Origin: Mycobacterium branderi
GTDB taxonomy: Bacteria; Actinomycetota; Actinomycetes; Mycobacteriales; Mycobacteriaceae
Reading direction: 5' to 3'
Length of the DNA stretch: 64,000 nt
NCBI RefSeq assembly: GCF_010728725.1
Contig: NZ_AP022606.1
Location: 806,001-870,000, forward strand
Program-made: the position numbers and the translations under genes
Shown: positions 1 through 64,000 of the stretch, piece after piece
Layout of the letters: the number at the start of each line of letters is the position of its first letter
How positions within the stretch are numbered: position 1 is the first letter of the stretch
The notes under the pieces: model-generated
The model's input: the letters and a program-made list of their open reading frames with translations, nothing else
Database searches by the model: none
Told to the model about the DNA's origin: nothing

Positions 1-749
1 GCATGGGCGGGCGAGGTCAATGGGTCCCGCGTGCCCGCCATGACGACGGCATGGGCATGTCGGAATGCCGGCAAGGCGTCGTAACGGGTGTGCCGCAGTA
101 TCGATCGGCCGAGCGCCGCAACAGCACGCGGATCGCTTTGCGCTGCCTGCAATGCGGTCCGATTCATATCGTGGCGTCGCGGCTGCTTGCCGTAGGCCGC
201 TCGACCACCTTGCCGCACCAGCAACAGGGGCTTGCTGGGCAGCCTGATCCGGGCCGCCGGCACGAGTACCGCGCGCATCGCGGGCTCGGTACCCGGAACC
301 CGCCTGATCGTGCCCAGCAGATTCCCGGCGCTGGTCGCCACGAAAGCCACCCCGGCGGCGCGTTCGGCGACAATGCGCGGGTGCCGCTGCGCCAACGCCA
401 TCAGGGTCATTCCGCCCAGGGAATGCCCACCGAAAACGATCGGCCCTGCCGGGACCGTCCGGGTCACTACTGCGGCCAAATCGTCGGCGAGTTGCTCGAT
501 CGAAGCGGTCGCCACCGACGCGGAATTGCCATGGCCCCGATGGTCGTAGGCGATCACCCGCACCGACGGATCCGCTCGGACCAGCATGGTCCCGACGTCC
601 TCCCACAGTCGACCCGACAGAGTCCAGCCATGGGTGAGCACGACGGTGACGTCAGGCTCGGTCGAGCCCCATTCCCTGACGTTGAGCCAGGCGTCCGGCA
701 GCGTCAGGCCGTACTGCCGGCACAGCACCTCCGATCGGTCGCTGGTCAT
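1..749 (-). CDS. alpha/beta hydrolase, 3' end outside window (partial)
   Basis: An open frame on the minus strand starts at ATG 749 and runs off the left edge without a stop (at least 249 codons). The translation shows an oxyanion-type THGW segment, a YDHRGHG segment and the nucleophile elbow GGHSLGG about 115 residues in, all typical of the alpha/beta hydrolase fold. The catalytic His would lie beyond the edge. It starts 7 bp after the stop of the upstream SDR, so it is the last visible gene of the leftward operon that begins at 5121. Inferred role: hydrolysis of the ester or lactone made by the BVMO of the same operon. Family call firm, substrate unknown. Confidence 0.85.
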   Translation of the reverse strand, partial: MTSDRSEVLCRQYGLTLPDAWLNVREWGSTEPDVTVVLTHGWTLSGRLWEDVGTMLVRADPSVRVIAYDHRGHGNSASVATASIEQLADDLAAVVTRTVPAGPIVFGGHSLGGMTLMALAQRHPRIVAERAAGVAFVATSAGNLLGTIRRVPGTEPAMRAVLVPAARIRLPSKPLLLVRQGGRAAYGKQPRRHDMNRTALQAAQSDPRAVAALGRSILRHTRYDALPAFRHAHAVVMAGTRDPLTSPAH

Positions 750-756
750 CGCCGGC

Positions 757-1710
757 CTAGCCACGCGAACTGGGCACAGGCGCGGCCTGCACGTCAGAGC
801 GACCGCCGGGCGGATCGAGCGGCTTGGCGTCGAAGCGCTCCAGCAGCCGCTCGCCGAGTTTCTCCAGTGTGCCCACCGAAAATGGTTGGGTCATACGGCG
901 ATTGACACCCGGCGCAATGCGCAGCATGAAATAGCCCAGCCACGCCTCGCTACGCACAGGTACGACCGCGAGGTCGAACCGCACCGCGCGCACAGCCGCA
1001 CGCGCGACGAGGTTGGGGCTCATCGGGGCGAACGGAAGCCTCTCGGCGAGTTCTTGGAGCTGCCGGTTGACCCGCTTTCCCCGATCCATCAGTTCCTGGT
1101 TGACACCGACGGTGATCGCATGTTCGGCGATATTGGTATTGATCACTCCCGGGCAGATCGCGCTGACCCCAACACCTTTGGGTCCCAGTTCCAGACGCAG
1201 GCATTCGGTCAGCATCTTCACCCCAGCCTTGGACACCGAGTACGGGGCCATCACCGGTGTCGGTGTGAATGCCGCGGCCGAGGCGATGTTGACAATGTGC
1301 CCACTGCCCCGTTCCACCATCTGCGCGCCGAAAGCCCGGCATCCGTACACAACACCCATCAGGTTCACGCTGAGCTGCCGCTCCCAGTCGGCCGGACTGA
1401 GCTCCAAAAACGGTCCACCGACCAGCATTCCGGCGTTGTTGACCAACACGTCGGTATACCCGTGCTCGGCGAGCACGTCACGCGCGAACACCTGCCACGC
1501 TTCCGGGTCGGTGACGTCAAGCTGTGCCGCCGAGGCGCTTCGCCCGTGGCCGCGAATCATCGCCGTGGTGGCGGACGCCGCGTCCAGATCGATGTCCGAG
1601 ACCACCACATGGGCGCCCAGCTTGGCGAATTTGATCGCAGTGGCCCGGCCGATGCCGCTCCCCGCGCCGGTGACGACGACGAGGCGGGGACGCAACCTGT
1701 TGATCTTCAC
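757..1710 (-). CDS. short-chain dehydrogenase/reductase (SDR)
   Basis: A 317-aa classical SDR. It has the NAD(P)-binding TGAGSGIG at residues 14-21, NNAG at 91-94 and the catalytic YSVSK (Tyr157, Lys161). The frame is open further upstream, but I chose GTG 1710 because it overlaps the stop of the monooxygenase gene as GTGA and has an AAGGAGAA ribosome site just before it. The family interconverts alcohols and ketones. Next to a BVMO it may supply the ketone substrate. The 60 or so residues after the catalytic core are typical of the longer mycobacterial SDRs of this type. Substrate not determinable. Confidence 0.9.
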   Translation of the reverse strand: MKINRLRPRLVVVTGAGSGIGRATAIKFAKLGAHVVVSDIDLDAASATTAMIRGHGRSASAAQLDVTDPEAWQVFARDVLAEHGYTDVLVNNAGMLVGGPFLELSPADWERQLSVNLMGVVYGCRAFGAQMVERGSGHIVNIASAAAFTPTPVMAPYSVSKAGVKMLTECLRLELGPKGVGVSAICPGVINTNIAEHAITVGVNQELMDRGKRVNRQLQELAERLPFAPMSPNLVARAAVRAVRFDLAVVPVRSEAWLGYFMLRIAPGVNRRMTQPFSVGTLEKLGERLLERFDAKPLDPPGGRSDVQAAPVPSSRG

Positions 1711-3284
1711 ACGTTCTCCTTCGACTTGGCCGCGACGTGCTCGTGCACCGCGGGACCGAGGCTGTAGCGATAGACGTCCAGGTTGTAATGCCGGTTTTGC
1801 CAATACATCTCACCGTGTGTCGACGGCCGGAAGGGCGAGTCGCCCTTGTTGTCGATGTAATACGTGTTCGAGCCCGCACACGTCGGGGTGAACAGGAAGT
1901 TGCGCTCCTGACGCTTCAGACACTTCCGGAAGTACTCGTCGTGCGCTTCCTGACGGATCTCGCAGATCGTCGCGCCGAGGCGTTTGGCTTCTGCGATCGC
2001 GCGGCTCAGATGAGCGGAGGTCGCCTCGATCATCCACAGGTAGGACCCGAGGACGAAGCCGTACGGCCCGGTGATCGTGAACATGTTGGGGAACCCGGGC
2101 ACCGAAACACCTTGGTAGGCCTGGTATCGGTGCTCGTCCCAAAATTGCCCGAGGTTGACACCGTCGCGACCGATGACCGGGAAAGGCGGAACCGCTCGGT
2201 TGTCCCACAGCCGGAAGCCGGTCGCGCAGATCAATACGTCGACGGAATGCTCCATGCCGTCGACGGTGCGCACGCCGGTTTCGGTGATGCGGTCGATGGT
2301 TTCGGTGACCAGGCTGACGTCGCTGCGGTTGAACGTTTTCAGATAGTCGTTGGACATCGACGGTCGCTTGCATCCCAGCCCGTAGCGCGGGATCAGCTTC
2401 TCCCGGATCACCGGGTCATCGACTTGGCTGCGCATCCAGCGCCGCACCGGGATTTCCGCCAGTTGTCGGCTGGCGTCGGTCAGCCAGCGCGGGCCGATCA
2501 GCTGGCCGCTCATCGCGATCTCGGTCGCCACGGTGCCCACGAGGCGGATCGCCGACCGAAGCCGCCTGCGTCCCATGACCCAACGGCCGACGGACTTCAT
2601 TTCCATGTCGAATTTGGGGAATACCCAGATGGGGGTGCGCTGGAAGACGGTCAGGTGATCGACCTCGTCGACAATGGCCGGCACTACCTGCAACGCGGTC
2701 GCACCGGTGCCGATGATCGCGACCCGCTTGCCCTGCAGCGCGACGTCGTGATCCCACAACGCGGTGTGCATCAGCGTGCCGCCGAAATCGTCAAGGCCCG
2801 GGATATCCGGCATTTTCGGGCTTTCCAGCCCGCCGACCGCCATCACCGCGTATCGGCCGGTGATCTGCTCGCCGCCGTCGGTGGTCAACCGCCACAGGCC
2901 GTTGAGCTCGTCGAAGACTGCCGAGGTAATCGTGGTGTTCAGTCGCAGCTTCTGTCGCAGACCGTACTTGTCCACCATGTCGTTGGCGTAGTCGCGAAGC
3001 TCCTCCCCCGGCGCGAACAGCCGCGACCAGTCACCGCGCTGCTCGTAAGAAAAGCTATAGACGAACGACGGAATATCCACCGCCACACCAGGATAGGTGT
3101 TGGCATGCCATGTCCCGCCGACCTGATCCCACTTGTCTACGAGGACGAAATCGTGAATTCCCTGTCGCTGTAACGCGATACCTGCGCCGATGCCGCCGAA
3201 GCCCGCTCCGACAACGACGACCTCGTAGTCGGGAGTCACGCGCTCGCCGGTCGGCGCCTGCTCGATGTCAACAGTTGTACTCAA
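1707..3284 (-). CDS. FAD-dependent Baeyer-Villiger-type monooxygenase (525 aa)
   Basis: Class B flavoprotein monooxygenase. It has an FAD Rossmann motif GAGFGG at residues 26-31, the GGTWxxxxYPGxxxD motif at 56-70, the intact BVMO fingerprint FxGxxxHxxxW (Phe167, His173, Trp177), and a second NADPH-binding GTGATA at 192-197. The start is TTG 3284, supported by a GGGGAGG ribosome site about 9 nt upstream. The family uses NADPH and O2 to convert ketones to esters or lactones. It overlaps the downstream SDR by 4 bp and follows a Metal_hydrol gene by 13 bp, so it belongs to the operon starting at 5121. It is the only one of the four monooxygenases here with the canonical fingerprint His. Confidence 0.92.
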   Translation of the reverse strand: MSTTVDIEQAPTGERVTPDYEVVVVGAGFGGIGAGIALQRQGIHDFVLVDKWDQVGGTWHANTYPGVAVDIPSFVYSFSYEQRGDWSRLFAPGEELRDYANDMVDKYGLRQKLRLNTTITSAVFDELNGLWRLTTDGGEQITGRYAVMAVGGLESPKMPDIPGLDDFGGTLMHTALWDHDVALQGKRVAIIGTGATALQVVPAIVDEVDHLTVFQRTPIWVFPKFDMEMKSVGRWVMGRRRLRSAIRLVGTVATEIAMSGQLIGPRWLTDASRQLAEIPVRRWMRSQVDDPVIREKLIPRYGLGCKRPSMSNDYLKTFNRSDVSLVTETIDRITETGVRTVDGMEHSVDVLICATGFRLWDNRAVPPFPVIGRDGVNLGQFWDEHRYQAYQGVSVPGFPNMFTITGPYGFVLGSYLWMIEATSAHLSRAIAEAKRLGATICEIRQEAHDEYFRKCLKRQERNFLFTPTCAGSNTYYIDNKGDSPFRPSTHGEMYWQNRHYNLDVYRYSLGPAVHEHVAAKSKENV

Positions 3285-3297
3285 CTCGGATCCTCCC

Positions 3298-4191
3298 CTA
3301 CTTCAGGTGCCCGACGAGGGCGCCCTCGGCACCGAACAGTTCTTGGCGCCACCGCTCCACCAGATAGTCGGTTTCGATGTCGTCCGGATGGAAGCCTGGT
3401 CTCATGTAGGTGCGCAGGTCTGCCATCAACCCTTTCACCAACGGTCCTCGGAACAGCCCGATGGTCTGCCGCAGCACTGTGATCGGGTGCCATCCCCTGG
3501 GGTCCGTCGCGATGGACAACAGCACTCCCACCGTCACCACCGGGATGGTGAAGAAGTACATGACCGCCATCACCGAAATGCGGAGCCACTCCGGCCCGCC
3601 GACCGCGCGGTAGACGTCGAAGGCGACAGATTTGTGTTCCAGTTCCTCCACGGCGTGCCAGTTGAACAGGTTGCGGACCTCCGGATCCTCGGCGATTGCT
3701 TGGATTTCGTCGCTGGACAGTACGCGCTCGGCCAGCGTCGCGGTGTAGTGTTCCGCCGCCGCCGTCATCGCCAGATGCGCTAGCGCGGGGGCTCGGTTCT
3801 CGATACGCAGGACCAGCCGCTGGCGGCGGCTGTCATGGGGAAACGTGAACAGCCGGACGAACGGATAGCCCATCTCGATGAGTTTCTCGTTGAGCCGGCG
3901 GTGTTCCTGGCCATGCACCGACTCCTGACCGATGAACGCGGCCACCCGCTTCTTCAGCACCGGATCGGTCACCTGATCGGCAAAGCGACGCACCGACCGG
4001 ATGAACGACTCCTCTCCCGGCGGAAAAGCGGCCGACAGCACGGCAACCAGATGGCTGAACGGAATATCGCCCTCCACGAAATGGTGCTTCATCGGCTGGG
4101 GATCGCCGAACCGGAACCGGATCCGCCGCACCTTCGGGTAGGCAGTCACCGCTTCCCCGTTCGTGGCTGTCATCGCCCGTGCAGTAGACAT
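3298..4191 (-). CDS. Metal_hydrol (PF10118-type) diiron-like protein, copy 2
   Basis: A 297-aa protein of the predicted metal-dependent hydrolase family. It is rich in paired Glu/His motifs like those of ferritin-like diiron proteins: PPGEESF near residue 57, QESxHGQEH at 89-97, AAEH at 145-148 and EELEHKS at 182-188. A hydrophobic stretch at about 204-226 may associate with the membrane. It is a clear tandem paralogue of the next gene upstream, with the same motifs in the same order and the same length. The two are 30 bp apart and the BVMO follows 13 bp downstream. No member of the family has a reaction I can assign with confidence; an oxidative or hydroxylating diiron role is inference. Confidence 0.85.
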   Translation of the reverse strand: MSTARAMTATNGEAVTAYPKVRRIRFRFGDPQPMKHHFVEGDIPFSHLVAVLSAAFPPGEESFIRSVRRFADQVTDPVLKKRVAAFIGQESVHGQEHRRLNEKLIEMGYPFVRLFTFPHDSRRQRLVLRIENRAPALAHLAMTAAAEHYTATLAERVLSSDEIQAIAEDPEVRNLFNWHAVEELEHKSVAFDVYRAVGGPEWLRISVMAVMYFFTIPVVTVGVLLSIATDPRGWHPITVLRQTIGLFRGPLVKGLMADLRTYMRPGFHPDDIETDYLVERWRQELFGAEGALVGHLK

Positions 4192-4221
4192 GGCCGCTCT
4201 CTCCTTCTAGTTATCGGTAGG

Positions 4222-5121
4222 TCATTTCAGGTGGTCGACGAGTGCGCCGTTCGCACCGAAAAGCTCTGTCTGCCAACGCTTCAGCAAGGCCGTCGTATCG
4301 ATGTCGTCGGGATGGAAACCCGGCCGCAGGTACTTGGCCAGGTCGCTGAACAGGCCTTTGAACAGCGGGCCGCGCAGCTGTGCGTAGGTCTCCCGAACCA
4401 AGCGGACAGGCTGGCGTCGCGCGACCGGGTCGCGGGCCAGCGACACCGCCAGTGACGTGGCGGTCAGCGGAATCGTGAGAGCAATGAGCGCCACCATCAC
4501 CGCGATGCGCGCACGCTCGGAACCGCCCACCGCCCGATACACGTCAAACGCCACCGATTTGTGCTCGAGCTCTTCCAGCGCGTGCCAATTCAGCAGATTC
4601 CATACCTCCGAATCGCCTGGGATCGCCTGGATTTCGTCGTTGGCCAACACCCGCTCGGCCAACACGGCGGTGTAATGCTCTGCGGCCGCGGTCATCGCCA
4701 GATGCATTCGGCTCGGGATCCGCTGCTCGAAGCGAATCTGCCTTTCCTTCCACGGCTTCGAGTCCCACCACTCGATCCGGTAGCCCTTTTCGACGAGCTT
4801 CTCGTTGAGCCGGCGATGCTCTTGGCCGTGCATGGATTCCTGGCCGATGAACCCGGCGACCCGCTTCTTCAGCGTCGGGTCGGTGATGTGGTCGGCGAAG
4901 CTTCGCACCGACCGGATGAACGACTCCTCACCGGGCGGAAAAGCAGCCGACAGGCCCGCCACGAAGTGGCTGAACACGATGTCGTCGTTGACGAAGTACT
5001 TGCCGTAGGTGCGGTCCTCGCCGAAGCGGAAGCGAATCCGCCTGGTCTTGGGGTAGCCGGCCGTTTTCCCGGCCGCGTCGACGACGGCGACTGCTCCTCG
5101 CCCTGAATGCCCGCTGGCCAT
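4222..5121 (-). CDS. Metal_hydrol (PF10118-type) diiron-like protein, copy 1
   Basis: A 299-aa paralogue of the 3298-4191 product, sharing PPGEESFIRSVR, the QESMHGQEHRRLNEKL block, AAEHYT and EELEHKSVAFDVYRAVGG. It is the first gene of the leftward operon. ATG 5121 is preceded by an AAAGGGG ribosome site. Upstream is a 370-bp non-coding leader with a palindrome cluster at 5144-5170 and a strong promoter at 5415-5443. Tandem copies with intact metal-ligand motifs suggest both are functional, perhaps on related substrates or as a heteromer. That is inference. Confidence 0.85.
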   Translation of the reverse strand: MASGHSGRGAVAVVDAAGKTAGYPKTRRIRFRFGEDRTYGKYFVNDDIVFSHFVAGLSAAFPPGEESFIRSVRSFADHITDPTLKKRVAGFIGQESMHGQEHRRLNEKLVEKGYRIEWWDSKPWKERQIRFEQRIPSRMHLAMTAAAEHYTAVLAERVLANDEIQAIPGDSEVWNLLNWHALEELEHKSVAFDVYRAVGGSERARIAVMVALIALTIPLTATSLAVSLARDPVARRQPVRLVRETYAQLRGPLFKGLFSDLAKYLRPGFHPDDIDTTALLKRWQTELFGANGALVDHLK

Positions 5122-5143
5122 AGCCCAGCCCCTTTCTGAACGC

Positions 5144-5170
5144 CTAGTACCTAGTACTAGTAGTACTAGT
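5144..5170. promoter_or_regulatory. CTAGTA palindrome cluster, candidate operator
   Basis: Overlapping palindromes: CTAGTACTAG at 5151-5160 is a perfect 10-bp palindrome, and ACTAGTA-G-TACTAGT at 5156-5170 is a perfect 7+1+7 inverted repeat. A further CTAGTAC lies at 5144-5150. The cluster sits about 25-50 bp upstream of ATG 5121. Its AT-rich, dyad-symmetric form stands out in this GC-rich genome and fits a TetR-type operator or a second, gene-proximal promoter. It does not match the 15-bp motif shared by the other operons, so it implies a different regulator. Confidence 0.45.
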
Positions 5171-5414
5171 TACAGACGGTACTGCGCGGCATCGCGCCGC
5201 GCAAGACCCTTCTTCGATAACGGCTGTCGGGTACGGCATGCCTGAGCGTTGCACCGGAATTTATTGCAGGACAAGGCAATCCGCGAGACAAGTGCCAAAC
5301 TCGACAATTGGCACGTCCACCTGTCGCCCACCGGGCAACGACGGTCATGACGACCTTGCGGTCGGTCCCGCGGCTGGGCGCATCGTCATCCTCCACCGTC
5401 CTGCGGATGACCAA

Positions 5415-5443
5415 ATAATGTGACTGATACGTCACTCTGTCAA
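5415..5443 (-). promoter_or_regulatory. promoter A with embedded operator
   Basis: Read on the minus strand: -35 TTGACA (5443-5438), a 17-bp spacer, then -10 CATTAT (5420-5415). The spacer contains AGTGACGTATCAGTC (5436-5422) with the palindromic core TGACGTATCA. It is almost identical, base for base, to promoter B at 6241-6269. It reads into the leftward BVMO operon starting at 5121. An operator between -35 and -10 is a classic repressor position. Confidence 0.65.
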
Positions 5444-5491
5444 GAGTGGCTGTCTGGCAGCGCGGTTATGCGCGGACATCCGCCGGGGCGC

Positions 5492-6199
5492 TCAGCCGGC
5501 GCTGTCGAGCGGTAGCACTCTTTCGTCGGGATCGATGACGACACCGCGCGCCGCGGCCGTTGTCGCAAGGGCACCCCAGACAAAGCAGGTGAGCTGCTCG
5601 ACCAGAGCGCACTTGTTGATCGTCGGAGAGTTGAGCCAGCGCAGCACCCCGAGTGCCACCGACCCAAGGGCGGCATCGACGACATACTCGAGATCGCCGC
5701 TGCTTCCGCCGCGCGCCCGCAGTACCGCGGCCCAAACCTCAACCATCGCATCCGATAACGGCCTGCCGCTGTCGATCAACTCCGTAGCCGAACGCCCGTC
5801 TCTGAAATGCGAACCAACCAGGAAGCGGAAGAGCGCCGGCCGCTCGTCGACCAGGTCGACGTATCCGGTCAGCGCCGAGCGGACCAACTCTCGCGCCGTG
5901 GCGGTGACATCGAAATGCGGCACCACGCGCTCGATGATCATCTCCTGCACCCGTTCGGCGACCGCGGCGAACAACGTCGCCTTGTCCTCGAAAAAGCGAT
6001 ACAGCTTCGGCCGCGGCACAGCGGCCGTCTTGAGGACGTCGTCGATGGACAGATGTGGACCGTGCTCTTCGATCGCGCGAAGTGTGGCATCTACCAACTG
6101 GGACCGCACGGCGGCCCGGTGCTCACTCCACCGGTCGGCCCGGGCATCTCCGGTCAGCTTCGGGAGGCGCCCACGACCAGCGGCAACGCGCGTCGACAC
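5492..6199 (-). CDS. TetR-family transcriptional regulator
   Basis: A 235-aa TetR repressor. The N-terminal helix-turn-helix spans roughly residues 30-80 (a VDATLRAIEEHG helix, then IDDVLKTAAVPRPKLYRFF), followed by a divergent ligand-binding domain. The likely start is GTG 6199; it has no strong ribosome site, so the start is uncertain. The gene lies between two nearly identical promoters, one just downstream (5415-5443, reading left) and one upstream (6241-6269, reading right). That makes it the prime candidate for the repressor that binds the shared 15-bp motif. Ligand unknown, perhaps a lipid intermediate of the adjacent pathways. Confidence 0.85.
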   Translation of the reverse strand: MSTRVAAGRGRLPKLTGDARADRWSEHRAAVRSQLVDATLRAIEEHGPHLSIDDVLKTAAVPRPKLYRFFEDKATLFAAVAERVQEMIIERVVPHFDVTATARELVRSALTGYVDLVDERPALFRFLVGSHFRDGRSATELIDSGRPLSDAMVEVWAAVLRARGGSSGDLEYVVDAALGSVALGVLRWLNSPTINKCALVEQLTCFVWGALATTAAARGVVIDPDERVLPLDSAG

Positions 6200-6240
6200 G
6201 GAGGCAATCGTAATCGACAGGCATACGCGGCCCGCATCGC

Positions 6241-6269
6241 TTGACAGAGTGACATATCAGTCCGATTAT
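6241..6269 (+). promoter_or_regulatory. promoter B with embedded operator
   Basis: TTGACA at 6241-6246, a 17-bp spacer and GATTAT at 6264-6269. The spacer holds AGTGACATATCAGTC (6248-6262) with core TGACATATCA. It points into the rightward BVMO operon starting at ATG 6311 and lies 42 bp from the TetR start, so one bound repressor could control both divergent transcripts. From TTGACAGAGTGAC to ATTATTT it matches promoter A with only three differences. Confidence 0.7.
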
Positions 6270-6310
6270 TTCGGGAAGGGACACTAGCCGGTGACTGGTG
6301 GAAGGACGCG

Positions 6311-7867
6311 ATGCAGCCCGACGAAGAGCCCGACCACGAAGTTGCCATCATCGGCGCCGGACTTGGCGGGATCTGCGCCGCGATCAAACTGCGTGAAATC
6401 GGCGTCGAGGATTTCGTGATCATCGACCGGGATGCAGGTTTCGGGGGCACGTGGCTGCGGAACACCTATCCCGGGGTGGGCGCCGACATCCCGGCGATCG
6501 CCTACCAGTTCTCTTTTGCGCCAAAAGGCAACTGGCGACGGTTTTTTGCCGACGGCGACGAGATCCGACAATACATCCTCGATTTGGCCATGACTCACCG
6601 CCTTTACCCGCACGCGCGGTTCAACACCAGAGTCGAGCGCGAGGTTTTCGACGACGAAACCCACCAATGGCAGTTGCACACCGCCGACGGCGACGTCATC
6701 ACCGCCCGCTTTGTCATCAGCGCCATCGGCGCCTACATCAACCCGAAAACCCAGCCGGACATCCCCGGGCTGGACAGCTTCGCCGGACCCGTGCTGATCC
6801 CCTCACGCTGGCAGCATGATCTTGACTTGCGCGGCAAGAAGGTCGGCATCATCGGCGTCGGCAGCTCCACGGTGCAGATCGCGCCGGCGATCGCTCCCGA
6901 CGTCGCCAAGCTCGACATCTACCAGCGCACCCCCCAGTGGTACTTCCCCAAGCCGGACTTCCCGATACCCGTTCTGCTTCAGCGGATGCTGGCCCATCGC
7001 CGATTCGCCAACGCGGTGCACTCCGTGGCGTTGGCGTTCATCGAAGCCGGGCTCCGGGTCCTCATCTACACACCGCGGCCGCTGTTTCGGGTGGGCGCAG
7101 CGATTTTCGACCGCGTGGCGCTAGTGGCCTACATGCTGTGGCTGCGCTACAAGGTCCGGGACCGCCAGGTCCGATCCCAGCTTCGTCCCCGCTTCGGTGC
7201 AGGTTGCACGCGAGGCACTCTCGGCGGCGACTACCTTCCGGTGTTCAACCGCCGCAACGTAGAGCTGAGCAGCATCGGAATCGACCGGATCACGCCGCAC
7301 GGAATCGTCGACACCGCGGGAGTGGAGCGGCCCATCGACGTGCTCGTGCTTGCCACCGGCTACGAGATGTTCTCCGATCCGGAAACGTATCGGATCGGGA
7401 CAGTCCTGGGCAGCAACGGGTTTGACCTTGCGGAGTTCTATCACCGCAACGGCTTGCAGGCCTACCAGAGTGTGACGGTCCCGGGACTGCCGAACCGGTT
7501 CATGATGGTCGGGCCATATTCATGGACGGGCACCAGTTTCCACTACATCCTCGAGAACTCGATGCGGCACATCAGCGCGGTGATCTCGCTGGCCCGTGCC
7601 CAGAACGCAACCCGGGTCGAAGTCACCAAAGATGCGCTGGCTCGGTTCCAGGCGGGCCTGCGACGCAGCGGCGCCAACCTTCAGCGCTACTTCAGCGTCA
7701 ACTGCGCGGGTTCGAACAGCTACTTCATCAACTCCCACGGGGACACGCCGTATGTGCGGCCGTGGACCATCCTGCAGTCACGCCGTCGCAGCGTGCGGTT
7801 CCCGGCGTCAGACTACGAGTTCACCCGCCTGACTAGTCGTGCACGAGAGGCCAGATATGCGGTTTGA
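6311..7867 (+). CDS. FAD-dependent monooxygenase, BVMO-like (518 aa)
   Basis: First gene of the rightward operon, with a GGTGGAAGGA ribosome site before ATG 6311. FAD motif GAGLGG at residues 15-20, GGTWxxxxYPGxxxD at 45-59 and a second Rossmann motif GVGSS near 182-186. The BVMO fingerprint is altered: Phe157 and Gly159 and Trp167 are present, but the fingerprint His is Ile163. The enzyme may therefore be an N- or C-oxygenating flavoprotein monooxygenase or a divergent BVMO. It overlaps the next gene by 11 bp. FAD/NADPH monooxygenase activity is a firm family inference; the exact reaction is not. Confidence 0.88.
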   Translation: MQPDEEPDHEVAIIGAGLGGICAAIKLREIGVEDFVIIDRDAGFGGTWLRNTYPGVGADIPAIAYQFSFAPKGNWRRFFADGDEIRQYILDLAMTHRLYPHARFNTRVEREVFDDETHQWQLHTADGDVITARFVISAIGAYINPKTQPDIPGLDSFAGPVLIPSRWQHDLDLRGKKVGIIGVGSSTVQIAPAIAPDVAKLDIYQRTPQWYFPKPDFPIPVLLQRMLAHRRFANAVHSVALAFIEAGLRVLIYTPRPLFRVGAAIFDRVALVAYMLWLRYKVRDRQVRSQLRPRFGAGCTRGTLGGDYLPVFNRRNVELSSIGIDRITPHGIVDTAGVERPIDVLVLATGYEMFSDPETYRIGTVLGSNGFDLAEFYHRNGLQAYQSVTVPGLPNRFMMVGPYSWTGTSFHYILENSMRHISAVISLARAQNATRVEVTKDALARFQAGLRRSGANLQRYFSVNCAGSNSYFINSHGDTPYVRPWTILQSRRRSVRFPASDYEFTRLTSRAREARYAV

Positions 7868-8444
7868 CGCCATACCGATTACGGCAGAATGTGCCGACGA
7901 GTTCTTCTGCACGGCACCGTTCGTCACTCACGTCCAACGCAGCTTCGCGGCCCCGCCGGAAGACGTTTGGGGGGTCATCGCCGGCAGCCGGATGTGGTCC
8001 TGGCTGCCGATGGTGTGGGGATGCCGCTACCCGGTGGCTACCGAACCGGCGGCAGGCGTGGTCCGCGATTTCCAGATGCACGTCCACAAGTGGCTGGTGT
8101 TCGCCCAGCACGAGCAGCTCATCGAATTCGATGCAGCTCGAATGATGATGCGCTACACCGCGATTGATGCCACACTGCCGGTTTTCGGGTCTTGGTGCGA
8201 GGAGTACCGGGTGGAGCCGGCCGACAATCCCGGGCATGCCACGGTGAAGTGGACGCTAGCCTGCGCCCCGCGATACCTGCGCCGGATACCAGGTGTGCGC
8301 GTTGCGCTGCGTCCGGTGGCGGCCGTCCTGCAGCCGGTCTTCCGTTTCGGGTTGGGCGGCCTGGAACGCGAACTGCCGTCGCATGCGCCGCCGCAACTCA
8401 CTGCGGGAATCCCGCTCGGGCTAAACAGCAAGGACCACACATGA
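7857..8444 (+). CDS. SRPBCC (START/Bet v 1-like) family protein
   Basis: A 195-aa protein with the pattern of polyketide-cyclase/SRPBCC lipid-binding proteins: an N-terminal VQRSFAAPPEDVWGVI strand-helix, a central RDFQMHVHKW segment and a C-terminal amphipathic helix. I chose ATG 7857, which follows GAGAGG by about 6 nt, over the in-frame GTG 7839. It starts inside the end of the monooxygenase gene and overlaps the next one as ATGA, so it is translationally coupled between two monooxygenases. It probably binds or shapes a hydrophobic substrate or intermediate. No catalytic residues can be named. Confidence 0.7.
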   Translation: MRFDAIPITAECADEFFCTAPFVTHVQRSFAAPPEDVWGVIAGSRMWSWLPMVWGCRYPVATEPAAGVVRDFQMHVHKWLVFAQHEQLIEFDAARMMMRYTAIDATLPVFGSWCEEYRVEPADNPGHATVKWTLACAPRYLRRIPGVRVALRPVAAVLQPVFRFGLGGLERELPSHAPPQLTAGIPLGLNSKDHT

Positions 8445-10003
8445 ATCCGCAGTACAACGTGGCTGTCATCGGTGCCGGACCGGGCGGCATCGGAGCCGGC
8501 GTCCGGCTCCTCGAGGCCGGCGTCGACGACTTCGTCGTCCTGGAACGCGCAGCCGCACCCGGCGGAAGCTGGCGCGACAACGACTATCCCGGCATCGGGG
8601 TCGACGTCCCCAGCTTCACCTACCAGTATTCGTTCGCCAAGAACACGACGTGGTCACGAATGTTTCCGGCCGGCGCGGAGGTCTGGGCCTACCACGATGC
8701 GGTCGCCCGCGAACGCGGCGTGTATCCGCACATCCGGTTCGGGGTGAATGTCGTCAAAGAGGAGTGGGACGACGCAGCCATGGTCTGGCGGCTGCACACC
8801 GCCGCCGGCGACGTGATCACAGCTCGATTCGTGATCAGCGCCGTCGGCGCCTTCATCAACCCCAAAGACGATCCCGGCATACCCGGCTACGACAGCTTCG
8901 CCGGAAAGATCCTGCGGCCCACCGAGTGGGATCACACCTATGACTTGAGCGGCAAGCGCGTCGGCGTGATCGGCACAGGGGCCAGTTCGGTACAGATAAC
9001 CCCGGCCATCGCACCACTCGTCGAGACCTTGACGGTGTTCCAGCGAACGCCCGTATGGTGCTGGCCGAAGCCGGATTTCACCATCGGCCCCTGGCTACGA
9101 GCGATTCTCGGGCGCCGGGCAACTCAGACGGCGCTGTCCGGAGTGGCGCTGCTGCTGGTGGAGACCCTGACCCGGCTGCTGGTTTACACACCGCCGGTGA
9201 TTGCGAACCCGGCGGCGGCACTGATGGATTCGGGGGCACGCGCTGTCTACCGCGGTTATCTGCGGGCGGTCGTGCGTGATCGGCGCACCCGGCGTGCCCT
9301 GACGCCACGGTACGGCCTGCTCGGCAAGCGTCCCACGCTGTCGAACGCGTTTCTGCAAACGTTCAACCGCCACAACGTCGAATTGGTGGATTCGCCGATC
9401 AGTGAGATCACCCCGTCCGGGGTGCGGACCGCCGACGGCCGCGTACGCCAACTGGACGCTTTGGTCGTCGCGGTCGGCTATGAACTGTTCTCCGACCCCG
9501 AGACGTACAAGCCGGAAATGGTCGTGGGTGTCAACGGCTTCGATCTGGGCGACTTCTTCACGCAGAACCGTCTGCAGGCCTACGAGAGTGTTGCCGTGCA
9601 CGGCTTGCCGAACCGGTGGATGCTGGTGGGTCCTTACTCCTGGACCGGCACCGGCTGGCATTTCATGGTGGAGTCGTCCGCCCAGCACGCTATCCGGGCG
9701 ATTGTCGAGGCCAACCGCCGCGGCGCGGCATACGTCGAAGTCACCGCCGAAGCGCAGCGGGCCTACCACGAGAAGATCCAGCGTCAGGGCCGAAACATCC
9801 AGCACTACTTCCAGGTTCGCAACAAGGGTCTGCGCACCTACTACGTCAACTCCCACGGCGACATGCCCTATATCCGGCCGACCACCGCGTTGCAGTCGCG
9901 GCGCGCGGCGGCCAGCTACCCGTTCGACGACTATCTGTGGCGAGAGCCGGTCGCACGTACCGAAGACTCGAAGGCCGAACTGGTTTCCGGAGAGATTCCA
10001 TGA
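8441..10003 (+). CDS. FAD-dependent monooxygenase, BVMO-like (520 aa)
   Basis: Start ATG 8441 overlaps the previous stop as ATGA; the open frame extends further upstream but is not needed. FAD motif GAGPGG at residues 11-16, GGSWxxxxYPGxxxD at 41-55, NADPH motif GTGASS near 178-183. The BVMO fingerprint region reads Phe153, Gly155, Trp163, but the His position is Arg159. Overall layout and length match the neighbouring monooxygenases, so the three in this operon are diverged paralogues. Each stop overlaps the next start, implying coordinated production of monooxygenase, SRPBCC protein and SDR. Confidence 0.88.
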   Translation: MNPQYNVAVIGAGPGGIGAGVRLLEAGVDDFVVLERAAAPGGSWRDNDYPGIGVDVPSFTYQYSFAKNTTWSRMFPAGAEVWAYHDAVARERGVYPHIRFGVNVVKEEWDDAAMVWRLHTAAGDVITARFVISAVGAFINPKDDPGIPGYDSFAGKILRPTEWDHTYDLSGKRVGVIGTGASSVQITPAIAPLVETLTVFQRTPVWCWPKPDFTIGPWLRAILGRRATQTALSGVALLLVETLTRLLVYTPPVIANPAAALMDSGARAVYRGYLRAVVRDRRTRRALTPRYGLLGKRPTLSNAFLQTFNRHNVELVDSPISEITPSGVRTADGRVRQLDALVVAVGYELFSDPETYKPEMVVGVNGFDLGDFFTQNRLQAYESVAVHGLPNRWMLVGPYSWTGTGWHFMVESSAQHAIRAIVEANRRGAAYVEVTAEAQRAYHEKIQRQGRNIQHYFQVRNKGLRTYYVNSHGDMPYIRPTTALQSRRAAASYPFDDYLWREPVARTEDSKAELVSGEIP

Positions 10004-10866
10004 TCGGGGGATATCCCAGGATTCGGCTGGACGGCGCTGTCGTCGTCGTCACCGGCGCCGCCCGAGGCATCGGCCTGGCCACGGCAAAACGCTTCGCGCA
10101 GCGCGGCGCCCGGGTGGCCATCGGCGACCTCGACAGCGAGGCGGCCGCGGCGGCGGCAGACCTCGTGGGACTCGGCATCCGCGCCTATCCCGTCAACGTG
10201 GCCCAACTCGACAGTTACAAGATGTTTCTCGACCAGATCGAAGACGACCTCGGCGGGATCGACATCCTGGTCAACAACGCCGGCATCATGCCGATCGGAC
10301 CATTCCTCGCCGAATCCGCCGAGGTCACCCGAGCGGTGTTCGATGTCAACGTGGCCGCGCACATGCACGCCGCACGTCTCGTGGCGCCGCGAATGATCGC
10401 CCGGGGTCGCGGGCACATCGTCAACGTGACCTCGGCGGCGGGAAAGCTGCACTCGGCCGGGCTGGCCAGTTACACGGCGTCCAAACACGCCGCGACCGCG
10501 TTCAGCCGCAGTCTGCGCGTGGAGCTGCGCCCACACGGCGTCTCGGTCACGGCGGTCCTCCCGTCGGCAATCAAAACTCAACTGGTCGACGGCATTCCGC
10601 TGGGGGTATTGAGCGTGGGCGTGCTCTCGCCGAATGTCGTTGCGAGGCGGATCGTTTCGACGGTACGAACCAGGCCACCGCTGGCAAGCGCACCGATAGG
10701 TCTCACGCCGTTGTTTACCGCAGCGAACCTCATCCCGGAGCGCGTGTGGCTGTTGGGCCGACGGGTGGTCAACGCCGATCGAACGATGGGGCCGATCGAC
10801 CGGACGGCGCGAGCCGAGTACGACGCCCGCATTGCGGCCAATATCGCGCCGGAGGTGACGACGTGA
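10000..10866 (+). CDS. short-chain dehydrogenase/reductase (SDR)
   Basis: A 288-aa classical SDR with TGAARGIG at residues 18-25, NNAG at 92-95, the catalytic Ser region VTSAAGK and YTASK (Tyr158, Lys162). The start ATG 10000 overlaps the preceding stop as ATGA, and the end overlaps the next gene as GTGA. Embedded between two monooxygenases, it likely makes or removes the carbonyl group on which they act. Cofactor preference is not certain from the motifs. Confidence 0.9.
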   Translation: MIGGYPRIRLDGAVVVVTGAARGIGLATAKRFAQRGARVAIGDLDSEAAAAAADLVGLGIRAYPVNVAQLDSYKMFLDQIEDDLGGIDILVNNAGIMPIGPFLAESAEVTRAVFDVNVAAHMHAARLVAPRMIARGRGHIVNVTSAAGKLHSAGLASYTASKHAATAFSRSLRVELRPHGVSVTAVLPSAIKTQLVDGIPLGVLSVGVLSPNVVARRIVSTVRTRPPLASAPIGLTPLFTAANLIPERVWLLGRRVVNADRTMGPIDRTARAEYDARIAANIAPEVTT

Positions 10867-12404
10867 CAACCAGTGAATTGAGATCAGCCAAGACAGACTC
10901 GGCCCCGGGCCGTCGCCGGCCGGACATGCTGGTGGCGATTATCGGGGCCGGCATCGGCGGCCTCGGCGTAGCGATTCATCTGCAACGGGCCGGCTACAGC
11001 GATTTCACCATCTTCGAGCGCGCCGACGACATCGGCGGTACGTGGCATTCCAACCGGTACCCCGATGTCGCGGTGGACATCCCGGGCATCGTCTACCAGT
11101 TCTCGTTCGAGAAATCGCCGTTCTGGTCGCGCACGTTTCCCAAGGGAGCCGAGGTCCGCGCCTACGTCAACCACCTCGCCGACAAGTACGGGCTGCGGAG
11201 CCATCTGCGATTGCGAACCGAGGTGATGCGCCGCGACTGGGACGAGGACAATCACTTCTGGACCCTGAGTTTGAACGACGGATCCAACGTCACAGCACGT
11301 TTCGTGATCACCGCCACCGGAGCCTTCGTCGAACCACGCGTTCCCGATATCGCGGGGCTGGAAGATTTCACTGGCAAAGTAATCCAGACCCAGGCCTGGG
11401 ACGACGATTTCGATCCGGCCGGCAAACGGGTCGCGGTCATCGGAACGGGCGCCACCGCCATTCAGGTAGTGCCAGAACTAGCGAAAACCGCTGCGAGGCT
11501 CGACGTCTACCAGCGCAGAGCGATCTGGGTGTTCGCCAAGCCGGATTTCCCGATCCCGACAATCGTCCAGGCCGCATTCAAAGCCATGCCGTTTCTGCAG
11601 ACGCTGGTGCGCGGAATCGCCGCCGCTTTCGTCGAGGTCGGCCTGGTCGCGATAACCGTCTACGGCAAGCAGATCGCGCCATTGGCCCGAATCCCGGCGC
11701 TGGCATGCCGAGCATATCTGTTCACCCAGGTCCGCGACCGCGAGCTGCGGCAAAAGCTCACTCCCCGTTACGGATTCGGGTGCAAGCGGCCCAGCGTGTC
11801 GAACGTGTACTACAAGACCTTCACCAAGGACCATGTCACGCTGGTCACCGAGCCGATCGAACGGATCACCACAACCGGCATCCGCACCCGCGACGGGGTC
11901 GAACGTGACATCGACGTGCTGGTGCTGGCAACCGGCTTTGAAATGTCGAACAGTCCGCTGGTGTACCGGATGCGACCGGTCAAGGGCCGCAACGGGTTCG
12001 ACCTCGCGTCGTTCTACGACACGCAGCGTGCCGCCGCGTACGAAGGGGTGTCGATGCCCGGCTTGCCCAACACGTTCATGGTGTTCGGTCCGTACGCGTG
12101 GTCCGGTAGTTCTTGGCACGTCATGGTCGAGAACGCGGCACGGCACGCCCTGCGGGTGATCGACGAGGCTCTTCGGCGTGGCGCGACTGCGGTCGAGATC
12201 TCTGCCGAAGCCAACGATCGGTTCCACCGGTTCGTCGACCGCCGCAGCTCGGCGACCCTGATGCACGGCCGCGCCTGCATCGATTCCAACAGCTACTACA
12301 TCGACAAGAACGGCGACTTCTCGTTCCTGCGGCCGACCACTGCCTACCAGTCGACGCGTGCGTCAAAGACATTCGACCTCGACGACTACGTCTACGAGTC
12401 CTGA
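10863..12404 (+). CDS. FAD-dependent monooxygenase, BVMO-like (513 aa)
   Basis: Start GTG 10863 overlaps the SDR stop as GTGA. FAD motif GAGIGG at residues 28-33, GGTWHSNRYPDxxxD at 58-72 (the usual YPG is YPD) and GTGATA near 194. The BVMO fingerprint has Phe169, Gly171 and Trp179, but Gln175 replaces the His. It is last in the rightward operon, and its end overlaps the convergent ABC1-kinase gene by 13 bp. Family firm. Whether it still performs Baeyer-Villiger chemistry is open because of the substituted residues. Confidence 0.88.
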   Translation: MTTSELRSAKTDSAPGRRRPDMLVAIIGAGIGGLGVAIHLQRAGYSDFTIFERADDIGGTWHSNRYPDVAVDIPGIVYQFSFEKSPFWSRTFPKGAEVRAYVNHLADKYGLRSHLRLRTEVMRRDWDEDNHFWTLSLNDGSNVTARFVITATGAFVEPRVPDIAGLEDFTGKVIQTQAWDDDFDPAGKRVAVIGTGATAIQVVPELAKTAARLDVYQRRAIWVFAKPDFPIPTIVQAAFKAMPFLQTLVRGIAAAFVEVGLVAITVYGKQIAPLARIPALACRAYLFTQVRDRELRQKLTPRYGFGCKRPSVSNVYYKTFTKDHVTLVTEPIERITTTGIRTRDGVERDIDVLVLATGFEMSNSPLVYRMRPVKGRNGFDLASFYDTQRAAAYEGVSMPGLPNTFMVFGPYAWSGSSWHVMVENAARHALRVIDEALRRGATAVEISAEANDRFHRFVDRRSSATLMHGRACIDSNSYYIDKNGDFSFLRPTTAYQSTRASKTFDLDDYVYES

Positions 12405-13819
12405 CCGATGCGATTTTCCGCCGTTCGCTGCCGCCACTGCGCTTCGGCCCGGCCGAGCTCGGTGACAGGCTCCGCGCCGTAGATCCACTCCGCTGCGATG
12501 CGGAACCAGTTTGCGCCGGCGCCGATTTGGCTCAGTGTCCCGAACAGCAGGAAATCCAGTCGCCGGGAAAACAGATGCTCCGGCGGCAGCCGCTCGTTGC
12601 GCATCGTCTGGAACGATTCGGTGGCCGGATTGACGACGCCCAGCAGGGCCGCACTGACGTCGATGGGCCGCACCACCACGTACTCGTCGACGAAATTCCA
12701 TCCCGCGGCATCCAGCGTGTACTCCAGACAATCCTGCGCCGACACCGTCGAGCCCGGCCGCAGCACGCCGTACTCCTCCATGCTCGCCCGCAGACCCTCG
12801 CCGTCGCCAGCAATGCACAGCTGCGCCGCACGCCGTTCGAACTCGACGGCAGTCGGATCCATGTGCTTGTAGAGACCGAAGTCGAGGAAGGCGACCCGCC
12901 CGTCGGGCAGATACAGAAAATTGCCCGGGTGCGCGTCGCCGTTGAACTCGCAGTCGTGAAACAACGACCCGAGGTAGAACCGGTAGATGATCTCCCCGAT
13001 GCGGTCCCGCTCGGCCGCGGGCAGCTGCGCGACGTCGGCAGCCGGCATTCCCGCCACGTACTCGGTGGTCAGCACCGACTCCGAACTCAACTCCTCGATC
13101 GGGCGAGGCACATGGATGAACGGATGGTCGGCGTACCGGGCGGCGACTCGAGCCTGGTTGGCCAACTCCTGGCGGTAGTCGACTTCCCGCGACAACTCGT
13201 GGGTGATCTCGTCGAGAAACTCACGGGCCGCCACGGCAGGTATGGCCGCCTTCCACATGCGCAGGAACAAAGCCAGGTTTTTCAGGTCGGCCCGCACCGC
13301 GGTGCGAACACCGGGGTATTGCACTTTCACCGCCACGTCGCGGCCGTCGTGCGTCACCGCGCGGTAGACCTGTCCGATGGACGCGGCCGCGAACGCGTCG
13401 GTGTCGAACGACGAGAACAACCGCTCGACCGGCGCGCCGAGCTCGGCTTGGATCACCGGGCGCATGATCTCGAACGGCATGGCGTTGATCGAGCCCTGCA
13501 GTTTGGAAAGCTGTTGGCGGAAGTAGTCCCGCGACCGTGCGTCGACGATTCCGAGGTCGATCACCGACAGCAACTGCCCGATTTTCATTGCCGCGCCGCG
13601 CATATTGCCGAGCACGGCGACGAAGTCGCGCGCGATGCGCTCGTTGGCCCGATCCAGCATCGCCTCACGCCGGCTTTCGGTGACAACGATCGATCCGGCT
13701 TTGATCGTCACCCGCCGCAACGTCTGCTTGGCAACGAGTCCCCCCAGCCGCGCGCCCCGGCCCAACCGCGACGTCGCCAGCGCGTCGGCATCCTTCGACG
13801 GTGCCGGGCCGTTCGACAT
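12392..13819 (-). CDS. ABC1/UbiB (AarF) atypical kinase-like protein
   Basis: A 475-aa protein with the hallmarks of the ABC1/UbiB family: KxGQ-type MKIGQLLS near residue 78, the Ala-rich loop AAASIGQVYRA replacing a Gly-rich loop, VAVKVQYPG with the ATP-binding Lys, the catalytic-loop-like NGDAHPGNFLYL and the metal-binding DFG in FLDFGLYKHM. The family acts as unusual ATPases or kinases linked to isoprenoid-lipid (quinone) homeostasis. It is a lone leftward gene, divergent from the TetR pair and tail-overlapping the BVMO operon. A link to quinone or lipid extraction is family knowledge; its partner here is unknown. Confidence 0.88.
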   Translation of the reverse strand: MSNGPAPSKDADALATSRLGRGARLGGLVAKQTLRRVTIKAGSIVVTESRREAMLDRANERIARDFVAVLGNMRGAAMKIGQLLSVIDLGIVDARSRDYFRQQLSKLQGSINAMPFEIMRPVIQAELGAPVERLFSSFDTDAFAAASIGQVYRAVTHDGRDVAVKVQYPGVRTAVRADLKNLALFLRMWKAAIPAVAAREFLDEITHELSREVDYRQELANQARVAARYADHPFIHVPRPIEELSSESVLTTEYVAGMPAADVAQLPAAERDRIGEIIYRFYLGSLFHDCEFNGDAHPGNFLYLPDGRVAFLDFGLYKHMDPTAVEFERRAAQLCIAGDGEGLRASMEEYGVLRPGSTVSAQDCLEYTLDAAGWNFVDEYVVVRPIDVSAALLGVVNPATESFQTMRNERLPPEHLFSRRLDFLLFGTLSQIGAGANWFRIAAEWIYGAEPVTELGRAEAQWRQRTAENRIGQDS

Positions 13820-13917
13820 GGAATCACCTTAACCAGGTGCTAAATTGGTTCTGACACCGCAGTCGGGGAAATCAAAACGCATCAGCGGGAGGCGCGCAAT
13901 GCCATCGGGTCGGCGCT

Positions 13918-14589
13918 GTGGTCGCTGAGGCCGCAAACCCGCCCCGCCGCAAGCGGGGCCGGCCGCCGATCGAGAATCTCGAGGAGCAACGCCGCGCGCA
14001 GATCATTGCCTCGGCGGTCGCGGTGTTCGCCGAGCGCGGCTTTGAGGCGACGACGATGTCCGACATCGCCCGCCATGCGGGTGTCGGGCAGGGCACCATC
14101 TACCGCTACGTCGCCAGCAAACGGGAACTGCTGGATCTGGTGTTCGACTACTCGGTCGAGGAAGTGATCCGGGTGGTCCGGCCCATGCTGTTCATCGACG
14201 AACCGCTCAGCGGGCCAGCCGATTTGCTCGACCGGCTCGACGCCGCGCTGTCGGCCATCACCGAGACCTTCGACCGCCAGCCGGAGTTGCTGTCGCTGGT
14301 GGTCGTCGAGGTCGGAGCGATGGACGAAGAGCTCAAGCTGCGCATGCTCGGGGTGGAAGCCACCGTGGTGCGGATGACGGCCAGCCTGTTCGAGGAGGCA
14401 CAGGATGCCGGGTTCATCCGGCCTGGACTGGACCCCGAGGTGCTGGGCCTGCTGGCCACCAAACTGCTGCTGCCCGCGGGCCTGCGCGAGGTGATGGGTG
14501 AGCGAGACCCCACCACTCGCGACCGCTACCGCGCGGCGTTGGCGGATTTCGCGCGCCATGCCCTGTTCACCGAGGAGACCGATCGGTGA
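13918..14589 (+). CDS. TetR-family regulator, first of an overlapping pair
   Basis: A 223-aa TetR protein with a basic N-terminal arm (RRKRGRPP) and a helix-turn-helix across about residues 25-70, including TMSDIARHAGVGQGTIYRYV. The only good start is GTG 13918, with a weak ribosome site. It overlaps the second TetR gene as GTGA. The pair lies upstream of the esterase/Mce operon and divergent from the ABC1 gene. The arrangement recalls Mce3R of M. tuberculosis, which fuses two TetR units in one chain, but I see no specific sequence match to Mce3R. Confidence 0.85.
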   Translation: MVAEAANPPRRKRGRPPIENLEEQRRAQIIASAVAVFAERGFEATTMSDIARHAGVGQGTIYRYVASKRELLDLVFDYSVEEVIRVVRPMLFIDEPLSGPADLLDRLDAALSAITETFDRQPELLSLVVVEVGAMDEELKLRMLGVEATVVRMTASLFEEAQDAGFIRPGLDPEVLGLLATKLLLPAGLREVMGERDPTTRDRYRAALADFARHALFTEETDR

Positions 14590-15194
14590 CGAGCGCGCAG
14601 CCAGACCGTCGGGTCCAGTTGACCCGCGCCGCATTCGAAGTCTTCACCGACCGCGGCTACCGCAACACCTCGGTCGCCGACATTGTCGCCGCGGCCGGGC
14701 TGGGGCACGGCTCGTTCTACAACTACTTCGCCAATCGACGTGAAATCCTCGATGCCGTAATCGATCTGGGGCTAGAAGAGCGCGCGCCGGAACTATCTCC
14801 TCCGGAGGAGCTCGCCGAAAACATCGACGAGTTCCTCGACGCGGTGACCGCACCGTGGCGGGCGTTGCATTCGCTGTCGGATGCCGACAACAAGGTGGTC
14901 TCGCTGATCGTCTTCGACGCCGGCGCCATCGACGAGCAGCTCACCCAACGGGTCGTGGAAATCTTTCGGTCGTTCGCCCATTCGGTGCAGCGGCAGATCG
15001 ACCACGGCATTGCCAAGAGATATCTACGTCGCGGGCTGGACAGTGAAGTGCTGGGCGAGATGCTGGTCTGCATGAGCCTGGCCATGCTGCTGCCCGCGCA
15101 GGGTGGGGCTCCCCTTCCGGGCGGCCTCGATCATGTCATCGGCCAAGCGCGAGAACTACTGAGAGCCGGCCTCGGCCAACCAGAGAGCCCGTGA
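14586..15194 (+). CDS. TetR-family regulator, second of an overlapping pair
   Basis: A 202-aa TetR protein whose helix-turn-helix (roughly residues 10-55) includes VADIVAAAGLGHGSFYNYFANR. The start GTG 14586 is inside the previous stop (GTGA), so synthesis of the two regulators is coupled and a heterodimer is possible. It ends 113 bp before the esterase that leads the Mce operon, and an AGTGACACATCAGTC motif lies in that gap. It could regulate the Mce operon, but the 5492-6199 TetR competes as the owner of that motif. Confidence 0.85.
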   Translation: MTSAQPDRRVQLTRAAFEVFTDRGYRNTSVADIVAAAGLGHGSFYNYFANRREILDAVIDLGLEERAPELSPPEELAENIDEFLDAVTAPWRALHSLSDADNKVVSLIVFDAGAIDEQLTQRVVEIFRSFAHSVQRQIDHGIAKRYLRRGLDSEVLGEMLVCMSLAMLLPAQGGAPLPGGLDHVIGQARELLRAGLGQPESP

Positions 15195-15252
15195 CGAGCG
15201 GTTCCCACGCTAAGGGGTGACAGAGGCCACACCGTGTGGTTAACTCACCCCG

Positions 15253-15267
15253 AGTGACACATCAGTC
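15253..15267 (+). promoter_or_regulatory. shared operator motif, site C
   Basis: AGTGACACATCAGTC with palindromic core TGACACATCA. It differs by two bases from the operator in promoters A and B and lies 41 bp before ATG 15308 of the esterase/Mce operon. A GGTAAT -10-like sequence follows at 15269, at the spacing seen for the -10 in promoter B. A TTGACA -35 is absent, so this promoter is weaker or activator-dependent. Confidence 0.6.
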
Positions 15268-15307
15268 TGGTAATTAGCCGCCGGGTAGAGCTTCGGTTGG
15301 GGGTCCA

Positions 15308-16309
15308 ATGTCGCTTGTCGCCGGAACCGCGGTTGACCACACCGGCCGCAACCCGCCCGAGTTGGTCCGCTTCCCCGGACCGGGCCTGGTTTCGCGCATC
15401 CTGGCTGCGCTGCTGGTGACATTCGTCAGGCCGGTGATCTCGCTCTTCGCGCGCTTCCCCGACGCTCGTTGGCCCTTTGCGCTGGTCGACGGGGCGGCCG
15501 TCGTCTTGCCGCGTCCGCGCAAGGCACGGCGGCACAGGGTTGCGCTGCCCAGCTGCCGTGCCGAGCTCATCACGCCCCGGTCGGTTGCCGGCTCCGGCAC
15601 CGCGATCCTCTATCTGCACGGCGGTGGCTTCATCACCTGCGGGCTGCACACTCACCGGCGGCTGGCGGCCGACGTCGCCCACGCCGCGGGGTGCCCGGCG
15701 CTTGCCGTCTGCTACCGGCAGCTGCCGCGGCACGGTCTCGGTGAAGCGCTCGAGGACGCCGTCGACGGGTTCCGCGCGCTGATCGCGCGGGGCTATCCAG
15801 CGGAGAACATCAGCGTGGTCGGTGACTCGGCGGGCGGTTACCTTGCCGTCGCCACCGCGCTCGCCGTTGCGCGGGCGGGATTGGGCCGACCCCGCGCCTT
15901 GGCGCTGATGTCTCCCATGACGTGGGTCGACCCTGACTTTCCCGTCGACGACGACGCCGACGATCCGTTGCTGACCGGGTCGACTATCCGGGCGATCAGC
16001 CGCAAGCTCGCCGCGGTGCCGGGGGGTCCTGCTGCCGAGTTGCCGCCCGTGCGGCTGGCCTCGACGGACCTGAGACAACTGCCGCCGACATTGATTCAGG
16101 TCGGCACCCGCGAAGTGCTCTACGACGGCGCCGAAGAATTGGCCGACCGCATCGCGGCCGCCGGGGTGCCATGCCGACTGCAGGTCTGGGAGGGGCAGTT
16201 CCACGTATTCCAGGCCGCCGCACTGCTGATGGCGCCCGCGCGTGCGGCCGTGTCGGAAATCGGCGCGTTCCTGCGCAGTGTCGAGGCGACGCGGGGAGTG
16301 TGCCGTTGA
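15308..16309 (+). CDS. alpha/beta hydrolase, hormone-sensitive-lipase-type esterase
   Basis: A 333-aa HSL-family esterase. The oxyanion-hole motif HGGG lies in LYLHGGGF near residue 106, the nucleophile Ser is in GDSAGG near 176, and a C-terminal GQFHVFQ supplies the likely catalytic His. A hydrophobic N-terminal stretch (about residues 28-50) may anchor it to the membrane. The family hydrolyses short- to medium-chain carboxylic esters; mycobacterial Lip proteins such as LipR belong here. It leads the Mce operon, and its TGA overlaps the TTG start of yrbEA, so it is co-transcribed with the importer. Confidence 0.9.
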   Translation: MSLVAGTAVDHTGRNPPELVRFPGPGLVSRILAALLVTFVRPVISLFARFPDARWPFALVDGAAVVLPRPRKARRHRVALPSCRAELITPRSVAGSGTAILYLHGGGFITCGLHTHRRLAADVAHAAGCPALAVCYRQLPRHGLGEALEDAVDGFRALIARGYPAENISVVGDSAGGYLAVATALAVARAGLGRPRALALMSPMTWVDPDFPVDDDADDPLLTGSTIRAISRKLAAVPGGPAAELPPVRLASTDLRQLPPTLIQVGTREVLYDGAEELADRIAAAGVPCRLQVWEGQFHVFQAAALLMAPARAAVSEIGAFLRSVEATRGVCR

Positions 16310-17265
16310 TTCCAGCCACGCGCGCAGCGGCCGAGGCCCGACGAGAGGCCTCAGAGGCTGCGCGCGGGGCCACCGACCGGGCGGACGTCGACGCAACAGT
16401 CCCGGAAACGCCTGCGCCACTGACGGATTCGTCGATCGGCGGCCAGGTGCTGGTGATGCTGGCCCGGCCGCTGCGCTACGGCCTCAACCAGGCCGACTCG
16501 TCGTTGAAGACCCTGGGCCGCTTTCTGGAGTTGGCCGCCCAGTCGGGGATCTACCTGGCGGCGGATCTGATTCGGTTGCGCCATCCGTGGCGCGACACCG
16601 TCAACCAGGCGTGGTTCATCGTCAGCGTCACCGCGATACCGGCGTTGCTGGTGTCCATCCCGTTCGGGGTCATCGTGGCCGTGCAGGTGGGCAGCGTGAT
16701 CCAGCAGGTCGGCGCCACGTCGATCTCGGGCGCGGCCGGTGGCCTGGGCGTGATCCGTCAGGGGGCGCCGATTGTTGCCGCGCTGTTGCTGGGTGGGGCG
16801 GCGGGTTCGGCGGTGACCACCGATCTGGGCGCGCGCACCATCCGCGAAGAGGTGGATGCGTTGCGCGTCATGGGCATTGACCCGGTGCAGCGGCTGGTCA
16901 CACCCCGGCTGGCGGCGATTGTGTTCGTGGCGCCGTTGTTGTGCGTCTTCATCATCTTCATGGGGTTGGGCGCGGGTTATCTGATCAATGTGGGCTTCCA
17001 GTCGGGCACTCCCGGCAGCTATATCGCATCGTTCGCCTCGTTCGCGAGCGTCGCCGATGTCGTTGTGGCACTGGTCAAGACGTGGCTTTTCGGCGTGGTG
17101 GTGATCCTGATCGCGTGTCAGCGCGGCCTGGAGACCAAGGGCGGCGCCCGCGGCGTCGCCGACGCCGTCAACGCGGCGGTGGTGATCGGTGTGGTCGCGG
17201 TGTTCGTGCTCAATTTGGTCATCACCCAGTTGGTCACCATGTTCATGCCGACGAGGGTCGGCTGA
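16306..17265 (+). CDS. yrbEA: YrbEA, MlaE-type permease of an Mce system
   Basis: Integral membrane permease subunit (PF02405/MlaE family) of a mycobacterial Mce lipid importer, 319 aa if TTG 16306 is used. That start overlaps the esterase stop as TTGA and has GGGGAG about 7 nt upstream; GTG 16300 is an alternative. Several hydrophobic segments follow a charged N-terminus of about 50 residues. The EExDALxxxG coupling motif is visible as REEVDALRVMG. It forms the inner-membrane channel with YrbEB and needs an MceG-type ATPase, which is not in this window. The long N-terminus makes the exact start uncertain. Confidence 0.9.
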   Translation: MIPATRAAAEARREASEAARGATDRADVDATVPETPAPLTDSSIGGQVLVMLARPLRYGLNQADSSLKTLGRFLELAAQSGIYLAADLIRLRHPWRDTVNQAWFIVSVTAIPALLVSIPFGVIVAVQVGSVIQQVGATSISGAAGGLGVIRQGAPIVAALLLGGAAGSAVTTDLGARTIREEVDALRVMGIDPVQRLVTPRLAAIVFVAPLLCVFIIFMGLGAGYLINVGFQSGTPGSYIASFASFASVADVVVALVKTWLFGVVVILIACQRGLETKGGARGVADAVNAAVVIGVVAVFVLNLVITQLVTMFMPTRVG

Positions 17266-18137
17266 TGGCGACCCCGTCACGGCATCTGCCCCACGGCCTG
17301 GGTTGGGCAGCGCGTGGCCCGTGGTGGGTCGTCGGCACCGGCGCCGGAATGGCCGAAACCCTTGGCCACCAAGCCACTTTCCTGTTCCAGGTGCTGGGAG
17401 CGATTCCCCGGACGATTAGCCGGTACCGGCGGCAGACCGGCGCGCTGTTGGTCGACATGGTGTGGGGCAACGGGTCGCTGATCGTCGGTGGCGGCACCAT
17501 CGGGGTTCTGGTGTTTCTCGGCGCCGCAGTCGGCGGCTCGGTGGGCGTGGAAGGGTACGCGGCACTGGACATGGTCGGGATGGGCCCGCTGACCGGGTTC
17601 GTCTCGGCGTATGCGAACACTCGCGAGATGGCGCCGATGATCGCCGCGATCGGCTTCGCCGCCCAGGCCGGCACCCGGATGACCGCCGAAATCGGCGCGA
17701 TGCGGATTTCGGAGGAAATCGACGCGCTGGAAGCTCAAGGCATCCAGTCGATCCCGTTCGTGGTGACCACCCGCGTCATCGCCGGGATGATGACGATCGT
17801 TCCGCTGTATGTGCTGACCCTGGTGCTGAGCTACGTGTCCTGCGCGGTGGTGGTCAACGTGATCCACGGCCAGTCGTCGGGCACCTACCACCACTACTTC
17901 GACTCGTTCATTCAACCGTCCGACGTGGCGTTCTCACTGATCAAAGCGGTCATCTTCGTCACCGCGATCATCGCCATCCACGGCTACCAGGGCTACTACG
18001 CCGGCGGCGGCCCCGAAGGTGTCGGACGGGCCTCCGGACGGGCGATCCGCGCCAGCATCATCACCGTGGTCGTCGCAGACATGGTGCTGACATTGCTGTT
18101 CTGGGGCAACAACTCTGGCGTGCGGATATCGGGGTAG
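17265..18137 (+). CDS. yrbEB: YrbEB, MlaE-type permease of an Mce system
   Basis: Second permease subunit, 290 aa. ATG 17265 shares one base with the stop of yrbEA (TGATG). It has multiple membrane segments and the permease coupling motif in SEEIDALEAQG. It pairs with YrbEA to form the membrane channel of the Mce transporter. It is followed 3 bp later by mceA. Strictly conserved order (yrbEA, yrbEB, mceA-F) supports the assignment. Which numbered Mce system it belongs to cannot be told from the sequence alone. Confidence 0.92.
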   Translation: MATPSRHLPHGLGWAARGPWWVVGTGAGMAETLGHQATFLFQVLGAIPRTISRYRRQTGALLVDMVWGNGSLIVGGGTIGVLVFLGAAVGGSVGVEGYAALDMVGMGPLTGFVSAYANTREMAPMIAAIGFAAQAGTRMTAEIGAMRISEEIDALEAQGIQSIPFVVTTRVIAGMMTIVPLYVLTLVLSYVSCAVVVNVIHGQSSGTYHHYFDSFIQPSDVAFSLIKAVIFVTAIIAIHGYQGYYAGGGPEGVGRASGRAIRASIITVVVADMVLTLLFWGNNSGVRISG

Positions 18138-18140
18138 CGC

Positions 18141-19187
18141 ATGCCGAGGTATTCAGACCAAGCAGGGCGCGGCCCCAGTTCCCTCAAGTTGCGCATCCGC
18201 GGCGTGCTCGTCGCCGCGGTGCTGGGCGTCCTCACTCTGGTCCTGCAGCAACTGGCCACCGGCCGCTACGACAACACGTTTGCGCTGACGGTGGTGGCCG
18301 ACACCATCGGCGAGGGCCTAGCGCCCGGCGCGGAGGTGAAGTTCCACGGCCTGGCCATCGGCTCGGTAAAGACATTGCAGTCCATCGGATACAACAAACA
18401 GAAAATGACGGTGCTGCTCGACCCGCGCCAAGCCAAAGCCCTGACCGCCGATACCAAAGCCAAATTCTCATCGTCGAACGTGTTCGGCAGTGCCGTGGTC
18501 GAACTCGTCAGCGACGGCAAAGGCGGCCCGCTGCGCGCGAACCAGACGCTGGTGATGCCCGCCGGCACGGAGGCTGTCTCCATCACCGGGATGCTGCGCC
18601 AGTCCCAGAAGCTCAGCGAGATCCTGGACGCGCCCCAGTTCAGTCACATTGTCAAAGTCCTGGGCCAACGCGCCGACCTGGTCGAGCCGGTGGTCAGATC
18701 CGCGTTCGACCTCGCGAAGATCCTGGCCGACGCCCAGAGCGTGCCGTTCTCGCAGTCGCTGTCGATGGTGGCTTCAGTTGCCAACGGCGCCAACGACTTC
18801 ATCCCACTGCTCGGGCTGATGAACAACCTGCTCGACGGGTTGGCGTTTTTGGCCGAGCCCGCCGGAGTCGACCGGACGAATCGGGTCTTGAACGAAACCG
18901 GTGGGCTGCTGATCGATGCCGGCCAATTGATCGTGGACAACAACTACTGGCTCATCCCGGCGGTGGCCGCGACGCTCAATCTGGCTATCCCTCTCACGTT
19001 TTTCGTCGGCAGCTGGTTTCCGGCGTATGACCGGCTGCCGGGTCTGTTCGACCGAATCAGCACCGCGTTTCCGGTGATCGACGGTCAGGTTCAGATGCGA
19101 ACCGAGGTCATCATGAACACGATGCCGGGATTGGCCGCCGCGTTGCCGTCCGAGCCGGCCTCGCCGCCGCCGGGGGGTGGGCAATGA
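18141..19187 (+). CDS. mceA: MceA, MCE-domain protein
   Basis: A 348-aa protein with one N-terminal membrane segment (about residues 20-40) and an MCE domain beginning at FALTVVADTIGEGLAPGAEVKF, including the KFHGLAIGSV signature. MCE proteins form the periplasmic tunnel that delivers lipids to the YrbE permease. It is shorter than M. tuberculosis Mce1A-Mce4A (about 400-454 aa), mainly because the C-terminal tail is short. It overlaps mceB as ATGA. Confidence 0.9.
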   Translation: MPRYSDQAGRGPSSLKLRIRGVLVAAVLGVLTLVLQQLATGRYDNTFALTVVADTIGEGLAPGAEVKFHGLAIGSVKTLQSIGYNKQKMTVLLDPRQAKALTADTKAKFSSSNVFGSAVVELVSDGKGGPLRANQTLVMPAGTEAVSITGMLRQSQKLSEILDAPQFSHIVKVLGQRADLVEPVVRSAFDLAKILADAQSVPFSQSLSMVASVANGANDFIPLLGLMNNLLDGLAFLAEPAGVDRTNRVLNETGGLLIDAGQLIVDNNYWLIPAVAATLNLAIPLTFFVGSWFPAYDRLPGLFDRISTAFPVIDGQVQMRTEVIMNTMPGLAAALPSEPASPPPGGGQ

Positions 19188-20254
19188 GGGGGGTCTCCAA
19201 AGCGGTGCTGTGGCTGACCGTCTTCACGGTGATCGCCGCGGTGTGCGCGACGATCGTGGTGACCGCGTTGCGTAGCCCCGTGCGCGGGGTGGCGTCGCGC
19301 TACACCGCGGCCTTTTCCGACGTGTCAGGGTTGTTCACCGGCGACGACGTTCGCATCTCCGGTGTGCAAGTCGGCAAGGTCGAGGCGGTCCGGCTCGACG
19401 GTCGCATCGCCAAGGTCGACTTCACCGCGCTCGACGACCACCCTGTGTATCAGAACACCGTCGCCGCGGTGCGTTATCAGAACCTGCTCGGCCAGCGCTA
19501 TGTCGAACTCGTTCAACCGGCCCGGCCCGGCGGGCGGCTGGCCGCGGGAGCGACGATCCCGCTCGGGCAGACCATCCCGTCGTTCGATGTGGCCAAGCTA
19601 TTCAACGGGTTTCGGCCGGTTTTCCAGACACTGGATCCCGCCCAGTTCAACCAGTTCGGGGAAAACCTGCTGCGAGTAATTCAGGGCGACGAAACCGGGA
19701 TCGGGGCGGTTCTGCATGATCTCGACGCCATCTCCGGGGTCGCCGTGAACCGCCAGGCGGCCGTCACCCTGTTGATCCGCAATCTGTCCGAGATCTCCCG
19801 CGACCTCGGCGGTAAGTCGGCACAGCTGTTCCACTTCATCGACACACTCAACGGCGTGCTGGGCAAGTTCAACTCGCGCGCCGAAGTCTTCCGGGCCTCG
19901 ATCGACGTGGAACTGCCCGCTTTTCGAAGCCTCGTGCACATCCTGCAATATGCCGAACGCATCTTCGACGGAACGACGACCCCGTTCTACGACTTTTCGA
20001 CGCGGACCTCGCCGCAGCTCGCGTGGGCCATCGCGGGCCTGTCCGTGGTGCCGACTCTGCTCCAAGGGCTGCGAGACTCGCTCGTCGAAGAGGATCCCGC
20101 GACCGGCCAACCATATTTGCCGCACACTCCCGATCACGCCGCAATCCAAGACCGCTACCCGGCAAGGGATTTGACCTGTTCGGCCGGCCAAGTCGAGCTG
20201 CCGGGCGTCGGCGCGGTGTCGTTCGCGAACCAGGATCTGGTGGTGTGCAAATAA
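19184..20254 (+). CDS. mceB: MceB, MCE-domain protein
   Basis: A 356-aa protein with an N-terminal hydrophobic anchor (residues about 8-28) and an MCE domain carrying DVSGLFTGDDVRISGVQVGKV. Conserved VRYQNLLGQRYVEL follows, typical of MceB. The C-terminal part is helical and contains two Cys residues. It overlaps mceA and mceC by a few bases, indicating translational coupling. It is predicted to combine with the other five Mce proteins in a heterohexameric periplasmic lipid shuttle. Confidence 0.9.
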   Translation: MRGVSKAVLWLTVFTVIAAVCATIVVTALRSPVRGVASRYTAAFSDVSGLFTGDDVRISGVQVGKVEAVRLDGRIAKVDFTALDDHPVYQNTVAAVRYQNLLGQRYVELVQPARPGGRLAAGATIPLGQTIPSFDVAKLFNGFRPVFQTLDPAQFNQFGENLLRVIQGDETGIGAVLHDLDAISGVAVNRQAAVTLLIRNLSEISRDLGGKSAQLFHFIDTLNGVLGKFNSRAEVFRASIDVELPAFRSLVHILQYAERIFDGTTTPFYDFSTRTSPQLAWAIAGLSVVPTLLQGLRDSLVEEDPATGQPYLPHTPDHAAIQDRYPARDLTCSAGQVELPGVGAVSFANQDLVVCK

Positions 20255-21270
20255 TGGTGTTGCGCAAGCGGCGTCGCGGTGTGCTCGACGAGCGCACCGC
20301 GGCGGCCCGCAGTCGCCGGCGCGGGATCATCGGCGTCATTGTCATCGTCAGCGCACTGGCGGCCAGCGCCTTCGCCTACCTGAATCCGACCGGGCAGACC
20401 CGCTACAGCGCCCATCTGGCCACTGCGGCCGGGGTCCGCGCCGGCGACGAAGTGCGGATCGCCGGCGTCAAAGTCGGGAAGGTCACCAGTGTCCGGCTGG
20501 ACGGGACCGTCGTCGACATGGAATTCGAGGTCAACCGGTCGGTGGCCGTCGGCTCGGAATCCACGCTGGAAGTCAAGCTGCTGACCCCGCTGGGCGGCCA
20601 CTACATGGCGCTGGATCCCAAAGGTGCGCTGCCGTTGGGCCGCAAGGTGATTCCGCCGGAGCGCACCGCAACGCCGTACGAGATCAATGACATACTGCAG
20701 GCGGCGACCCCGCTCGTCGAGCAGGTCAACGGCCAGGTCATCCACGACACCTTCACCGAGGTCGCCAACGCGGCCAACAAGTATCCCGACGCGCTGCGCG
20801 ACGTCATCGAGTCCGCGCATGCCCTGACCCGATCGTTGAGCCAGGTCACCGCCGACTTCTATCGCGGCCTGGATTTCACCAACAACTCGATGCGGGCGCT
20901 GATCACCAGACGCACGCAGTTCCTTTCGGTGGTCGAGCAGCTCGCGCATATCGGCCAGCTGTATACCTCGAAGGCCGTCGACATCGTCGAGTACTTCACC
21001 GTGCTCGACGAGCTGGCCCGCATCGTTGATCGCGCGATCACGTTCTACGGCCGCGAGATTGCGCCGTGGGTCAACGCGATCGACGACATCTTGGATACCT
21101 TGTTCGCCGATCCCGCCCCCGAGCGGCTGGCCAAGGCGGCCGCGGGCTACGACCAGCTGATGCATGTCCTGGTGCCGATGCTGAGCGGCAACGGCGTCGC
21201 TATCGACCAGCGCGACCGGCTCATGCCCGGACAGGACCTGTGTCTGCCCAGCATTATGAGGCACTGCTGA
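20254..21270 (+). CDS. mceC: MceC, MCE-domain protein
   Basis: A 338-aa protein. ATG 20254 overlaps the mceB stop as TAATG, and the open frame further upstream is not coding. A basic N-terminus precedes a membrane anchor (about residues 26-45) and the MCE domain (ATAAGVRAGDEVRIAGVKVGKV). It lacks the long Pro-rich tail seen in many mycobacterial MceC proteins. mceD follows after one base. Confidence 0.9.
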   Translation: MVLRKRRRGVLDERTAAARSRRRGIIGVIVIVSALAASAFAYLNPTGQTRYSAHLATAAGVRAGDEVRIAGVKVGKVTSVRLDGTVVDMEFEVNRSVAVGSESTLEVKLLTPLGGHYMALDPKGALPLGRKVIPPERTATPYEINDILQAATPLVEQVNGQVIHDTFTEVANAANKYPDALRDVIESAHALTRSLSQVTADFYRGLDFTNNSMRALITRRTQFLSVVEQLAHIGQLYTSKAVDIVEYFTVLDELARIVDRAITFYGREIAPWVNAIDDILDTLFADPAPERLAKAAAGYDQLMHVLVPMLSGNGVAIDQRDRLMPGQDLCLPSIMRHC

Positions 21271-21271
21271 C

Positions 21272-22444
21272 ATGACCGGAATCTCCGCGATCCGCCGCCG
21301 GCTGAGCTCCGGGGTAGCGATGGTCTTGGCCCTGGCCGTGGTGGCCGCGATCGCAGCGGCCGGCATCGTCGGCACAGAAATCGTACTGCCCAAACTTGCC
21401 AAGACTCGGGCGATGTGCGCCGAATTCACCGATGCGGTCGGGCTTTATCCGGGCAACAAGGTGGCACTGCTGGGCATCGAGGTCGGCAAGGTGACCGCGG
21501 TGACGAACATGGCCGATCACGTCCAAGTTGACTTCAGCGTGCCCACCGATCTCGACCTGCCGGCCGATGTCGGGGCCGTCACCTACTCGCAGTCGATCGT
21601 CACCGACCGCAACATCGAACTCACCAAACCCTATGCGGGCGGGCCGAAGTTCACCGGCCCCCAGTGCATCAACCTACGATCCACCAAAACCCCGATAGGT
21701 GTCGGCGAAACCTTCTCTGCGCTCGGCAAACTCGCGGACGCGATCCTGGGACCCGAACAAGGCCAGGACCCGTCTGCGGCGCCGGGTGTGCAAGCCCTCA
21801 ACGACAGCCTCAAGGCAGCCAGCCGCTCGCTGGCCGGCACCGGTCCCGAACTGAACCAAACGCTGCGGGATTTGGCCACCATGGTGGGCGACCCCGCCAA
21901 GTCCGACGCCGCGTTCCGCCAGCTGTTCGCCAACAGCGAGGCCCTCACGTCGCTCTTTTTGGAGCAGAAGAATTGGGACAGCTTCGCCACCCTGATCCAG
22001 ACACTGCCCGACACCGCGAAGCTGATCGAGGGGCTCTCGGACAACTTCGCCTCGGCCCTGGAACATGTCGTGCACCTGCTCCCGATCTTGGTGGACGCGC
22101 TGAATCGCTTCGCGCCGCGCGTCTATCTCAACCTCACCGACAAGATCATCCCCTGGGTGGGAGCGAACTTGGGCGCCTACTCGCAAAACATCGCGGGCGT
22201 CATCAACGGCGTGCAGCCCTATACCGATTGGCTGGGAAGCGTCTACCATCCGGCCTGGGCCAACCAAAACGTCACGTATGCCCCTGGGCAGGTGGATATT
22301 TCACCGCAGCAGGCCAACGACATCTGTGCTGTGCTGCGGCAACGGAACACCCCGGGTAGCGCGGCCGCCTGCGCGCCCGGGACTGCGTCCAATCCGGCCA
22401 GCCTCGGTTTGGCCGACCTCATCCTGGGGGCCGGGCTGCCATGA
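21272..22444 (+). CDS. mceD: MceD, MCE-domain protein
   Basis: A 390-aa protein with an N-terminal anchor and an MCE domain (FTDAVGLYPGNKVALLGIEVGKV). The long helical region continues to a Cys-containing end. It is clearly shorter than Mce1D (about 530 aa), lacking the extended Pro-rich C-terminus. It overlaps mceE as ATGA. Role as part of the hexameric Mce complex is inferred from family and position. Confidence 0.9.
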   Translation: MTGISAIRRRLSSGVAMVLALAVVAAIAAAGIVGTEIVLPKLAKTRAMCAEFTDAVGLYPGNKVALLGIEVGKVTAVTNMADHVQVDFSVPTDLDLPADVGAVTYSQSIVTDRNIELTKPYAGGPKFTGPQCINLRSTKTPIGVGETFSALGKLADAILGPEQGQDPSAAPGVQALNDSLKAASRSLAGTGPELNQTLRDLATMVGDPAKSDAAFRQLFANSEALTSLFLEQKNWDSFATLIQTLPDTAKLIEGLSDNFASALEHVVHLLPILVDALNRFAPRVYLNLTDKIIPWVGANLGAYSQNIAGVINGVQPYTDWLGSVYHPAWANQNVTYAPGQVDISPQQANDICAVLRQRNTPGSAAACAPGTASNPASLGLADLILGAGLP

Positions 22445-23532
22445 GCAGGCGATGGCTACGCACTGGTGCCGCGCTGCTGGGCGCTCTCACCATCTGCATG
22501 GCCGCGGCATGTTCGCTCGACCCCACCCGGCTGCCGGTGCCCGGATCCTATGTGCCAGGCCACAAGTACACGATCAAGATCGAATTCTCGAGCGTGTTGA
22601 ATGTGCCCGCCAGAACGAAAGTCGATTCCGGCGGAGTGCAGGTCGGCGTCCTGGACCGGGTGCAGCTCGCCGGCAACACGGCGGTGGCCTACGTCGACAT
22701 CTCCGGTGATGTGCAGCTGCCGCAGAACACCCGTGCCGAGCTGCGCCAAGCCACTGTGCTCGGCGACATCTACATCGCGCTGCTGCCGCCGGAGCGCCCA
22801 GCGCCGGCGTCGCTGCACGACGGCGACACGATTCCGCTGCGCAACACCGTCCCGGTTTCCAATGTCGAAGATGTCTTGCGGTCCGTGTCAAACCTGTTGG
22901 GCGGCGGCACGATCAGCACACTGCAACAGGCCGTGATCCACTTCAACAACGCGTTCCCCAGAGACCCCGCCGAGGTGAACAAGATCAAGACCAAGCTGGG
23001 CGGCGTGCTCAACGACCTGGCAGCCAACCAGGCCATCCTCGACCAACTCCTCACCGACGCAGAGAACGTCAGCAACAGCTTGGCGGCCAACACCGGCACC
23101 TTCGACCGGCTGGTCAACGAGGGACCGCCCAAGCTCGCCGGCCTGGAAAGCGTGACCCTGAACATCCTGGCGCTGATCGACGACGCCCAGGACCTCGGCC
23201 GGTCCGCCGATCGATTGGTCACCCCGTACACGCCCGACATCATCGAGCTGCTCTCCTACCTCACCCCGATGACTGAGTCGTTCTTCAACATGGACATGAC
23301 CGGGCCGGTGATGGGCGACAAGCTGATCCGGCTGATCCGCGACAAGCTCAACCCCTACTTCGACAAGTTCAACCCATGGACCCCGCACGCACCCGGCGAC
23401 GAGCCGAAATACATTGTCTCCGAGGTGCATCCACCCACAGCCAACACGGGCACGCCGGTCCCCGAAACCGGTTCGGGAGTCGGGGCCTTCCAAGCGATCG
23501 ACGTGCTGCGGTCGATGGGGCTACTGCCATGA
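22441..23532 (+). CDS. mceE: MceE, MCE-domain lipoprotein
   Basis: A 363-aa protein with a lipoprotein signal: basic start MSRRWLR, a hydrophobic core and a lipobox ending AAAC with Cys24. The MCE domain follows (IEFSSVLNVPARTKVDSGGV). MceE is the lipid-anchored member of mycobacterial Mce sets (LprK in Mce1), and the sequence fits this. It overlaps both neighbours by 4 bp. Confidence 0.92.
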   Translation: MSRRWLRTGAALLGALTICMAAACSLDPTRLPVPGSYVPGHKYTIKIEFSSVLNVPARTKVDSGGVQVGVLDRVQLAGNTAVAYVDISGDVQLPQNTRAELRQATVLGDIYIALLPPERPAPASLHDGDTIPLRNTVPVSNVEDVLRSVSNLLGGGTISTLQQAVIHFNNAFPRDPAEVNKIKTKLGGVLNDLAANQAILDQLLTDAENVSNSLAANTGTFDRLVNEGPPKLAGLESVTLNILALIDDAQDLGRSADRLVTPYTPDIIELLSYLTPMTESFFNMDMTGPVMGDKLIRLIRDKLNPYFDKFNPWTPHAPGDEPKYIVSEVHPPTANTGTPVPETGSGVGAFQAIDVLRSMGLLP

Positions 23533-24509
23533 TCAAGGTCAACGCGCCCCTCACCATCGCCATCCTCGCGATCATGACGGTGCTCGGCGCCGGCTACATG
23601 TCGTTCGGCGTGCTGCATGCAGGGCCGACCAAACACTTCACCCACGTCACGCTCATGCTGCACGACTCGGGCGGGCTGCTGCCGACATCGCAGGTGACGA
23701 TGCGCGGGATCAGGGTAGGACGGGTGACCGGAATTCAGGCCACCCCCACCGGGCTGGCGGCGTCACTAGACCTCGACGGCGCCTATCCGGTCCCCGCCGA
23801 CGCCACGATCAGCGTGGAACCCCTCTCGGTCGCCGGCGAGCAGTACGTCGACTTCAAGCCGAAAGTCATTGCGCCGCCATACCTCACCGACGGATCGGTG
23901 ATCCCCGCCGACCGGGTCGCCCCGACGGTCACGGTCAGCGAGTTGCTCGCCCGGTTCAACGCGCTGCTCTCGGTCGTCAACCCGGCCGACGTGCACACCA
24001 TCGTCACCAACGTCGCCCAGGCGTTGACCGGTGACGACGCCGCCCTGGATGTGCTCGGGGCCACCGCCAGTTCGATCGCCCAATATGTCAGCGAAAACAA
24101 GCAATTGCTGGCAGCGCTCGTCGGCAACGTCTCGAGACTGACATCCGGGTGGGCCGAAATAGGGCTCGGCGAGGCGTTGAGTGCAACCGGCAAGGTGCTG
24201 CCCGACGCCGTGCCGGCATTCACCCGGCTGATCCAGTCGTTCGACCACTTCTCGCATGTGGGAGAGAACGTTTTCGGCCCAGGTGATACCGCCAACGTGC
24301 TCGTCGCCAAGCTCGCCCAGTACTTCGACATGCTCGCGCCGTCGTTCAGCGTGATCTTCGAGTCGCTGCAACGAGTTTCCGAACCGGTGCACGACTACAA
24401 ATTCCACGCCGGCTACTGGGTGGACCTTTGGGAGTCGACCTTCAACGACACCGGCAGCGTGCGCGTCCAAGTAAACGTGCCCGAACAGCAGCCCAATGAT
24501 GGAGGATGA
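23529..24509 (+). CDS. mceF: MceF, MCE-domain protein
   Basis: A 326-aa protein, the sixth MCE subunit. ATG 23529 overlaps the mceE stop as ATGA. N-terminal anchor at about residues 7-27 and MCE domain including DSGGLLPTSQVTMRGIRVGRV. The C-terminus is much shorter than in Mce1F (515 aa). It overlaps the Mce-associated gene as ATGA. Confidence 0.9.
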   Translation: MIKVNAPLTIAILAIMTVLGAGYMSFGVLHAGPTKHFTHVTLMLHDSGGLLPTSQVTMRGIRVGRVTGIQATPTGLAASLDLDGAYPVPADATISVEPLSVAGEQYVDFKPKVIAPPYLTDGSVIPADRVAPTVTVSELLARFNALLSVVNPADVHTIVTNVAQALTGDDAALDVLGATASSIAQYVSENKQLLAALVGNVSRLTSGWAEIGLGEALSATGKVLPDAVPAFTRLIQSFDHFSHVGENVFGPGDTANVLVAKLAQYFDMLAPSFSVIFESLQRVSEPVHDYKFHAGYWVDLWESTFNDTGSVRVQVNVPEQQPNDGG

Positions 24510-25222
24510 GCATGACCGAAGACACGATCGACAGGGTGACCGACATCGAAACGGACGCCGAGGCTTCGGACGAGGCCCCGGCTACAGCCGACGGCGACGA
24601 CACCGGGCGGCCCGAAAAACGGTGGCGTGCGCTGCCAAAAATACGCTGGCGGCGGCCAGGCAATCCGTGGCTTTGGGTGTCGGCCGTGTTGGCGGCGGCG
24701 ATGATCGCCGGCGGGGTGTTCGGGTACCTCAAATACCAAGGAGTCGCCGACGATCTCGCGGCGATGCGCCGAGCCGAAGCGGACCGAAACGCCGCGGCAC
24801 AGGTCGCGAAGGACTATGCGAAGAAGTCGCTGACCTACACCTTCGAAGATCCCGACGCCTTTTTCCGATCGGTCCAGGGCGGCGTATCGCAGCCGCTGAA
24901 GGACAAGTACACCAACGCAGCAGACCTGCTCAAGGGCGTCATGCTGCAGGCGCAGGTCACGTCGAGCGGTGAAGTGCTGGCGGCCGAATCCGTCGCCCAG
25001 CCCGGCGGCATTTACCAGGTGGTCGTGACGGCTGCGCAGACCACCCGCAACCTGCAGCACCCCGAGCCCAAGGTGTCGCTCATCGCACTGCAGATCACCG
25101 TCAACAAAGTCGGCGACACCTGGCAGGTCTCCGACATCGGCCCCAAGACCGGCAGCCACCCGGCAAACACCGATCAAATTCCGCAGCCCGCGCCCGGCCA
25201 GCCCTCTCCGCCGGGGAGGTGA
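24506..25222 (+). CDS. Mce-associated membrane protein
   Basis: A 238-aa protein (or 236 aa from ATG 24512, which has a GGAGGATG ribosome site). It has an acidic N-terminus of about 50 residues, one membrane segment (about residues 58-78), and a soluble domain containing VAKDYAKKSLTYTFEDPDAFF, typical of Mam proteins that follow mce genes. Mam proteins stabilise Mce complexes; OmamA is the described example. It overlaps mceF by 4 bp and precedes a secreted protein gene by 1 bp. Confidence 0.85.
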   Translation: MSMTEDTIDRVTDIETDAEASDEAPATADGDDTGRPEKRWRALPKIRWRRPGNPWLWVSAVLAAAMIAGGVFGYLKYQGVADDLAAMRRAEADRNAAAQVAKDYAKKSLTYTFEDPDAFFRSVQGGVSQPLKDKYTNAADLLKGVMLQAQVTSSGEVLAAESVAQPGGIYQVVVTAAQTTRNLQHPEPKVSLIALQITVNKVGDTWQVSDIGPKTGSHPANTDQIPQPAPGQPSPPGR

Positions 25223-25223
25223 G

Positions 25224-26066
25224 ATGCGCTTCGCGACGGCCGCCTTGAGCGTGATCGCCACCGCGACGGTGCTGTGCCCGTCCGCCGCCGCGGACAAAGC
25301 CTTGCCCGCGTGCCCGCAGACCGCCACCGTGATCAACCCCAAAACCCCGTTGATCCACCAGGATTGCCGTCTGCATTCGGGCGATCGCCAAGGCCTGGAC
25401 TTCGACGTCCGCTACTTCAACCTGCCGGAGGCGCCGGGGCCGCTGGCGGTGAAGGTCATCGCGACCGCCCCGTCGGGCGAGGTCGTCCAAACGATCAACG
25501 AGCTGATCGAACCGTCGAGTCCGAGCCCCGTCGGCTTGCAGGACCTCGACGGGGACGGGCGGGACGAACTGATCATCCCGATGGCCCAACACCCCTACAA
25601 CGGCAGCCCGAACACCCGATTCTCCGTGTGGCGAGCAGATGGCGACCGCCTGCATTTCGAACGCACCCAAATGGAGGGACAAGCGGTATATCCCAGCGGC
25701 GACGGCTACCTCGTGGTGAACGGCGGGGCACTGATCAGCCGCGACCTCTGGTTCTATCTGCCAACCCCCGCCGGGTACTCGCTGGTGACGGTGGTGACGA
25801 TCGAAGCCGAGCAACTGGAGCCCGGCACCAACCGGGTGTTGACAGCGAGCTGCAGAATGCACAAGGAACAGGGGCTGGGCATGGTCGACATGCTCGCCGG
25901 CCCCAACTACCCCGGTTCCGGTCAGCTGCCGGTCCCCGAGGCCGAGGCCACGTTCTGCAATTCTCCGGCGGCGAAAGCGATCTGGCCCCACGCCGAGCGC
26001 GTCGCGATCTGTTCACCCCCCGAAGGCGGCAACCCTCCCGTTTGCAGCCCGGGCCGTGTGCAGTAA
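25224..26066 (+). CDS. secreted protein of the Mce operon with a Ca-binding-like loop
   Basis: A 280-aa product with a signal peptide (residues 1 to about 24, ending SAAADKA). Six or more Cys residues are spread along the mature chain, suggesting disulfides. A DLDGDGRDE segment at residues 107-115 resembles the calcium-binding loops of VCBS/FG-GAP repeats. I do not recognise a named family. It follows the Mam gene by 1 bp and ends the operon 3 bp before the convergent SDR. A role as a periplasmic accessory of this Mce system is inference from position. Confidence 0.75.
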   Translation: MRFATAALSVIATATVLCPSAAADKALPACPQTATVINPKTPLIHQDCRLHSGDRQGLDFDVRYFNLPEAPGPLAVKVIATAPSGEVVQTINELIEPSSPSPVGLQDLDGDGRDELIIPMAQHPYNGSPNTRFSVWRADGDRLHFERTQMEGQAVYPSGDGYLVVNGGALISRDLWFYLPTPAGYSLVTVVTIEAEQLEPGTNRVLTASCRMHKEQGLGMVDMLAGPNYPGSGQLPVPEAEATFCNSPAAKAIWPHAERVAICSPPEGGNPPVCSPGRVQ

Positions 26067-26069
26067 CCG

Positions 26070-26945
26070 CTACAGGTCGAAGGTGACGCCGGTCATTTTC
26101 TCAGACTCTTCCCACAGCCGGCGCCACAGCGTTCGATCCCGCGACAGCCTGCTCGACGGCGACGGCCGCACCGGGCCGCGGGTCTGCATCAACCATGTTG
26201 GACCCCAATAGATCTGCGGATCGGCGTCCGGCAGCGTCGCCGCGAACAGTGTCGAATGCGCGGCCTGCGCGGGGGGATGACCGACCAGCCGCGCTCCCTG
26301 CTTGGCGACCAGGTCCAGCACCGTCTCGGTCTTGGTGAACAAATCGGTGCCCGACACGCCGGGATGCACCGCGAACGACTTCTTGGGCGATCCGGCCTCG
26401 GTCAGCCGGCGCTGCAGCTCGCGCGCGAACATCAGATTCGCCAGCTTCGACTGCGCGTACGCCAAATTGCGCTGATAGCGCCGATGTTGGTAGTTGAGGT
26501 CGTCGATCCACAGCTTCGGCGTCTGCCGGTGGGCGATGCTGGACAGCGTCACCACCCGGTCGCCTATCTTGTCGAGGAGCAAACCGGTCAGCGCGAAATG
26601 ACCGAGATGGTTGACGCCGAACTGTGTCTCGAAGCCGTCCTTCGTCCGGCTGAACGGGATGTTCATCAGACCTGCGTTGTTGACCAGGACGTCGAATTCG
26701 GCTTGCCGGGAGGCGAATTCGCGTACCGAGTCGAGGTCGGCCAAGTCCAACCGGGCGACGTGCACGTTCCCGTCGATCGTCTCGGCGATAGCCTTTGCCT
26801 TCTCGGTGTTGCGGCAGGCCATCACCACCGTGGCACCGTTGCCAGCGAGCACGCGACTGGTAATCTCCCCTAGCCCGCCGTTGGCGCCGGTCACCACATA
26901 GGTGCGCCCGCTTTGGTCGGGGATCTGATTTGGTTGCCACGCCAT
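26070..26945 (-). CDS. short-chain dehydrogenase/reductase (retinol-dehydrogenase-like)
   Basis: A 291-aa SDR with TGANGGLG at about residues 19-26, NNAG at about 88-91, VNHLGHF, SSIAH and YAQSK as the catalytic Tyr/Lys. The NHLGHF pattern is typical of the retinol-dehydrogenase/protochlorophyllide-reductase-like SDRs common in mycobacteria. It is last in the leftward operon beginning with the EphD-type fusion, 5 bp after the second methyltransferase. It converges with the Mce operon with a 3-bp gap and no visible terminator. Confidence 0.88.
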   Translation of the reverse strand: MAWQPNQIPDQSGRTYVVTGANGGLGEITSRVLAGNGATVVMACRNTEKAKAIAETIDGNVHVARLDLADLDSVREFASRQAEFDVLVNNAGLMNIPFSRTKDGFETQFGVNHLGHFALTGLLLDKIGDRVVTLSSIAHRQTPKLWIDDLNYQHRRYQRNLAYAQSKLANLMFARELQRRLTEAGSPKKSFAVHPGVSGTDLFTKTETVLDLVAKQGARLVGHPPAQAAHSTLFAATLPDADPQIYWGPTWLMQTRGPVRPSPSSRLSRDRTLWRRLWEESEKMTGVTFDL

Positions 26946-26950
26946 CGGAT

Positions 26951-27724
26951 TTAGCGCTTCTCCTTTGTTGCGACAATGGTCTGCGACAGACCGGCGATGT
27001 GCTGTTCGATGCCGGTGAAGCCGATGTCACCGAGAAATCCGGTGACTTCCTCGCGGCCGAACCATCGAACGCCGCTGACGGCATTCAGCGCGGCTGCGCG
27101 AACTGCGTTGTGGCGCCGGCCAGGCACCAGGCTGGTCAGGAGCACCACGCGCCCACCGGGTTTGAGCACGCGGGCAAGTTCGCGGATCGCCTGGAACGGC
27201 TCGTTGATCAGATACAGCGCGGCAAGGCAGCTGGCCGCGTCGGCCACGCCGTCAGCGAACGGCAAGTGCTCGGCATCACCGCGCACATACGCGACGCACG
27301 AACCGGAGTTGTCGACGACGGCACGCCGCAGCATCGCATGCGATGCGTCCAGTCCGACGGCAAGGCCCTGCGGGGCTACCTGCTCGCCGAACCACCCGGT
27401 GAAGTTGCCCGGACCGCAACCGATGTCGAGAACGACAGAGCCCGACTTGAGTCCCAGCCAGCTCGACATCCGCCGCCGGTCTTCCTCACGGCCGGGCGCC
27501 TTCGGCCCGCCTGCCAACTTGAGACCGATCGGTCGGCCGACCTGGTACCCGGCGGAGTACACCCGAGTACGCATGAGGCGCCGCGGGATGCTGCGTACCG
27601 GCGGACCGCTATCGCCGAGGAGGTCGTAATAGCCGTCGCGCGCGGAGCGGATCCGCTTTAACTGCCCAGGTTCCAACAACCCCAGCACGCGGCCCGTGGC
27701 CCCGTGTTGTGCGGTGAACGTCAT
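26951..27724 (-). CDS. SAM-dependent methyltransferase (class I)
   Basis: A 257-aa methyltransferase. The SAM-binding motif VLDIGCGPGNFTGWF is near residue 97, then GLDAS, GDAEHLPFADG and LKPGGRVVLLT follow in the normal class I order. ATG 27724 overlaps the stop of the preceding methyltransferase as ATGA. It resembles ubiE/type-11 small-molecule methyltransferases. Lying with an epoxide-hydrolase/SDR fusion, it may methylate a lipid or isoprenoid, but the substrate cannot be read from the sequence. Confidence 0.85.
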   Translation of the reverse strand: MTFTAQHGATGRVLGLLEPGQLKRIRSARDGYYDLLGDSGPPVRSIPRRLMRTRVYSAGYQVGRPIGLKLAGGPKAPGREEDRRRMSSWLGLKSGSVVLDIGCGPGNFTGWFGEQVAPQGLAVGLDASHAMLRRAVVDNSGSCVAYVRGDAEHLPFADGVADAASCLAALYLINEPFQAIRELARVLKPGGRVVLLTSLVPGRRHNAVRAAALNAVSGVRWFGREEVTGFLGDIGFTGIEQHIAGLSQTIVATKEKR

Positions 27725-28680
27725 CGCTTCTTAGCCTTCTGCGCGACCGCGATGATGTAATCCGACTGCAACGCCGTCAGCCGAAAACCCAGCGGGGTAA
27801 AGGAATACCGGATAGCCGGATTGACATGCCGCATGTCGGGATCGCTGAGCCGCTTGCGCAGGTATCTCGCGAGTGGTGGGTAGACGTCGTCGGTGATCGG
27901 CCGCGTCACCGCCTCGGCAAATCCGACGTCGAGCAGCAAGTCCCGGTACCCGGCGAGGTCTACCGCGGCTCGCACCGCGCGTCGCGCCGCCTTTCGCCAG
28001 CCGCGCCGCGCGACCTCGCGGCGGGCCCACGCATTCACAATGGTACGTTTCGGAACGATGTCGGCCGTGACCAATCGACCGCCGGGCTTGAGCACCCGCA
28101 GGGCTTCGGTGAAGAAATCGACACGCGACGGGAAATGAAAGGCGGATTCGAGCGCCACCACCTTGGTGCACGATTTGTCGTCGAGCGGCAGATCGGTGGC
28201 CGACGCGTTGACGTAGTCGATCCTGTGCGACAACCCGGCATCGGCCACCCGGCGCGTGGCGATGCTGATCTGCTCGGTGGCCAGGTTTATCCCGGTGATG
28301 TGCTTGGGTCCAAACTCGTTGACCCACAAGATGTCTTGGTCACCATAGCCCGGGCCGCAGTCGACAACGACATCCGACGACTTGAATTCGGCGCTCTGCG
28401 CGACGAGTCGCGCCAGGTCTCGGCTTGCCTCGTCCAGCGTTGCGGGTTTGTTTCGCCAGTACCCGAAGTTGATGAACAGTGATTCCTCGCCGAACAGGTT
28501 CTGGGTGCCGACGATGTCGTAGATCTGGCCGGTCTTGGGACCCTCCGAGCGCGACAGCGCCACGCCCGCCATCTGCCTCCACTCGTCGGCCCAGCGACGT
28601 AGACGATCACCGGTCGACTCGTCCTGGATGTGACGCGGAACTGTGACCACGGCGCTCCTATCCCTGGCTTTTTCGGTCAT
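27721..28680 (-). CDS. SAM-dependent methyltransferase (type 11-like, 319 aa)
   Basis: ATG 28680 overlaps the stop of the upstream fusion gene as ATGA; the longer open frame upstream is a shadow of that gene. SAM motif VVDCGPGYGDQD near residue 100, then TGINLATEQI, ASATDLPLDD and LKPGGRLVTADIVPK. The FINFGYW segment before motif I is seen in lipid/sterol-type methyltransferases (Erg6-like and tocopherol-type). It differs from the mycolic cyclopropane synthases elsewhere in the window. Substrate unknown; a lipid-like acceptor is likely. Confidence 0.85.
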   Translation of the reverse strand: MTEKARDRSAVVTVPRHIQDESTGDRLRRWADEWRQMAGVALSRSEGPKTGQIYDIVGTQNLFGEESLFINFGYWRNKPATLDEASRDLARLVAQSAEFKSSDVVVDCGPGYGDQDILWVNEFGPKHITGINLATEQISIATRRVADAGLSHRIDYVNASATDLPLDDKSCTKVVALESAFHFPSRVDFFTEALRVLKPGGRLVTADIVPKRTIVNAWARREVARRGWRKAARRAVRAAVDLAGYRDLLLDVGFAEAVTRPITDDVYPPLARYLRKRLSDPDMRHVNPAIRYSFTPLGFRLTALQSDYIIAVAQKAKKR

Positions 28681-30479
28681 CGCGTGAGCGCAACCGATTT
28701 GGCGCTTAGCCGCCCGAGGGTCGGGGCCAGCCTGTTGAGGTGGTAGGAGATACGCGCCTCCGATGTCACCGGGACCACCTGCTTGTTCGTCTTGACGGCC
28801 TTGACGATCCGTTTGGCGACTTTGTCGGCGCTGTAATGGCGCAACCGGTAGGCGCGGTCGACCATCGCGATTTTTCGTGCGGCTTGCTCGTCGGACAGTC
28901 CGGACACGACTGTGTTGCGAATGATGTTGGTGTGCACCACACCTGGGCAGATGGTGCTGACGTTGACGCCCGACGGGGCGAGCTCGGCACGCAGGCAGTC
29001 GGAAAACATGAACACGCCCGACTTGCTTGTCGCGTAGGCGCTGAGTCCTTGTTGCGGCGAGTACGCGGCCATGCTCGACACGTTGACGATGTGTCCGCCC
29101 AGTCCCTGGCGTGCCATGCTCGGCGCGAATGCGCGACATCCGTTGACGACTCCGTACAGATTGACGTCAAGCACCCGGCGAAACTCCGCAGACGGCGTGG
29201 CCAGGAACCGGCCGGCCTGACCGACGCCGGCGTTGTTGACGAGTACATCCGGCACGCCGTGCGCGGCAAGGACTTCGCCGGCATGGGCCGTGACGGCGTC
29301 CTCGTCGGAGACATCGAGACGATAGGCGTGCGCGGTGCCGCCCTTCTCGGCGATCAGTGCGGCGGTCTCTTTCGCCGACGACAGATTGATGTCGGAGAGC
29401 ACGATCTCGGCGCCTTCCCGCGCAAACGCCAGCGCGGTCGCTCGCCCGATTCCGCTGCCGGCGCCGGTGATCACCACCAGCTGATCCTCGAATGGCAGCC
29501 GCCGCCTTCCCATCTCGGCGCGACGCAAGCCGCGTGCCGGTGGCAGGCCCGAGGTCGCATCGATCAACTCGATCGTCGCGGTGGCGAGCAACTCCGGATG
29601 GGAGAAGGCCAGCCAGTGCCCACCTTTGACCACGCGCTGCCATACCGTCGGCGCCCAATTCGGTTCATCGGCAAAGCTTCCCCGGCGAACCGCCGGATCG
29701 CGGGTTCCGACGATCACTTGAACCGGGACCTGCGTGAAGCGCTCGGCGGGCTTCAGGTGGGAGAACAGGTTCGCTCGATAGATCCGCAGCCCGTTGCCGA
29801 TGTCCTTGTCGAAGCTAGGCCCGAGGAAAATCTGCTCGGGATTTGTGCGTTCGGCTCGAGAAAGCCAGCGGCGCCAGCGGTCTCGTTTTGCCACCAGTCG
29901 CAGTGTGGCCTTGGGAAGCCAGGGCAGCATCAGGAAAAGCATGTAAGTGAACGACCCGACCTGAGCGAGGACAAGAGCGAGATTCTTTGGCGTCGGCCGC
30001 TTTAACCGGTTGCGTGCCCACATCACCAGATGCGCCACGTTGGGACCGGCCACCGACGTGAACGACGCGATGCGGTGCTGGGCGGAGTTGTCACACACCA
30101 GTTCCCACATCGCGACACTGCCCCAGTCGTGGGCGAGCACGTGGACCGGCTTGTCCGGGCTGACCGCCTCGATCACCGCTAGGTAGTCACTGGCCAGCGC
30201 ACCCAGCGTGAAGTCCCGGTAGCTGCGCGGATTGGTCGAGTTGCCGTGTCCGCGATTGTCGACGGTGACTACCCGGAAGCGGTCGCTCAGCAGCGGTACC
30301 ACGCCGTCCCACATGTGGTGCGAATCCGGCCAGCCGTGCAGCAGCAACACCGTCTCACCGGTTGGGTTGCCCTGCTCGTAGACGGCGATCTCAACGGCGC
30401 CGTTACGGACCATGCGAGAGCTCGGGGCTTCAGGTGCCACCGCAGCCGGCTGGCCGGTCGTCGTCAATGTTGAGTCCAT
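28677..30479 (-). CDS. ephD: EphD-type epoxide-hydrolase-like/SDR fusion protein
   Basis: A 600-aa two-domain protein. Residues about 20-310 form an alpha/beta hydrolase with HGWPD (oxyanion motif HGxP) and HDWGS, placing Asp as nucleophile as in epoxide hydrolases. Residues about 325-600 form an SDR with TGAGSGIG, NNAG and YATSK. Length and order match M. tuberculosis EphD (Rv2214c, about 592 aa), linked to oxygenated mycolic acid metabolism. ATG 30479 has GGAG about 8 nt upstream. It leads a four-gene operon (two methyltransferases and an SDR), which is not the Rv2214c neighbourhood I remember, so it could be a paralogue. Confidence 0.85.
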   Translation of the reverse strand: MDSTLTTTGQPAAVAPEAPSSRMVRNGAVEIAVYEQGNPTGETVLLLHGWPDSHHMWDGVVPLLSDRFRVVTVDNRGHGNSTNPRSYRDFTLGALASDYLAVIEAVSPDKPVHVLAHDWGSVAMWELVCDNSAQHRIASFTSVAGPNVAHLVMWARNRLKRPTPKNLALVLAQVGSFTYMLFLMLPWLPKATLRLVAKRDRWRRWLSRAERTNPEQIFLGPSFDKDIGNGLRIYRANLFSHLKPAERFTQVPVQVIVGTRDPAVRRGSFADEPNWAPTVWQRVVKGGHWLAFSHPELLATATIELIDATSGLPPARGLRRAEMGRRRLPFEDQLVVITGAGSGIGRATALAFAREGAEIVLSDINLSSAKETAALIAEKGGTAHAYRLDVSDEDAVTAHAGEVLAAHGVPDVLVNNAGVGQAGRFLATPSAEFRRVLDVNLYGVVNGCRAFAPSMARQGLGGHIVNVSSMAAYSPQQGLSAYATSKSGVFMFSDCLRAELAPSGVNVSTICPGVVHTNIIRNTVVSGLSDEQAARKIAMVDRAYRLRHYSADKVAKRIVKAVKTNKQVVPVTSEARISYHLNRLAPTLGRLSAKSVALTR

Positions 30480-30699
30480 TCCGATGCTCCGTCCGGCAGG
30501 GCCGACAAATACCTGCGTGACACGTCAGTCCGCATTACTACCGGTATCGTGTACCGCCTGTTCTAGGAATGTCAAGAGTCTCCACCACGAGCGATGCCAT
30601 GCCCATCGGCGGGTCGTTGAAGATGGCGTTGATGACGCCTCTATGGCCGAGGCCGACGGCCGTCGATCAGGCGATGCATGCCCGATTCGTTGACGCGAT
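30480..30699. other. intergenic region, 220 bp, upstream of the ephD-type operon
   Basis: No gene seen. On the minus strand it holds an ACTCTTGACA -35-like element (TTGACA at 30575-30570) and an imperfect CGGTACACGATACCG dyad near 30542-30556. Site D of the shared operator is at 30516-30530. The ACTCTTGACA block is identical to the -35 surroundings in promoter A. No U-rich hairpin is evident for the DUF2236 gene that ends at 30700. Confidence 0.5.
30516..30530 (+). promoter_or_regulatory. shared operator motif, site D
   Basis: CGTGACACGTCAGTC with palindromic core TGACACGTCA. It matches the operator of promoters A and B at 12 or more of 15 positions and lies 37 bp upstream of ATG 30479. For the ephD-type gene it sits downstream of the likely -35/-10 rather than in the spacer, and in opposite orientation, as a near-palindrome allows. 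It would block transcript initiation or elongation if bound. Confidence 0.5.
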
Positions 30700-31614
30700 C
30701 TAGAAGCGCTTCGGCAGTTTTCCTGATTCGCGCAGCCAGCCCTTGCGCGCGGTGTAGTGCCATTTCAGCGACGCCGGCACAAACGGCCAACCCGCGCGGA
30801 TCGTGTTGCGCGCTGCGTGATAGGCGCGTTCGTCGTAACGGGTCCAGCGGATCCGGAACCTCTCGCGCACGCCGGCAGGCAGCCCGCCGAAGATCACCAG
30901 CCGCATCGGCGGCGCCAGCGCGGCACGCACCGGCCAGGCCGGAAGCAATCTGTTGGCGATGGGCTTGAGCGCGGGCGGGGCGGGGAAAAACGGCGACGAG
31001 CTCATGTCCGGAATGGCTGTGCGGTTGATGAACTCGATGAGGTAGTCAGAGGCGGGGTTCGGTTGCAGGACTTGTTCGCAGTAGTGCACCCATTGCGCGT
31101 CGAACTCGGCGCGGTCGGCCGGCAGCACCGATTCGGTCATCCCGTACTGGCGATACCACTCGCAACCTTCCCGGTAGAGCCGGTCGCGCTCGGTGTCGGT
31201 TAGGCGGTGGGTGTCCCAATGCTCGGCGACGCGCTCCACCATCCGCTGAAAGGTGGCATGCGCCCACCAGTAGGTCTCGGGATTAAGCGCGTGATAGCGC
31301 GTGCCGTCCGGCTGGACACCCTTGATGGCACGGTGGTAGTCGCGGACTTGCCGGCCGGTGGTCTCGGCCTGCGGACCGTTGTAGACAGTACCGAGAATCC
31401 CTGGCAGAGAACGGAATACCCGATCGACGGGGTCGTCGAAGAAGTTGGAGTGTTCGATGAGCGCATACCCGATTGCGGGGTGCATGGTCTGCAGCAGGCC
31501 CGCGGTGCCGCCCTCGAAGGCGATCCGCATGTCACCGGCCCACCGCCAGATCAGCGAGTCGGGCCCGAGCCGCAAGCGTTGGCCGTTCAGCCGGGAATTC
31601 CCTTGGCCGTCCAT
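30700..31614 (-). CDS. DUF2236 (oxygenase MpaB-like) family protein
   Basis: A 304-aa protein. The pattern WRWAGDMRIAFEGGTAGLLQTMHPAIGYALIEHS then DDPVDRVFRS, and RVRDYHRAIKG followed by an ETYWWAHATF block, fits DUF2236, a family related to latex-clearing and MpaB oxygenases that bind heme or iron through conserved His. ATG 31614 has AGGTGA 5 nt upstream. A promoter (TTGACA, 17 bp, TAGCTT) overlapping an inverted repeat precedes it at 31631-31660. It lies head-to-tail after a TetR gene whose other side carries a second, divergent DUF2236 gene. Confidence 0.85.
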   Translation of the reverse strand: MDGQGNSRLNGQRLRLGPDSLIWRWAGDMRIAFEGGTAGLLQTMHPAIGYALIEHSNFFDDPVDRVFRSLPGILGTVYNGPQAETTGRQVRDYHRAIKGVQPDGTRYHALNPETYWWAHATFQRMVERVAEHWDTHRLTDTERDRLYREGCEWYRQYGMTESVLPADRAEFDAQWVHYCEQVLQPNPASDYLIEFINRTAIPDMSSSPFFPAPPALKPIANRLLPAWPVRAALAPPMRLVIFGGLPAGVRERFRIRWTRYDERAYHAARNTIRAGWPFVPASLKWHYTARKGWLRESGKLPKRF

Positions 31615-31630
31615 GATTCACCTACAGGCG

Positions 31631-31660
31631 AAGCTACTGTTGACAACGAACGATGTCAAC
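31631..31660 (-). promoter_or_regulatory. promoter overlapping a 7+8+7 inverted repeat
   Basis: Inverted repeat GTTGACA (31639-31645) and TGTCAAC (31654-31660), with an 8-bp spacer and perfect arms. On the minus strand the outer arm supplies -35 TTGACA (31659-31654). TAGCTT follows after 17 bp (31636-31631), 17 bp before ATG 31614. A repressor bound to the repeat would cover the -35 of the DUF2236 gene; the adjacent TetR is the obvious candidate. Confidence 0.5.
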
Positions 31661-31664
31661 GACG

Positions 31665-32294
31665 CTATCCGTTGAGCTGCGGCGGTGTGAGGCTGACGAG
31701 GCCGGAGGCCAATCGGGTGAGGGCGACCAGCGCGTCACGTTTGGCCAATTCGCGGTCGGGCGCATCGGCGATGAGCAAGGCGGCCTCGCACAGGCAACTG
31801 ATCAGCATGCTGGCGGTCATTGCAAGCGGCACATCGTGCAACTCCCCGCGATCGCGCAACGCCGACAGCAGGCGCTGTAGCGGCGGGATCAGCAGTTCCT
31901 CGTCGATGCGCCGATAGAGCCGGCTGGTCAGCACCGCAGGGGCTTGTTTGAGCAGCTCTCGATAGTCGCGGTCGTCGACGATGGTGGTCAGATAGTTCTC
32001 CATGAGCCGTTGACTGACCGCCCAACCGGGCGCGGCGCCGGCAGTGATTTGCTCGGTCGACTCCTCGATGATCGCGGCCAGCCGCGCAATGCGCGCGCGA
32101 AACAACCGCTCGAACACCGAACGCTTGTCCGGAAAGTGGTGGTAGAAGGCGCCTTTGGTAACTGATGCCTGGGCCGCGATGTCGTCGACGCTGGCGCAGT
32201 CGAAACCGCGGCTGACGAACAGCTCACCCGCGGCGCGGAGCAGCATGTCGCGCGTCTGGGCGGTATAGGCGGCACGCCGACTCTGGACAACCAT
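31665..32294 (-). CDS. TetR-family regulator between two DUF2236 genes
   Basis: A TetR protein of 209 aa from ATG 32294 (212 aa from TTG 32303). Helix-turn-helix near residues 15-60 includes VDDIAAQASVTKGAFYHHF, the most canonical TetR DNA-binding motif in the window. Its upstream region with the divergent DUF2236 gene carries a 23-bp imperfect palindrome (32306-32328), and its downstream gap carries another (31639-31660). It probably represses itself and one or both DUF2236 genes. Confidence 0.88.
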   Translation of the reverse strand: MVVQSRRAAYTAQTRDMLLRAAGELFVSRGFDCASVDDIAAQASVTKGAFYHHFPDKRSVFERLFRARIARLAAIIEESTEQITAGAAPGWAVSQRLMENYLTTIVDDRDYRELLKQAPAVLTSRLYRRIDEELLIPPLQRLLSALRDRGELHDVPLAMTASMLISCLCEAALLIADAPDRELAKRDALVALTRLASGLVSLTPPQLNG

Positions 32295-32305
32295 GGGAAC
32301 CAACA

Positions 32306-32328
32306 GTACCGTACCCTGAGTACGTTAC
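32306..32328. promoter_or_regulatory. 23-bp inverted repeat, candidate TetR operator
   Basis: GTACCGTAC (32306-32314), 5 bp, GTACGTTAC (32320-32328). The arms pair at 8 of 9 positions. It lies between the divergent TetR (32294) and DUF2236 (32353) starts, the usual place for a TetR autoregulatory site. A second, similar GAGTA word follows at about 32336, within the same short gap. Confidence 0.55.
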
Positions 32329-32352
32329 CTACTCTGAGTATGTGGAGTCGCA

Positions 32353-33354
32353 GTGGCGCCAGCAGTGACAGACGCAATCGTCGTCCGTCTTTTCGGCAAG
32401 AGAGGGCGGCGCGCAGTCGAGATAGCCGAAGCCCCGCGACTCGATGATGGCTACTTCGGACCCGGCTCAATCAGTTGGGAGGTGTGGGCCAATCCGGCGA
32501 TCTTGGCCATGGCCGGCATTCTGGGGTCGATCGTGGCGGTGCTCGACCCTGTCGGCGCCGCCGGTGTGAGTCAGCACAGCAGCTACCCTTCCGATCCGCT
32601 GGGCCGGGTACAGCGAAGCAACGCCTACTTCGTCGGCGCCGTGTTCGGTGATTCCGCGACCGCCGACAAAGTCGGGCGGGATCTGTTCCGTCGGCACTCG
32701 CACGTCAACGGCGTCGAACCCACCACGGGCAAGGCCTACCGCGCCAATGAGCTCGAGTACCTGATCTACACCTACGTCACCGGCTGGCCGTGCCTGTGGG
32801 ACATCTACAAGGCGTTCAGCGGAAAGAAGTTGACCGAGGACGACGAGCGTGCCTTCTACGCCGAGAACAACATCGTCGGCGAGTTACTCGGCATCCCATC
32901 TGGGATGCTGCCGCGCACGCCGGAAGAGGTGGAAGCCTATGTCCGCGACGCCGAGAACAACAAGATGGCGCTAACGCCGGCCGCGCAGGAGTTGATCGAC
33001 TTTTTCTTGCACCCACCGTTTACCCCGGCATGGCCAATGGCGGTCGCCAGCCCGTTCCTGCGGGTGGTCACCTGGGCAGCGCTCTCCCAAATGCGTCCCG
33101 GCGCACGCGAAGTCACCGGCATTCCTGCTATGCCGATCCGGACAGCGTTCGCCAAGGCCGCCCTGCGGATCGCGGTGCAGGCAGTCAAACTACCGATAAT
33201 CGACCGCCTTATCGCCCTCGGCGGATTCGAGGCCTGGGGCTACCGGCACAACGCTTTTCGGCATACACCCGGCACCGGACGGGTGCCGTTCACGCACGAT
33301 CCCGGTTTGCGGTTGCAGCAAGGCAAAGGCGGCACTTTGCCAGCCCCGACGTAG
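32353..33354 (+). CDS. DUF2236 (oxygenase MpaB-like) family protein
   Basis: A 333-aa DUF2236 member. It has GGxxSIVAVLDPVGAAGVSQHS-like alignment to the family core (near residues 55-75), SDPLGRVQRS, then RRHSHVNG and ELEYLIYTYVTG, which place family-conserved His and Arg residues. Start GTG 32353 with GTGGAG upstream. It is only distantly similar to the 30700 product, so the pair is not a recent duplication. It converges on regX3 with a 15-bp gap, which is the boundary between accessory and conserved core regions. Confidence 0.85.
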   Translation: MAPAVTDAIVVRLFGKRGRRAVEIAEAPRLDDGYFGPGSISWEVWANPAILAMAGILGSIVAVLDPVGAAGVSQHSSYPSDPLGRVQRSNAYFVGAVFGDSATADKVGRDLFRRHSHVNGVEPTTGKAYRANELEYLIYTYVTGWPCLWDIYKAFSGKKLTEDDERAFYAENNIVGELLGIPSGMLPRTPEEVEAYVRDAENNKMALTPAAQELIDFFLHPPFTPAWPMAVASPFLRVVTWAALSQMRPGAREVTGIPAMPIRTAFAKAALRIAVQAVKLPIIDRLIALGGFEAWGYRHNAFRHTPGTGRVPFTHDPGLRLQQGKGGTLPAPT

Positions 33355-33369
33355 TGTTGGCGCTGCCGA

Positions 33370-34053
33370 CTAGCCCTCCAGCTTGTAGCCCAGGCCGCGC
33401 ACGGTCACCAGGTGCACCGGGTTGGCCGGATCGGCTTCGATCTTGGAGCGGAGCCGCTTGACGTGCACGTCGAGGGTCTTGGTGTCGCCGACGTAGTCGG
33501 CGCCCCACACCCGATCGATGAGCTGTCCGCGGGTTAGCACTCGGCCGCTGTTGCGCATCAGGTACTCGAGCAGGTCGAATTCCTTGAGCGGCAATGTGAT
33601 CTGCTCACCGTTGACCGACACCACGTGGCGCTCGACGTCCATGCGCACCGGCCCGGACTCCAGCACTCCGTCGGCGGCCTCAGAATCGTCGTCGCCGCCA
33701 CGGCGCAGCACCGCCCGGATCCGGGCGATCAGCTCCCGCGCGGAATACGGCTTGGTCACATAGTCATCGGCGCCCAACTCCAGGCCGACCACCTTGTCGA
33801 TTTCGCTGTCGCGGGCAGTCACCATGATCACCGGCACGCTCGAGCGCGCACGCAACTGCTTGCACACGTCGGTGCCGGACATTCCCGGCAGCATCAGGTC
33901 CAGCAGCACGATATCCGCACCGGCACGGTCGAATTCGGCCAGCGCCGACGGCCCGTCGGTCACCACCGTGGCCTCGAAGCCTTCCTTGCGTAACAGGAAC
34001 GCCAGCGGATCGGCCAGCGACTCCTCGTCTTCCACGATCAGCACACTGGTCAT
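33370..34053 (-). CDS. regX3: RegX3 response regulator
   Basis: A 227-aa OmpR-type response regulator, the same length as M. tuberculosis RegX3. Receiver domain with acidic DEES pocket, phospho-acceptor Asp in [11 protein letters not shown] and Lys in [10 protein letters not shown], then a winged-helix DNA-binding domain ([23 protein letters not shown]). With SenX3 it controls the phosphate-starvation response. ATG 34053 overlaps the senX3 stop as ATGA. In the M. tuberculosis complex MIRU repeats separate these genes; here there are none. Confidence 0.96.
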
Positions 34054-35276
34054 CGATGTAGTTCTTCCTCTCGTTGGGCTCTTTTGGTCCGAGTTTGGAG
34101 TACCGGCGGTTTGTCAGGCTGCTGACCGCTGTCGTGATAGGCCGGGATCGACAGCGTGAACGTCGAGCCGGTACCCGGCTGGCTCCACAATCCGATGCTG
34201 CCGTTGTGGTTTGCCACGACGTGCTTGACGATCGCCAGTCCAAGTCCGGTGCCGCCGGTGGCCCGCGAGCGCGCCTTGTCGCCGCGGTAGAACCGTTCGA
34301 AGACCCGCTCCTGGTCTTTGCGCGGAATACCGATACCCCGGTCGGTGACGGCGATTTCGACGAAGGCACCTCGACGTCGACGGCTGATCGACACCAGGGA
34401 TCCGCGCGGCGAGTAGGCGATGGCATTGGACACCAGGTTGGCCAGCGCGGTGATCAGCAGGGCCTGGTCTCCCAACACCCGCAGGCCGCTCGGCGCGTCC
34501 GTGCGAACGTCGATATCGGCATTCTCGGCCGCCACCTTGTGACGTGAAATCGCCTCGGAGACAACGGTGTCCACGTCGACGGCACCGAGATCGGGCAGCC
34601 GCTCGGCGCCCTGCAGCCGGGACAACTCGATCAGCTCACCGACCATGTCACCCAGCCGCTTGGCCTCGACGAGCACCCTTTCACCGAACCGCCGCACCGT
34701 CTCCGGGTCGTCCGCGGAGGCCAGCAGCGCCTCGGCAAGTACGGCCATCGCGCCGACGGGGGTCTTGAGTTCGTGGCTGACGTTGGCGACGAAGTCGCGC
34801 CTTGCCGCTTCCATGCGGGCGTACTCGGACTGGTCGTAGACGAACACCACTGCAAAGCGGCGGTCCTCTTCGCTCAGCAGCCTCGCCTGCCCATGCACGG
34901 ACAGGTCGGAGCGGCCCGGCCCGGTGCGCTTACTCGGCAGCAGGTCGAACTCGACGTCCTGTCCGCTGGCGAGCGTGCGCCGCGCCGCATCCCACGCCTC
35001 GTCGTCGAGCAGGCGGTCGCGCACCAGCCCCAGTTCCCTGGCCCGGTCGTTCAGATACACCACGTCGCGGTGGCTGTCGACCACCGCGGTGCCCACCGGG
35101 GTCAGTGCGACGATTCGCTGCAGCATTTGCGCGACGGTGATGCCGGCCCATTCGGCCGCCACCCGTTGCCGTCGCTCGACGACCCGCGGCGCCAGTCGGG
35201 TGCCGACGGCGATCCCCGTGGCCAACGCCAAGAGAATCGATACCCCGGCCAGCGACAGCGCCGAGAACACAGTCAC
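34050..35276 (-). CDS. senX3: SenX3 sensor histidine kinase
   Basis: A 408-aa sensor kinase. N-terminal membrane segment(s) (about residues 1-25), a PAS-like region, the H-box [12 protein letters not shown] with the phospho-accepting His, then N-box ([11 protein letters not shown]), G1 (DRGIGIP) and G2 ([11 protein letters not shown]) of the ATPase domain. Very close to M. tuberculosis SenX3 (410 aa). It phosphorylates RegX3 in response to low phosphate. The promoter lies in the 132 bp before the gpm1 stop. Confidence 0.96.
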
Positions 35277-35294
35277 ATAAAAATCCTACAAATC

Positions 35295-35378
35295 CACATG
35301 AACTTCACCCCAGCAGCGCAAGGCCAAAACCGGACATGTCACACCCTGCGGCGAAGGTGTTCGACCGTCGTTCATGTG
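35295..35378. promoter_or_regulatory. inverted 9-bp words upstream of senX3, candidate RegX3 sites
   Basis: CACATGAAC (35295-35303) and its exact reverse complement GTTCATGTG (35370-35378) lie 66 bp apart in the short gap upstream of senX3. TTCACC follows the first word. TGAAC/GTTCA and TTCACC elements resemble PHO/RegX3-type boxes, and RegX3 is known to bind upstream of senX3 in M. tuberculosis. The match to a defined consensus is only partial. Confidence 0.35.
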
Positions 35379-35408
35379 TTGTTTGCCAAACGAGCGCCAA
35401 AACCGGCG

Positions 35409-36173
35409 TCAGCGCGTTCCCTGGCTGGCGACCGCGGCGGCGCCGGCGGCGGCAGCCTCCGGGTCCAGGTAGGTGCCGCCGGTGACCGTGGGCCGCAGGT
35501 CGGCGTCCAGGTCGTAACGCAGCGGGATCCCGGTGGGAATGTTGAGCCCGACGACCTCCTCGTCGGACATGCCGTCGAGGTACTTGACCAGCGCCCGCAG
35601 CGAGTTGCCGTGCGCCGCGATCAGCACTGTTTTGCCGGAGCGCAGGTCCGGGACGACGACGTCGGTGAAATACGGCAGGAACCGGGCCACCACGTCGGCC
35701 AGGCACTCGGTCAACGGGCCGCCGCCGATGTTGGCGTAGCGCGGGTCGGTGTCCTGGCTGAACTGGCTGCCCCTCTCGATCGGCGGCGGCGGCGTGTCGT
35801 AGCTGCGGCGCCACGCCATGAACTGCTCGTCGCCGTAGCGGGCCTTGGTTTCGGCCTTGTCCAGGCCCTGCAATGCGCCGTAGTGACGTTCGTTGAGCCG
35901 CCAGCTGCGCCGCACCGGAATCCAGTGCCGGTCCGCGACGTCCAGTGCCAGATTCGCGGTGGTGATGGCCCGTCGCAGCAGCGAGGTGTAGACCACGTCG
36001 GGCAGCAGGTCGTGTTCGACCATCAGCTCGCCGCTGCGGACCGCCTCGGCGCGGCCCTTGTCGGTCAGGTCGACGTCGACCCAGCCGGTGAACAGATTCA
36101 GTGCGTTCCATTCGCTCTCGCCGTGGCGAAGCAACACCAACGTGGCCATGCAGGGAAGTCTGTCAGGTGTCAT
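35409..36173 (-). CDS. gpm1: 2,3-bisphosphoglycerate-dependent phosphoglycerate mutase
   Basis: Glycolytic/gluconeogenic mutase. The catalytic LRHGES with phospho-His is near the N-terminus, and [17 protein letters not shown] and the second catalytic His in [10 protein letters not shown] follow. I used ATG 36173 because it has a strong AGGAGG 9 nt upstream. Conservation, however, starts at M9 (ATG 36149, product 246 aa), which has no ribosome site, so the start is ambiguous. It lies between senX3 and the YbjN gene. The Rv0488 (LysE-like) gene that separates these in H37Rv is absent. Confidence 0.93.
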
Positions 36174-36210
36174 TGCCCGGCTCCTCCTCGGGCGGTTCCC
36201 GCCCGCATCG

Positions 36211-36723
36211 TCAACCGGGCGCCTCGTCGTCGTCGATCAAATGCGCGAACGCCTCCAGGTTCTTCAGCGACTCGCCGCGGGACACCCGCCACTCCCACTC
36301 TTTTTGGATCGACGAGCGAAAACCCAACTCCAGCAACGTATTAAAGTCCGAATCCACCGCCTCGAGCACCTGGCCGAGCACCCGGTCGATCTCGGCGGCG
36401 CTCACCGATGCCAGCGACATCCGGCCCACCAGGTAGATGTCGCCGACGTTGTCGAGCGTGTACGCGACGCCGTAGAGGCGGCGGTTGCGTCGCAGAAGAA
36501 ACCGGTAGACGCCTTCGTGGTTCTCGTCGGGCTTGCGGCACACGAACGCCTCGACGCGCACCGAGTGCTCGCCGATGCTCAGGATGGTGTTGGTCTTGAG
36601 TTTGCGTTCACCGGGCAGCTCCACGACCACCCCGGGCGAGCCGCCGTGCGCACCCTCGTGCCGCGAGTAGGTCAGCTTGCTGGCCTCGAGAGCGTCCTCG
36701 ATCACCTTCTGCACGTCAGTCAT
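36211..36723 (-). CDS. YbjN-domain protein (Rv0487-like)
   Basis: A 170-aa protein with a YbjN-type domain ([20 protein letters not shown], then [25 protein letters not shown]). YbjN domains resemble type III secretion chaperones in fold, but the mycobacterial role is unknown. ATG 36723 is favoured over GTG 36732 by GAGGAG 8 nt upstream. Position between mshA and gpm1 matches M. tuberculosis Rv0487. It starts 52 bp after mshA. Confidence 0.88.
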
Positions 36724-36775
36724 GCGCGCCACTCCTCGATCCCGGCTTCGCCGGCATCATCGTCGTCGGCGCGAG

Positions 36776-38062
36776 TCATGCGCGCATCAACTCGCGCACC
36801 GGACCACGGGAAGCGAACTCACCGATCGCGCGACGGTAGCTGGCCAGCAGCGCGTCGACGGTGTTGTCCCACGAGAACGTCGCGGCATGCTCGACTGCGG
36901 AGCGGCTCATGGCACCGTCGAGCCGCAGCACCTTGTCGATGGCGTCGGCCCACCTGTCCACGTCGTGCCCGGACACCAGGGTGCCGCTGACCCCGTCGCG
37001 CACCGCCACCGGCAGCCCGCCGACGGCGGCGGCCACCACCGGCGTGCCGCAGGCTTGTGCCTCCACCGCGACCAGGCCGAACGACTCCGAATAACTGGGC
37101 ACCCCCACCACATCGGCAGCCTGGAACAACCTGGCCAGCTCGGACCGCGCCAAAGGCGGCAGGAACGTCACCCGGTCGCTGATACCCAGATCGTCGGCCA
37201 GCCGAACCAGCCCGTCCGGTGCGGCCAACCCGCTGCCCGACGGCCCGCCGGCCACCACGATGTGCACCCGCGGCAGTTTGGCGGCGGCGCGCAGCAGAAT
37301 GTCGGGCGCCTTGAGCGGCTGGATCCGGCCGACGAAGGCCACCACGTGCGCATCGAGCGGCAACCCCAGCGCGGCGCGCGCGGCGCGGCGGTCCCCCGGC
37401 CGGAACACGTCCAGGTCCACCCCGGGATGCGCCACGTCGATCCGCGCGGGATCGGCGTTGTGCAGCGAAACCAGTTGTGCCGCTTCCTCTTCGGTGTTGA
37501 CAATCAGCCGGTCCGCCTCGTCGACGACCTGCTGCTCGCCGACCGTGCGCAGCGGCGGCTCGGGAGCGTCCCCGTCGGCCAGCGCCGCGTTCTTGACCGC
37601 GGCCAGGGTGTGCGCGGTGTGCACCAGCGGCACCGCCCAACGGTCCCGGGCCAGCCAGCCGACCTGACCGGACAGCCAGTAGTGCGAGTGCACGATGTCG
37701 TAGTAGCCCGGCTCGTGGGCGGCCTCGGCGCGCAGCACCCCGGCCGCGAACGCGCACAGCTGGGTGGGCAGGTCGTATTTGTCCAGGCCTTCGAACGGCC
37801 CGGCCACCACGTTGCGCACCAGCACGCCGGGCGCCACCACCACGACCGGCGGATCGGTGGACGCGGTGGCCCGGGTGAAGATCTCCACCGCAACACCGCG
37901 GCGGGCCAGATGCAGCGCGCTTTGCAGCACGTAGACGTTCATTCCGCCGGCGTCCCCGGTGCCCGGCTGGGCCAGCGGCGAGGTGTGCACCGATAGCACC
38001 GCCACCCGGCGGGGATCGGTCAGGTCGGAGACGTCCAGCCGGGGCAGCGCGTTATGTGGCAC
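36776..38062 (-). CDS. mshA: MshA, D-inositol-3-phosphate glycosyltransferase
   Basis: A 428-aa GT4 glycosyltransferase starting mycothiol synthesis: transfer of GlcNAc from UDP-GlcNAc to 1-L-myo-inositol 1-phosphate. Seen: [22 protein letters not shown] at the N-terminus (acceptor site), [25 protein letters not shown] (donor phosphate binding) and the [20 protein letters not shown]7E motif. GTG 38062 start. Slightly shorter N-terminus than H37Rv MshA (480 aa). Between the ROK regulator and the YbjN gene as in Rv0485-Rv0487. Confidence 0.96.
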
Positions 38063-38097
38063 ACCGCCATCTTTGCAGCACTGCCCGACGGGCCACG

Positions 38098-39393
38098 TCA
38101 GGCGGACGATTCGGCGGCTGCAACCCGCAACGCCGGGCCCTGGGCGCGCCGCATTGCGCCGAGCGGGTCGGCGTACAGCCCGCCCAGCGACACGATGCCG
38201 GCCCCGGCCTCCTGCACCCGGTTGCCGAACGCCGTCACCCGGATGTCTCGTCGCGGCAGCACCGAGCGCGCGGCGAATGCCGTCTCGACGTGCGCCATTC
38301 CCTCCGGGTACTCGGTGAACGCCTGCCCGCCGACCACCAGGTCGTCGGGGTTGAGCAGGTCACGCAGCAGCGCGACCGCTTCGCCGAGCACCCGGGCCCG
38401 CTCGGCCAGCAGCTCTGCGGCCTGCTGGTTGCCGGCCCGCGCCGCCTTGATGAGCTCCGTGATGCCCGAGCCGTTGCGCGCCGGCGTTCGCGCACCGGGC
38501 AGCAGACCGAGCCGTCGGGCCGCGGCCAGCACGGCCTCGTCGCTGACCGTGGACTCCAGTTGCCCGGAGCCGCCGAGCAGCTCCGATGTGGCGGGCAAGT
38601 TCGCGATGGTGCCGGGGCCGCTGGCCGGGCTGTGCACCCGCCCGCCGATCATCAGCGCATACCCCACGGTCTCGCGGGCGTAGACGTAGAGGCTGGTCGA
38701 CGGGTTCGGCGTGACGCGGCGCATCCCCAGCAGCAGCTCGGCCCCGGCCATCGCGTCGACGTGCGAGGCCACCGACACTGGCAGTCCCAGCGCCTCGGCC
38801 AGCACCGGGCCGACCGGCGCGTCGCGCCAGCCCAGCCGCGGGTGGTCGACGTGCCCGGTGGCGCCGTCGACGGCCCCGCCGATCGCGACCCCGACCCACA
38901 GCGGCCGCCGCCGGTGCCAGCGCCGCAGGTAGCGGCGGGCGCCGTCGGCCAGCGACGCCAGCGCGGACGCGTGCCCGCTCAGCGGTGTCGCGGTCTCGAC
39001 GGCGTCCAGTGTGCGGCCGAAGAGGTCGGTGGCGACGATGCTGGTGGTTCGCGCCCCGATGTGGATGCCCAGGGTCAGGAATGGCTCGTGGTTGACCTCG
39101 ACGGGCACCCGCGGGCGCCCGATGGCGCCGGCGACCGCGAGGTCCGCGCGCTCACGCAGCAGGCCGGCGTCCAGTAGCGCGATGACCTGCCGGTTGACCG
39201 TGGCGATGCTCAGCGAGGTGGCTTGAGCGATGACGTCGCGGCCGATCGGGCCGCGCAGCCGCACCGCCCGAAACACCGACGCCGCGGCGGCGTCGGAGAG
39301 CTGCAGTGACGGCGCCACGACGTGCCGCGCCCGCAGCGGGGTCTTGCGGGTGTGGGAGTGGCTGGTAACGGTACTGAGAGTGGTGGTGCGCAC
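38098..39393 (-). CDS. ROK-family transcriptional regulator (Rv0485-like)
   Basis: A 431-aa product from GTG 39393; an in-frame start at 39510 would add 39 residues of low-complexity sequence. An N-terminal winged helix-turn-helix ([20 protein letters not shown], about residues 55-75) is followed by a ROK kinase-like domain ([29 protein letters not shown]). In M. tuberculosis Rv0485 regulates the pe13-ppe18 pair. Divergent from the SDR at 39589; their shared gap holds a TTTAG/CTAAA dyad. Confidence 0.88.
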
Positions 39394-39561
39394 GGTGTGT
39401 GTCCTTGTCCGAGTTCCGATGGCGGGTCCTGGCCGCACGCCGGCTTCGGTAATTCGAAAAGGCCGGTCAGGCGCGGCAAAGTGCGCAGCGACAACATGCG
39501 CAGTCCGCAAACAGACACGCGGACGTCAGACCGAACACAGCGCTCGAGTACACACCAGGAA

Positions 39562-39579
39562 TTTAGCACGGTTACTAAA
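39562..39579. promoter_or_regulatory. TTTAG-N8-CTAAA dyad, candidate ROK operator
   Basis: An inverted repeat, TTTAG (39562-39566) and CTAAA (39575-39579), lies 10 bp before ATG 39589 in the divergent promoter region of the ROK regulator and the SDR. NagC/ROK-type regulators bind AT-rich dyads of this kind. It could equally be a -10 region for the SDR gene. Confidence 0.35.
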
Positions 39580-39588
39580 GTGGTCCCG

Positions 39589-40329
39589 ATGACGACTTCG
39601 AAGCGGGTCGCCGTGGTCACCGGCGCGAGCGCCGGTATCGGTGAAGCGACCGCGAGAACCCTTGCGGCCCAAGGCTTTCACGTGGTGGCAGTGGCACGGC
39701 GGGCCGACCGCGTCGAGAAGCTGGCCGGCGAGATCGGCGGCACCGCGGTAGTGGCCGACGTCACCGACGCCGCCGCGGTGGACGCGCTGGCCGCCGGGCT
39801 GGACCGGGTCGACGTGCTGGTCAACAACGCCGGCGGCGCCAAGGGCCTAGAGCCGGTGGCCGACGCCGACCTGGAGCATTGGCGCTGGATGTGGGAGACC
39901 AACGTGCTCGGCACGCTGCGGATGACCCGCGCGCTGCTGCCCAAGCTGATCGCATCCGGCGACGGGCTGATCGTCACGGTCACCTCGGTCGCCGCATTCG
40001 AGATTTACGACGGCGGCGCCGGCTACACGTCGGCCAAGCACGCGCAGGGTGCGCTGCACCGCACGCTGCGCGGCGAGCTGTTGGGAAAGCCGGTGCGGCT
40101 CACCGAGATTGCGCCCGGCGCCGTCGAAACGGAGTTCTCGCTGGTGCGCTTCGGCGGCGACCAGCAGCGCGCCGACGCCGTCTATGAAGGGATGACGCCG
40201 CTAGTGGCCGCCGACATCGCCGAGGTGATCGGGTTCGTGGCGTCCCGGCCGTCGCACGTCAACATCGACCAGATCGTGATCCGGCCGCGCGATCAGGCCA
40301 CCGCTAGCCGCCGGGTCGGGCGCTCGTAG
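39589..40329 (+). CDS. short-chain dehydrogenase (Rv0484c-like)
   Basis: A 246-aa SDR with TGASAGIG at about residues 12-19, NNAGG, TSVAAFE and YTSAKHA as the catalytic Tyr/Lys. The YdfG/serine-dehydrogenase-like subclass is suggested by [12 protein letters not shown] and length. ATG 39589 is the conserved start. Tail-to-tail overlap of 26 bp with lprQ. Orthologue position of M. tuberculosis Rv0484c; substrate not known. Confidence 0.9.
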
Positions 40330-41614
40330 TCGGGGTGCCCGACAGCGACGGTGCATCCTTGGGCGTGGCCGGGGCGCTGCGCGGCAGCGACGCCGGCGAC
40401 GGCTTGGACCCGTTGGCCGGCGGCAGCGCCGACATCGACACCCAGGTGTCCCAGTCCACGGCCCAGTCCCAGATGTCGCCGTCGGCGTAGGACAGCTCGA
40501 TCCGGCTGCCGGTCACCTCGACCGGGTCGCCGTAGATAGCGCTGTTGAAGTACTGCTCGGCGTCGGCCGTCGACAGGTTGATGCAGCCGTTGGTGACGTT
40601 CGAATTGCCCTGTGCCCCAGCACTTGCCGGGTTGGCATGGATGAACTCACCGTTGTTGGAAATACGGACGGCCCAGCGCTCGTGGATGTTGCTGTATCCA
40701 GCGGCCGGGTTGGACATGTAGAAGTCCGAGTATTTCTCGCTGACCACGTGGATTCCGTTGCGGGTGACGTTGCGTGGCTTGTCGCCCTCGCCGTAGCTGC
40801 AGGGGAAGTCCATGATGACGCCCTCGTCGCGCACCACCTGGATGCGGTGCGACGAGATCTCGGCCTTGACCACCTGGCGCCGGCCGATCGAAAAGCTCAG
40901 GCTCATGTCCTGCTTGCCGTAGGCGCCGTCGCCGAACGCCAGCCCGTAGAGCTTGGCGTCGACGTTGACCTTGGTTCCCGCCGGGTAGTACTCGCGGGTG
41001 CGGTAGTGCACCCGCGCTCCCTGGGCCTCGTCGGGCAGCCAGGCCCAACTGCCCTCGACGGGCGGGTCGGTGGTGACCTTCAATGCACGCTCGACGGCGG
41101 CCTTGTCGGAAATCGGCGAGTCGAACTGGATGATGATCGGCGCGGCCACCCCGACCGTCTGGCCGTCGGTCAGCTGGAACCCGCCGTCGATCACCTTGGT
41201 GGGCGTGACGGTGGTGAGCTTGCCGGCCACCGGCATGGCCTTGCCGTCGTGGCCTACCACGGAGCCGCTCCAGGTGTAGGTGGCGTCGTAGCCGAGCGGC
41301 TCGGTGATCGTGTAGACCGTGCGGTCGCGGTTGAGCGCACCGGCCACCACCTTGCCGGCCGAATTCGTCAGCGCCACCTTCTGAAACCAGCCGTCGCGAA
41401 CCTCGACACTGATCGGTGCGGTCGGCACCACGTCCTCGGCCTTGTCGGCCGGATGGAAGTTCAAAGTCGGCGCCGCCGGTGGTTTGGCCTTCTCGGCTTG
41501 CTTGCTTGATCCCCCGACACAAGCCGCCAGCACGTTCGGTGCGAACATCCCCACCACCAGCGTCGACAAGGCCCGGCGCCGGTTGATCGACGGCAGGTCG
41601 CGCGCTGTGTCCAC
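40304..41614 (-). CDS. lprQ: L,D-transpeptidase lipoprotein LprQ (LdtMt5-type)
   Basis: A 436-aa product from GTG 41614; the open frame upstream of it is a shadow of murB. Lipoprotein signal with basic [11 protein letters not shown] and lipobox LAAC (Cys32). Immunoglobulin-like Ig/YkuD-precursor domains follow, then a YkuD catalytic domain with HANPAS and the NGCINLS motif carrying the nucleophilic Cys. It forms 3-3 cross-links in peptidoglycan outside the membrane. The Pro/Ser/Thr-rich C-terminus matches M. tuberculosis LprQ (Rv0483). It lies 47 bp after murB, likely co-transcribed. Confidence 0.95.
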
Positions 41615-41661
41615 GACAGACAAAGATACCGGCGAAAACGGCCCGCCCCGCGCACGCGCGG

Positions 41662-42726
41662 CTACAACGCGCAGCCGACCAGCACCGGTTCGGGTACGAG
41701 TGTGATGCCAAACACATCGCGGACGCCGTCGCGCACCGTGCGCGCCAGCGCCACCACGTCGGCGGCGGTGGCCGCACCGCGGTTGGTCAAAGCAAGCGCA
41801 TGCTTGGTCGACAGTCGGCAGGGTGCGCTGTCGCTGTCGGGATAGCCCTTGCCGAAGCCCGCCTGCTCGACCAGCCAGCCGGCGGCCAGCTTGACACCAT
41901 CGGGCGCGGGATAGTGCGGCACCGGCCGGTCGGCCTGATCCGCCAGTCGTTGGTAAACGTCTTGCGGCACAACAGGATTGGTGAAAAACGAGCCCACGCT
42001 CCAGGTGTCGTGGTCGGCGGCGTCGAGCACCATGCCCTTGCGGGCCCGCAGTGCCAGCACGGCCTTGCGCACCTGTGCCGGATCGGTACGCTGGCCCGCC
42101 CTCGCATTCAGCGCGGCGATCAGCTCGCCATAGCGCAGCGGCGCGCTGCGGCCCGAAGCGTCCAGCGCGAACTCCACTTCCAGAACGACGGCGTCGTGCG
42201 AATGCTTGAGCACGCTGGTGCGATAGCCGAACCCCAGTTCGTCGGGCGCCACCCAGCGCACGTCGCCGCTGCGGCGGTCCAACAACTGCACCCGAGTGAT
42301 CGTGTCGGCCACCTCGGCGCCGTATGCGCCGACGTTCTGCACCGGGGTGGCGCCTGCCGAACCAGGGATGCCGGACATGCACTCCAGCCCGCCCAGGCCG
42401 GCGGCGACGGCGGTGGCTACGACGTCGTCCCACACCGCACCGGCCTGTGCGCGCAGCACGTTGCCCTCGATGCTGATGTCGCTGGTGGCCAGGCGCACCA
42501 CGGTCAAGTCGGTCAACGTATCGGCGATCACCACGTTGGAACCGCCGGCCAACACCAGCAGCGGCCGGCAGTGCTCGGCGTCCAGCCGAGCCAGCGTGGC
42601 GACCACTTGTTCGGTGCTGGTGCAGGTGATCACGCGTTGCGCGACCGGTCCGACGCGCAAGGTGGTCAGCGGGGCCAACGGCACGTTTTCGGCGACGCGC
42701 GCACCCGCGAACAACGTTCCCGCCAC
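41662..42726 (-). CDS. murB: UDP-N-acetylenolpyruvoylglucosamine reductase MurB
   Basis: A 354-aa FAD enzyme of peptidoglycan precursor synthesis; it reduces UDP-GlcNAc-enolpyruvate to UDP-MurNAc with NADPH. Seen: the FAD-binding [11 protein letters not shown] and [19 protein letters not shown] blocks, the catalytic Ser of SVGSFFTNP and the C-terminal Glu in [11 protein letters not shown] 42726 start. Divergent from the DUF2505 gene, only 26 bp apart, so their promoters overlap. Confidence 0.96.
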
Positions 42727-42752
42727 GGGCGGTAACGGTAGCGTGACCTGCT

Positions 42753-43265
42753 ATGCCGCGTTCATTCGACATGTCCACGGACTACGGGGCCACCGTCGAA
42801 GATGTGCTTCGGGCATTCGGCGACGAGAAGTACTGGCGGGCCCGACTGGCCGATTCCGGCGCCGACGACGCGACGCTGGACGTGCTGCGCCTCGACGACG
42901 ACGGCGGTATCGACGTGGTCACCACCCAGGTGTTGCGCAGCGACCGGCTGCCGGCCGTGGTCACCCAGTTCCACCGCGGCGATCTGCGCATCCGGCGCGA
43001 GGAGAAATGGACCGCAATCAGTGATGGGATCGCCAATGCCACCGTCGCCGGAGCGATCGTCGACGCGCCGGCCTCGCTGACCGGGACCGCCGTGCTGGAG
43101 CCGATGGCCGAGACGGGCGGCGCCCGGCTGAAATTCCGGGCGACGGTCGAGGTCCGCATCCCGCTGGTCGGCGGCAAACTTGAGAACTTCATCGGAAGTC
43201 AGCTGGTCGAGCTGCTGATCGCCGAGCAGCGCTTCACCACCATGTGGATCAGCCAGACAGCCTAA
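42753..43265 (+). CDS. DUF2505 protein (Rv0481c-like)
   Basis: A 170-aa protein with the DUF2505 pattern, which is SRPBCC-like: [22 protein letters not shown] at the N-terminus and [19 protein letters not shown] near the end. No signal peptide or membrane segment. Probably binds a small or hydrophobic ligand; function unknown. Position opposite murB matches Rv0481c. The nitrilase-like gene follows 21 bp later. Confidence 0.88.
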
Positions 43266-43286
43266 GCCGGTTCTACGCTCGCAGGT

Positions 43287-44105
43287 ATGCGGATTGCGGT
43301 GGCCCAGATCCTCAGCGGCACCGAGCCGGCGGAGAACCTGAACCTGGTGCGCGACTACACCAGCCGGGCCGCCGACGCCGGCGCGGCGCTGGTGGTGTTC
43401 CCCGAGGCGACGATGTGCCGGTTCGGGGTGCCGCTGGCGCCGATCGCCGAACCGGTCGACGGCCCGTGGGCCGACGGGGTGCGCCGCATCGCCGCCGACG
43501 CCGGAATCACCGTGATCGCCGGCATGTTCGCCCCGGCCGGCGAGGGACGAGTCACCAACACCCTGCTGGCCGCTGGCCCCGGCACCGACGCGCATTACGA
43601 CAAGATCCACCTCTACGACGCGTTCGGGTTCACCGAGTCGCGCACGGTCGCGCCGGGCCGGGAGCCGGTGGTGATCACGGTCGACGGCGTCGGGGTCGGG
43701 TTGAGCACCTGCTACGACATCCGCTTTCCCGCGCTCTACACCACGCTGGCGCGCGGGGGCGCGCAACTGATCGCCGTCGCGGCGTCGTGGGGTGCCGGGC
43801 GCGGCAAGCTCGAGCAGTGGACGCTGCTGGCGCGGGCCCGCGCACTGGACTCCACGAGCTACATCGCGGCGGCCGGGCAGGCCGATCCCGGCCATCCGCC
43901 CAGCGGCTCGGGCGCCCCCACCGGGGTGGGCGGGAGCCTGGTGGTCTCGCCGTTCGGCGAGGTGGTGTCCTCAGCCGGCGCCGACCCGCAGCTGCTGGTC
44001 GCCGACATCGACCTCGACCAGGTCGCCGCGGCGCGAGACACCATCGCCGTGCTGCGCAACCAGGCCGACTTTCCCGACGTCGATAAGGCAGAATCGCCCA
44101 GGTGA
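43287..44105 (+). CDS. nitrilase/omega-amidase-type carbon-nitrogen hydrolase (Rv0480c-like)
   Basis: A 272-aa nitrilase-superfamily protein with the Glu-Lys-Cys triad: FPEATM (Glu about 40), YDKIHLYDAFG (Lys about 111) and STCYDIRFP (Cys about 145). It hydrolyses C-N bonds in small amides; close to Nit-type omega-amidases or deaminated-glutathione amidases. Its last codons are copied, in degraded form, at 45004-45050 upstream of the second DUF2993 gene. It overlaps the first DUF2993 gene as GTGA. Confidence 0.92.
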   Translation: MRIAVAQILSGTEPAENLNLVRDYTSRAADAGAALVVFPEATMCRFGVPLAPIAEPVDGPWADGVRRIAADAGITVIAGMFAPAGEGRVTNTLLAAGPGTDAHYDKIHLYDAFGFTESRTVAPGREPVVITVDGVGVGLSTCYDIRFPALYTTLARGGAQLIAVAASWGAGRGKLEQWTLLARARALDSTSYIAAAGQADPGHPPSGSGAPTGVGGSLVVSPFGEVVSSAGADPQLLVADIDLDQVAAARDTIAVLRNQADFPDVDKAESPR

Positions 44106-45001
44106 CGAACCCGCAGGGACCTCCACCCGACGACCCGTCGATTTGGGCTCGGCCGGGGAGCGAAGGTGCCGCGCAGCCGCATCCACCGTCGGAGCCGCCG
44201 CCGGGCGTCCAGGAGTACCCAGCTGAGGACGCCGCAACCGTGAAAATGCCTGGCAAAACCAAACGCCGGTTGTTCCGCGACCCGCTGTCGATGGTCCTGG
44301 TCGCGGTCATCGTGCTGTTGCTGTGCGCCGCCGGCGTCGTCGGCGGCGAACTGTATGCACGCCACCGCGCCGACAGTGTGGTGGCCGCGGCAACCGAATG
44401 CGTGGTGCAGGACAAGGCCAGCGTCTCGTTCGGCCCGTACCCGTTCCTGCTGCAGCACTTGGCCGGCGACTACCGCGACATCTCGATCAAGACCGCCGGC
44501 AACCAGATCCGCAGCGCCAAGGGAATGCGGGCCGACATCGAGATCAGCGAGGTCAACCTGCACGGCGACGCCAACTCCAAGGGCACGATCCGCGCGCTGG
44601 ACGCCGCCATCACCTGGAGTTCGGAGGGCATCAAGGAAACGGTGGCCGATGCGGTCCCGTTCGTCGGCGGCCTGGTCAACAGCGTGACCACCAATCCGAG
44701 CGCCGGCACCATCGAGCTCAAGGGCGCGCTGGGCCTGGGCAGCGTCACCGTCAAGCCCGCCGTCGCCAACAACGGCCTGTCGCTGAAGGTCGTCACGGTC
44801 ACCGCGATGGGCGCCCCGGTGCCGGCCGAGACCGCACAGGATGCGCTGGACGTCTTCACCTCGAGGCTGATCAACGACTACCCCCTGGGTATTCACGCCG
44901 ATGCCGTGCAGGTCACCGATGATGGTGTGAAAGCGCACTTTTCGACGCGCAACGCCTCGATACCGCCCGGCCAGTCGGACCCGTGTTTCGCCAAGCTGTA
45001 A
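44102..45001 (+). CDS. DUF2993 (LmeA-like) membrane-anchored protein, copy 1
   Basis: A 299-aa protein: Pro-rich cytoplasmic N-terminus (about 55 residues), one membrane segment (about 60-82), then a DUF2993 domain (ISIKTAGNQIRSAKGMRADIEISEVNL) ending NPLGIHADAVQVT-like and a C-terminal Cys. DUF2993 includes LmeA, which aids lipomannan elongation in the periplasm. Matches the position of the single M. tuberculosis gene Rv0479c. GTG 44102 overlaps the nitrilase stop. It is followed 45 bp later by a paralogue. Confidence 0.85.
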   Translation: MTNPQGPPPDDPSIWARPGSEGAAQPHPPSEPPPGVQEYPAEDAATVKMPGKTKRRLFRDPLSMVLVAVIVLLLCAAGVVGGELYARHRADSVVAAATECVVQDKASVSFGPYPFLLQHLAGDYRDISIKTAGNQIRSAKGMRADIEISEVNLHGDANSKGTIRALDAAITWSSEGIKETVADAVPFVGGLVNSVTTNPSAGTIELKGALGLGSVTVKPAVANNGLSLKVVTVTAMGAPVPAETAQDALDVFTSRLINDYPLGIHADAVQVTDDGVKAHFSTRNASIPPGQSDPCFAKL

Positions 45002-45045
45002 CGGACTTTGGACGTCGCTTCGGTCGATAGGGCAAAATCGCGATA

Positions 45046-46131
45046 GTGACGACTCCGCAAGGGCCCTCTCGCGGCGACGGGTCGGAATGGGCCCGACCCT
45101 CAGGCCGCCCGCAGCAGACTCCTGGCCCGTCCCAATCACCGACCCAGCGGATCCCGCAGAGCGGCCGACCGCAGGATCCCCGCCGGCCCGCTCCGCCTCC
45201 GCCACCGCGCCAGCCCGGGCCGCCGCCACCGCCGCCGCGACAGGCCGGCCCGCCGCCGCATCGGCCGGCGCCGCCGCCTAACCCGCAGGCGCGTCAGCCC
45301 GGCCCGGGGCCCAGCGTCCAGGAGCAGGCCACCACTCGGATCTCGACACAGCCACAGTCGAAGGACACGCCGGTGCAAGCCCATCGCAGCTTCTTCCGCA
45401 ACCCCACGTCGATCGCGCTGATCCTGGTCACCGTGTTGCTGCTGGTGATCGCGGGGCTGATCGGCGCGGAGCTCTACACCCGCCACACCGCCGACAGCAA
45501 GGTCGCCAGCGCGGTCGAATGCGAGGCGCAGGACAGCGCCACCGTGAAGTTCGCCGTGACCCCGCCTGTGCTGTGGCAATACATCACGGACCGCTACACC
45601 AACATCTCGGTGCAGACGGCCGGCAACCAGGTGCGCAGCGCCAAGGGCATGACGCTGAGCCTCGACATCCACGACGTCAACCTCAACGGCGGCAACAACT
45701 CCAAGGGCACGATCGGCTCGCTGAACGGCACCATCACCTGGACGTCGGCCGGTATCAAGCAATCGATCGAGGACGCCATCCCGGTGCTGGGCAGCTTTGT
45801 GGCCAGCAAGGTCACCACCAACTCCGCTGACGGGACCATCCAGTTGAAGGGCCTGCTGGACAGTGCCACCCTCAAGCCGCAGATCGTCAACAACGGGCTG
45901 TCGCTGAAGGTGGTCGACCTGAGCGCGCTGGGCTCGAAGATGTCGACGGACAAGGTGCAAAAGAACCTCGACGACCTCACCTCCAAGGCCACCCAGAACT
46001 ATCCGCTGGGCATTCACGCCGACAGCGTCAAGGTCACCGATTCCGGTGTGCAGGCGACGTTTTCGACCCAGAACGCCACCATCCCGGAGTCGTCGCAGTC
46101 CAGTCAGGACTCCTGCTTCGACAACCTCTGA
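45046..46131 (+). CDS. DUF2993 (LmeA-like) membrane-anchored protein, copy 2
   Basis: A 361-aa tandem paralogue of the preceding gene. It shares the [18 protein letters not shown] and NYPLGIHAD blocks and a C-terminal Cys. The N-terminus is about 60 residues longer and very Pro-rich (several runs of four to six Pro). Membrane segment at about residues 122-144. The 45 bp in front, including a GTCGATAGGGCAAAATCG stretch, resemble the DNA before copy 1. The end overlaps the convergent deoC by 28 bp. Confidence 0.87.
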
Positions 46132-46793
46132 CCCAGCCCGTCGAGCACCGCGCGGGTGCCGGACAACCCCAGCCGGGTGGCGCCGGCGTCGAGCATCGCG
46201 ACGGCGTCGGCGGCGGTACGGATGCCGCCGCTGGCCTTGACGCCGAGCCGCCCGCCGACGGTTGCGGCCATCAGCGCGACGGCCGCCACCGAGGCCCCGC
46301 CGGCCGGATGAAATCCGGTGGAGGTCTTCACGAAGTCCGCGCCGGCGTCCTCGGCGGCGCGGCACACGCCAACCAGGACGTCTCCTGCCGGCAACAACAC
46401 CGCGGACTCGACGATGACCTTGAGCACCGCGGTGGGCACGGCGGCGCGCACCGCCGCGATGTCGGACCGGACGGCGTCCAGCTCACCTGCGAGCGCGGCG
46501 CCCACGTCGATCACCATGTCGACCTCGTCCGCCCCGGATGCGACGGCCAGCGCCGCTTCACGCGCCTTCACCTCGGGCAGGTGCTTGCCCGACGGGAATC
46601 CCGCGACGGTGGCGATCCGCACACCCCCGGCTTTGGCCGCGACCGGCACCATCGACGGCGAGACGCACACGGCGTAGACGCCCAATTCGGCGCCTTCGGC
46701 GACGACGGCGGCCACGTCGGCGGCGGTGGCCTCGGGTTTGAGCAGAGTGTGGTCGACCAGCGCGGCGACCTGGTTTCGGGTCGGCGGCATCAC
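46104..46793 (-). CDS. deoC: deoxyribose-phosphate aldolase DeoC
   Basis: A 229-aa class I aldolase (2-deoxyribose-5-phosphate to acetaldehyde plus glyceraldehyde-3-phosphate). Seen: DHTLLKPEA at the N-terminus, KVIVES, the Schiff-base Lys in FVKTSTGF and VKASGGIRT. Start GTG 46793 overlaps the stop of the upstream gene as GTGA; ATG 46790 is equally possible. It overlaps the convergent DUF2993 gene by 28 bp, so their 3' ends share coding DNA on both strands. Confidence 0.95.
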
Positions 46794-47182
46794 ATCTCGG
46801 CGCCGCCGGGGTTACAGCCCGACGCGAGCATCGTGGCGTCGTCGACGACGGGGCGCCACGGCTCGAGGTTCCAGCTGGTCTTGCCCGGTTCGGCGAATTC
46901 CGCCAGCTCCCAGTGACAGATGAACTGCGCGCGCATGCCGGGCGTGTCGGCGCCCGGCGCCTTGGCAAGCACCTCGTGCCAGGCCTCGTCGGCGTCGGCG
47001 GTGCCGGGCTGCCGGGCGGCTGCCCGCGCCGACGGAGTCGGAAACACCCGCAGGCTGGTTCCGTTAGCCCACTGCACCCATTCGGTGTGGTCGACAAACG
47101 GCGGCGTCGCCGTTTCCGCGGATGCGGCAGGGGCGGCCAGCAGCGCGAGAATCAGCGCCCCCGGCACAGCGAAAGCCCGCAT
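46790..47182 (-). CDS. secreted DUF2599 protein (Rv0477-like)
   Basis: A 130-aa protein with a signal peptide ([22 protein letters not shown]) and a small mature domain carrying [15 protein letters not shown] and two Cys (FICHWE and ASGCNPGG) that could form a disulfide. Fits the small secreted DUF2599 family, matching M. tuberculosis Rv0477. It is 4 bp after the DUF2516 gene. Function unknown. Confidence 0.85.
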
Positions 47183-47186
47183 ACGG

Positions 47187-47459
47187 CTAGCGCGATTTGC
47201 CTTGAATCTCAAGGAGTTTGGGGCGCACGTCGACCAGGTAGAGGCCGGCCGCGCCGGCGGCGATCGCCATCCCGAGCACACCCAGCAACCAGGCGAGCGG
47301 CATGGCGACGCCCAAGATCACCAGCCAGATCGGTTTGGTCATTTTGTCGGCGGCGGTGTAGGCGTCCGGCGGCTGCATTGCCGCGTGCACGAACGCGTAC
47401 AGCGTCGTCAGCAGCACGGCGATCAGCAGGTAGGTCAGGACGCTTTGCACAAGGCTCAC
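47187..47459 (-). CDS. DUF2516 small membrane protein (Rv0476-like)
   Basis: A 90-aa protein with two or three hydrophobic segments (about residues 5-27, 43-60 and 62-77) separated by [12 protein letters not shown]. Matches DUF2516 and the Rv0476 position between hbhA and the DUF2599 gene. An intrinsic terminator of hbhA lies in the gap upstream, so it likely has its own promoter. Function unknown. Confidence 0.88.
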
Positions 47460-47483
47460 CCTGTAAGGGTATGCGGGCGGCCG

Positions 47484-47529
47484 TAAAAACGTCGACTCCG
47501 AGTTGCCCGGCGGGGCAACTCGGAGTCGA
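47484..47529 (-). terminator. intrinsic terminator after hbhA
   Basis: A perfect 17-bp stem (47529-47513 pairing with 47508-47492) with a 4-nt loop. On the minus strand it is followed by CGTTTTT (five T at 47489-47485). It starts 15 bp after the hbhA stop. True U-tract terminators of this strength are rare in mycobacteria, so hbhA transcription is expected to end here. Confidence 0.85.
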
Positions 47530-47543
47530 GGTGGTAGTGCGGA

Positions 47544-48149
47544 TTACTTCTGGGTGACCTTCTTGGCCGGCGACTTCTTGGCGGGCGACTTCTTGGCCGC
47601 GGCCTTGGCCGGGGTCTTCTTGGCCGCCGTCTTCTTGGCCGGGGCCTTCTTCGCCGGCGCCTTCTTGGCGGGCAGCTCGATGCCGACCAGCTTGGCGGCG
47701 CGCTCGCCGACCGCGCGGGTCTGCGACGCGACGGTGCCCAGCGCCTCCTGGGTCAACTCGACTGCCTGGTCGACGTAGCCCTCGGCGCGCGCCGACACGT
47801 CCTCGAAGCTCTGCCGGCTGCGCAACCGCTCCAGGGCGGCCTCGCCGCGCTCGACGAGCTCGTTGTAGCGGTTGGTGGCGGCCTCCAGGTAGCCCTCCGC
47901 GGCGGTCCGCAGCTCATCGGCGGTGAACCGCTCGCGCAGCTCACGCAGCTGCTCGGGCAGGTCCTCCTGCAGCTTGGTCAGCCGCGCACGGCTCTCCTCG
48001 ACCCGGCTGCGGGTGTCGGTGCGGGTTTCTTCGGCGCGCTCACGCAGCTCGGCGAGCAGGTCGTTGACCGTGGCCAGCGCCAGGTCGGCGGCGCCGAGTG
48101 CGGCAAGCAACGGAGCCTTCAGGTCGTCAACGGTCGGGTTGTCGGCCAT
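47544..48149 (-). CDS. hbhA: HbhA, heparin-binding hemagglutinin
   Basis: A 201-aa surface adhesin. The long coiled-coil ([20 protein letters not shown] through [11 protein letters not shown]) precedes a C-terminal Lys/Ala/Pro repeat domain (PAKKAPAKK units) that binds heparan sulfate and is methylated in M. tuberculosis. Near-identical core to the H37Rv protein. ATG 48149 has AAAGGAAA upstream. A strong terminator follows. It lies after the XRE gene as in Rv0474-Rv0475. Confidence 0.96.
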
Positions 48150-48213
48150 GGTGTGTGTTTCCTTTCGTGGATGGTTTCTCTAGCGGCGGTCGAACAGTCG
48201 GCGTACCCAACGC

Positions 48214-48600
48214 TTAGGCAGGCTCGTCACGCGCCGCTTCGTTCTGTTGAACGAAAGACGTGTAGATGTCGAGCAGAACCTGCTTCTGCCGCTCGGTGAT
48301 CGCCATGTCGGTGACGATGGCGTCGCGGACCTCGCTAGTCGGGCTGGGTTCGAGGATCCCGGCCCGCACATAGAGAACTTCCGCCGAGACCCGCAGCGCC
48401 TTGGCGATCTGGTTGAGTACGTCAGCGGACGGTTTCCGCAATCCGCGTTCGATCTGGGACAGATACGGATTGCTGACACCGGCCTTTTCCGCCAACTGCC
48501 GCACCGACACCTGGGCCGCCTCACGCTGCGCCCTGATGAAACTGCCGATGTCTGACGCAGCGGTGGACACCACTGCAGCAAGCTTGTCGTCCTGCGGCAT
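48214..48600 (-). CDS. XRE-family regulator (Rv0474-like)
   Basis: A 128-aa regulator with one XRE helix-turn-helix ([22 protein letters not shown], about residues 28-50). ATG 48600 is chosen over the longer GTG 48642 because of GAGGAG 7 nt upstream and the conserved [11 protein letters not shown] start. In M. tuberculosis Rv0474 is reported to be copper-responsive and to repress rpoB. An 8+13+8 inverted repeat lies upstream at 48654-48682. Confidence 0.9.
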
Positions 48601-48653
48601 TGGTGCTCCTCGCGTCTGATCGTCGGTGCTGACGCGCACCACAGTACGACCAG

Positions 48654-48682
48654 GTGCTAACTATTGCAAGCACTGTTAGCAC
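48654..48682. promoter_or_regulatory. 8+13+8 inverted repeat upstream of the XRE gene
   Basis: GTGCTAAC (48654-48661) and GTTAGCAC (48675-48682) pair perfectly across 13 bp. The site lies between the DUF445 stop and the XRE gene, about 55-80 bp upstream of ATG 48600, a fitting place for XRE autoregulation. The half-sites resemble CIRCE but in the everted order, so this is not a HrcA site. Confidence 0.5.
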
Positions 48683-48685
48683 AGC

Positions 48686-50047
48686 TCAGAACATTAGCTG
48701 CGCCACCGTATAGATCACCAGGCCGGCCAGCGAGCCCACCACGGTGCCGTTGATCCGGATGAACTGCAGGTCCCGGCCGACATGCAACTCGATGCGACGG
48801 CTGGCCTCGGCGGCATCCCAGCGCTCGATGGTGTCGGTGATGATCGCGGTGATCTCAACGCCGTACTGCGACACCAGGTGCTGGGCCGCGCGCACGATCC
48901 AGTCGTCGACCTTGTCGCGCAAGTCGGCGTCGTCGCGCAGCGACTCACCGATCCGCACCACGGTGTCGGCGATGCGGGTGCGCAGGGCGCTGGACGGGTC
49001 GTCGACGCCCTCGAGAACCAGCCGTTTCAGGGTCTTCCAGGCCGTCGCTGCGGCGTTGGTGACCTCGTCGCGAGCCATCAGCTGCTCCTTGACGGCCTCG
49101 GCACGCGCGATCGTCGCCTCGTCGTGCTGCAGGTCGTCGGCGAACTCGAAGAGGAACCGGGTCGCCGAGCGGCGCAGCTCGTGGTCGGGGTTGCGCCGCA
49201 CCTTGTCGGTGAAGTCCATCAGCTCGCGGTGGATACGGTCGCCGACCAGATGGTCGATGAACCGCGGCGACCAGCTCGGCGAGTCACGCTCGACCACCCG
49301 CTGAATGACCTCACCGGCGTTCAGCGACCACTGGAACGCCCGGTCGGCCAGCAACTGGATCAACGCCTCCTGCCGGTTCTCGGCCAGCAGGGTGGCCAGC
49401 ACCCGGCCCACCGGCGGGCCCCACTTCGGCTCGGCGATGCGCCGGACGATCATCCGGTCGATGACATGCTGGACGTCCTCGTCGCGCAGCAGTTCCATCA
49501 GCACGCGCAGCACGGTCGCGGTCTCGGCGGCCACCCGCTGGGCGTGGGAGATTTCCGAAAGCCACTTGCCCAGCCGGCTCGGAATCTGCGCGTCCCGCAG
49601 CTTGGTCTCCACCACCGGCGGGGAGAGGAAGTTCTCCCGCACGAACGTGCCCAGGCCCTCCCCTAGCTGGTCTTTCTTGCGCTTGATGATCGCCGTGTGC
49701 GGGATCGGGATGCCGAGCGGATGCTTGAACAGCGCGGTGACGGCGAACCAGTCCGCCAGTGCGCCCACCATGCCCGCCTCGGCGGCCGCACCGACGTAGC
49801 CGACCCAGGCCGCCGCCCCGCCCCCGGACTGCGCCCAATGGCAGCCGAGAAAGATCCCGGTGGCGCCGACCAGGAAGCTCAGTGCCACCACCTTCATCCG
49901 GCGCAGGGCCCGGCGTCGTTCGGCGTCGGCCTGCGGATCGGCCGCGACGAACGATTCCGCCAGGGACATGGGGGCGGGCTGCGCTCGGATCGGCAGCCGC
50001 ACCCGCGCCGCTGGATTGGCTCGATGTACCACTCCCCCATCATCCAC
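48686..50047 (-). CDS. DUF445 membrane protein (Rv0473-like)
   Basis: A 453-aa protein (GTG 50047; ATG 49969 would give 427 aa). Membrane segments near residues 52-70, 78-95 and at the C-terminus (about 430-450) flank a long charged helical region, the DUF445/YheB-type layout. DWFAVTALFKHPLGIPIPHTAII is the family signature. Function unknown. It is divergent from the TetR gene madR, with a GTTACC direct repeat (50062-50074) between them. Confidence 0.87.
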   Translation of the reverse strand: MDDGGVVHRANPAARVRLPIRAQPAPMSLAESFVAADPQADAERRRALRRMKVVALSFLVGATGIFLGCHWAQSGGGAAAWVGYVGAAAEAGMVGALADWFAVTALFKHPLGIPIPHTAIIKRKKDQLGEGLGTFVRENFLSPPVVETKLRDAQIPSRLGKWLSEISHAQRVAAETATVLRVLMELLRDEDVQHVIDRMIVRRIAEPKWGPPVGRVLATLLAENRQEALIQLLADRAFQWSLNAGEVIQRVVERDSPSWSPRFIDHLVGDRIHRELMDFTDKVRRNPDHELRRSATRFLFEFADDLQHDEATIARAEAVKEQLMARDEVTNAAATAWKTLKRLVLEGVDDPSSALRTRIADTVVRIGESLRDDADLRDKVDDWIVRAAQHLVSQYGVEITAIITDTIERWDAAEASRRIELHVGRDLQFIRINGTVVGSLAGLVIYTVAQLMF

Positions 50048-50061
50048 TGTGAAAATGGGTA

Positions 50062-50074
50062 GTTACCTGTTACC
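50062..50074. promoter_or_regulatory. GTTACC direct repeat between DUF445 and TetR genes
   Basis: GTTACC at 50062-50067 and again at 50069-50074, 7 bp apart in phase, in the short gap of two divergent genes. On the minus strand it supplies a TAACTA-like -10 before GTG 50047. It may be a promoter element or part of a TetR operator; support is weak. Confidence 0.25.
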
Positions 50075-50134
50075 GGCCCAGCTGCCAAGCCACCGGAGAC
50101 CGTAATATCGAGAGCGTCTGATGAATGGGAATCC

Positions 50135-50842
50135 GTGACAGTGGCACAGCAGGTCCCGGCCGGCAACGTAAAGACCGATGGCCGCAAGCGACGTTGGCAC
50201 CAGCACAAGGTGGAACGCCGCAATGAGCTGATCGACGGGACGATCGAAGCGATCCGACGGCGAGGTCGCTACGTCAGCATGGACGAGATCGCCAGCGAGA
50301 TCGGGGTCTCCAAGACGGTTCTGTACCGCTACTTCGTCGACAAGAACGACCTGACGACCGCAGTGATGATGCGGTTTACCCAGCAAACACTGATCCCCAA
50401 CATGGCGGCGGCGCTCTCCTCGAATCTGGACGGCTTCGACTTGGCCCGCGAAATCATCCGGGTTTACGTCGAGACCGTGGCGGCCGAACCCGAGCCGTAC
50501 CGGTTCGTGATGGCCAACAGCTCGGCCAGCAAGAGCAAGGTCGTCGCGGACTCCGAGCGGATCATCGCCCGCATGATCGCGGTCATGCTGCGCCGCCGCA
50601 TGCAGCAAGCCGGGATGGACACCGGCGGTGCCGAGCCCTGGGCCTACATGATTGTCGGCGGGGTGCAACTGGCCACCCACTCGTGGTTGCTGGAGCCCCG
50701 CATGACCGCAGACGAGCTGATCGACTACCTGACCATGCTCAGCTGGAGTGCGTTGTGCGGGATCGTCGAGGTCGGCGGATCGCTGGAGAAGTTCCGCGGC
50801 CAACCGCACCCGCCGCCGATCGTTCCGCCGCTACCACGCTAG
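50135..50842 (+). CDS. madR: TetR regulator MadR (Rv0472c-like)
   Basis: A 235-aa TetR protein with a basic N-terminus (DGRKRRWHQHKVERR), helix-turn-helix MDEIASEIGVSKTVLYRYFVDK at about 48-69, and a ligand domain ending in a Pro-rich tail (QPHPPPIVPPLPR). It matches the position and features of M. tuberculosis Rv0472c, reported as MadR, a repressor of the mycolic acid desaturase genes desA1 and desA2. GTG 50135 start. Divergent from DUF445 and 9 bp before the prenyltransferase gene. Confidence 0.85.
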   Translation: MTVAQQVPAGNVKTDGRKRRWHQHKVERRNELIDGTIEAIRRRGRYVSMDEIASEIGVSKTVLYRYFVDKNDLTTAVMMRFTQQTLIPNMAAALSSNLDGFDLAREIIRVYVETVAAEPEPYRFVMANSSASKSKVVADSERIIARMIAVMLRRRMQQAGMDTGGAEPWAYMIVGGVQLATHSWLLEPRMTADELIDYLTMLSWSALCGIVEVGGSLEKFRGQPHPPPIVPPLPR

Positions 50843-50851
50843 GCACCTGCG

Positions 50852-51862
50852 ATGTCCGACCTGACAGTCCGTTCCCGGCTCAGTTCGTGGGCATACGCCT
50901 TGCGCACCACCAACCCGCCGCCGGCCGCGCCGGTCGACGTCGTCACCCGCTGGCTTGTCGTGACCCGCGCCGCCGTGCTGCCGATGACGCTGTTCGCCGG
51001 CCTGGTCGCCGCGCTGCTGGCGGTCGGCCGGCCCGGGCTGGACTGGCGCTGGCTGGTCCTCGCCATCGCCGGAATCACGTTGGCGCACATCGCCAATAAC
51101 TTGATGAACGACCTCTACGACACGCAGACCGGCACCGACAGCGCCAGCTATCCGCGGGCCCTGTACGCCCCGCACCCGGTGCTCTCGGGTCTGGTCAGCC
51201 GTCGCACCCTGCTCGTCGCGATCGCCGCGGTGAACCTTGCCGACCTCGCGATCCTGGTCGTGTTGACGTGGGCGCGGGGCTGGCCGGTGGTTGCCTTCGC
51301 GTTGTCCGGTTTTGCGTTGAGCGTCGCCTATACCGCGCCGCCGGTGCGCCTGAAGAAACGCGGCTTGGGCGAACCCGACGTCTTCGTGGTGTGGGGCCCG
51401 CTGATGGTGTGCGGGACCTACTACTCGGCGGTCGGCGCGGTCGGCTGGGACGTCCTGTTGGCGTCGCTGCCCTACGGGCTGCTGTGCACCACCGTGTTGA
51501 TGGGCAAGCACATCGACAAGATCCCCTACGACGCGCCGCTCGGCATCCACACGCTGCCGGTGATCCTCGGCGAAACCCGCGCCCGCGCCGTCACGCTCGC
51601 CATGATGGTCGGCTTCTACGTGTTGGCGGCAGTCGCGGTGGCCGCGGGCGCGATACCGTGGCCGGCGCTGCTCGTCGTGCTGGCGCTGCCACGACTTGTC
51701 AAGGTATGGCCGTATTTTCGGCGCCCGCCGCCCGACGAGCCGCCGGCGGGATATCCGGTGTGGCCGCTGTGGTATGCGGCGCTGGCCTGGGTCCACGTCC
51801 GGCAGGCGGGTGCGCTGCTGGTGGTCGGCCTGGCGATCGGCGCGCTGTTACGCACCCTGTGA
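50852..51862 (+). CDS. UbiA-family prenyltransferase (MenA-like)
   Basis: A 336-aa polytopic membrane protein. The first Asp-rich motif NDLYD (residues 86-90) lies in LAHIANNLMNDLYDTQTGTD, and the second region reads AYTAPPVRLKKRGLGEPDVF, typical of UbiA/MenA enzymes that attach prenyl chains to aromatic acceptors. About eight to nine hydrophobic segments. H37Rv has no such gene at this locus as I recall it; its MenA is Rv0534c. The start is 9 bp after madR, so the two may be co-regulated. Confidence 0.88.
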   Translation: MSDLTVRSRLSSWAYALRTTNPPPAAPVDVVTRWLVVTRAAVLPMTLFAGLVAALLAVGRPGLDWRWLVLAIAGITLAHIANNLMNDLYDTQTGTDSASYPRALYAPHPVLSGLVSRRTLLVAIAAVNLADLAILVVLTWARGWPVVAFALSGFALSVAYTAPPVRLKKRGLGEPDVFVVWGPLMVCGTYYSAVGAVGWDVLLASLPYGLLCTTVLMGKHIDKIPYDAPLGIHTLPVILGETRARAVTLAMMVGFYVLAAVAVAAGAIPWPALLVVLALPRLVKVWPYFRRPPPDEPPAGYPVWPLWYAALAWVHVRQAGALLVVGLAIGALLRTL

Positions 51863-51889
51863 CGTTGTCTCGCTTTGGAGAAGTAGCGC

Positions 51890-52765
51890 TCAGCCCTTGG
51901 TGAGGGTGAACTGCGCCACCTCGGTGATGCCGCGGTTGAAGAAGTCGGCGCATCCGGTCAGGTATCGCAAGTAGCGCTGGTAGACCTCTTCGGAGGTCGC
52001 GGCAACCGCTTCGTCGTGATGGGCCACCAGGTTCGCCGCCCAGGTGTCGAGGGTCCTGACGTAATGCGGGTTGAGCCGCTGGATGTCGGCGACCGAAAAT
52101 CCGGCAGCGCTCGAATACTCGACGACGTCTTCTGCCGAGGGGACCTGGCCGCCGGGGAATATCTCCTTGCCGATGAACCGCATGAATCTCAGATCGCTCA
52201 TCGTGATCGGGATGCCGTGCTTTTTCCAATAGCCCGGCGCGTGGGGGAATATCGTCTGCAGAACCATTCGGCCGTCGCTGGGCAGCACGCGATGGGCCAT
52301 CTCGAAAAACGCCGCATACCGCTGTTTGCCGAACGCCTCGAACGCCTCGATGCTGACAATGCGGTCGACCGGGTCGTCGAACTCTTCCCAGCCGTGCAGC
52401 AGCACCTGATGGGAACGGCGCGTGTCGAGGCCGCCGAGCAGACGCCGACAGTAGGTGTGCTGATTCTTGCTCAAGGTCAGGCCGACGACGTTGACGTCGT
52501 AGTGCTCGATGGCGCGCCGCATCGCCGAACCCCACCCGCAGCCGACGTCGAGCAGCGTCATGCCCGGCGCCAGATCCAGCTTGGAAAGGTTCAGATCGAC
52601 CTTGGCGAGCTGCGCCTCCCCCAGCGTCATGTCCTCGCGTTCGAAGTACGCGCAGCTGTAGGTCCGAGACGGATCCTGGAATAGCCCGAAAAAGTCATCG
52701 GACAAGTCGTAATGCGCCTGAACGTCCTCGAAGTACGGCCGCATTGTGGTCGCGCCCTTAGCCAT
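51890..52765 (-). CDS. mycolic acid methyltransferase-family protein
   Basis: A 291-aa member of the CmaA/MmaA/UmaA family. SAM motif [12 protein letters not shown], followed by [11 protein letters not shown]. The N-terminal [15 protein letters not shown] resembles MmaA4, while the C-terminus ([13 protein letters not shown]) resembles UmaA. At the bicarbonate-site position where PcaA has LLHTI it reads VLQTI (His to Gln), as in MmaA4, and GAFEHF is EAFEAF. ATG 52765 with GGAGG 8 nt upstream. It acts on acyl chains during mycolic acid modification; precise product unknown. Confidence 0.88.
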
Positions 52766-52982
52766 ATCTGGACCTCCGCGCATCCGTAGTTTGGCACCCG
52801 GCCTAACTCGGGTACCCACCGAAAATGGCCACAAACACCCGATCGCCCGGCCCTGCGTCACCCGGTTCCCCGCGCCCCGTCGGTGGCGCCAATACCGCTA
52901 CGGCACATGCCGTTACAGACACACCCGCCATCCCGCCGGGGCCAATTGCAGCGCTCCGCGGCTGCGTATAAGGTCTGCGGCT

Positions 52983-53879
52983 ATGACACACGGCCACGCT
53001 GAACTCAAGCCGGATGTCGACCACATCCAGTCGCACTACGACCGGTCGAACGAATTCTTCAAGCTCTGGCTCGACCCTTCGATGACCTACAGCTGCGCGT
53101 ACTGGGAAGACGGCGCCACGACGCTGGAAGAGGCGCAGTACGCCAAACGTGAGCTGGCGCTCGGCAAGCTTGGGTTGAAGCCGGGGATGACCCTGCTCGA
53201 CATCGGTTGCGGTTGGGGCTCGACCATGCGGCACGCGATCGAAAAGTACGACGTCAATGTCATCGGGCTGACGTTGAGCGAAAACCAATTGGTGCACTGC
53301 CAGCAAAAGTTCGACGAAATGGACAGCCCGCGGCGCAAAGAGGTGCGGCTTCAGGGCTGGGAAGAATTCGACGAGCCGGTGGACCGCATTGTGTCGCTGG
53401 GCGCGTTCGAGCACTTCGCCGACGGCATCGGCACTTACGAGCGCTACGCCGACTTTTTCAAGATGACCTACAACGTGATGCGCGACGACGGCGTCATGCT
53501 GCTGCACACCATCGTGGTGCCCACCGCCGAGGAGGGCGAAAAGCTCGGGCTGAAGAGGACGATGTCGCTGATGCGGTTCATCAGCTTCATCCGCAAAGAG
53601 ATCTACCCCGGCGGCCGCTTGCCGCAAGTCGACATCGTCGACAAGTACGCCACCGAGGCCGGGTTCGACATCACCCGCCACCACTTCATCGGCAAGAACT
53701 ACGTGCGCACTCTGGACACCTGGGCAAAGGCCCTGGAAGCGCACAAAGACCAGGCGATCGAGCTCAAGGGCGAGCAGATGTACGAGACCTTCATCAAGTA
53801 CCTGACCGGCTGCCGCGAACTGTTCCGCGACGGCTACACCAACGTCTGCCAGTTCACAATGGAAAAACGGGCCGCTTAG
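52983..53879 (+). CDS. cyclopropane mycolic acid synthase, CmaA2-like
   Basis: A 298-aa SAM-dependent cyclopropane synthase. Key segments [58 protein letters not shown] and LLHTIVVP all fit CmaA2 more closely than PcaA, although its position and orientation match pcaA (Rv0470c). Cys in TYSCAY and the Glu/His pair (GAFEHF, LLHTI) expected for bicarbonate binding are intact. It is divergent from the 51890 gene, 217 bp away. Confidence 0.88.
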
Positions 53880-53900
53880 CCGGCGGCCCGCTCAACAGCC

Positions 53901-55743
<1,843 letters not shown>

Positions 55744-55815
55744 TCAGTGCGGTGCTGCGCATACTTTACCGCAGCCCGAAAGGTCTGCTCCGCACCGCAA
55801 CTCGTGGCCACGGCC

Positions 55816-56667
55816 TCAGTATGAATAGAAGCCCTGACCCGACTTTTTGCCCAGTAAGCCGGCTTCCACCATGCGCAGCAATAGCGGCGGCGGCGCGTAC
55901 TGCGGCTCCTTGAATTCCTCGAACATCTTGTCGGCGATCAGCTTGCAGGTGTCCAGCCCGACCAGATCGCAGAGCCGCAACGGCCCCATCGGGTGCGACA
56001 GCCCGGCGACCACGGCCTTGTCGACGTCTTCGACGGTGGCGAACCCGGCCTCGACCATCCGGATCGCCGACAACAAGTAGGGCACCAGCAGCGCATTGAC
56101 CACAAAGCCCGACCGGTCACTGCAACGCACCACCTGCTTGCCCAGCACCGCGCTGGCGAATTCCTCGGTGCGCGCGGCCGCGGCCTCGTCGGTGACAAGC
56201 GTGGACACCAGCTCGACCAGCGGCAGCACCGGCACCGGGTTGAAGAAGTGCAGTCCGAGCACCCGGCGCGGGTTCTTGGTGGCCGCGGCCAGTTTCATGA
56301 TCGGGATGCTGGACGTGTTCGACGCCAGCACCGCGTCGGGATCGGTGATGATCTCGTCGAGCTCGGCGAAAATCTTCGCCTTGACGGCCTCGTCCTCGAT
56401 GACGGCTTCGATGACCAGTTGCCGGTCGGCGAGGTCTTTGAGATCGGTGGTGAAGGTCAGCTTCTCGACGGCGCCGTCGCGCTCGCGTTCGGTGATCTTG
56501 CCGGCGCTCACACCGCGCTCCAGCGACTTCACGATGCGGTTGCGTCCCGCCGTGATCAGCGCCTCGGTGGTCTCGAAGATCGTCACGCCGACACCGGCGC
56601 GTGCCGACACCTCGGCGATCCCGGCGCCCATTTGGCCGGCTCCGATGACGCCTACTCGTTCGATCAT
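55816..56667 (-). CDS. fadB2: 3-hydroxybutyryl-CoA dehydrogenase FadB2
   Basis: A 283-aa 3-hydroxyacyl-CoA dehydrogenase. N-terminal NAD motif GAGQMGAG at about residues 8-15, the catalytic His in LHFFNPVPVLPLVE, and a C-terminal domain (LSHPMGPLRLCDLVGLDT) ending GKKSGQGFYSY. It converts 3-hydroxybutyryl-CoA to acetoacetyl-CoA with NAD(P). ATG 56667 has AAGGAAAA upstream; the longer frame is not needed. Same order as M. tuberculosis icl1-fadB2. Two hairpin-forming repeats separate it from icl1. Confidence 0.94.
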   Translation of the reverse strand: MIERVGVIGAGQMGAGIAEVSARAGVGVTIFETTEALITAGRNRIVKSLERGVSAGKITERERDGAVEKLTFTTDLKDLADRQLVIEAVIEDEAVKAKIFAELDEIITDPDAVLASNTSSIPIMKLAAATKNPRRVLGLHFFNPVPVLPLVELVSTLVTDEAAAARTEEFASAVLGKQVVRCSDRSGFVVNALLVPYLLSAIRMVEAGFATVEDVDKAVVAGLSHPMGPLRLCDLVGLDTCKLIADKMFEEFKEPQYAPPPLLLRMVEAGLLGKKSGQGFYSY

Positions 56668-56678
56668 TGTTTTCCTTT

Positions 56679-56740
56679 CGCCGAGCGTGAAGCCGTTGCG
56701 AAAAATCAGGCGAAAACTAGCAACAGCTTCACGCTCGGCG
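56679..56740. repeat. 21-bp inverted repeat between icl1 and fadB2
   Basis: Left arm 56679-56699 and right arm 56720-56740 pair at 20 of 21 positions across a 20-bp AT-richer loop. The arms begin CGCCGAGCGTGAAGC. As RNA it would form a strong stem just before the fadB2 ribosome site. No U-tract follows on either strand. It could be an attenuator, an RNA-stability element, or one copy of a dispersed mycobacterial intergenic palindrome. Confidence 0.6.
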
Positions 56741-56768
56741 CAAAAGGCCTCAGTGGCTCGAGCCTTCG

Positions 56769-56815
56769 GTTCCACTTCCTCCTCGCGGGCCAGGCCCGCT
56801 CGTCGTCAGTGGAAC
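56769..56815 (-). terminator. nested hairpin overlapping the icl1 stop, candidate terminator
   Basis: Outer arms GTTCCACT (56769-56776) and AGTGGAAC (56808-56815) pair perfectly and enclose a GC-rich inner hairpin, GCGGGCC-A-GGCCCGC (56785-56799). The outer arm includes the icl1 stop codon. No U-tract follows. It fits the tract-less hairpins proposed as terminators or mRNA 3'-end stabilisers in mycobacteria. Confidence 0.45.
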
Positions 56816-58092
56816 TGGCCCTCTTCGGTCGAGCCCGCCAGCGCGGTCGTCGACGACGTCGGATCGACGGTGGTGGCGATCCGGTCGAAGTAGCCCGCAC
56901 CGACCTCACGCTGGTGCTTGGTGGCGGTGTAACCGCGCTCCTCGGCGGCGAATTCGCGCTCCTGCAGCTCGACGTAGGCGCTCATCTGGTTGCGGGCGTA
57001 GCCGTAGGCCAGATCGAACATCGAGTAGTTGAGTGCGTGGAAGCCGGCCAGCGTGATGAACTGGAACTTGAATCCCATTGCGGCAAGCTCTTTTTGGAAC
57101 TTGGCGATGGTCGCGTCGTCCAGGTGCTTCTTCCAGTTGAACGACGGCGAGCAGTTGTAGGCCAGCATCTGGTCGGGGAACTCGGCCTTGACCGCCTCAG
57201 AGAACTGCTTGGCCAGTTCGAGGTCGGGGGTGCCGGTCTCCATCCAGATCAGGTCGGCGAACGGCGCGTAGGCCTTGGCCCGGGCGATGCACGGGTCGAT
57301 GCCGTTGCGGGTGCGGTAGAAGCCCTCCCGGGTGCGCTCGCCGGTGATGAACGGCTTGTCGCGCTCGTCGACGTCGGAGGTGATCAAGGTGGCAGCCTCG
57401 GCGTCGGTGCGGGCGATGACGACGGTCGGCACGTCGCACACGTCGGCGGCCAGCCGGGCCGACGTCAGCGTCCGGATGTGCTGCTGGGTCGGGATCAGCA
57501 CCTTGCCGCCCAGGTGGCCGCACTTCTTCTCCGACGCCAACTGGTCTTCCCAGTGCGAGCCCGCGACACCGGCCGCGATCATCGCCTTCTGCAGCTCGAA
57601 CACGTTGAGCGCGCCACCGAAACCGGCCTCGCCGTCGGCGACGATCGGCGCCAGCCAGTTCTTCACCGAGGTGTCGCCCTCGATCTTGGCGATCTGGTCG
57701 GCACGCATCAGGGCGTTGTTGATCCGGCGCACCACCTGCGGCACCGAGTTGGCCGGGTACAGGCTCTGGTCGGGGTAGGTGTGACCGGACAGGTTCGCGT
57801 CACCGGCGACCTGCCAGCCGGACAGGTAGATCGCTTTCAGGCCGGCACGAACCTGCTGCACCGCCATGTTGCCGGTCAGCGCACCGAGCGCGTTGATGTA
57901 CTCCAGGTCGTGCAGCTGCTCCCACAGCACCTCGGCGCCGCGCCGGGCCAGGGTGTGCTCCTCCACCACGCTGCCCTGCAACGCCACCACGTCCTCGGCG
58001 CTGTACGTGCGGGTGACGTCCTTCCACCGCGGGTTGGTGTCCCAGTCGTGCTGGATTTGCTCGGCGCTTTTCGGCGTGCCAACAGTTGACAT
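56806..58092 (-). CDS. icl1: isocitrate lyase Icl1
   Basis: A 428-aa isocitrate lyase. Catalytic KKCGH with Cys near residue 191, [17 protein letters not shown] [19 protein letters not shown] and [12 protein letters not shown] are all intact. It splits isocitrate into glyoxylate and succinate, and methylisocitrate into pyruvate and succinate, in growth on fatty acids and cholesterol. It lies between the Rv0466-like gene and fadB2. RamB-type boxes occur in its 264-bp promoter region, and ramB is nearby. Confidence 0.97.
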
Positions 58093-58159
58093 GGAGGTGC
58101 TCCTTCAGGTTCTTCGTCGCGCGGGGTCGTTGTTAAGCCCGCAGCAACTTCACTGGTCT

Positions 58160-58186
58160 GCTAAGTCGAACATGGCACAACTTAGC
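58160..58186. promoter_or_regulatory. 7+13+7 inverted repeat in the icl1 promoter region
   Basis: GCTAAGT (58160-58166) and ACTTAGC (58180-58186) are perfect inverted arms with a 13-bp spacer, 68-94 bp upstream of ATG 58092. The GCTAA half-site and 13-bp spacing resemble the repeat at 48654-48682 upstream of the XRE gene. It may be a regulator site separate from the RamB boxes. Confidence 0.4.
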
Positions 58187-58236
58187 TCCGCAGGTCCACC
58201 CATTTCAGTTGCCAACTTCCGCTACGACTCGGCTCG

Positions 58237-58255
58237 ATTTTGCAAAGTTTGCGAA
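58237..58255 (-). promoter_or_regulatory. RamB-type box(es) upstream of icl1
   Basis: On the minus strand the sequence reads TTCGCAAACTTTGCAAAAT. AAACTTTGCAAA fits the (A/G)AACTTTGCAAA type of box bound by RamB in Corynebacterium, and RamB (Rv0465c) represses icl1 in M. tuberculosis. It is about 150 bp upstream of the icl1 start. A GTTTGCGAA word within it recurs exactly in front of ramB. Confidence 0.65.
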
Positions 58256-58356
58256 CCCTCGAAGTGTCTGAACCGGTTCAGATGATTACCGGTCAGTAAC
58301 CAAATTGCGCAGGTCAACGGCGGTGTTTGCCGGTACGGCAGGCATGTGAGGAATGG

Positions 58357-59151
58357 CTACAGCGAGAAGAGCGACGCGACCGCTTTGGTCTCGTCGCCGA
58401 CGGCGTATGTGAGCGTTGTAACAGTGCGATCCACCAGGCCCGGACCGAATTGCTCGGTCGAGCCGGGCGGGAAGACGTGCGAGATGATCTCCAGTTTGTC
58501 GCCGAGGGCGACGGGCGCGTCGTGCTCGATGGTGACCCGCAGCGGCACCTTGAACAGCTCCGGGTGCGACGCCAGGTAGTCCTCGATGACGCTCCAGTAC
58601 ACCGAGTTGTTCATGTGGTCGAACAGGTCGATGTCGGTGACCCGGACCGGGTACTCGTGGATTTCCAGGGCGTCATCGCGGCTACCGGCACTCAGATAAG
58701 CCTTCCACCGCAACCGGTCGACGTTGGTCGTGCGTTGCAGCCCCTCGATGAAGTCGTCCGCGATGCGCGCCGGCCCCTGGGTTTCCCGATTGATGTTGAT
58801 CCAGAACGCCTCGGATTCCATCAGGCCGCCCTTGCGCCCGTCGATGCGGACCCGCATCTCACACCACCGGTTCGACGTCCCCGAGCACCAGCGGCGCAAC
58901 CGCAGCATGTCCTGAAATTCGATCGGGCGGATCAGGTCGATCATGGTGCGCCGGACAATCCATAGCGGATGTGTCTCCTCAAAACCCAACTCGCGCAAGT
59001 GATCCTGGCCGATGTCCTGAATGTGGCGGGTGGCCGCGTCGAAGCGCAGCCGACCCTCACGGTCGATGTCGGCGACGCGCAGCGGCCATTCCCGGTCGAA
59101 AACATCGGGATGGCCGTCCGGCACCGGCATCATCACTTTGTCCAGGCTCAC
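58357..59151 (-). CDS. acyl-ACP thioesterase-like hotdog protein (Rv0466-like)
   Basis: A 264-aa double-hotdog protein (Acyl-ACP_TE type), the same length as M. tuberculosis Rv0466. Seen: RVADIDREGRLRFDAATRHIQD in the first repeat and RVTDIDLFDHMNNSVYW in the second, where DxxxHxNN is the thioesterase catalytic region. GTG 59151 is chosen, with GGAG just upstream and the conserved short N-terminus. It hydrolyses acyl thioesters, supplying free fatty acids. Divergent from ramB. Confidence 0.9.
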   Translation of the reverse strand: MSLDKVMMPVPDGHPDVFDREWPLRVADIDREGRLRFDAATRHIQDIGQDHLRELGFEETHPLWIVRRTMIDLIRPIEFQDMLRLRRWCSGTSNRWCEMRVRIDGRKGGLMESEAFWININRETQGPARIADDFIEGLQRTTNVDRLRWKAYLSAGSRDDALEIHEYPVRVTDIDLFDHMNNSVYWSVIEDYLASHPELFKVPLRVTIEHDAPVALGDKLEIISHVFPPGSTEQFGPGLVDRTVTTLTYAVGDETKAVASLFSL

Positions 59152-59256
59152 GGCTCCACTCCCCGGTTGCTCTCCCCCAGCCCTGCCGGGAATCATGCCA
59201 AACGACCACAGCGCCGCGCCAACGCACGCCACGGTGCGAACTCTGCTAACCACGGC

Positions 59257-59265
59257 TTCGCAAAC
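59257..59265 (-). promoter_or_regulatory. RamB-type half-site upstream of ramB
   Basis: TTCGCAAAC on the plus strand is the exact complement of the GTTTGCGAA word in the icl1 promoter (58247-58255). It lies 18 bp before GTG 59283. TAGCCT at 59271 could be the -10, giving a leaderless ramB mRNA, which fits the lack of a ribosome site. The position suits negative autoregulation. Confidence 0.5.
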
Positions 59266-59282
59266 GCCGGTAGCCTGGTCGC

Positions 59283-60691
<1,409 letters not shown>

Positions 60692-60695
<4 letters not shown>

Positions 60696-61240
60696 CGGGC
60701 ACGGACGTCGGGCGCATCCCGTCGGGAGGGTTTCGCGAGCTGGGGCCGATCAACTGGGTGCTCGCCAAGCTGGGTGCCCGCACCGTCCGGGCACCCGAGT
60801 TCCATCTGTTCACCACTTTGGGACAGCGCCAACTGCTCTTCTGGGCCTGGGCCTTCTACGGCGCCCGGCTACTGCGCGGACGGCTGCCTGCCGTCGACAC
60901 CGAGTTGGTCATCCTGCGGGTCGCGCATTTGCGAGCATGCGAATACGAGTTGCAGCACCATCGCCGAATCGCGCGCAAGCGAGGGCTCGACGCGGACATG
61001 CAGGCCGCGATTTTCGGCTACCCGGATGCCCCCGACCGGTTCAGCGACCGGCAACGGGCGCTACTGGCGGCCACCGACGAGTTCGTCAAGCAACGCACGA
61101 TCACCGACGGCACCTGGCAGCAGCTGGCCAGTCACCTCGATCGGCGCCAGCTCATCGAATTCTGTTTGCTGGCAAGCCAATACGACGGGCTGGCGGCCAC
61201 CATGTCCGCCCTTGACATCCCGTTGGATCACCCGGAGTAA
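60692..61240 (+). CDS. carboxymuconolactone decarboxylase/AhpD-like protein (Rv0464c-like)
   Basis: A 182-aa all-helical protein with a CMD motif (LRVAHLRACEYELQHHRRIARKRG) in which a single Cys plus Glu/His replaces the CxxC of AhpD. A disulfide-reducing or peroxidase-like role is family inference; a decarboxylase role is also possible. It starts inside the ramB stop and overlaps the convergent small membrane protein gene by 13 bp. Position matches Rv0464c. Confidence 0.85.
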
Positions 61241-61503
61241 GTGGCGGCCAGCACGCCGAGCGTCAGCAGGACCGGAAGAACCGGCAGCCCAAAGGCAAAC
61301 GCCGCCAACGAATAATTGCGCCGTCGCCGCAGCCGCCGTCCCCAGAGCACGGCCCAGATCGCGAAACCCACCGAGAGCGCCAGGACTATCAGACTCCAGG
61401 AGCCCACGGTGCCCAGCGCGGCACCGACCGAAATCGCCACTAGCCACCCGACGTAGCCGACAAGTGCTCCGCCGGCGGCGCTCCAGACGGTCTCGGCACG
61501 CAC
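61228..61503 (-). CDS. small membrane protein (Rv0463-like)
   Basis: A 91-aa product from GTG 61503 with about three hydrophobic segments (residues about 8-28, 33-52, 63-85) and a basic [10 protein letters not shown] patch between the last two. It starts 5 bp after lpdC and overlaps the end of the convergent CMD gene by 13 bp. Matches Rv0463 (97 aa) in position. No function can be assigned. Confidence 0.75.
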   Translation of the reverse strand: MRAETVWSAAGGALVGYVGWLVAISVGAALGTVGSWSLIVLALSVGFAIWAVLWGRRLRRRRNYSLAAFAFGLPVLPVLLTLGVLAATYSG

Positions 61504-61508
61504 AGCGG

Positions 61509-62906
61509 TCAGAAGTTGATCATGTGTCCGGTCAGGCCGTGGAAGCATTCCTGCAGCGCCTCCGACATCGTCGGATGGGTATGCACGTTGCGCGCCAACT
61601 CGTTTGCGGTCAGATCCCATTTTTGCGCCAGGGTGAGCTCGGGCAGCAGCTCCGAGACGTCGTGTCCGATCAGGTGTCCGCCGAGCAGCTCGCCGTAGCG
61701 GGCGTCGGCCACCAGCTTGACGAACCCGCTGGGGTCGCCGAGGCCGTGGGCCTTGCCGTTCGCGGTGAACGGGAACTTGGCGACCTTGACGTCGTACCCC
61801 TCCTCGCGGGCCTGCTCCTCGGTGAGCCCGAAACTGGCAACCTGCGGCTGGCAGAACGTCGCGCGCGGAAACATGCGGTAGTCGCCGAGCGTCAAAGTCT
61901 CTGCGCCGGCGATGGTTTCGGCCGCCACCACACCCTGCGCCTCGGCGACGTGCGCCAACTGCAGCAGCCCGGTGACGTCGCCGATCGCGTAGATGTGCGG
62001 CACGGAAGTGCGCATGTTGTCGTTGATGCCGATGGCCTTGCGGTCGGTCAGCGCCACCCCGGCCTTGTCGAGTCCGTAGCCCTCGACGTTCGGGGCAAAC
62101 CCGATGGCCTGCAACACTTTATCGGCCTTGAGTTCCTGCGACTGGCCATCTTTGCTGACGGTGACGGTCACCTGCGCGCCGTCGTCGTTCATGCCCTCCA
62201 CCTTGGTCCCGGTGAGGATTTTGACGCCCAGCTTCTTGAACTGCTTTTCGATCTCCTTGGATACCTCGGCGTCCTCGTTGGGCAGGGCGCGCGAAAGGAA
62301 TTCGACGATCGTCACGTCGACGCCGTAATTGGCCAGCACGTAGCCGAACTCCATGCCGATGGCGCCCGCGCCGGCGATGATGATCGAGCCGGGCAGCTCG
62401 CGGGACAGGATCTGCTCCTCGTAGGTGACGACGTTGCCGGAGAGCGACGTGCCCGGCACCAGTCGGGTGCTGCTTCCGGTCGCGATGATCGCGTTGTCGA
62501 AGGTGACGGTGTCGGTGCCGCCGTCGTTGAGTTCGACCGCCAGCGTGTTGGGGTCGGTGAACCTGCCGTAGCCGTGGATTTCGGTGATCTTGTTCTTCTT
62601 CATCAAGAAGTGCACACCGGCGACCCGGCCCTCGGCCACCTTGCGGCTGCGGTCGTAGGCGATGCCGTAGTCGAAGGTGGCCTCGCCGCTGATCCCGAAG
62701 GTCTTGGCTTCCTTGGTGAAGATGTGGGCCAGTTCGGCGTTGCGCAGCAGCGACTTGGACGGGATGCAGCCGACGTTGAGGCATACGCCGCCCCAGTATT
62801 TGGGTTCGACGACTGCGGTGTTCAGACCCAGCTGGGCGGCGCGGATCGCGGCGACGTAACCGCCGGGTCCGGCTCCGAGGACGACGACGTCATAGTGAGA
62901 AGTCAC
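61509..62906 (-). CDS. lpdC: dihydrolipoamide dehydrogenase LpdC
   Basis: A 465-aa flavoprotein disulfide oxidoreductase. FAD motif [10 protein letters not shown], the redox-active pair in [16 protein letters not shown] motif [17 protein letters not shown], and the C-terminal His-Glu catalytic dyad in HTHPTMSE. It is the E3 subunit of pyruvate and branched-chain ketoacid dehydrogenases and of the peroxynitrite reductase complex in M. tuberculosis (Rv0462). GTG 62906. Confidence 0.97.
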
Positions 62907-62938
62907 GAGCTCACCCTAACGGGCGTGCTCGCGCGGGG

Positions 62939-63421
62939 TCAGTAGGGAATGATTCCCGCCAGGCAGTGGCCCGTCGTGTGGTCGCAGTAGAAGGCGCCGT
63001 AGAACGGCGCCGCGGCGGCGACGGAGGCAAACACCGCCGACATCATCGCGATCCCCAGCGCCGAGAGCAGCGGCCGGTCGGGCACCATCGCCAGCATCAG
63101 CGCGGCGACGACGCACACGACGACGTAGACCAGGGTGACGAAGACGACCGGGGTCTTGTGTGGGGAAGGGTCGCGCGTCCACCAGTAGAAGAGCCCCGCT
63201 CCGATCCCCGCCGCGGGGACCCACACCGCGACGAGCAACAGGACGTAGTGCCACCACTTCAGGTAGTGATAGCGGCTGGGCACCGTGATCGACGGCGCCG
63301 GCGCGGGGATGGGCTCGAGCGGCGGCGGTGCGTCCGCGGCACCCTTCGCGACGGCGTGCGCGTCGGTGTCGAAGCTCGGCGTGTAGGGCTCGGTCTTCGG
63401 CAGGGATTCGTCGTCAGACAG
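62939..63421 (-). CDS. transmembrane protein (Rv0461-like), CTG start proposed
   Basis: Three or four membrane segments follow SRYHYLKWWHYVLLL (about residues 55-160). The downstream GTG 63283 would cut the protein to 114 aa and has no ribosome site. The frame stays open to CTG 63421, which has GAGGTGAT about 6-7 nt upstream, and the extension SDDESLPKTEPYTPSF is an acidic, Pro-rich cytoplasmic tail typical of such proteins. The length then fits Rv0461 (174 aa). CTG lies just before the previous gene's stop. Confidence 0.7.
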   Translation of the reverse strand: MSDDESLPKTEPYTPSFDTDAHAVAKGAADAPPPLEPIPAPAPSITVPSRYHYLKWWHYVLLLVAVWVPAAGIGAGLFYWWTRDPSPHKTPVVFVTLVYVVVCVVAALMLAMVPDRPLLSALGIAMMSAVFASVAAAAPFYGAFYCDHTTGHCLAGIIPY

Positions 63422-63692
63422 GGGTCATCACCTCGATCAGCGCGAGCGCACCGAACCACCCCGGCGCCACCGCGAGCGTGAAGGCGCCCAGCGCGCTCAC
63501 CCATCGCCGCCGGGAGATCAAGATCAGCAGCAGCCCTGCGGCGCTGGGCAATCCGACCACCAGCGCGATGACGACGTCGGGCCGGATTCGGGCACTGACG
63601 AGCAGGGTGGCCGCTGTTCCCGCTAGCACCCCGACCGCGACGCCGACCAACATTGCGCTGGTCAGCATCCATGGGCGCGGTAGCGGAATCAC
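63414..63692 (-). CDS. small membrane protein (Rv0460-like)
   Basis: A 92-aa protein with three hydrophobic segments (about residues 8-32, 38-58 and 66-88) split by ARIRPD and SRRRW. GTG 63692 start. Its stop overlaps the proposed start of the next membrane protein gene, so both are probably translated together. Position matches Rv0460. Function unknown. Confidence 0.75.
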   Translation of the reverse strand: MIPLPRPWMLTSAMLVGVAVGVLAGTAATLLVSARIRPDVVIALVVGLPSAAGLLLILISRRRWVSALGAFTLAVAPGWFGALALIEVMTPV

Positions 63693-63722
63693 GGCTTACG
63701 ACGATACTGCGGTAGCTGGCAG

Positions 63723-64000
63723 CTAGCGCGGTACGCGATCGGCGCGCCCCCGTGGTATTGAGCACGCGTCAGCAGCCTCGGCCACGACCGGACTCCGGCT
63801 CGGTGGTCGCTCACCGCGCGCGTAGGCCACGCCGGTGATCACCGGGCCGCTTGACAGCGCCGCGTTCTCGTCGTCGCTGAAGGCCCGCCCTCGCGACAGA
63901 AACCGCATGCCCTCGGGGGCTTCCAGGCTGAACCCGCCGCCGCGTCCGGGGACCACGTCGATGACCAGCTGGGTGTGTTTCCACGCGTCGAACTGCGGGC
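63723..64000 (-). CDS. DUF779 protein (Rv0459-like), 5' end outside window (partial)
   Basis: The open frame runs off the right edge. The visible end has QFDAWKHTQLVIDVVPG and GGGFSLEAPEGMRFLSRGRAF, the DUF779 signature near the C-terminus. DUF779 genes usually stand beside an aldehyde dehydrogenase gene, which in M. tuberculosis (Rv0458) is the next gene to the right. Visible part 92 residues. Function unknown, perhaps metal-linked aldehyde metabolism. Confidence 0.88.
   Translation of the reverse strand, partial: PQFDAWKHTQLVIDVVPGRGGGFSLEAPEGMRFLSRGRAFSDDENAALSSGPVITGVAYARGERPPSRSPVVAEAADACSIPRGRADRVPR

Follow-up and report, generated by a model that had tools for sequence, protein, structure and literature searches.

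In a stretch of the Mycobacterium branderi genome, copies of one short inverted repeat precede several operons that encode monooxygenases, Mce proteins and hydrolases, which raises the question of which regulator reads these sites. The window, meaning the whole stretch of DNA that was analysed, comprises 64,000 nucleotides (G000:C1:806001-870000) of a genome of 5,979,623 bases in two contigs. A first-pass annotation had proposed that four operons are tied together by one palindromic operator, under the control of the TetR protein encoded at 5492-6199 on the minus strand, here termed TetR1. A second candidate is a pair of overlapping TetR genes, TetRA and TetRB, located further along in the same cluster.

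Organization of the gene cluster

Gene calls were based on open reading frames, GC3 and homology. The leftward operon (3-5121, minus strand) encodes two PF10118 proteins, a BVMO-like flavin monooxygenase, an SDR and an alpha/beta hydrolase. On the other side of TetR1 lies a rightward operon (6311-12404, plus strand) with three BVMO-like monooxygenases, a PF10604 protein and an SDR, where the product of 6311-7867 is similar to cyclohexanone and phenylacetone monooxygenases (E 1e-49 or better), a likeness that would place it in the Baeyer-Villiger family. An ABC1-type kinase gene (12392-13819, minus strand; PF03109), which adjoins the A/B pair in most of the loci read, is followed by TetRA (13918-14589, plus strand) and TetRB (14586-15194, plus strand), the two overlapping by 4 bp. 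Both proteins carry the TetR_N helix-turn-helix domain (PF00440; E 6.8e-18 for TetRA and 1.1e-14 for TetRB), which assigns them to the TetR family, with recognition helices of the form GQGTxYRY in TetRA and (S/G)HG(S/T)FYNY in TetRB. Downstream are an operon for an esterase that by similarity is of HSL type, two YrbE/MlaE permeases, six Mce proteins and two products with no Pfam hit (15308-26066, plus strand), and one for an ephD-type hydrolase-SDR, two methyltransferases and an SDR (26070-30479, minus strand). This gene set, with its Mce proteins, four BVMO-like enzymes, esterase, SDRs and ephD-type hydrolase, suggests a role in Mce import, in Baeyer-Villiger oxidation that would turn a ketone into an ester or lactone, and in hydrolysis, and we infer that one and the same compound may be the substrate for all of the operons.

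Operator sites and promoters in the window

All four motifs of the first-pass annotation are present, and they extend to 16-bp sites with the consensus GANTGAY-NN-RTCANTC. Operator 1 (GAGTGACGTATCAGTC, 5422-5437, minus strand) lies inside the leftward promoter (5415-5443, minus strand), in the 17-bp spacer between TTGACA (5443-5438) and CATTAT (5420-5415), and operator 2 (GAGTGACATATCAGTC, 6247-6262, plus strand) is likewise enclosed in the rightward promoter (6241-6269, plus strand), between TTGACA (6241-6246) and GATTAT (6264-6269), again 17 bp apart. The spacer placement that had been described is therefore exact at both BVMO promoters; these promoters, noted as near-identical over about 30 bp, share 29 of 32 positions, and the TetR1 gene does lie between them. 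Operator 3 (GAGTGACACATCAGTC, 15252-15267, plus strand) is located 5' of the esterase/Mce operon and operator 4 (GCGTGACACGTCAGTC, 30515-30530, plus strand) upstream of the ephD-type gene, with inspection by eye revealing no clear TTGACA-17-TATAAT frame at either. Two parts of the earlier description required correction. The sites are inverted repeats but not true palindromes, being imperfect and asymmetric, and operator 4, although upstream of the ephD-type operon as claimed, reads the opposite way and points away from it. This flip would be explained by an arrangement seen in three related loci (L106 from Mycolicibacter sp. MYC340, L107 and L109), where a site is found between a PF10118 operon and an EphD-side operon that diverges from it.

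A fifth, degenerate site that had been missed was detected by aligning the intergenic regions between the ABC1-kinase gene (ABC1k) and TetRA. Operator 5 (TTCTGACACCGCAGTC, 13849-13864, plus strand) lies in this divergent promoter and scores 8.3 bits, where 400 random 116-bp stretches of the window reached at most 4.1. The same position holds a full core in L045, L046, L047 and L050 and a weaker one in L042, L044 and L142, and is poor in L048 and L049, with best scores of 6.2 and 4.6. Operator 5 is probably an autoregulatory site of the ABC1k/TetRA promoter, weak in the window and weakly supported in the last two loci.

A scan of the 5,979,623 bases with GTGACNNNTCAGTC returned five exact matches, four of them within the 25-kb stretch, and the reversed-pattern control returned four; the probability that four of five random sites would fall in a given 25.1 kb is about 1.6e-9. 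With two mismatches allowed, 18 matches were counted in the window against a shuffle mean of 20, so the signal resides only in near-exact sites. The looser core TGAYRNRTCAGTC has eight matches in the genome (control 3), with four in the window. Three others (C1:1083610, 1737739 and 4914101) do not correspond to any core match in the close relatives G061-G063 and are probably due to chance. The match at C1:4358451 is found again in G061 between the same flanks, with core-like matches also in G062 and G063, and was set aside as belonging to a different TetR/BVMO cluster.

Conservation in related mycobacteria

A search with TetRB led to nine named relatives at 65-98% identity, namely Mycobacterium sp. 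MFM001, M. kyorinense, M. celatum, Mycolicibacillus koreensis, M. sp. 1274756.6, Mycolicibacillus trivialis, Mycolicibacter sp. MYC340, M. talmoniae and M. hubeiense. The exact core TGAYNNRTCAGTC is present in the fetched stretches of all nine, with 1 to 4 copies per locus preceding esterase or YrbE/Mce, PF10118-BVMO-SDR, BVMO and EphD-side operons, and in several cases also at the ABC1k/TetRA promoter. A tenth close A/B genome (G207) has a core site in its locus (L142) as well; close TetRA/TetRB homologues are thus accompanied by a core site in the same cluster in 10 of the 10 relatives read. Operator 1 is kept in L042-L045 and L047, operator 2 in L042-L044, L049 and L050, and operator 3 before the esterase or YrbE gene in L042-L048 and L050, while operator 4 has a counterpart at the same position in L114. 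Across nine whole genomes, 53 matches to TGAYRNRTCAGTC were counted against 5 for the reversed control; as the genomes are related, such counts are not independent events.

The proposal that a single operator links the oxidation, Mce import and hydrolysis operons is hence borne out, and the link is conserved across species. Judged from sequence, the sites would be the operators of one locally clustered regulon conserved in nontuberculous mycobacteria. It is extremely improbable that they have no regulatory meaning and are grouped by chance or through duplication of a shared promoter: the 29 of 32 identical positions in the first two promoters and the lack of enrichment in the two-mismatch scan would fit such an origin, but the motif is conserved at several non-homologous promoters in relatives, and the 53 matches against 5 across the nine genomes also speak against it.

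Identity of the regulator

As a master repressor, TetR1 would bind all of the sites as a homodimer, a view encouraged by the location of its gene between operators 1 and 2 and by its co-occurrence with the cluster in all seven close A/B survey genomes and all nine named relatives. The genus surveys covered 297 genomes, with the best 9-10 candidate frames scored in each, and absence from them is not proof. Among these frames, TetRA matches at E<=1e-30 occur in 21 of the 297 genomes, seven of them at 63% identity or above, and TetR1 matches at E<=1e-50 in 36, of which 18 have no TetRA match. The TetR1-only set comprises 19 loci from 18 genomes, in stretches of 4 to 20 kb (L131-L139, L144, L149, L150 and L162-L168). 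None of these 19 stretches contains the exact core site, despite a recognition helix (PRPKLYRFF) that hardly varies, with RPKLYRFF in every row read and the preceding P replaced by S or T in a few, and many of the loci retain PF10118/BVMO/SDR neighbours. Core sites were likewise absent from the TetR1 loci of three distant-A/B genomes (L141, L143 and L145) and from three TetR1-paralogue loci (L160, L105 and L119). Genome-wide, the seven close A/B genomes together contain 44 core matches (control 6), and the 18 that have TetR1 only contain 31 (control 21); G182 and G207, both of the close A/B type, have just two matches each.

The site is also found with more divergent A/B pairs. At distant A/B loci, where TetRA identity is 36-42%, a core site occurs in five of six fetched stretches (L153-L157); L130, a distant A/B locus on a 4.3-kb contig, contains no recognisable operator. 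G210 and G216 have sites and an A/B pair without a TetR1 match at E<=1e-50, with the G210 locus (L157) holding a 34% TetR1 relative. In genomes where the A and B proteins are fused, the operon adjoining TetR1 lacks a strong operator, whereas the BVMO2 and esterase promoters have one. The absence of the core site from all 19 TetR1-only loci, together with its occurrence beside A/B pairs in genomes with no TetR1 match at this cut-off, indicates that the operator tracks TetRA/TetRB and does not accompany TetR1 wherever this protein occurs. TetR1 is accordingly not upheld as the regulator of these sites, and a TetR1 homodimer acting on all of them is very unlikely. Five TetR1-only genomes (G262, G133, G152, G197 and G293) share a weak site (GCTTGACATGTCACTC) at a distance of about 3.3 kb from TetR1; it lacks the invariant half and is kept as an exception. 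No convincing candidate for a palindromic operator of TetR1's own emerged when 300-bp upstream regions were searched for exact arms and for 9-mers. TetR1 is probably a separate local repressor or a member of the regulon, and it could still contribute, since it is present in all seven close A/B genomes, all eight fused-type survey genomes and all nine named relatives.

Operator asymmetry and the TetRA/TetRB pair

The favoured reading, to which a probability of roughly 0.7 is assigned, is that the operators are read by a TetRA/TetRB heterodimer, which would repress the PF10118/BVMO, BVMO, esterase/Mce and ephD-type operons as well as its own promoter. It draws on the sites and their promoter spacing, on their conservation and co-occurrence with A/B and not TetR1, on the asymmetry of the arms and on the fusion of A with B in relatives. 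When searched without regard to orientation, the pattern GANTGAYNNRTCANTC gave 17 distinct sites in 302,417 bases from 14 cluster stretches and none in the reversed control. The arms are unlike in 16 of these 17 sites, with exactly one arm carrying C at position 3, and both arms carry it in one (arm-shuffling p 0.0005; 0.0016 when each clade contributes a single species). Among 34 sites anchored on the right half, the left arm is mostly GAnTGAC, with C at position 3 in five. An asymmetric operator, as known from double-TFR repressors, is therefore present at the level of sequence, and could arise in part from promoter constraint.

Two simpler uses of the same proteins have to be considered. 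TetRA might act alone as a homodimer, the second half being degenerate through promoter overlap and TetRB being a mere partner or having other targets. The half GACTGA is indeed nearly invariant, and both arms are of this type at L107 11014, L140 16322 and L117 6454, but the looser half is still GAnTGAC in most split-gene sites, TetRB retains a conserved helix of its own, and some relatives have an A-B fusion that is modelled with both domains paired, which makes this alternative unlikely. TetRA and TetRB might instead bind the same sites as separate homodimers responding to different ligands, both being complete TetR-type proteins with a helix-turn-helix and the two half-sites being similar; the unlike arms in 16 of 17 sites and the A-B fusion favour a heterodimer over this arrangement, which is quite unlikely. 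In the TetRA/TetRB heterodimer, TetRA, with its GQGTxYRY helix, would most likely read the invariant half, GACTGAY, and TetRB the looser one, GAnTGAC, an assignment suggested by the stronger conservation of TetRA and of the fixed half, each relative to its counterpart. From a position between -35 and -10 the pair would obstruct RNA polymerase, and a ligand derived from an imported lipid may release it.

Fused relatives and known systems

TetRA and TetRB are fused in a single open frame in eight genomes, as in Mce3R (Rv1963c; PDB 9b7y), the double-TetR repressor of the mce3 operon. In double-TFR repressors two TetR units share one polypeptide; the window has two overlapping open reading frames, and the single frame is seen only in relatives. 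In the fused-type genomes the operator has drifted in one half and is unchanged in the other, and two Tsukamurella-type fused loci (L177 and L178) show no recognisable operator. The fold predicted for the single chain of a fused relative (pLDDT 80, 32 sequences) pairs both domains and matches 9b7y over the whole chain; TetRA and TetRB match 9b7y over the N-terminal region only. Orthology with Mce3R was rejected because sequence similarity is weak, the fused relative aligning with 9b7y in two stretches of 26.1 and 17.4 bits. The best local match of TetRB in the fused proteins is their N-half, and its assignment to the C-half is based on its recognition helix and on the tree. In an initial tree that included two outgroup TetRs, the A and B groups did not come out as single sides; a second tree left out both outgroups, both halves of P0012 (a bad cut) and the two L157 rows.

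Mce3R, a fused double TetR, has an operator region with two 25-bp asymmetric sites 53 bp apart (PMC11667970), and the same paper cites 204 predicted double-TFR proteins in Actinomycetes. The window resembles that system in its non-palindromic operator, in the proposed pairing of two unlike TetR DNA-binding domains on it and in the probable common control of an mce operon with other lipid and redox genes, and differs from it in that the two TetR units are encoded by separate overlapping genes and the operator is a 16-bp quasi-palindrome. Control of metabolic operons by TetR-family proteins through a repeated inverted-repeat operator is shared with KstR/KstR2 and BkaR, which govern lipid and keto-acid catabolism in mycobacteria. 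The operators of KstR and KstR2 are palindromic. So is that of BkaR, given as GTTA(N)T(N4)A(N)TAAC (PMC3920632). The present sites differ from these in their unlike arms, and the cluster in its two regulator genes. VirS, an AraC-type regulator, offers a further parallel. In the VirS-mymA system (PMC13234193), a mycobacterial regulator switches a BVMO-containing operon, whereas the window combines TetR-type regulators with several operons, Mce import among them. A survey of mycobacterial TetR regulators restricted its motif search to palindromes (PMC4482099), and another study describes a lipid island with mce and TetR genes in M. massiliense (PMC4263727). A literature search, with subscription papers incompletely covered, found neither this regulon nor a comparable two-gene TetR heterodimer.

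Implications

We consider it reasonably probable that TetRA and TetRB form an obligate heterodimer produced from overlapping genes and acting on a lopsided operator, one half of which would have stayed fixed across mycobacteria as the other drifted with the partner subunit, and that Mce3R-like proteins represent the fused end of a split-to-fused series. For Mce3R, a fused double TetR, the asymmetric assembly has been described as previously unreported; a two-gene counterpart whose operator is compact and alignable, if true, would make the evolution of operator and subunits directly readable. The A/B system would then also provide a simple test of two unlike TetR units sharing one site, perhaps sensing two signals, within what appears to be a conserved regulon for lipid uptake and Baeyer-Villiger oxidation in nontuberculous mycobacteria, new to the literature searched.

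Chromosomal Setting of the Cluster

The cluster of BVMO, esterase/Mce and ephD-type operons is bordered by genes of the response-regulator, histidine-kinase and histidine-phosphatase types (33370-36173). Sequence comparison has revealed a response regulator of 92-93% identity in chelonae-type genomes, adjoining the fused form of TetRA/TetRB, the tandem TetR genes proposed to read the operator, and the chromosomal junction holding the cluster, which is senX3-regX3-like, therefore seems to be common to the window and these genomes. The window also carries two PF09995 (MPAB/Lcp-type oxygenase) genes, at 30700-31614 (-) and 32353-33354 (+), with an additional TetR gene (31665-32303) lying between them.

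Operator-Like Sites Elsewhere

The M. branderi genome, which comprises a contig of 864,257 bases (C2) besides C1, harbors a further TetR/BVMO cluster in locus L101 (C1:4350001-4366000). A homotypic palindrome, GATTGACACGTCAATC, has been detected at positions 6237-6252 of this locus, as well as a site, GATTGACGCATCAGTC, at ~8451-8466, the latter being found again in genome G061 (L115) between the same flanks. GCTTGACATGTCACTC, conserved in five genomes (G262, G133, G152, G197, and G293; L138, L163-L166) at a distance of ~3.3 kb from TetR1 (the TetR gene at 5492-6199), is operator-like but lacks the operator's invariant half. In eight genomes (G064, G065, G066, G111, G119, G134, G162, and G258), TGACGTGTCAGTC is found again ~4.6 kb into a contig, where it may fall within an rRNA operon. 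In a M. hubeiense contig (L117, ~6454-6469), an operator, GACTGACGAGTCAGTC, in which each of the two arms is of the fixed type (GACTGAY), is located upstream of an unlinked YrbE/Mce operon. Judging from this site, the operon is possibly a distant member of the regulon.
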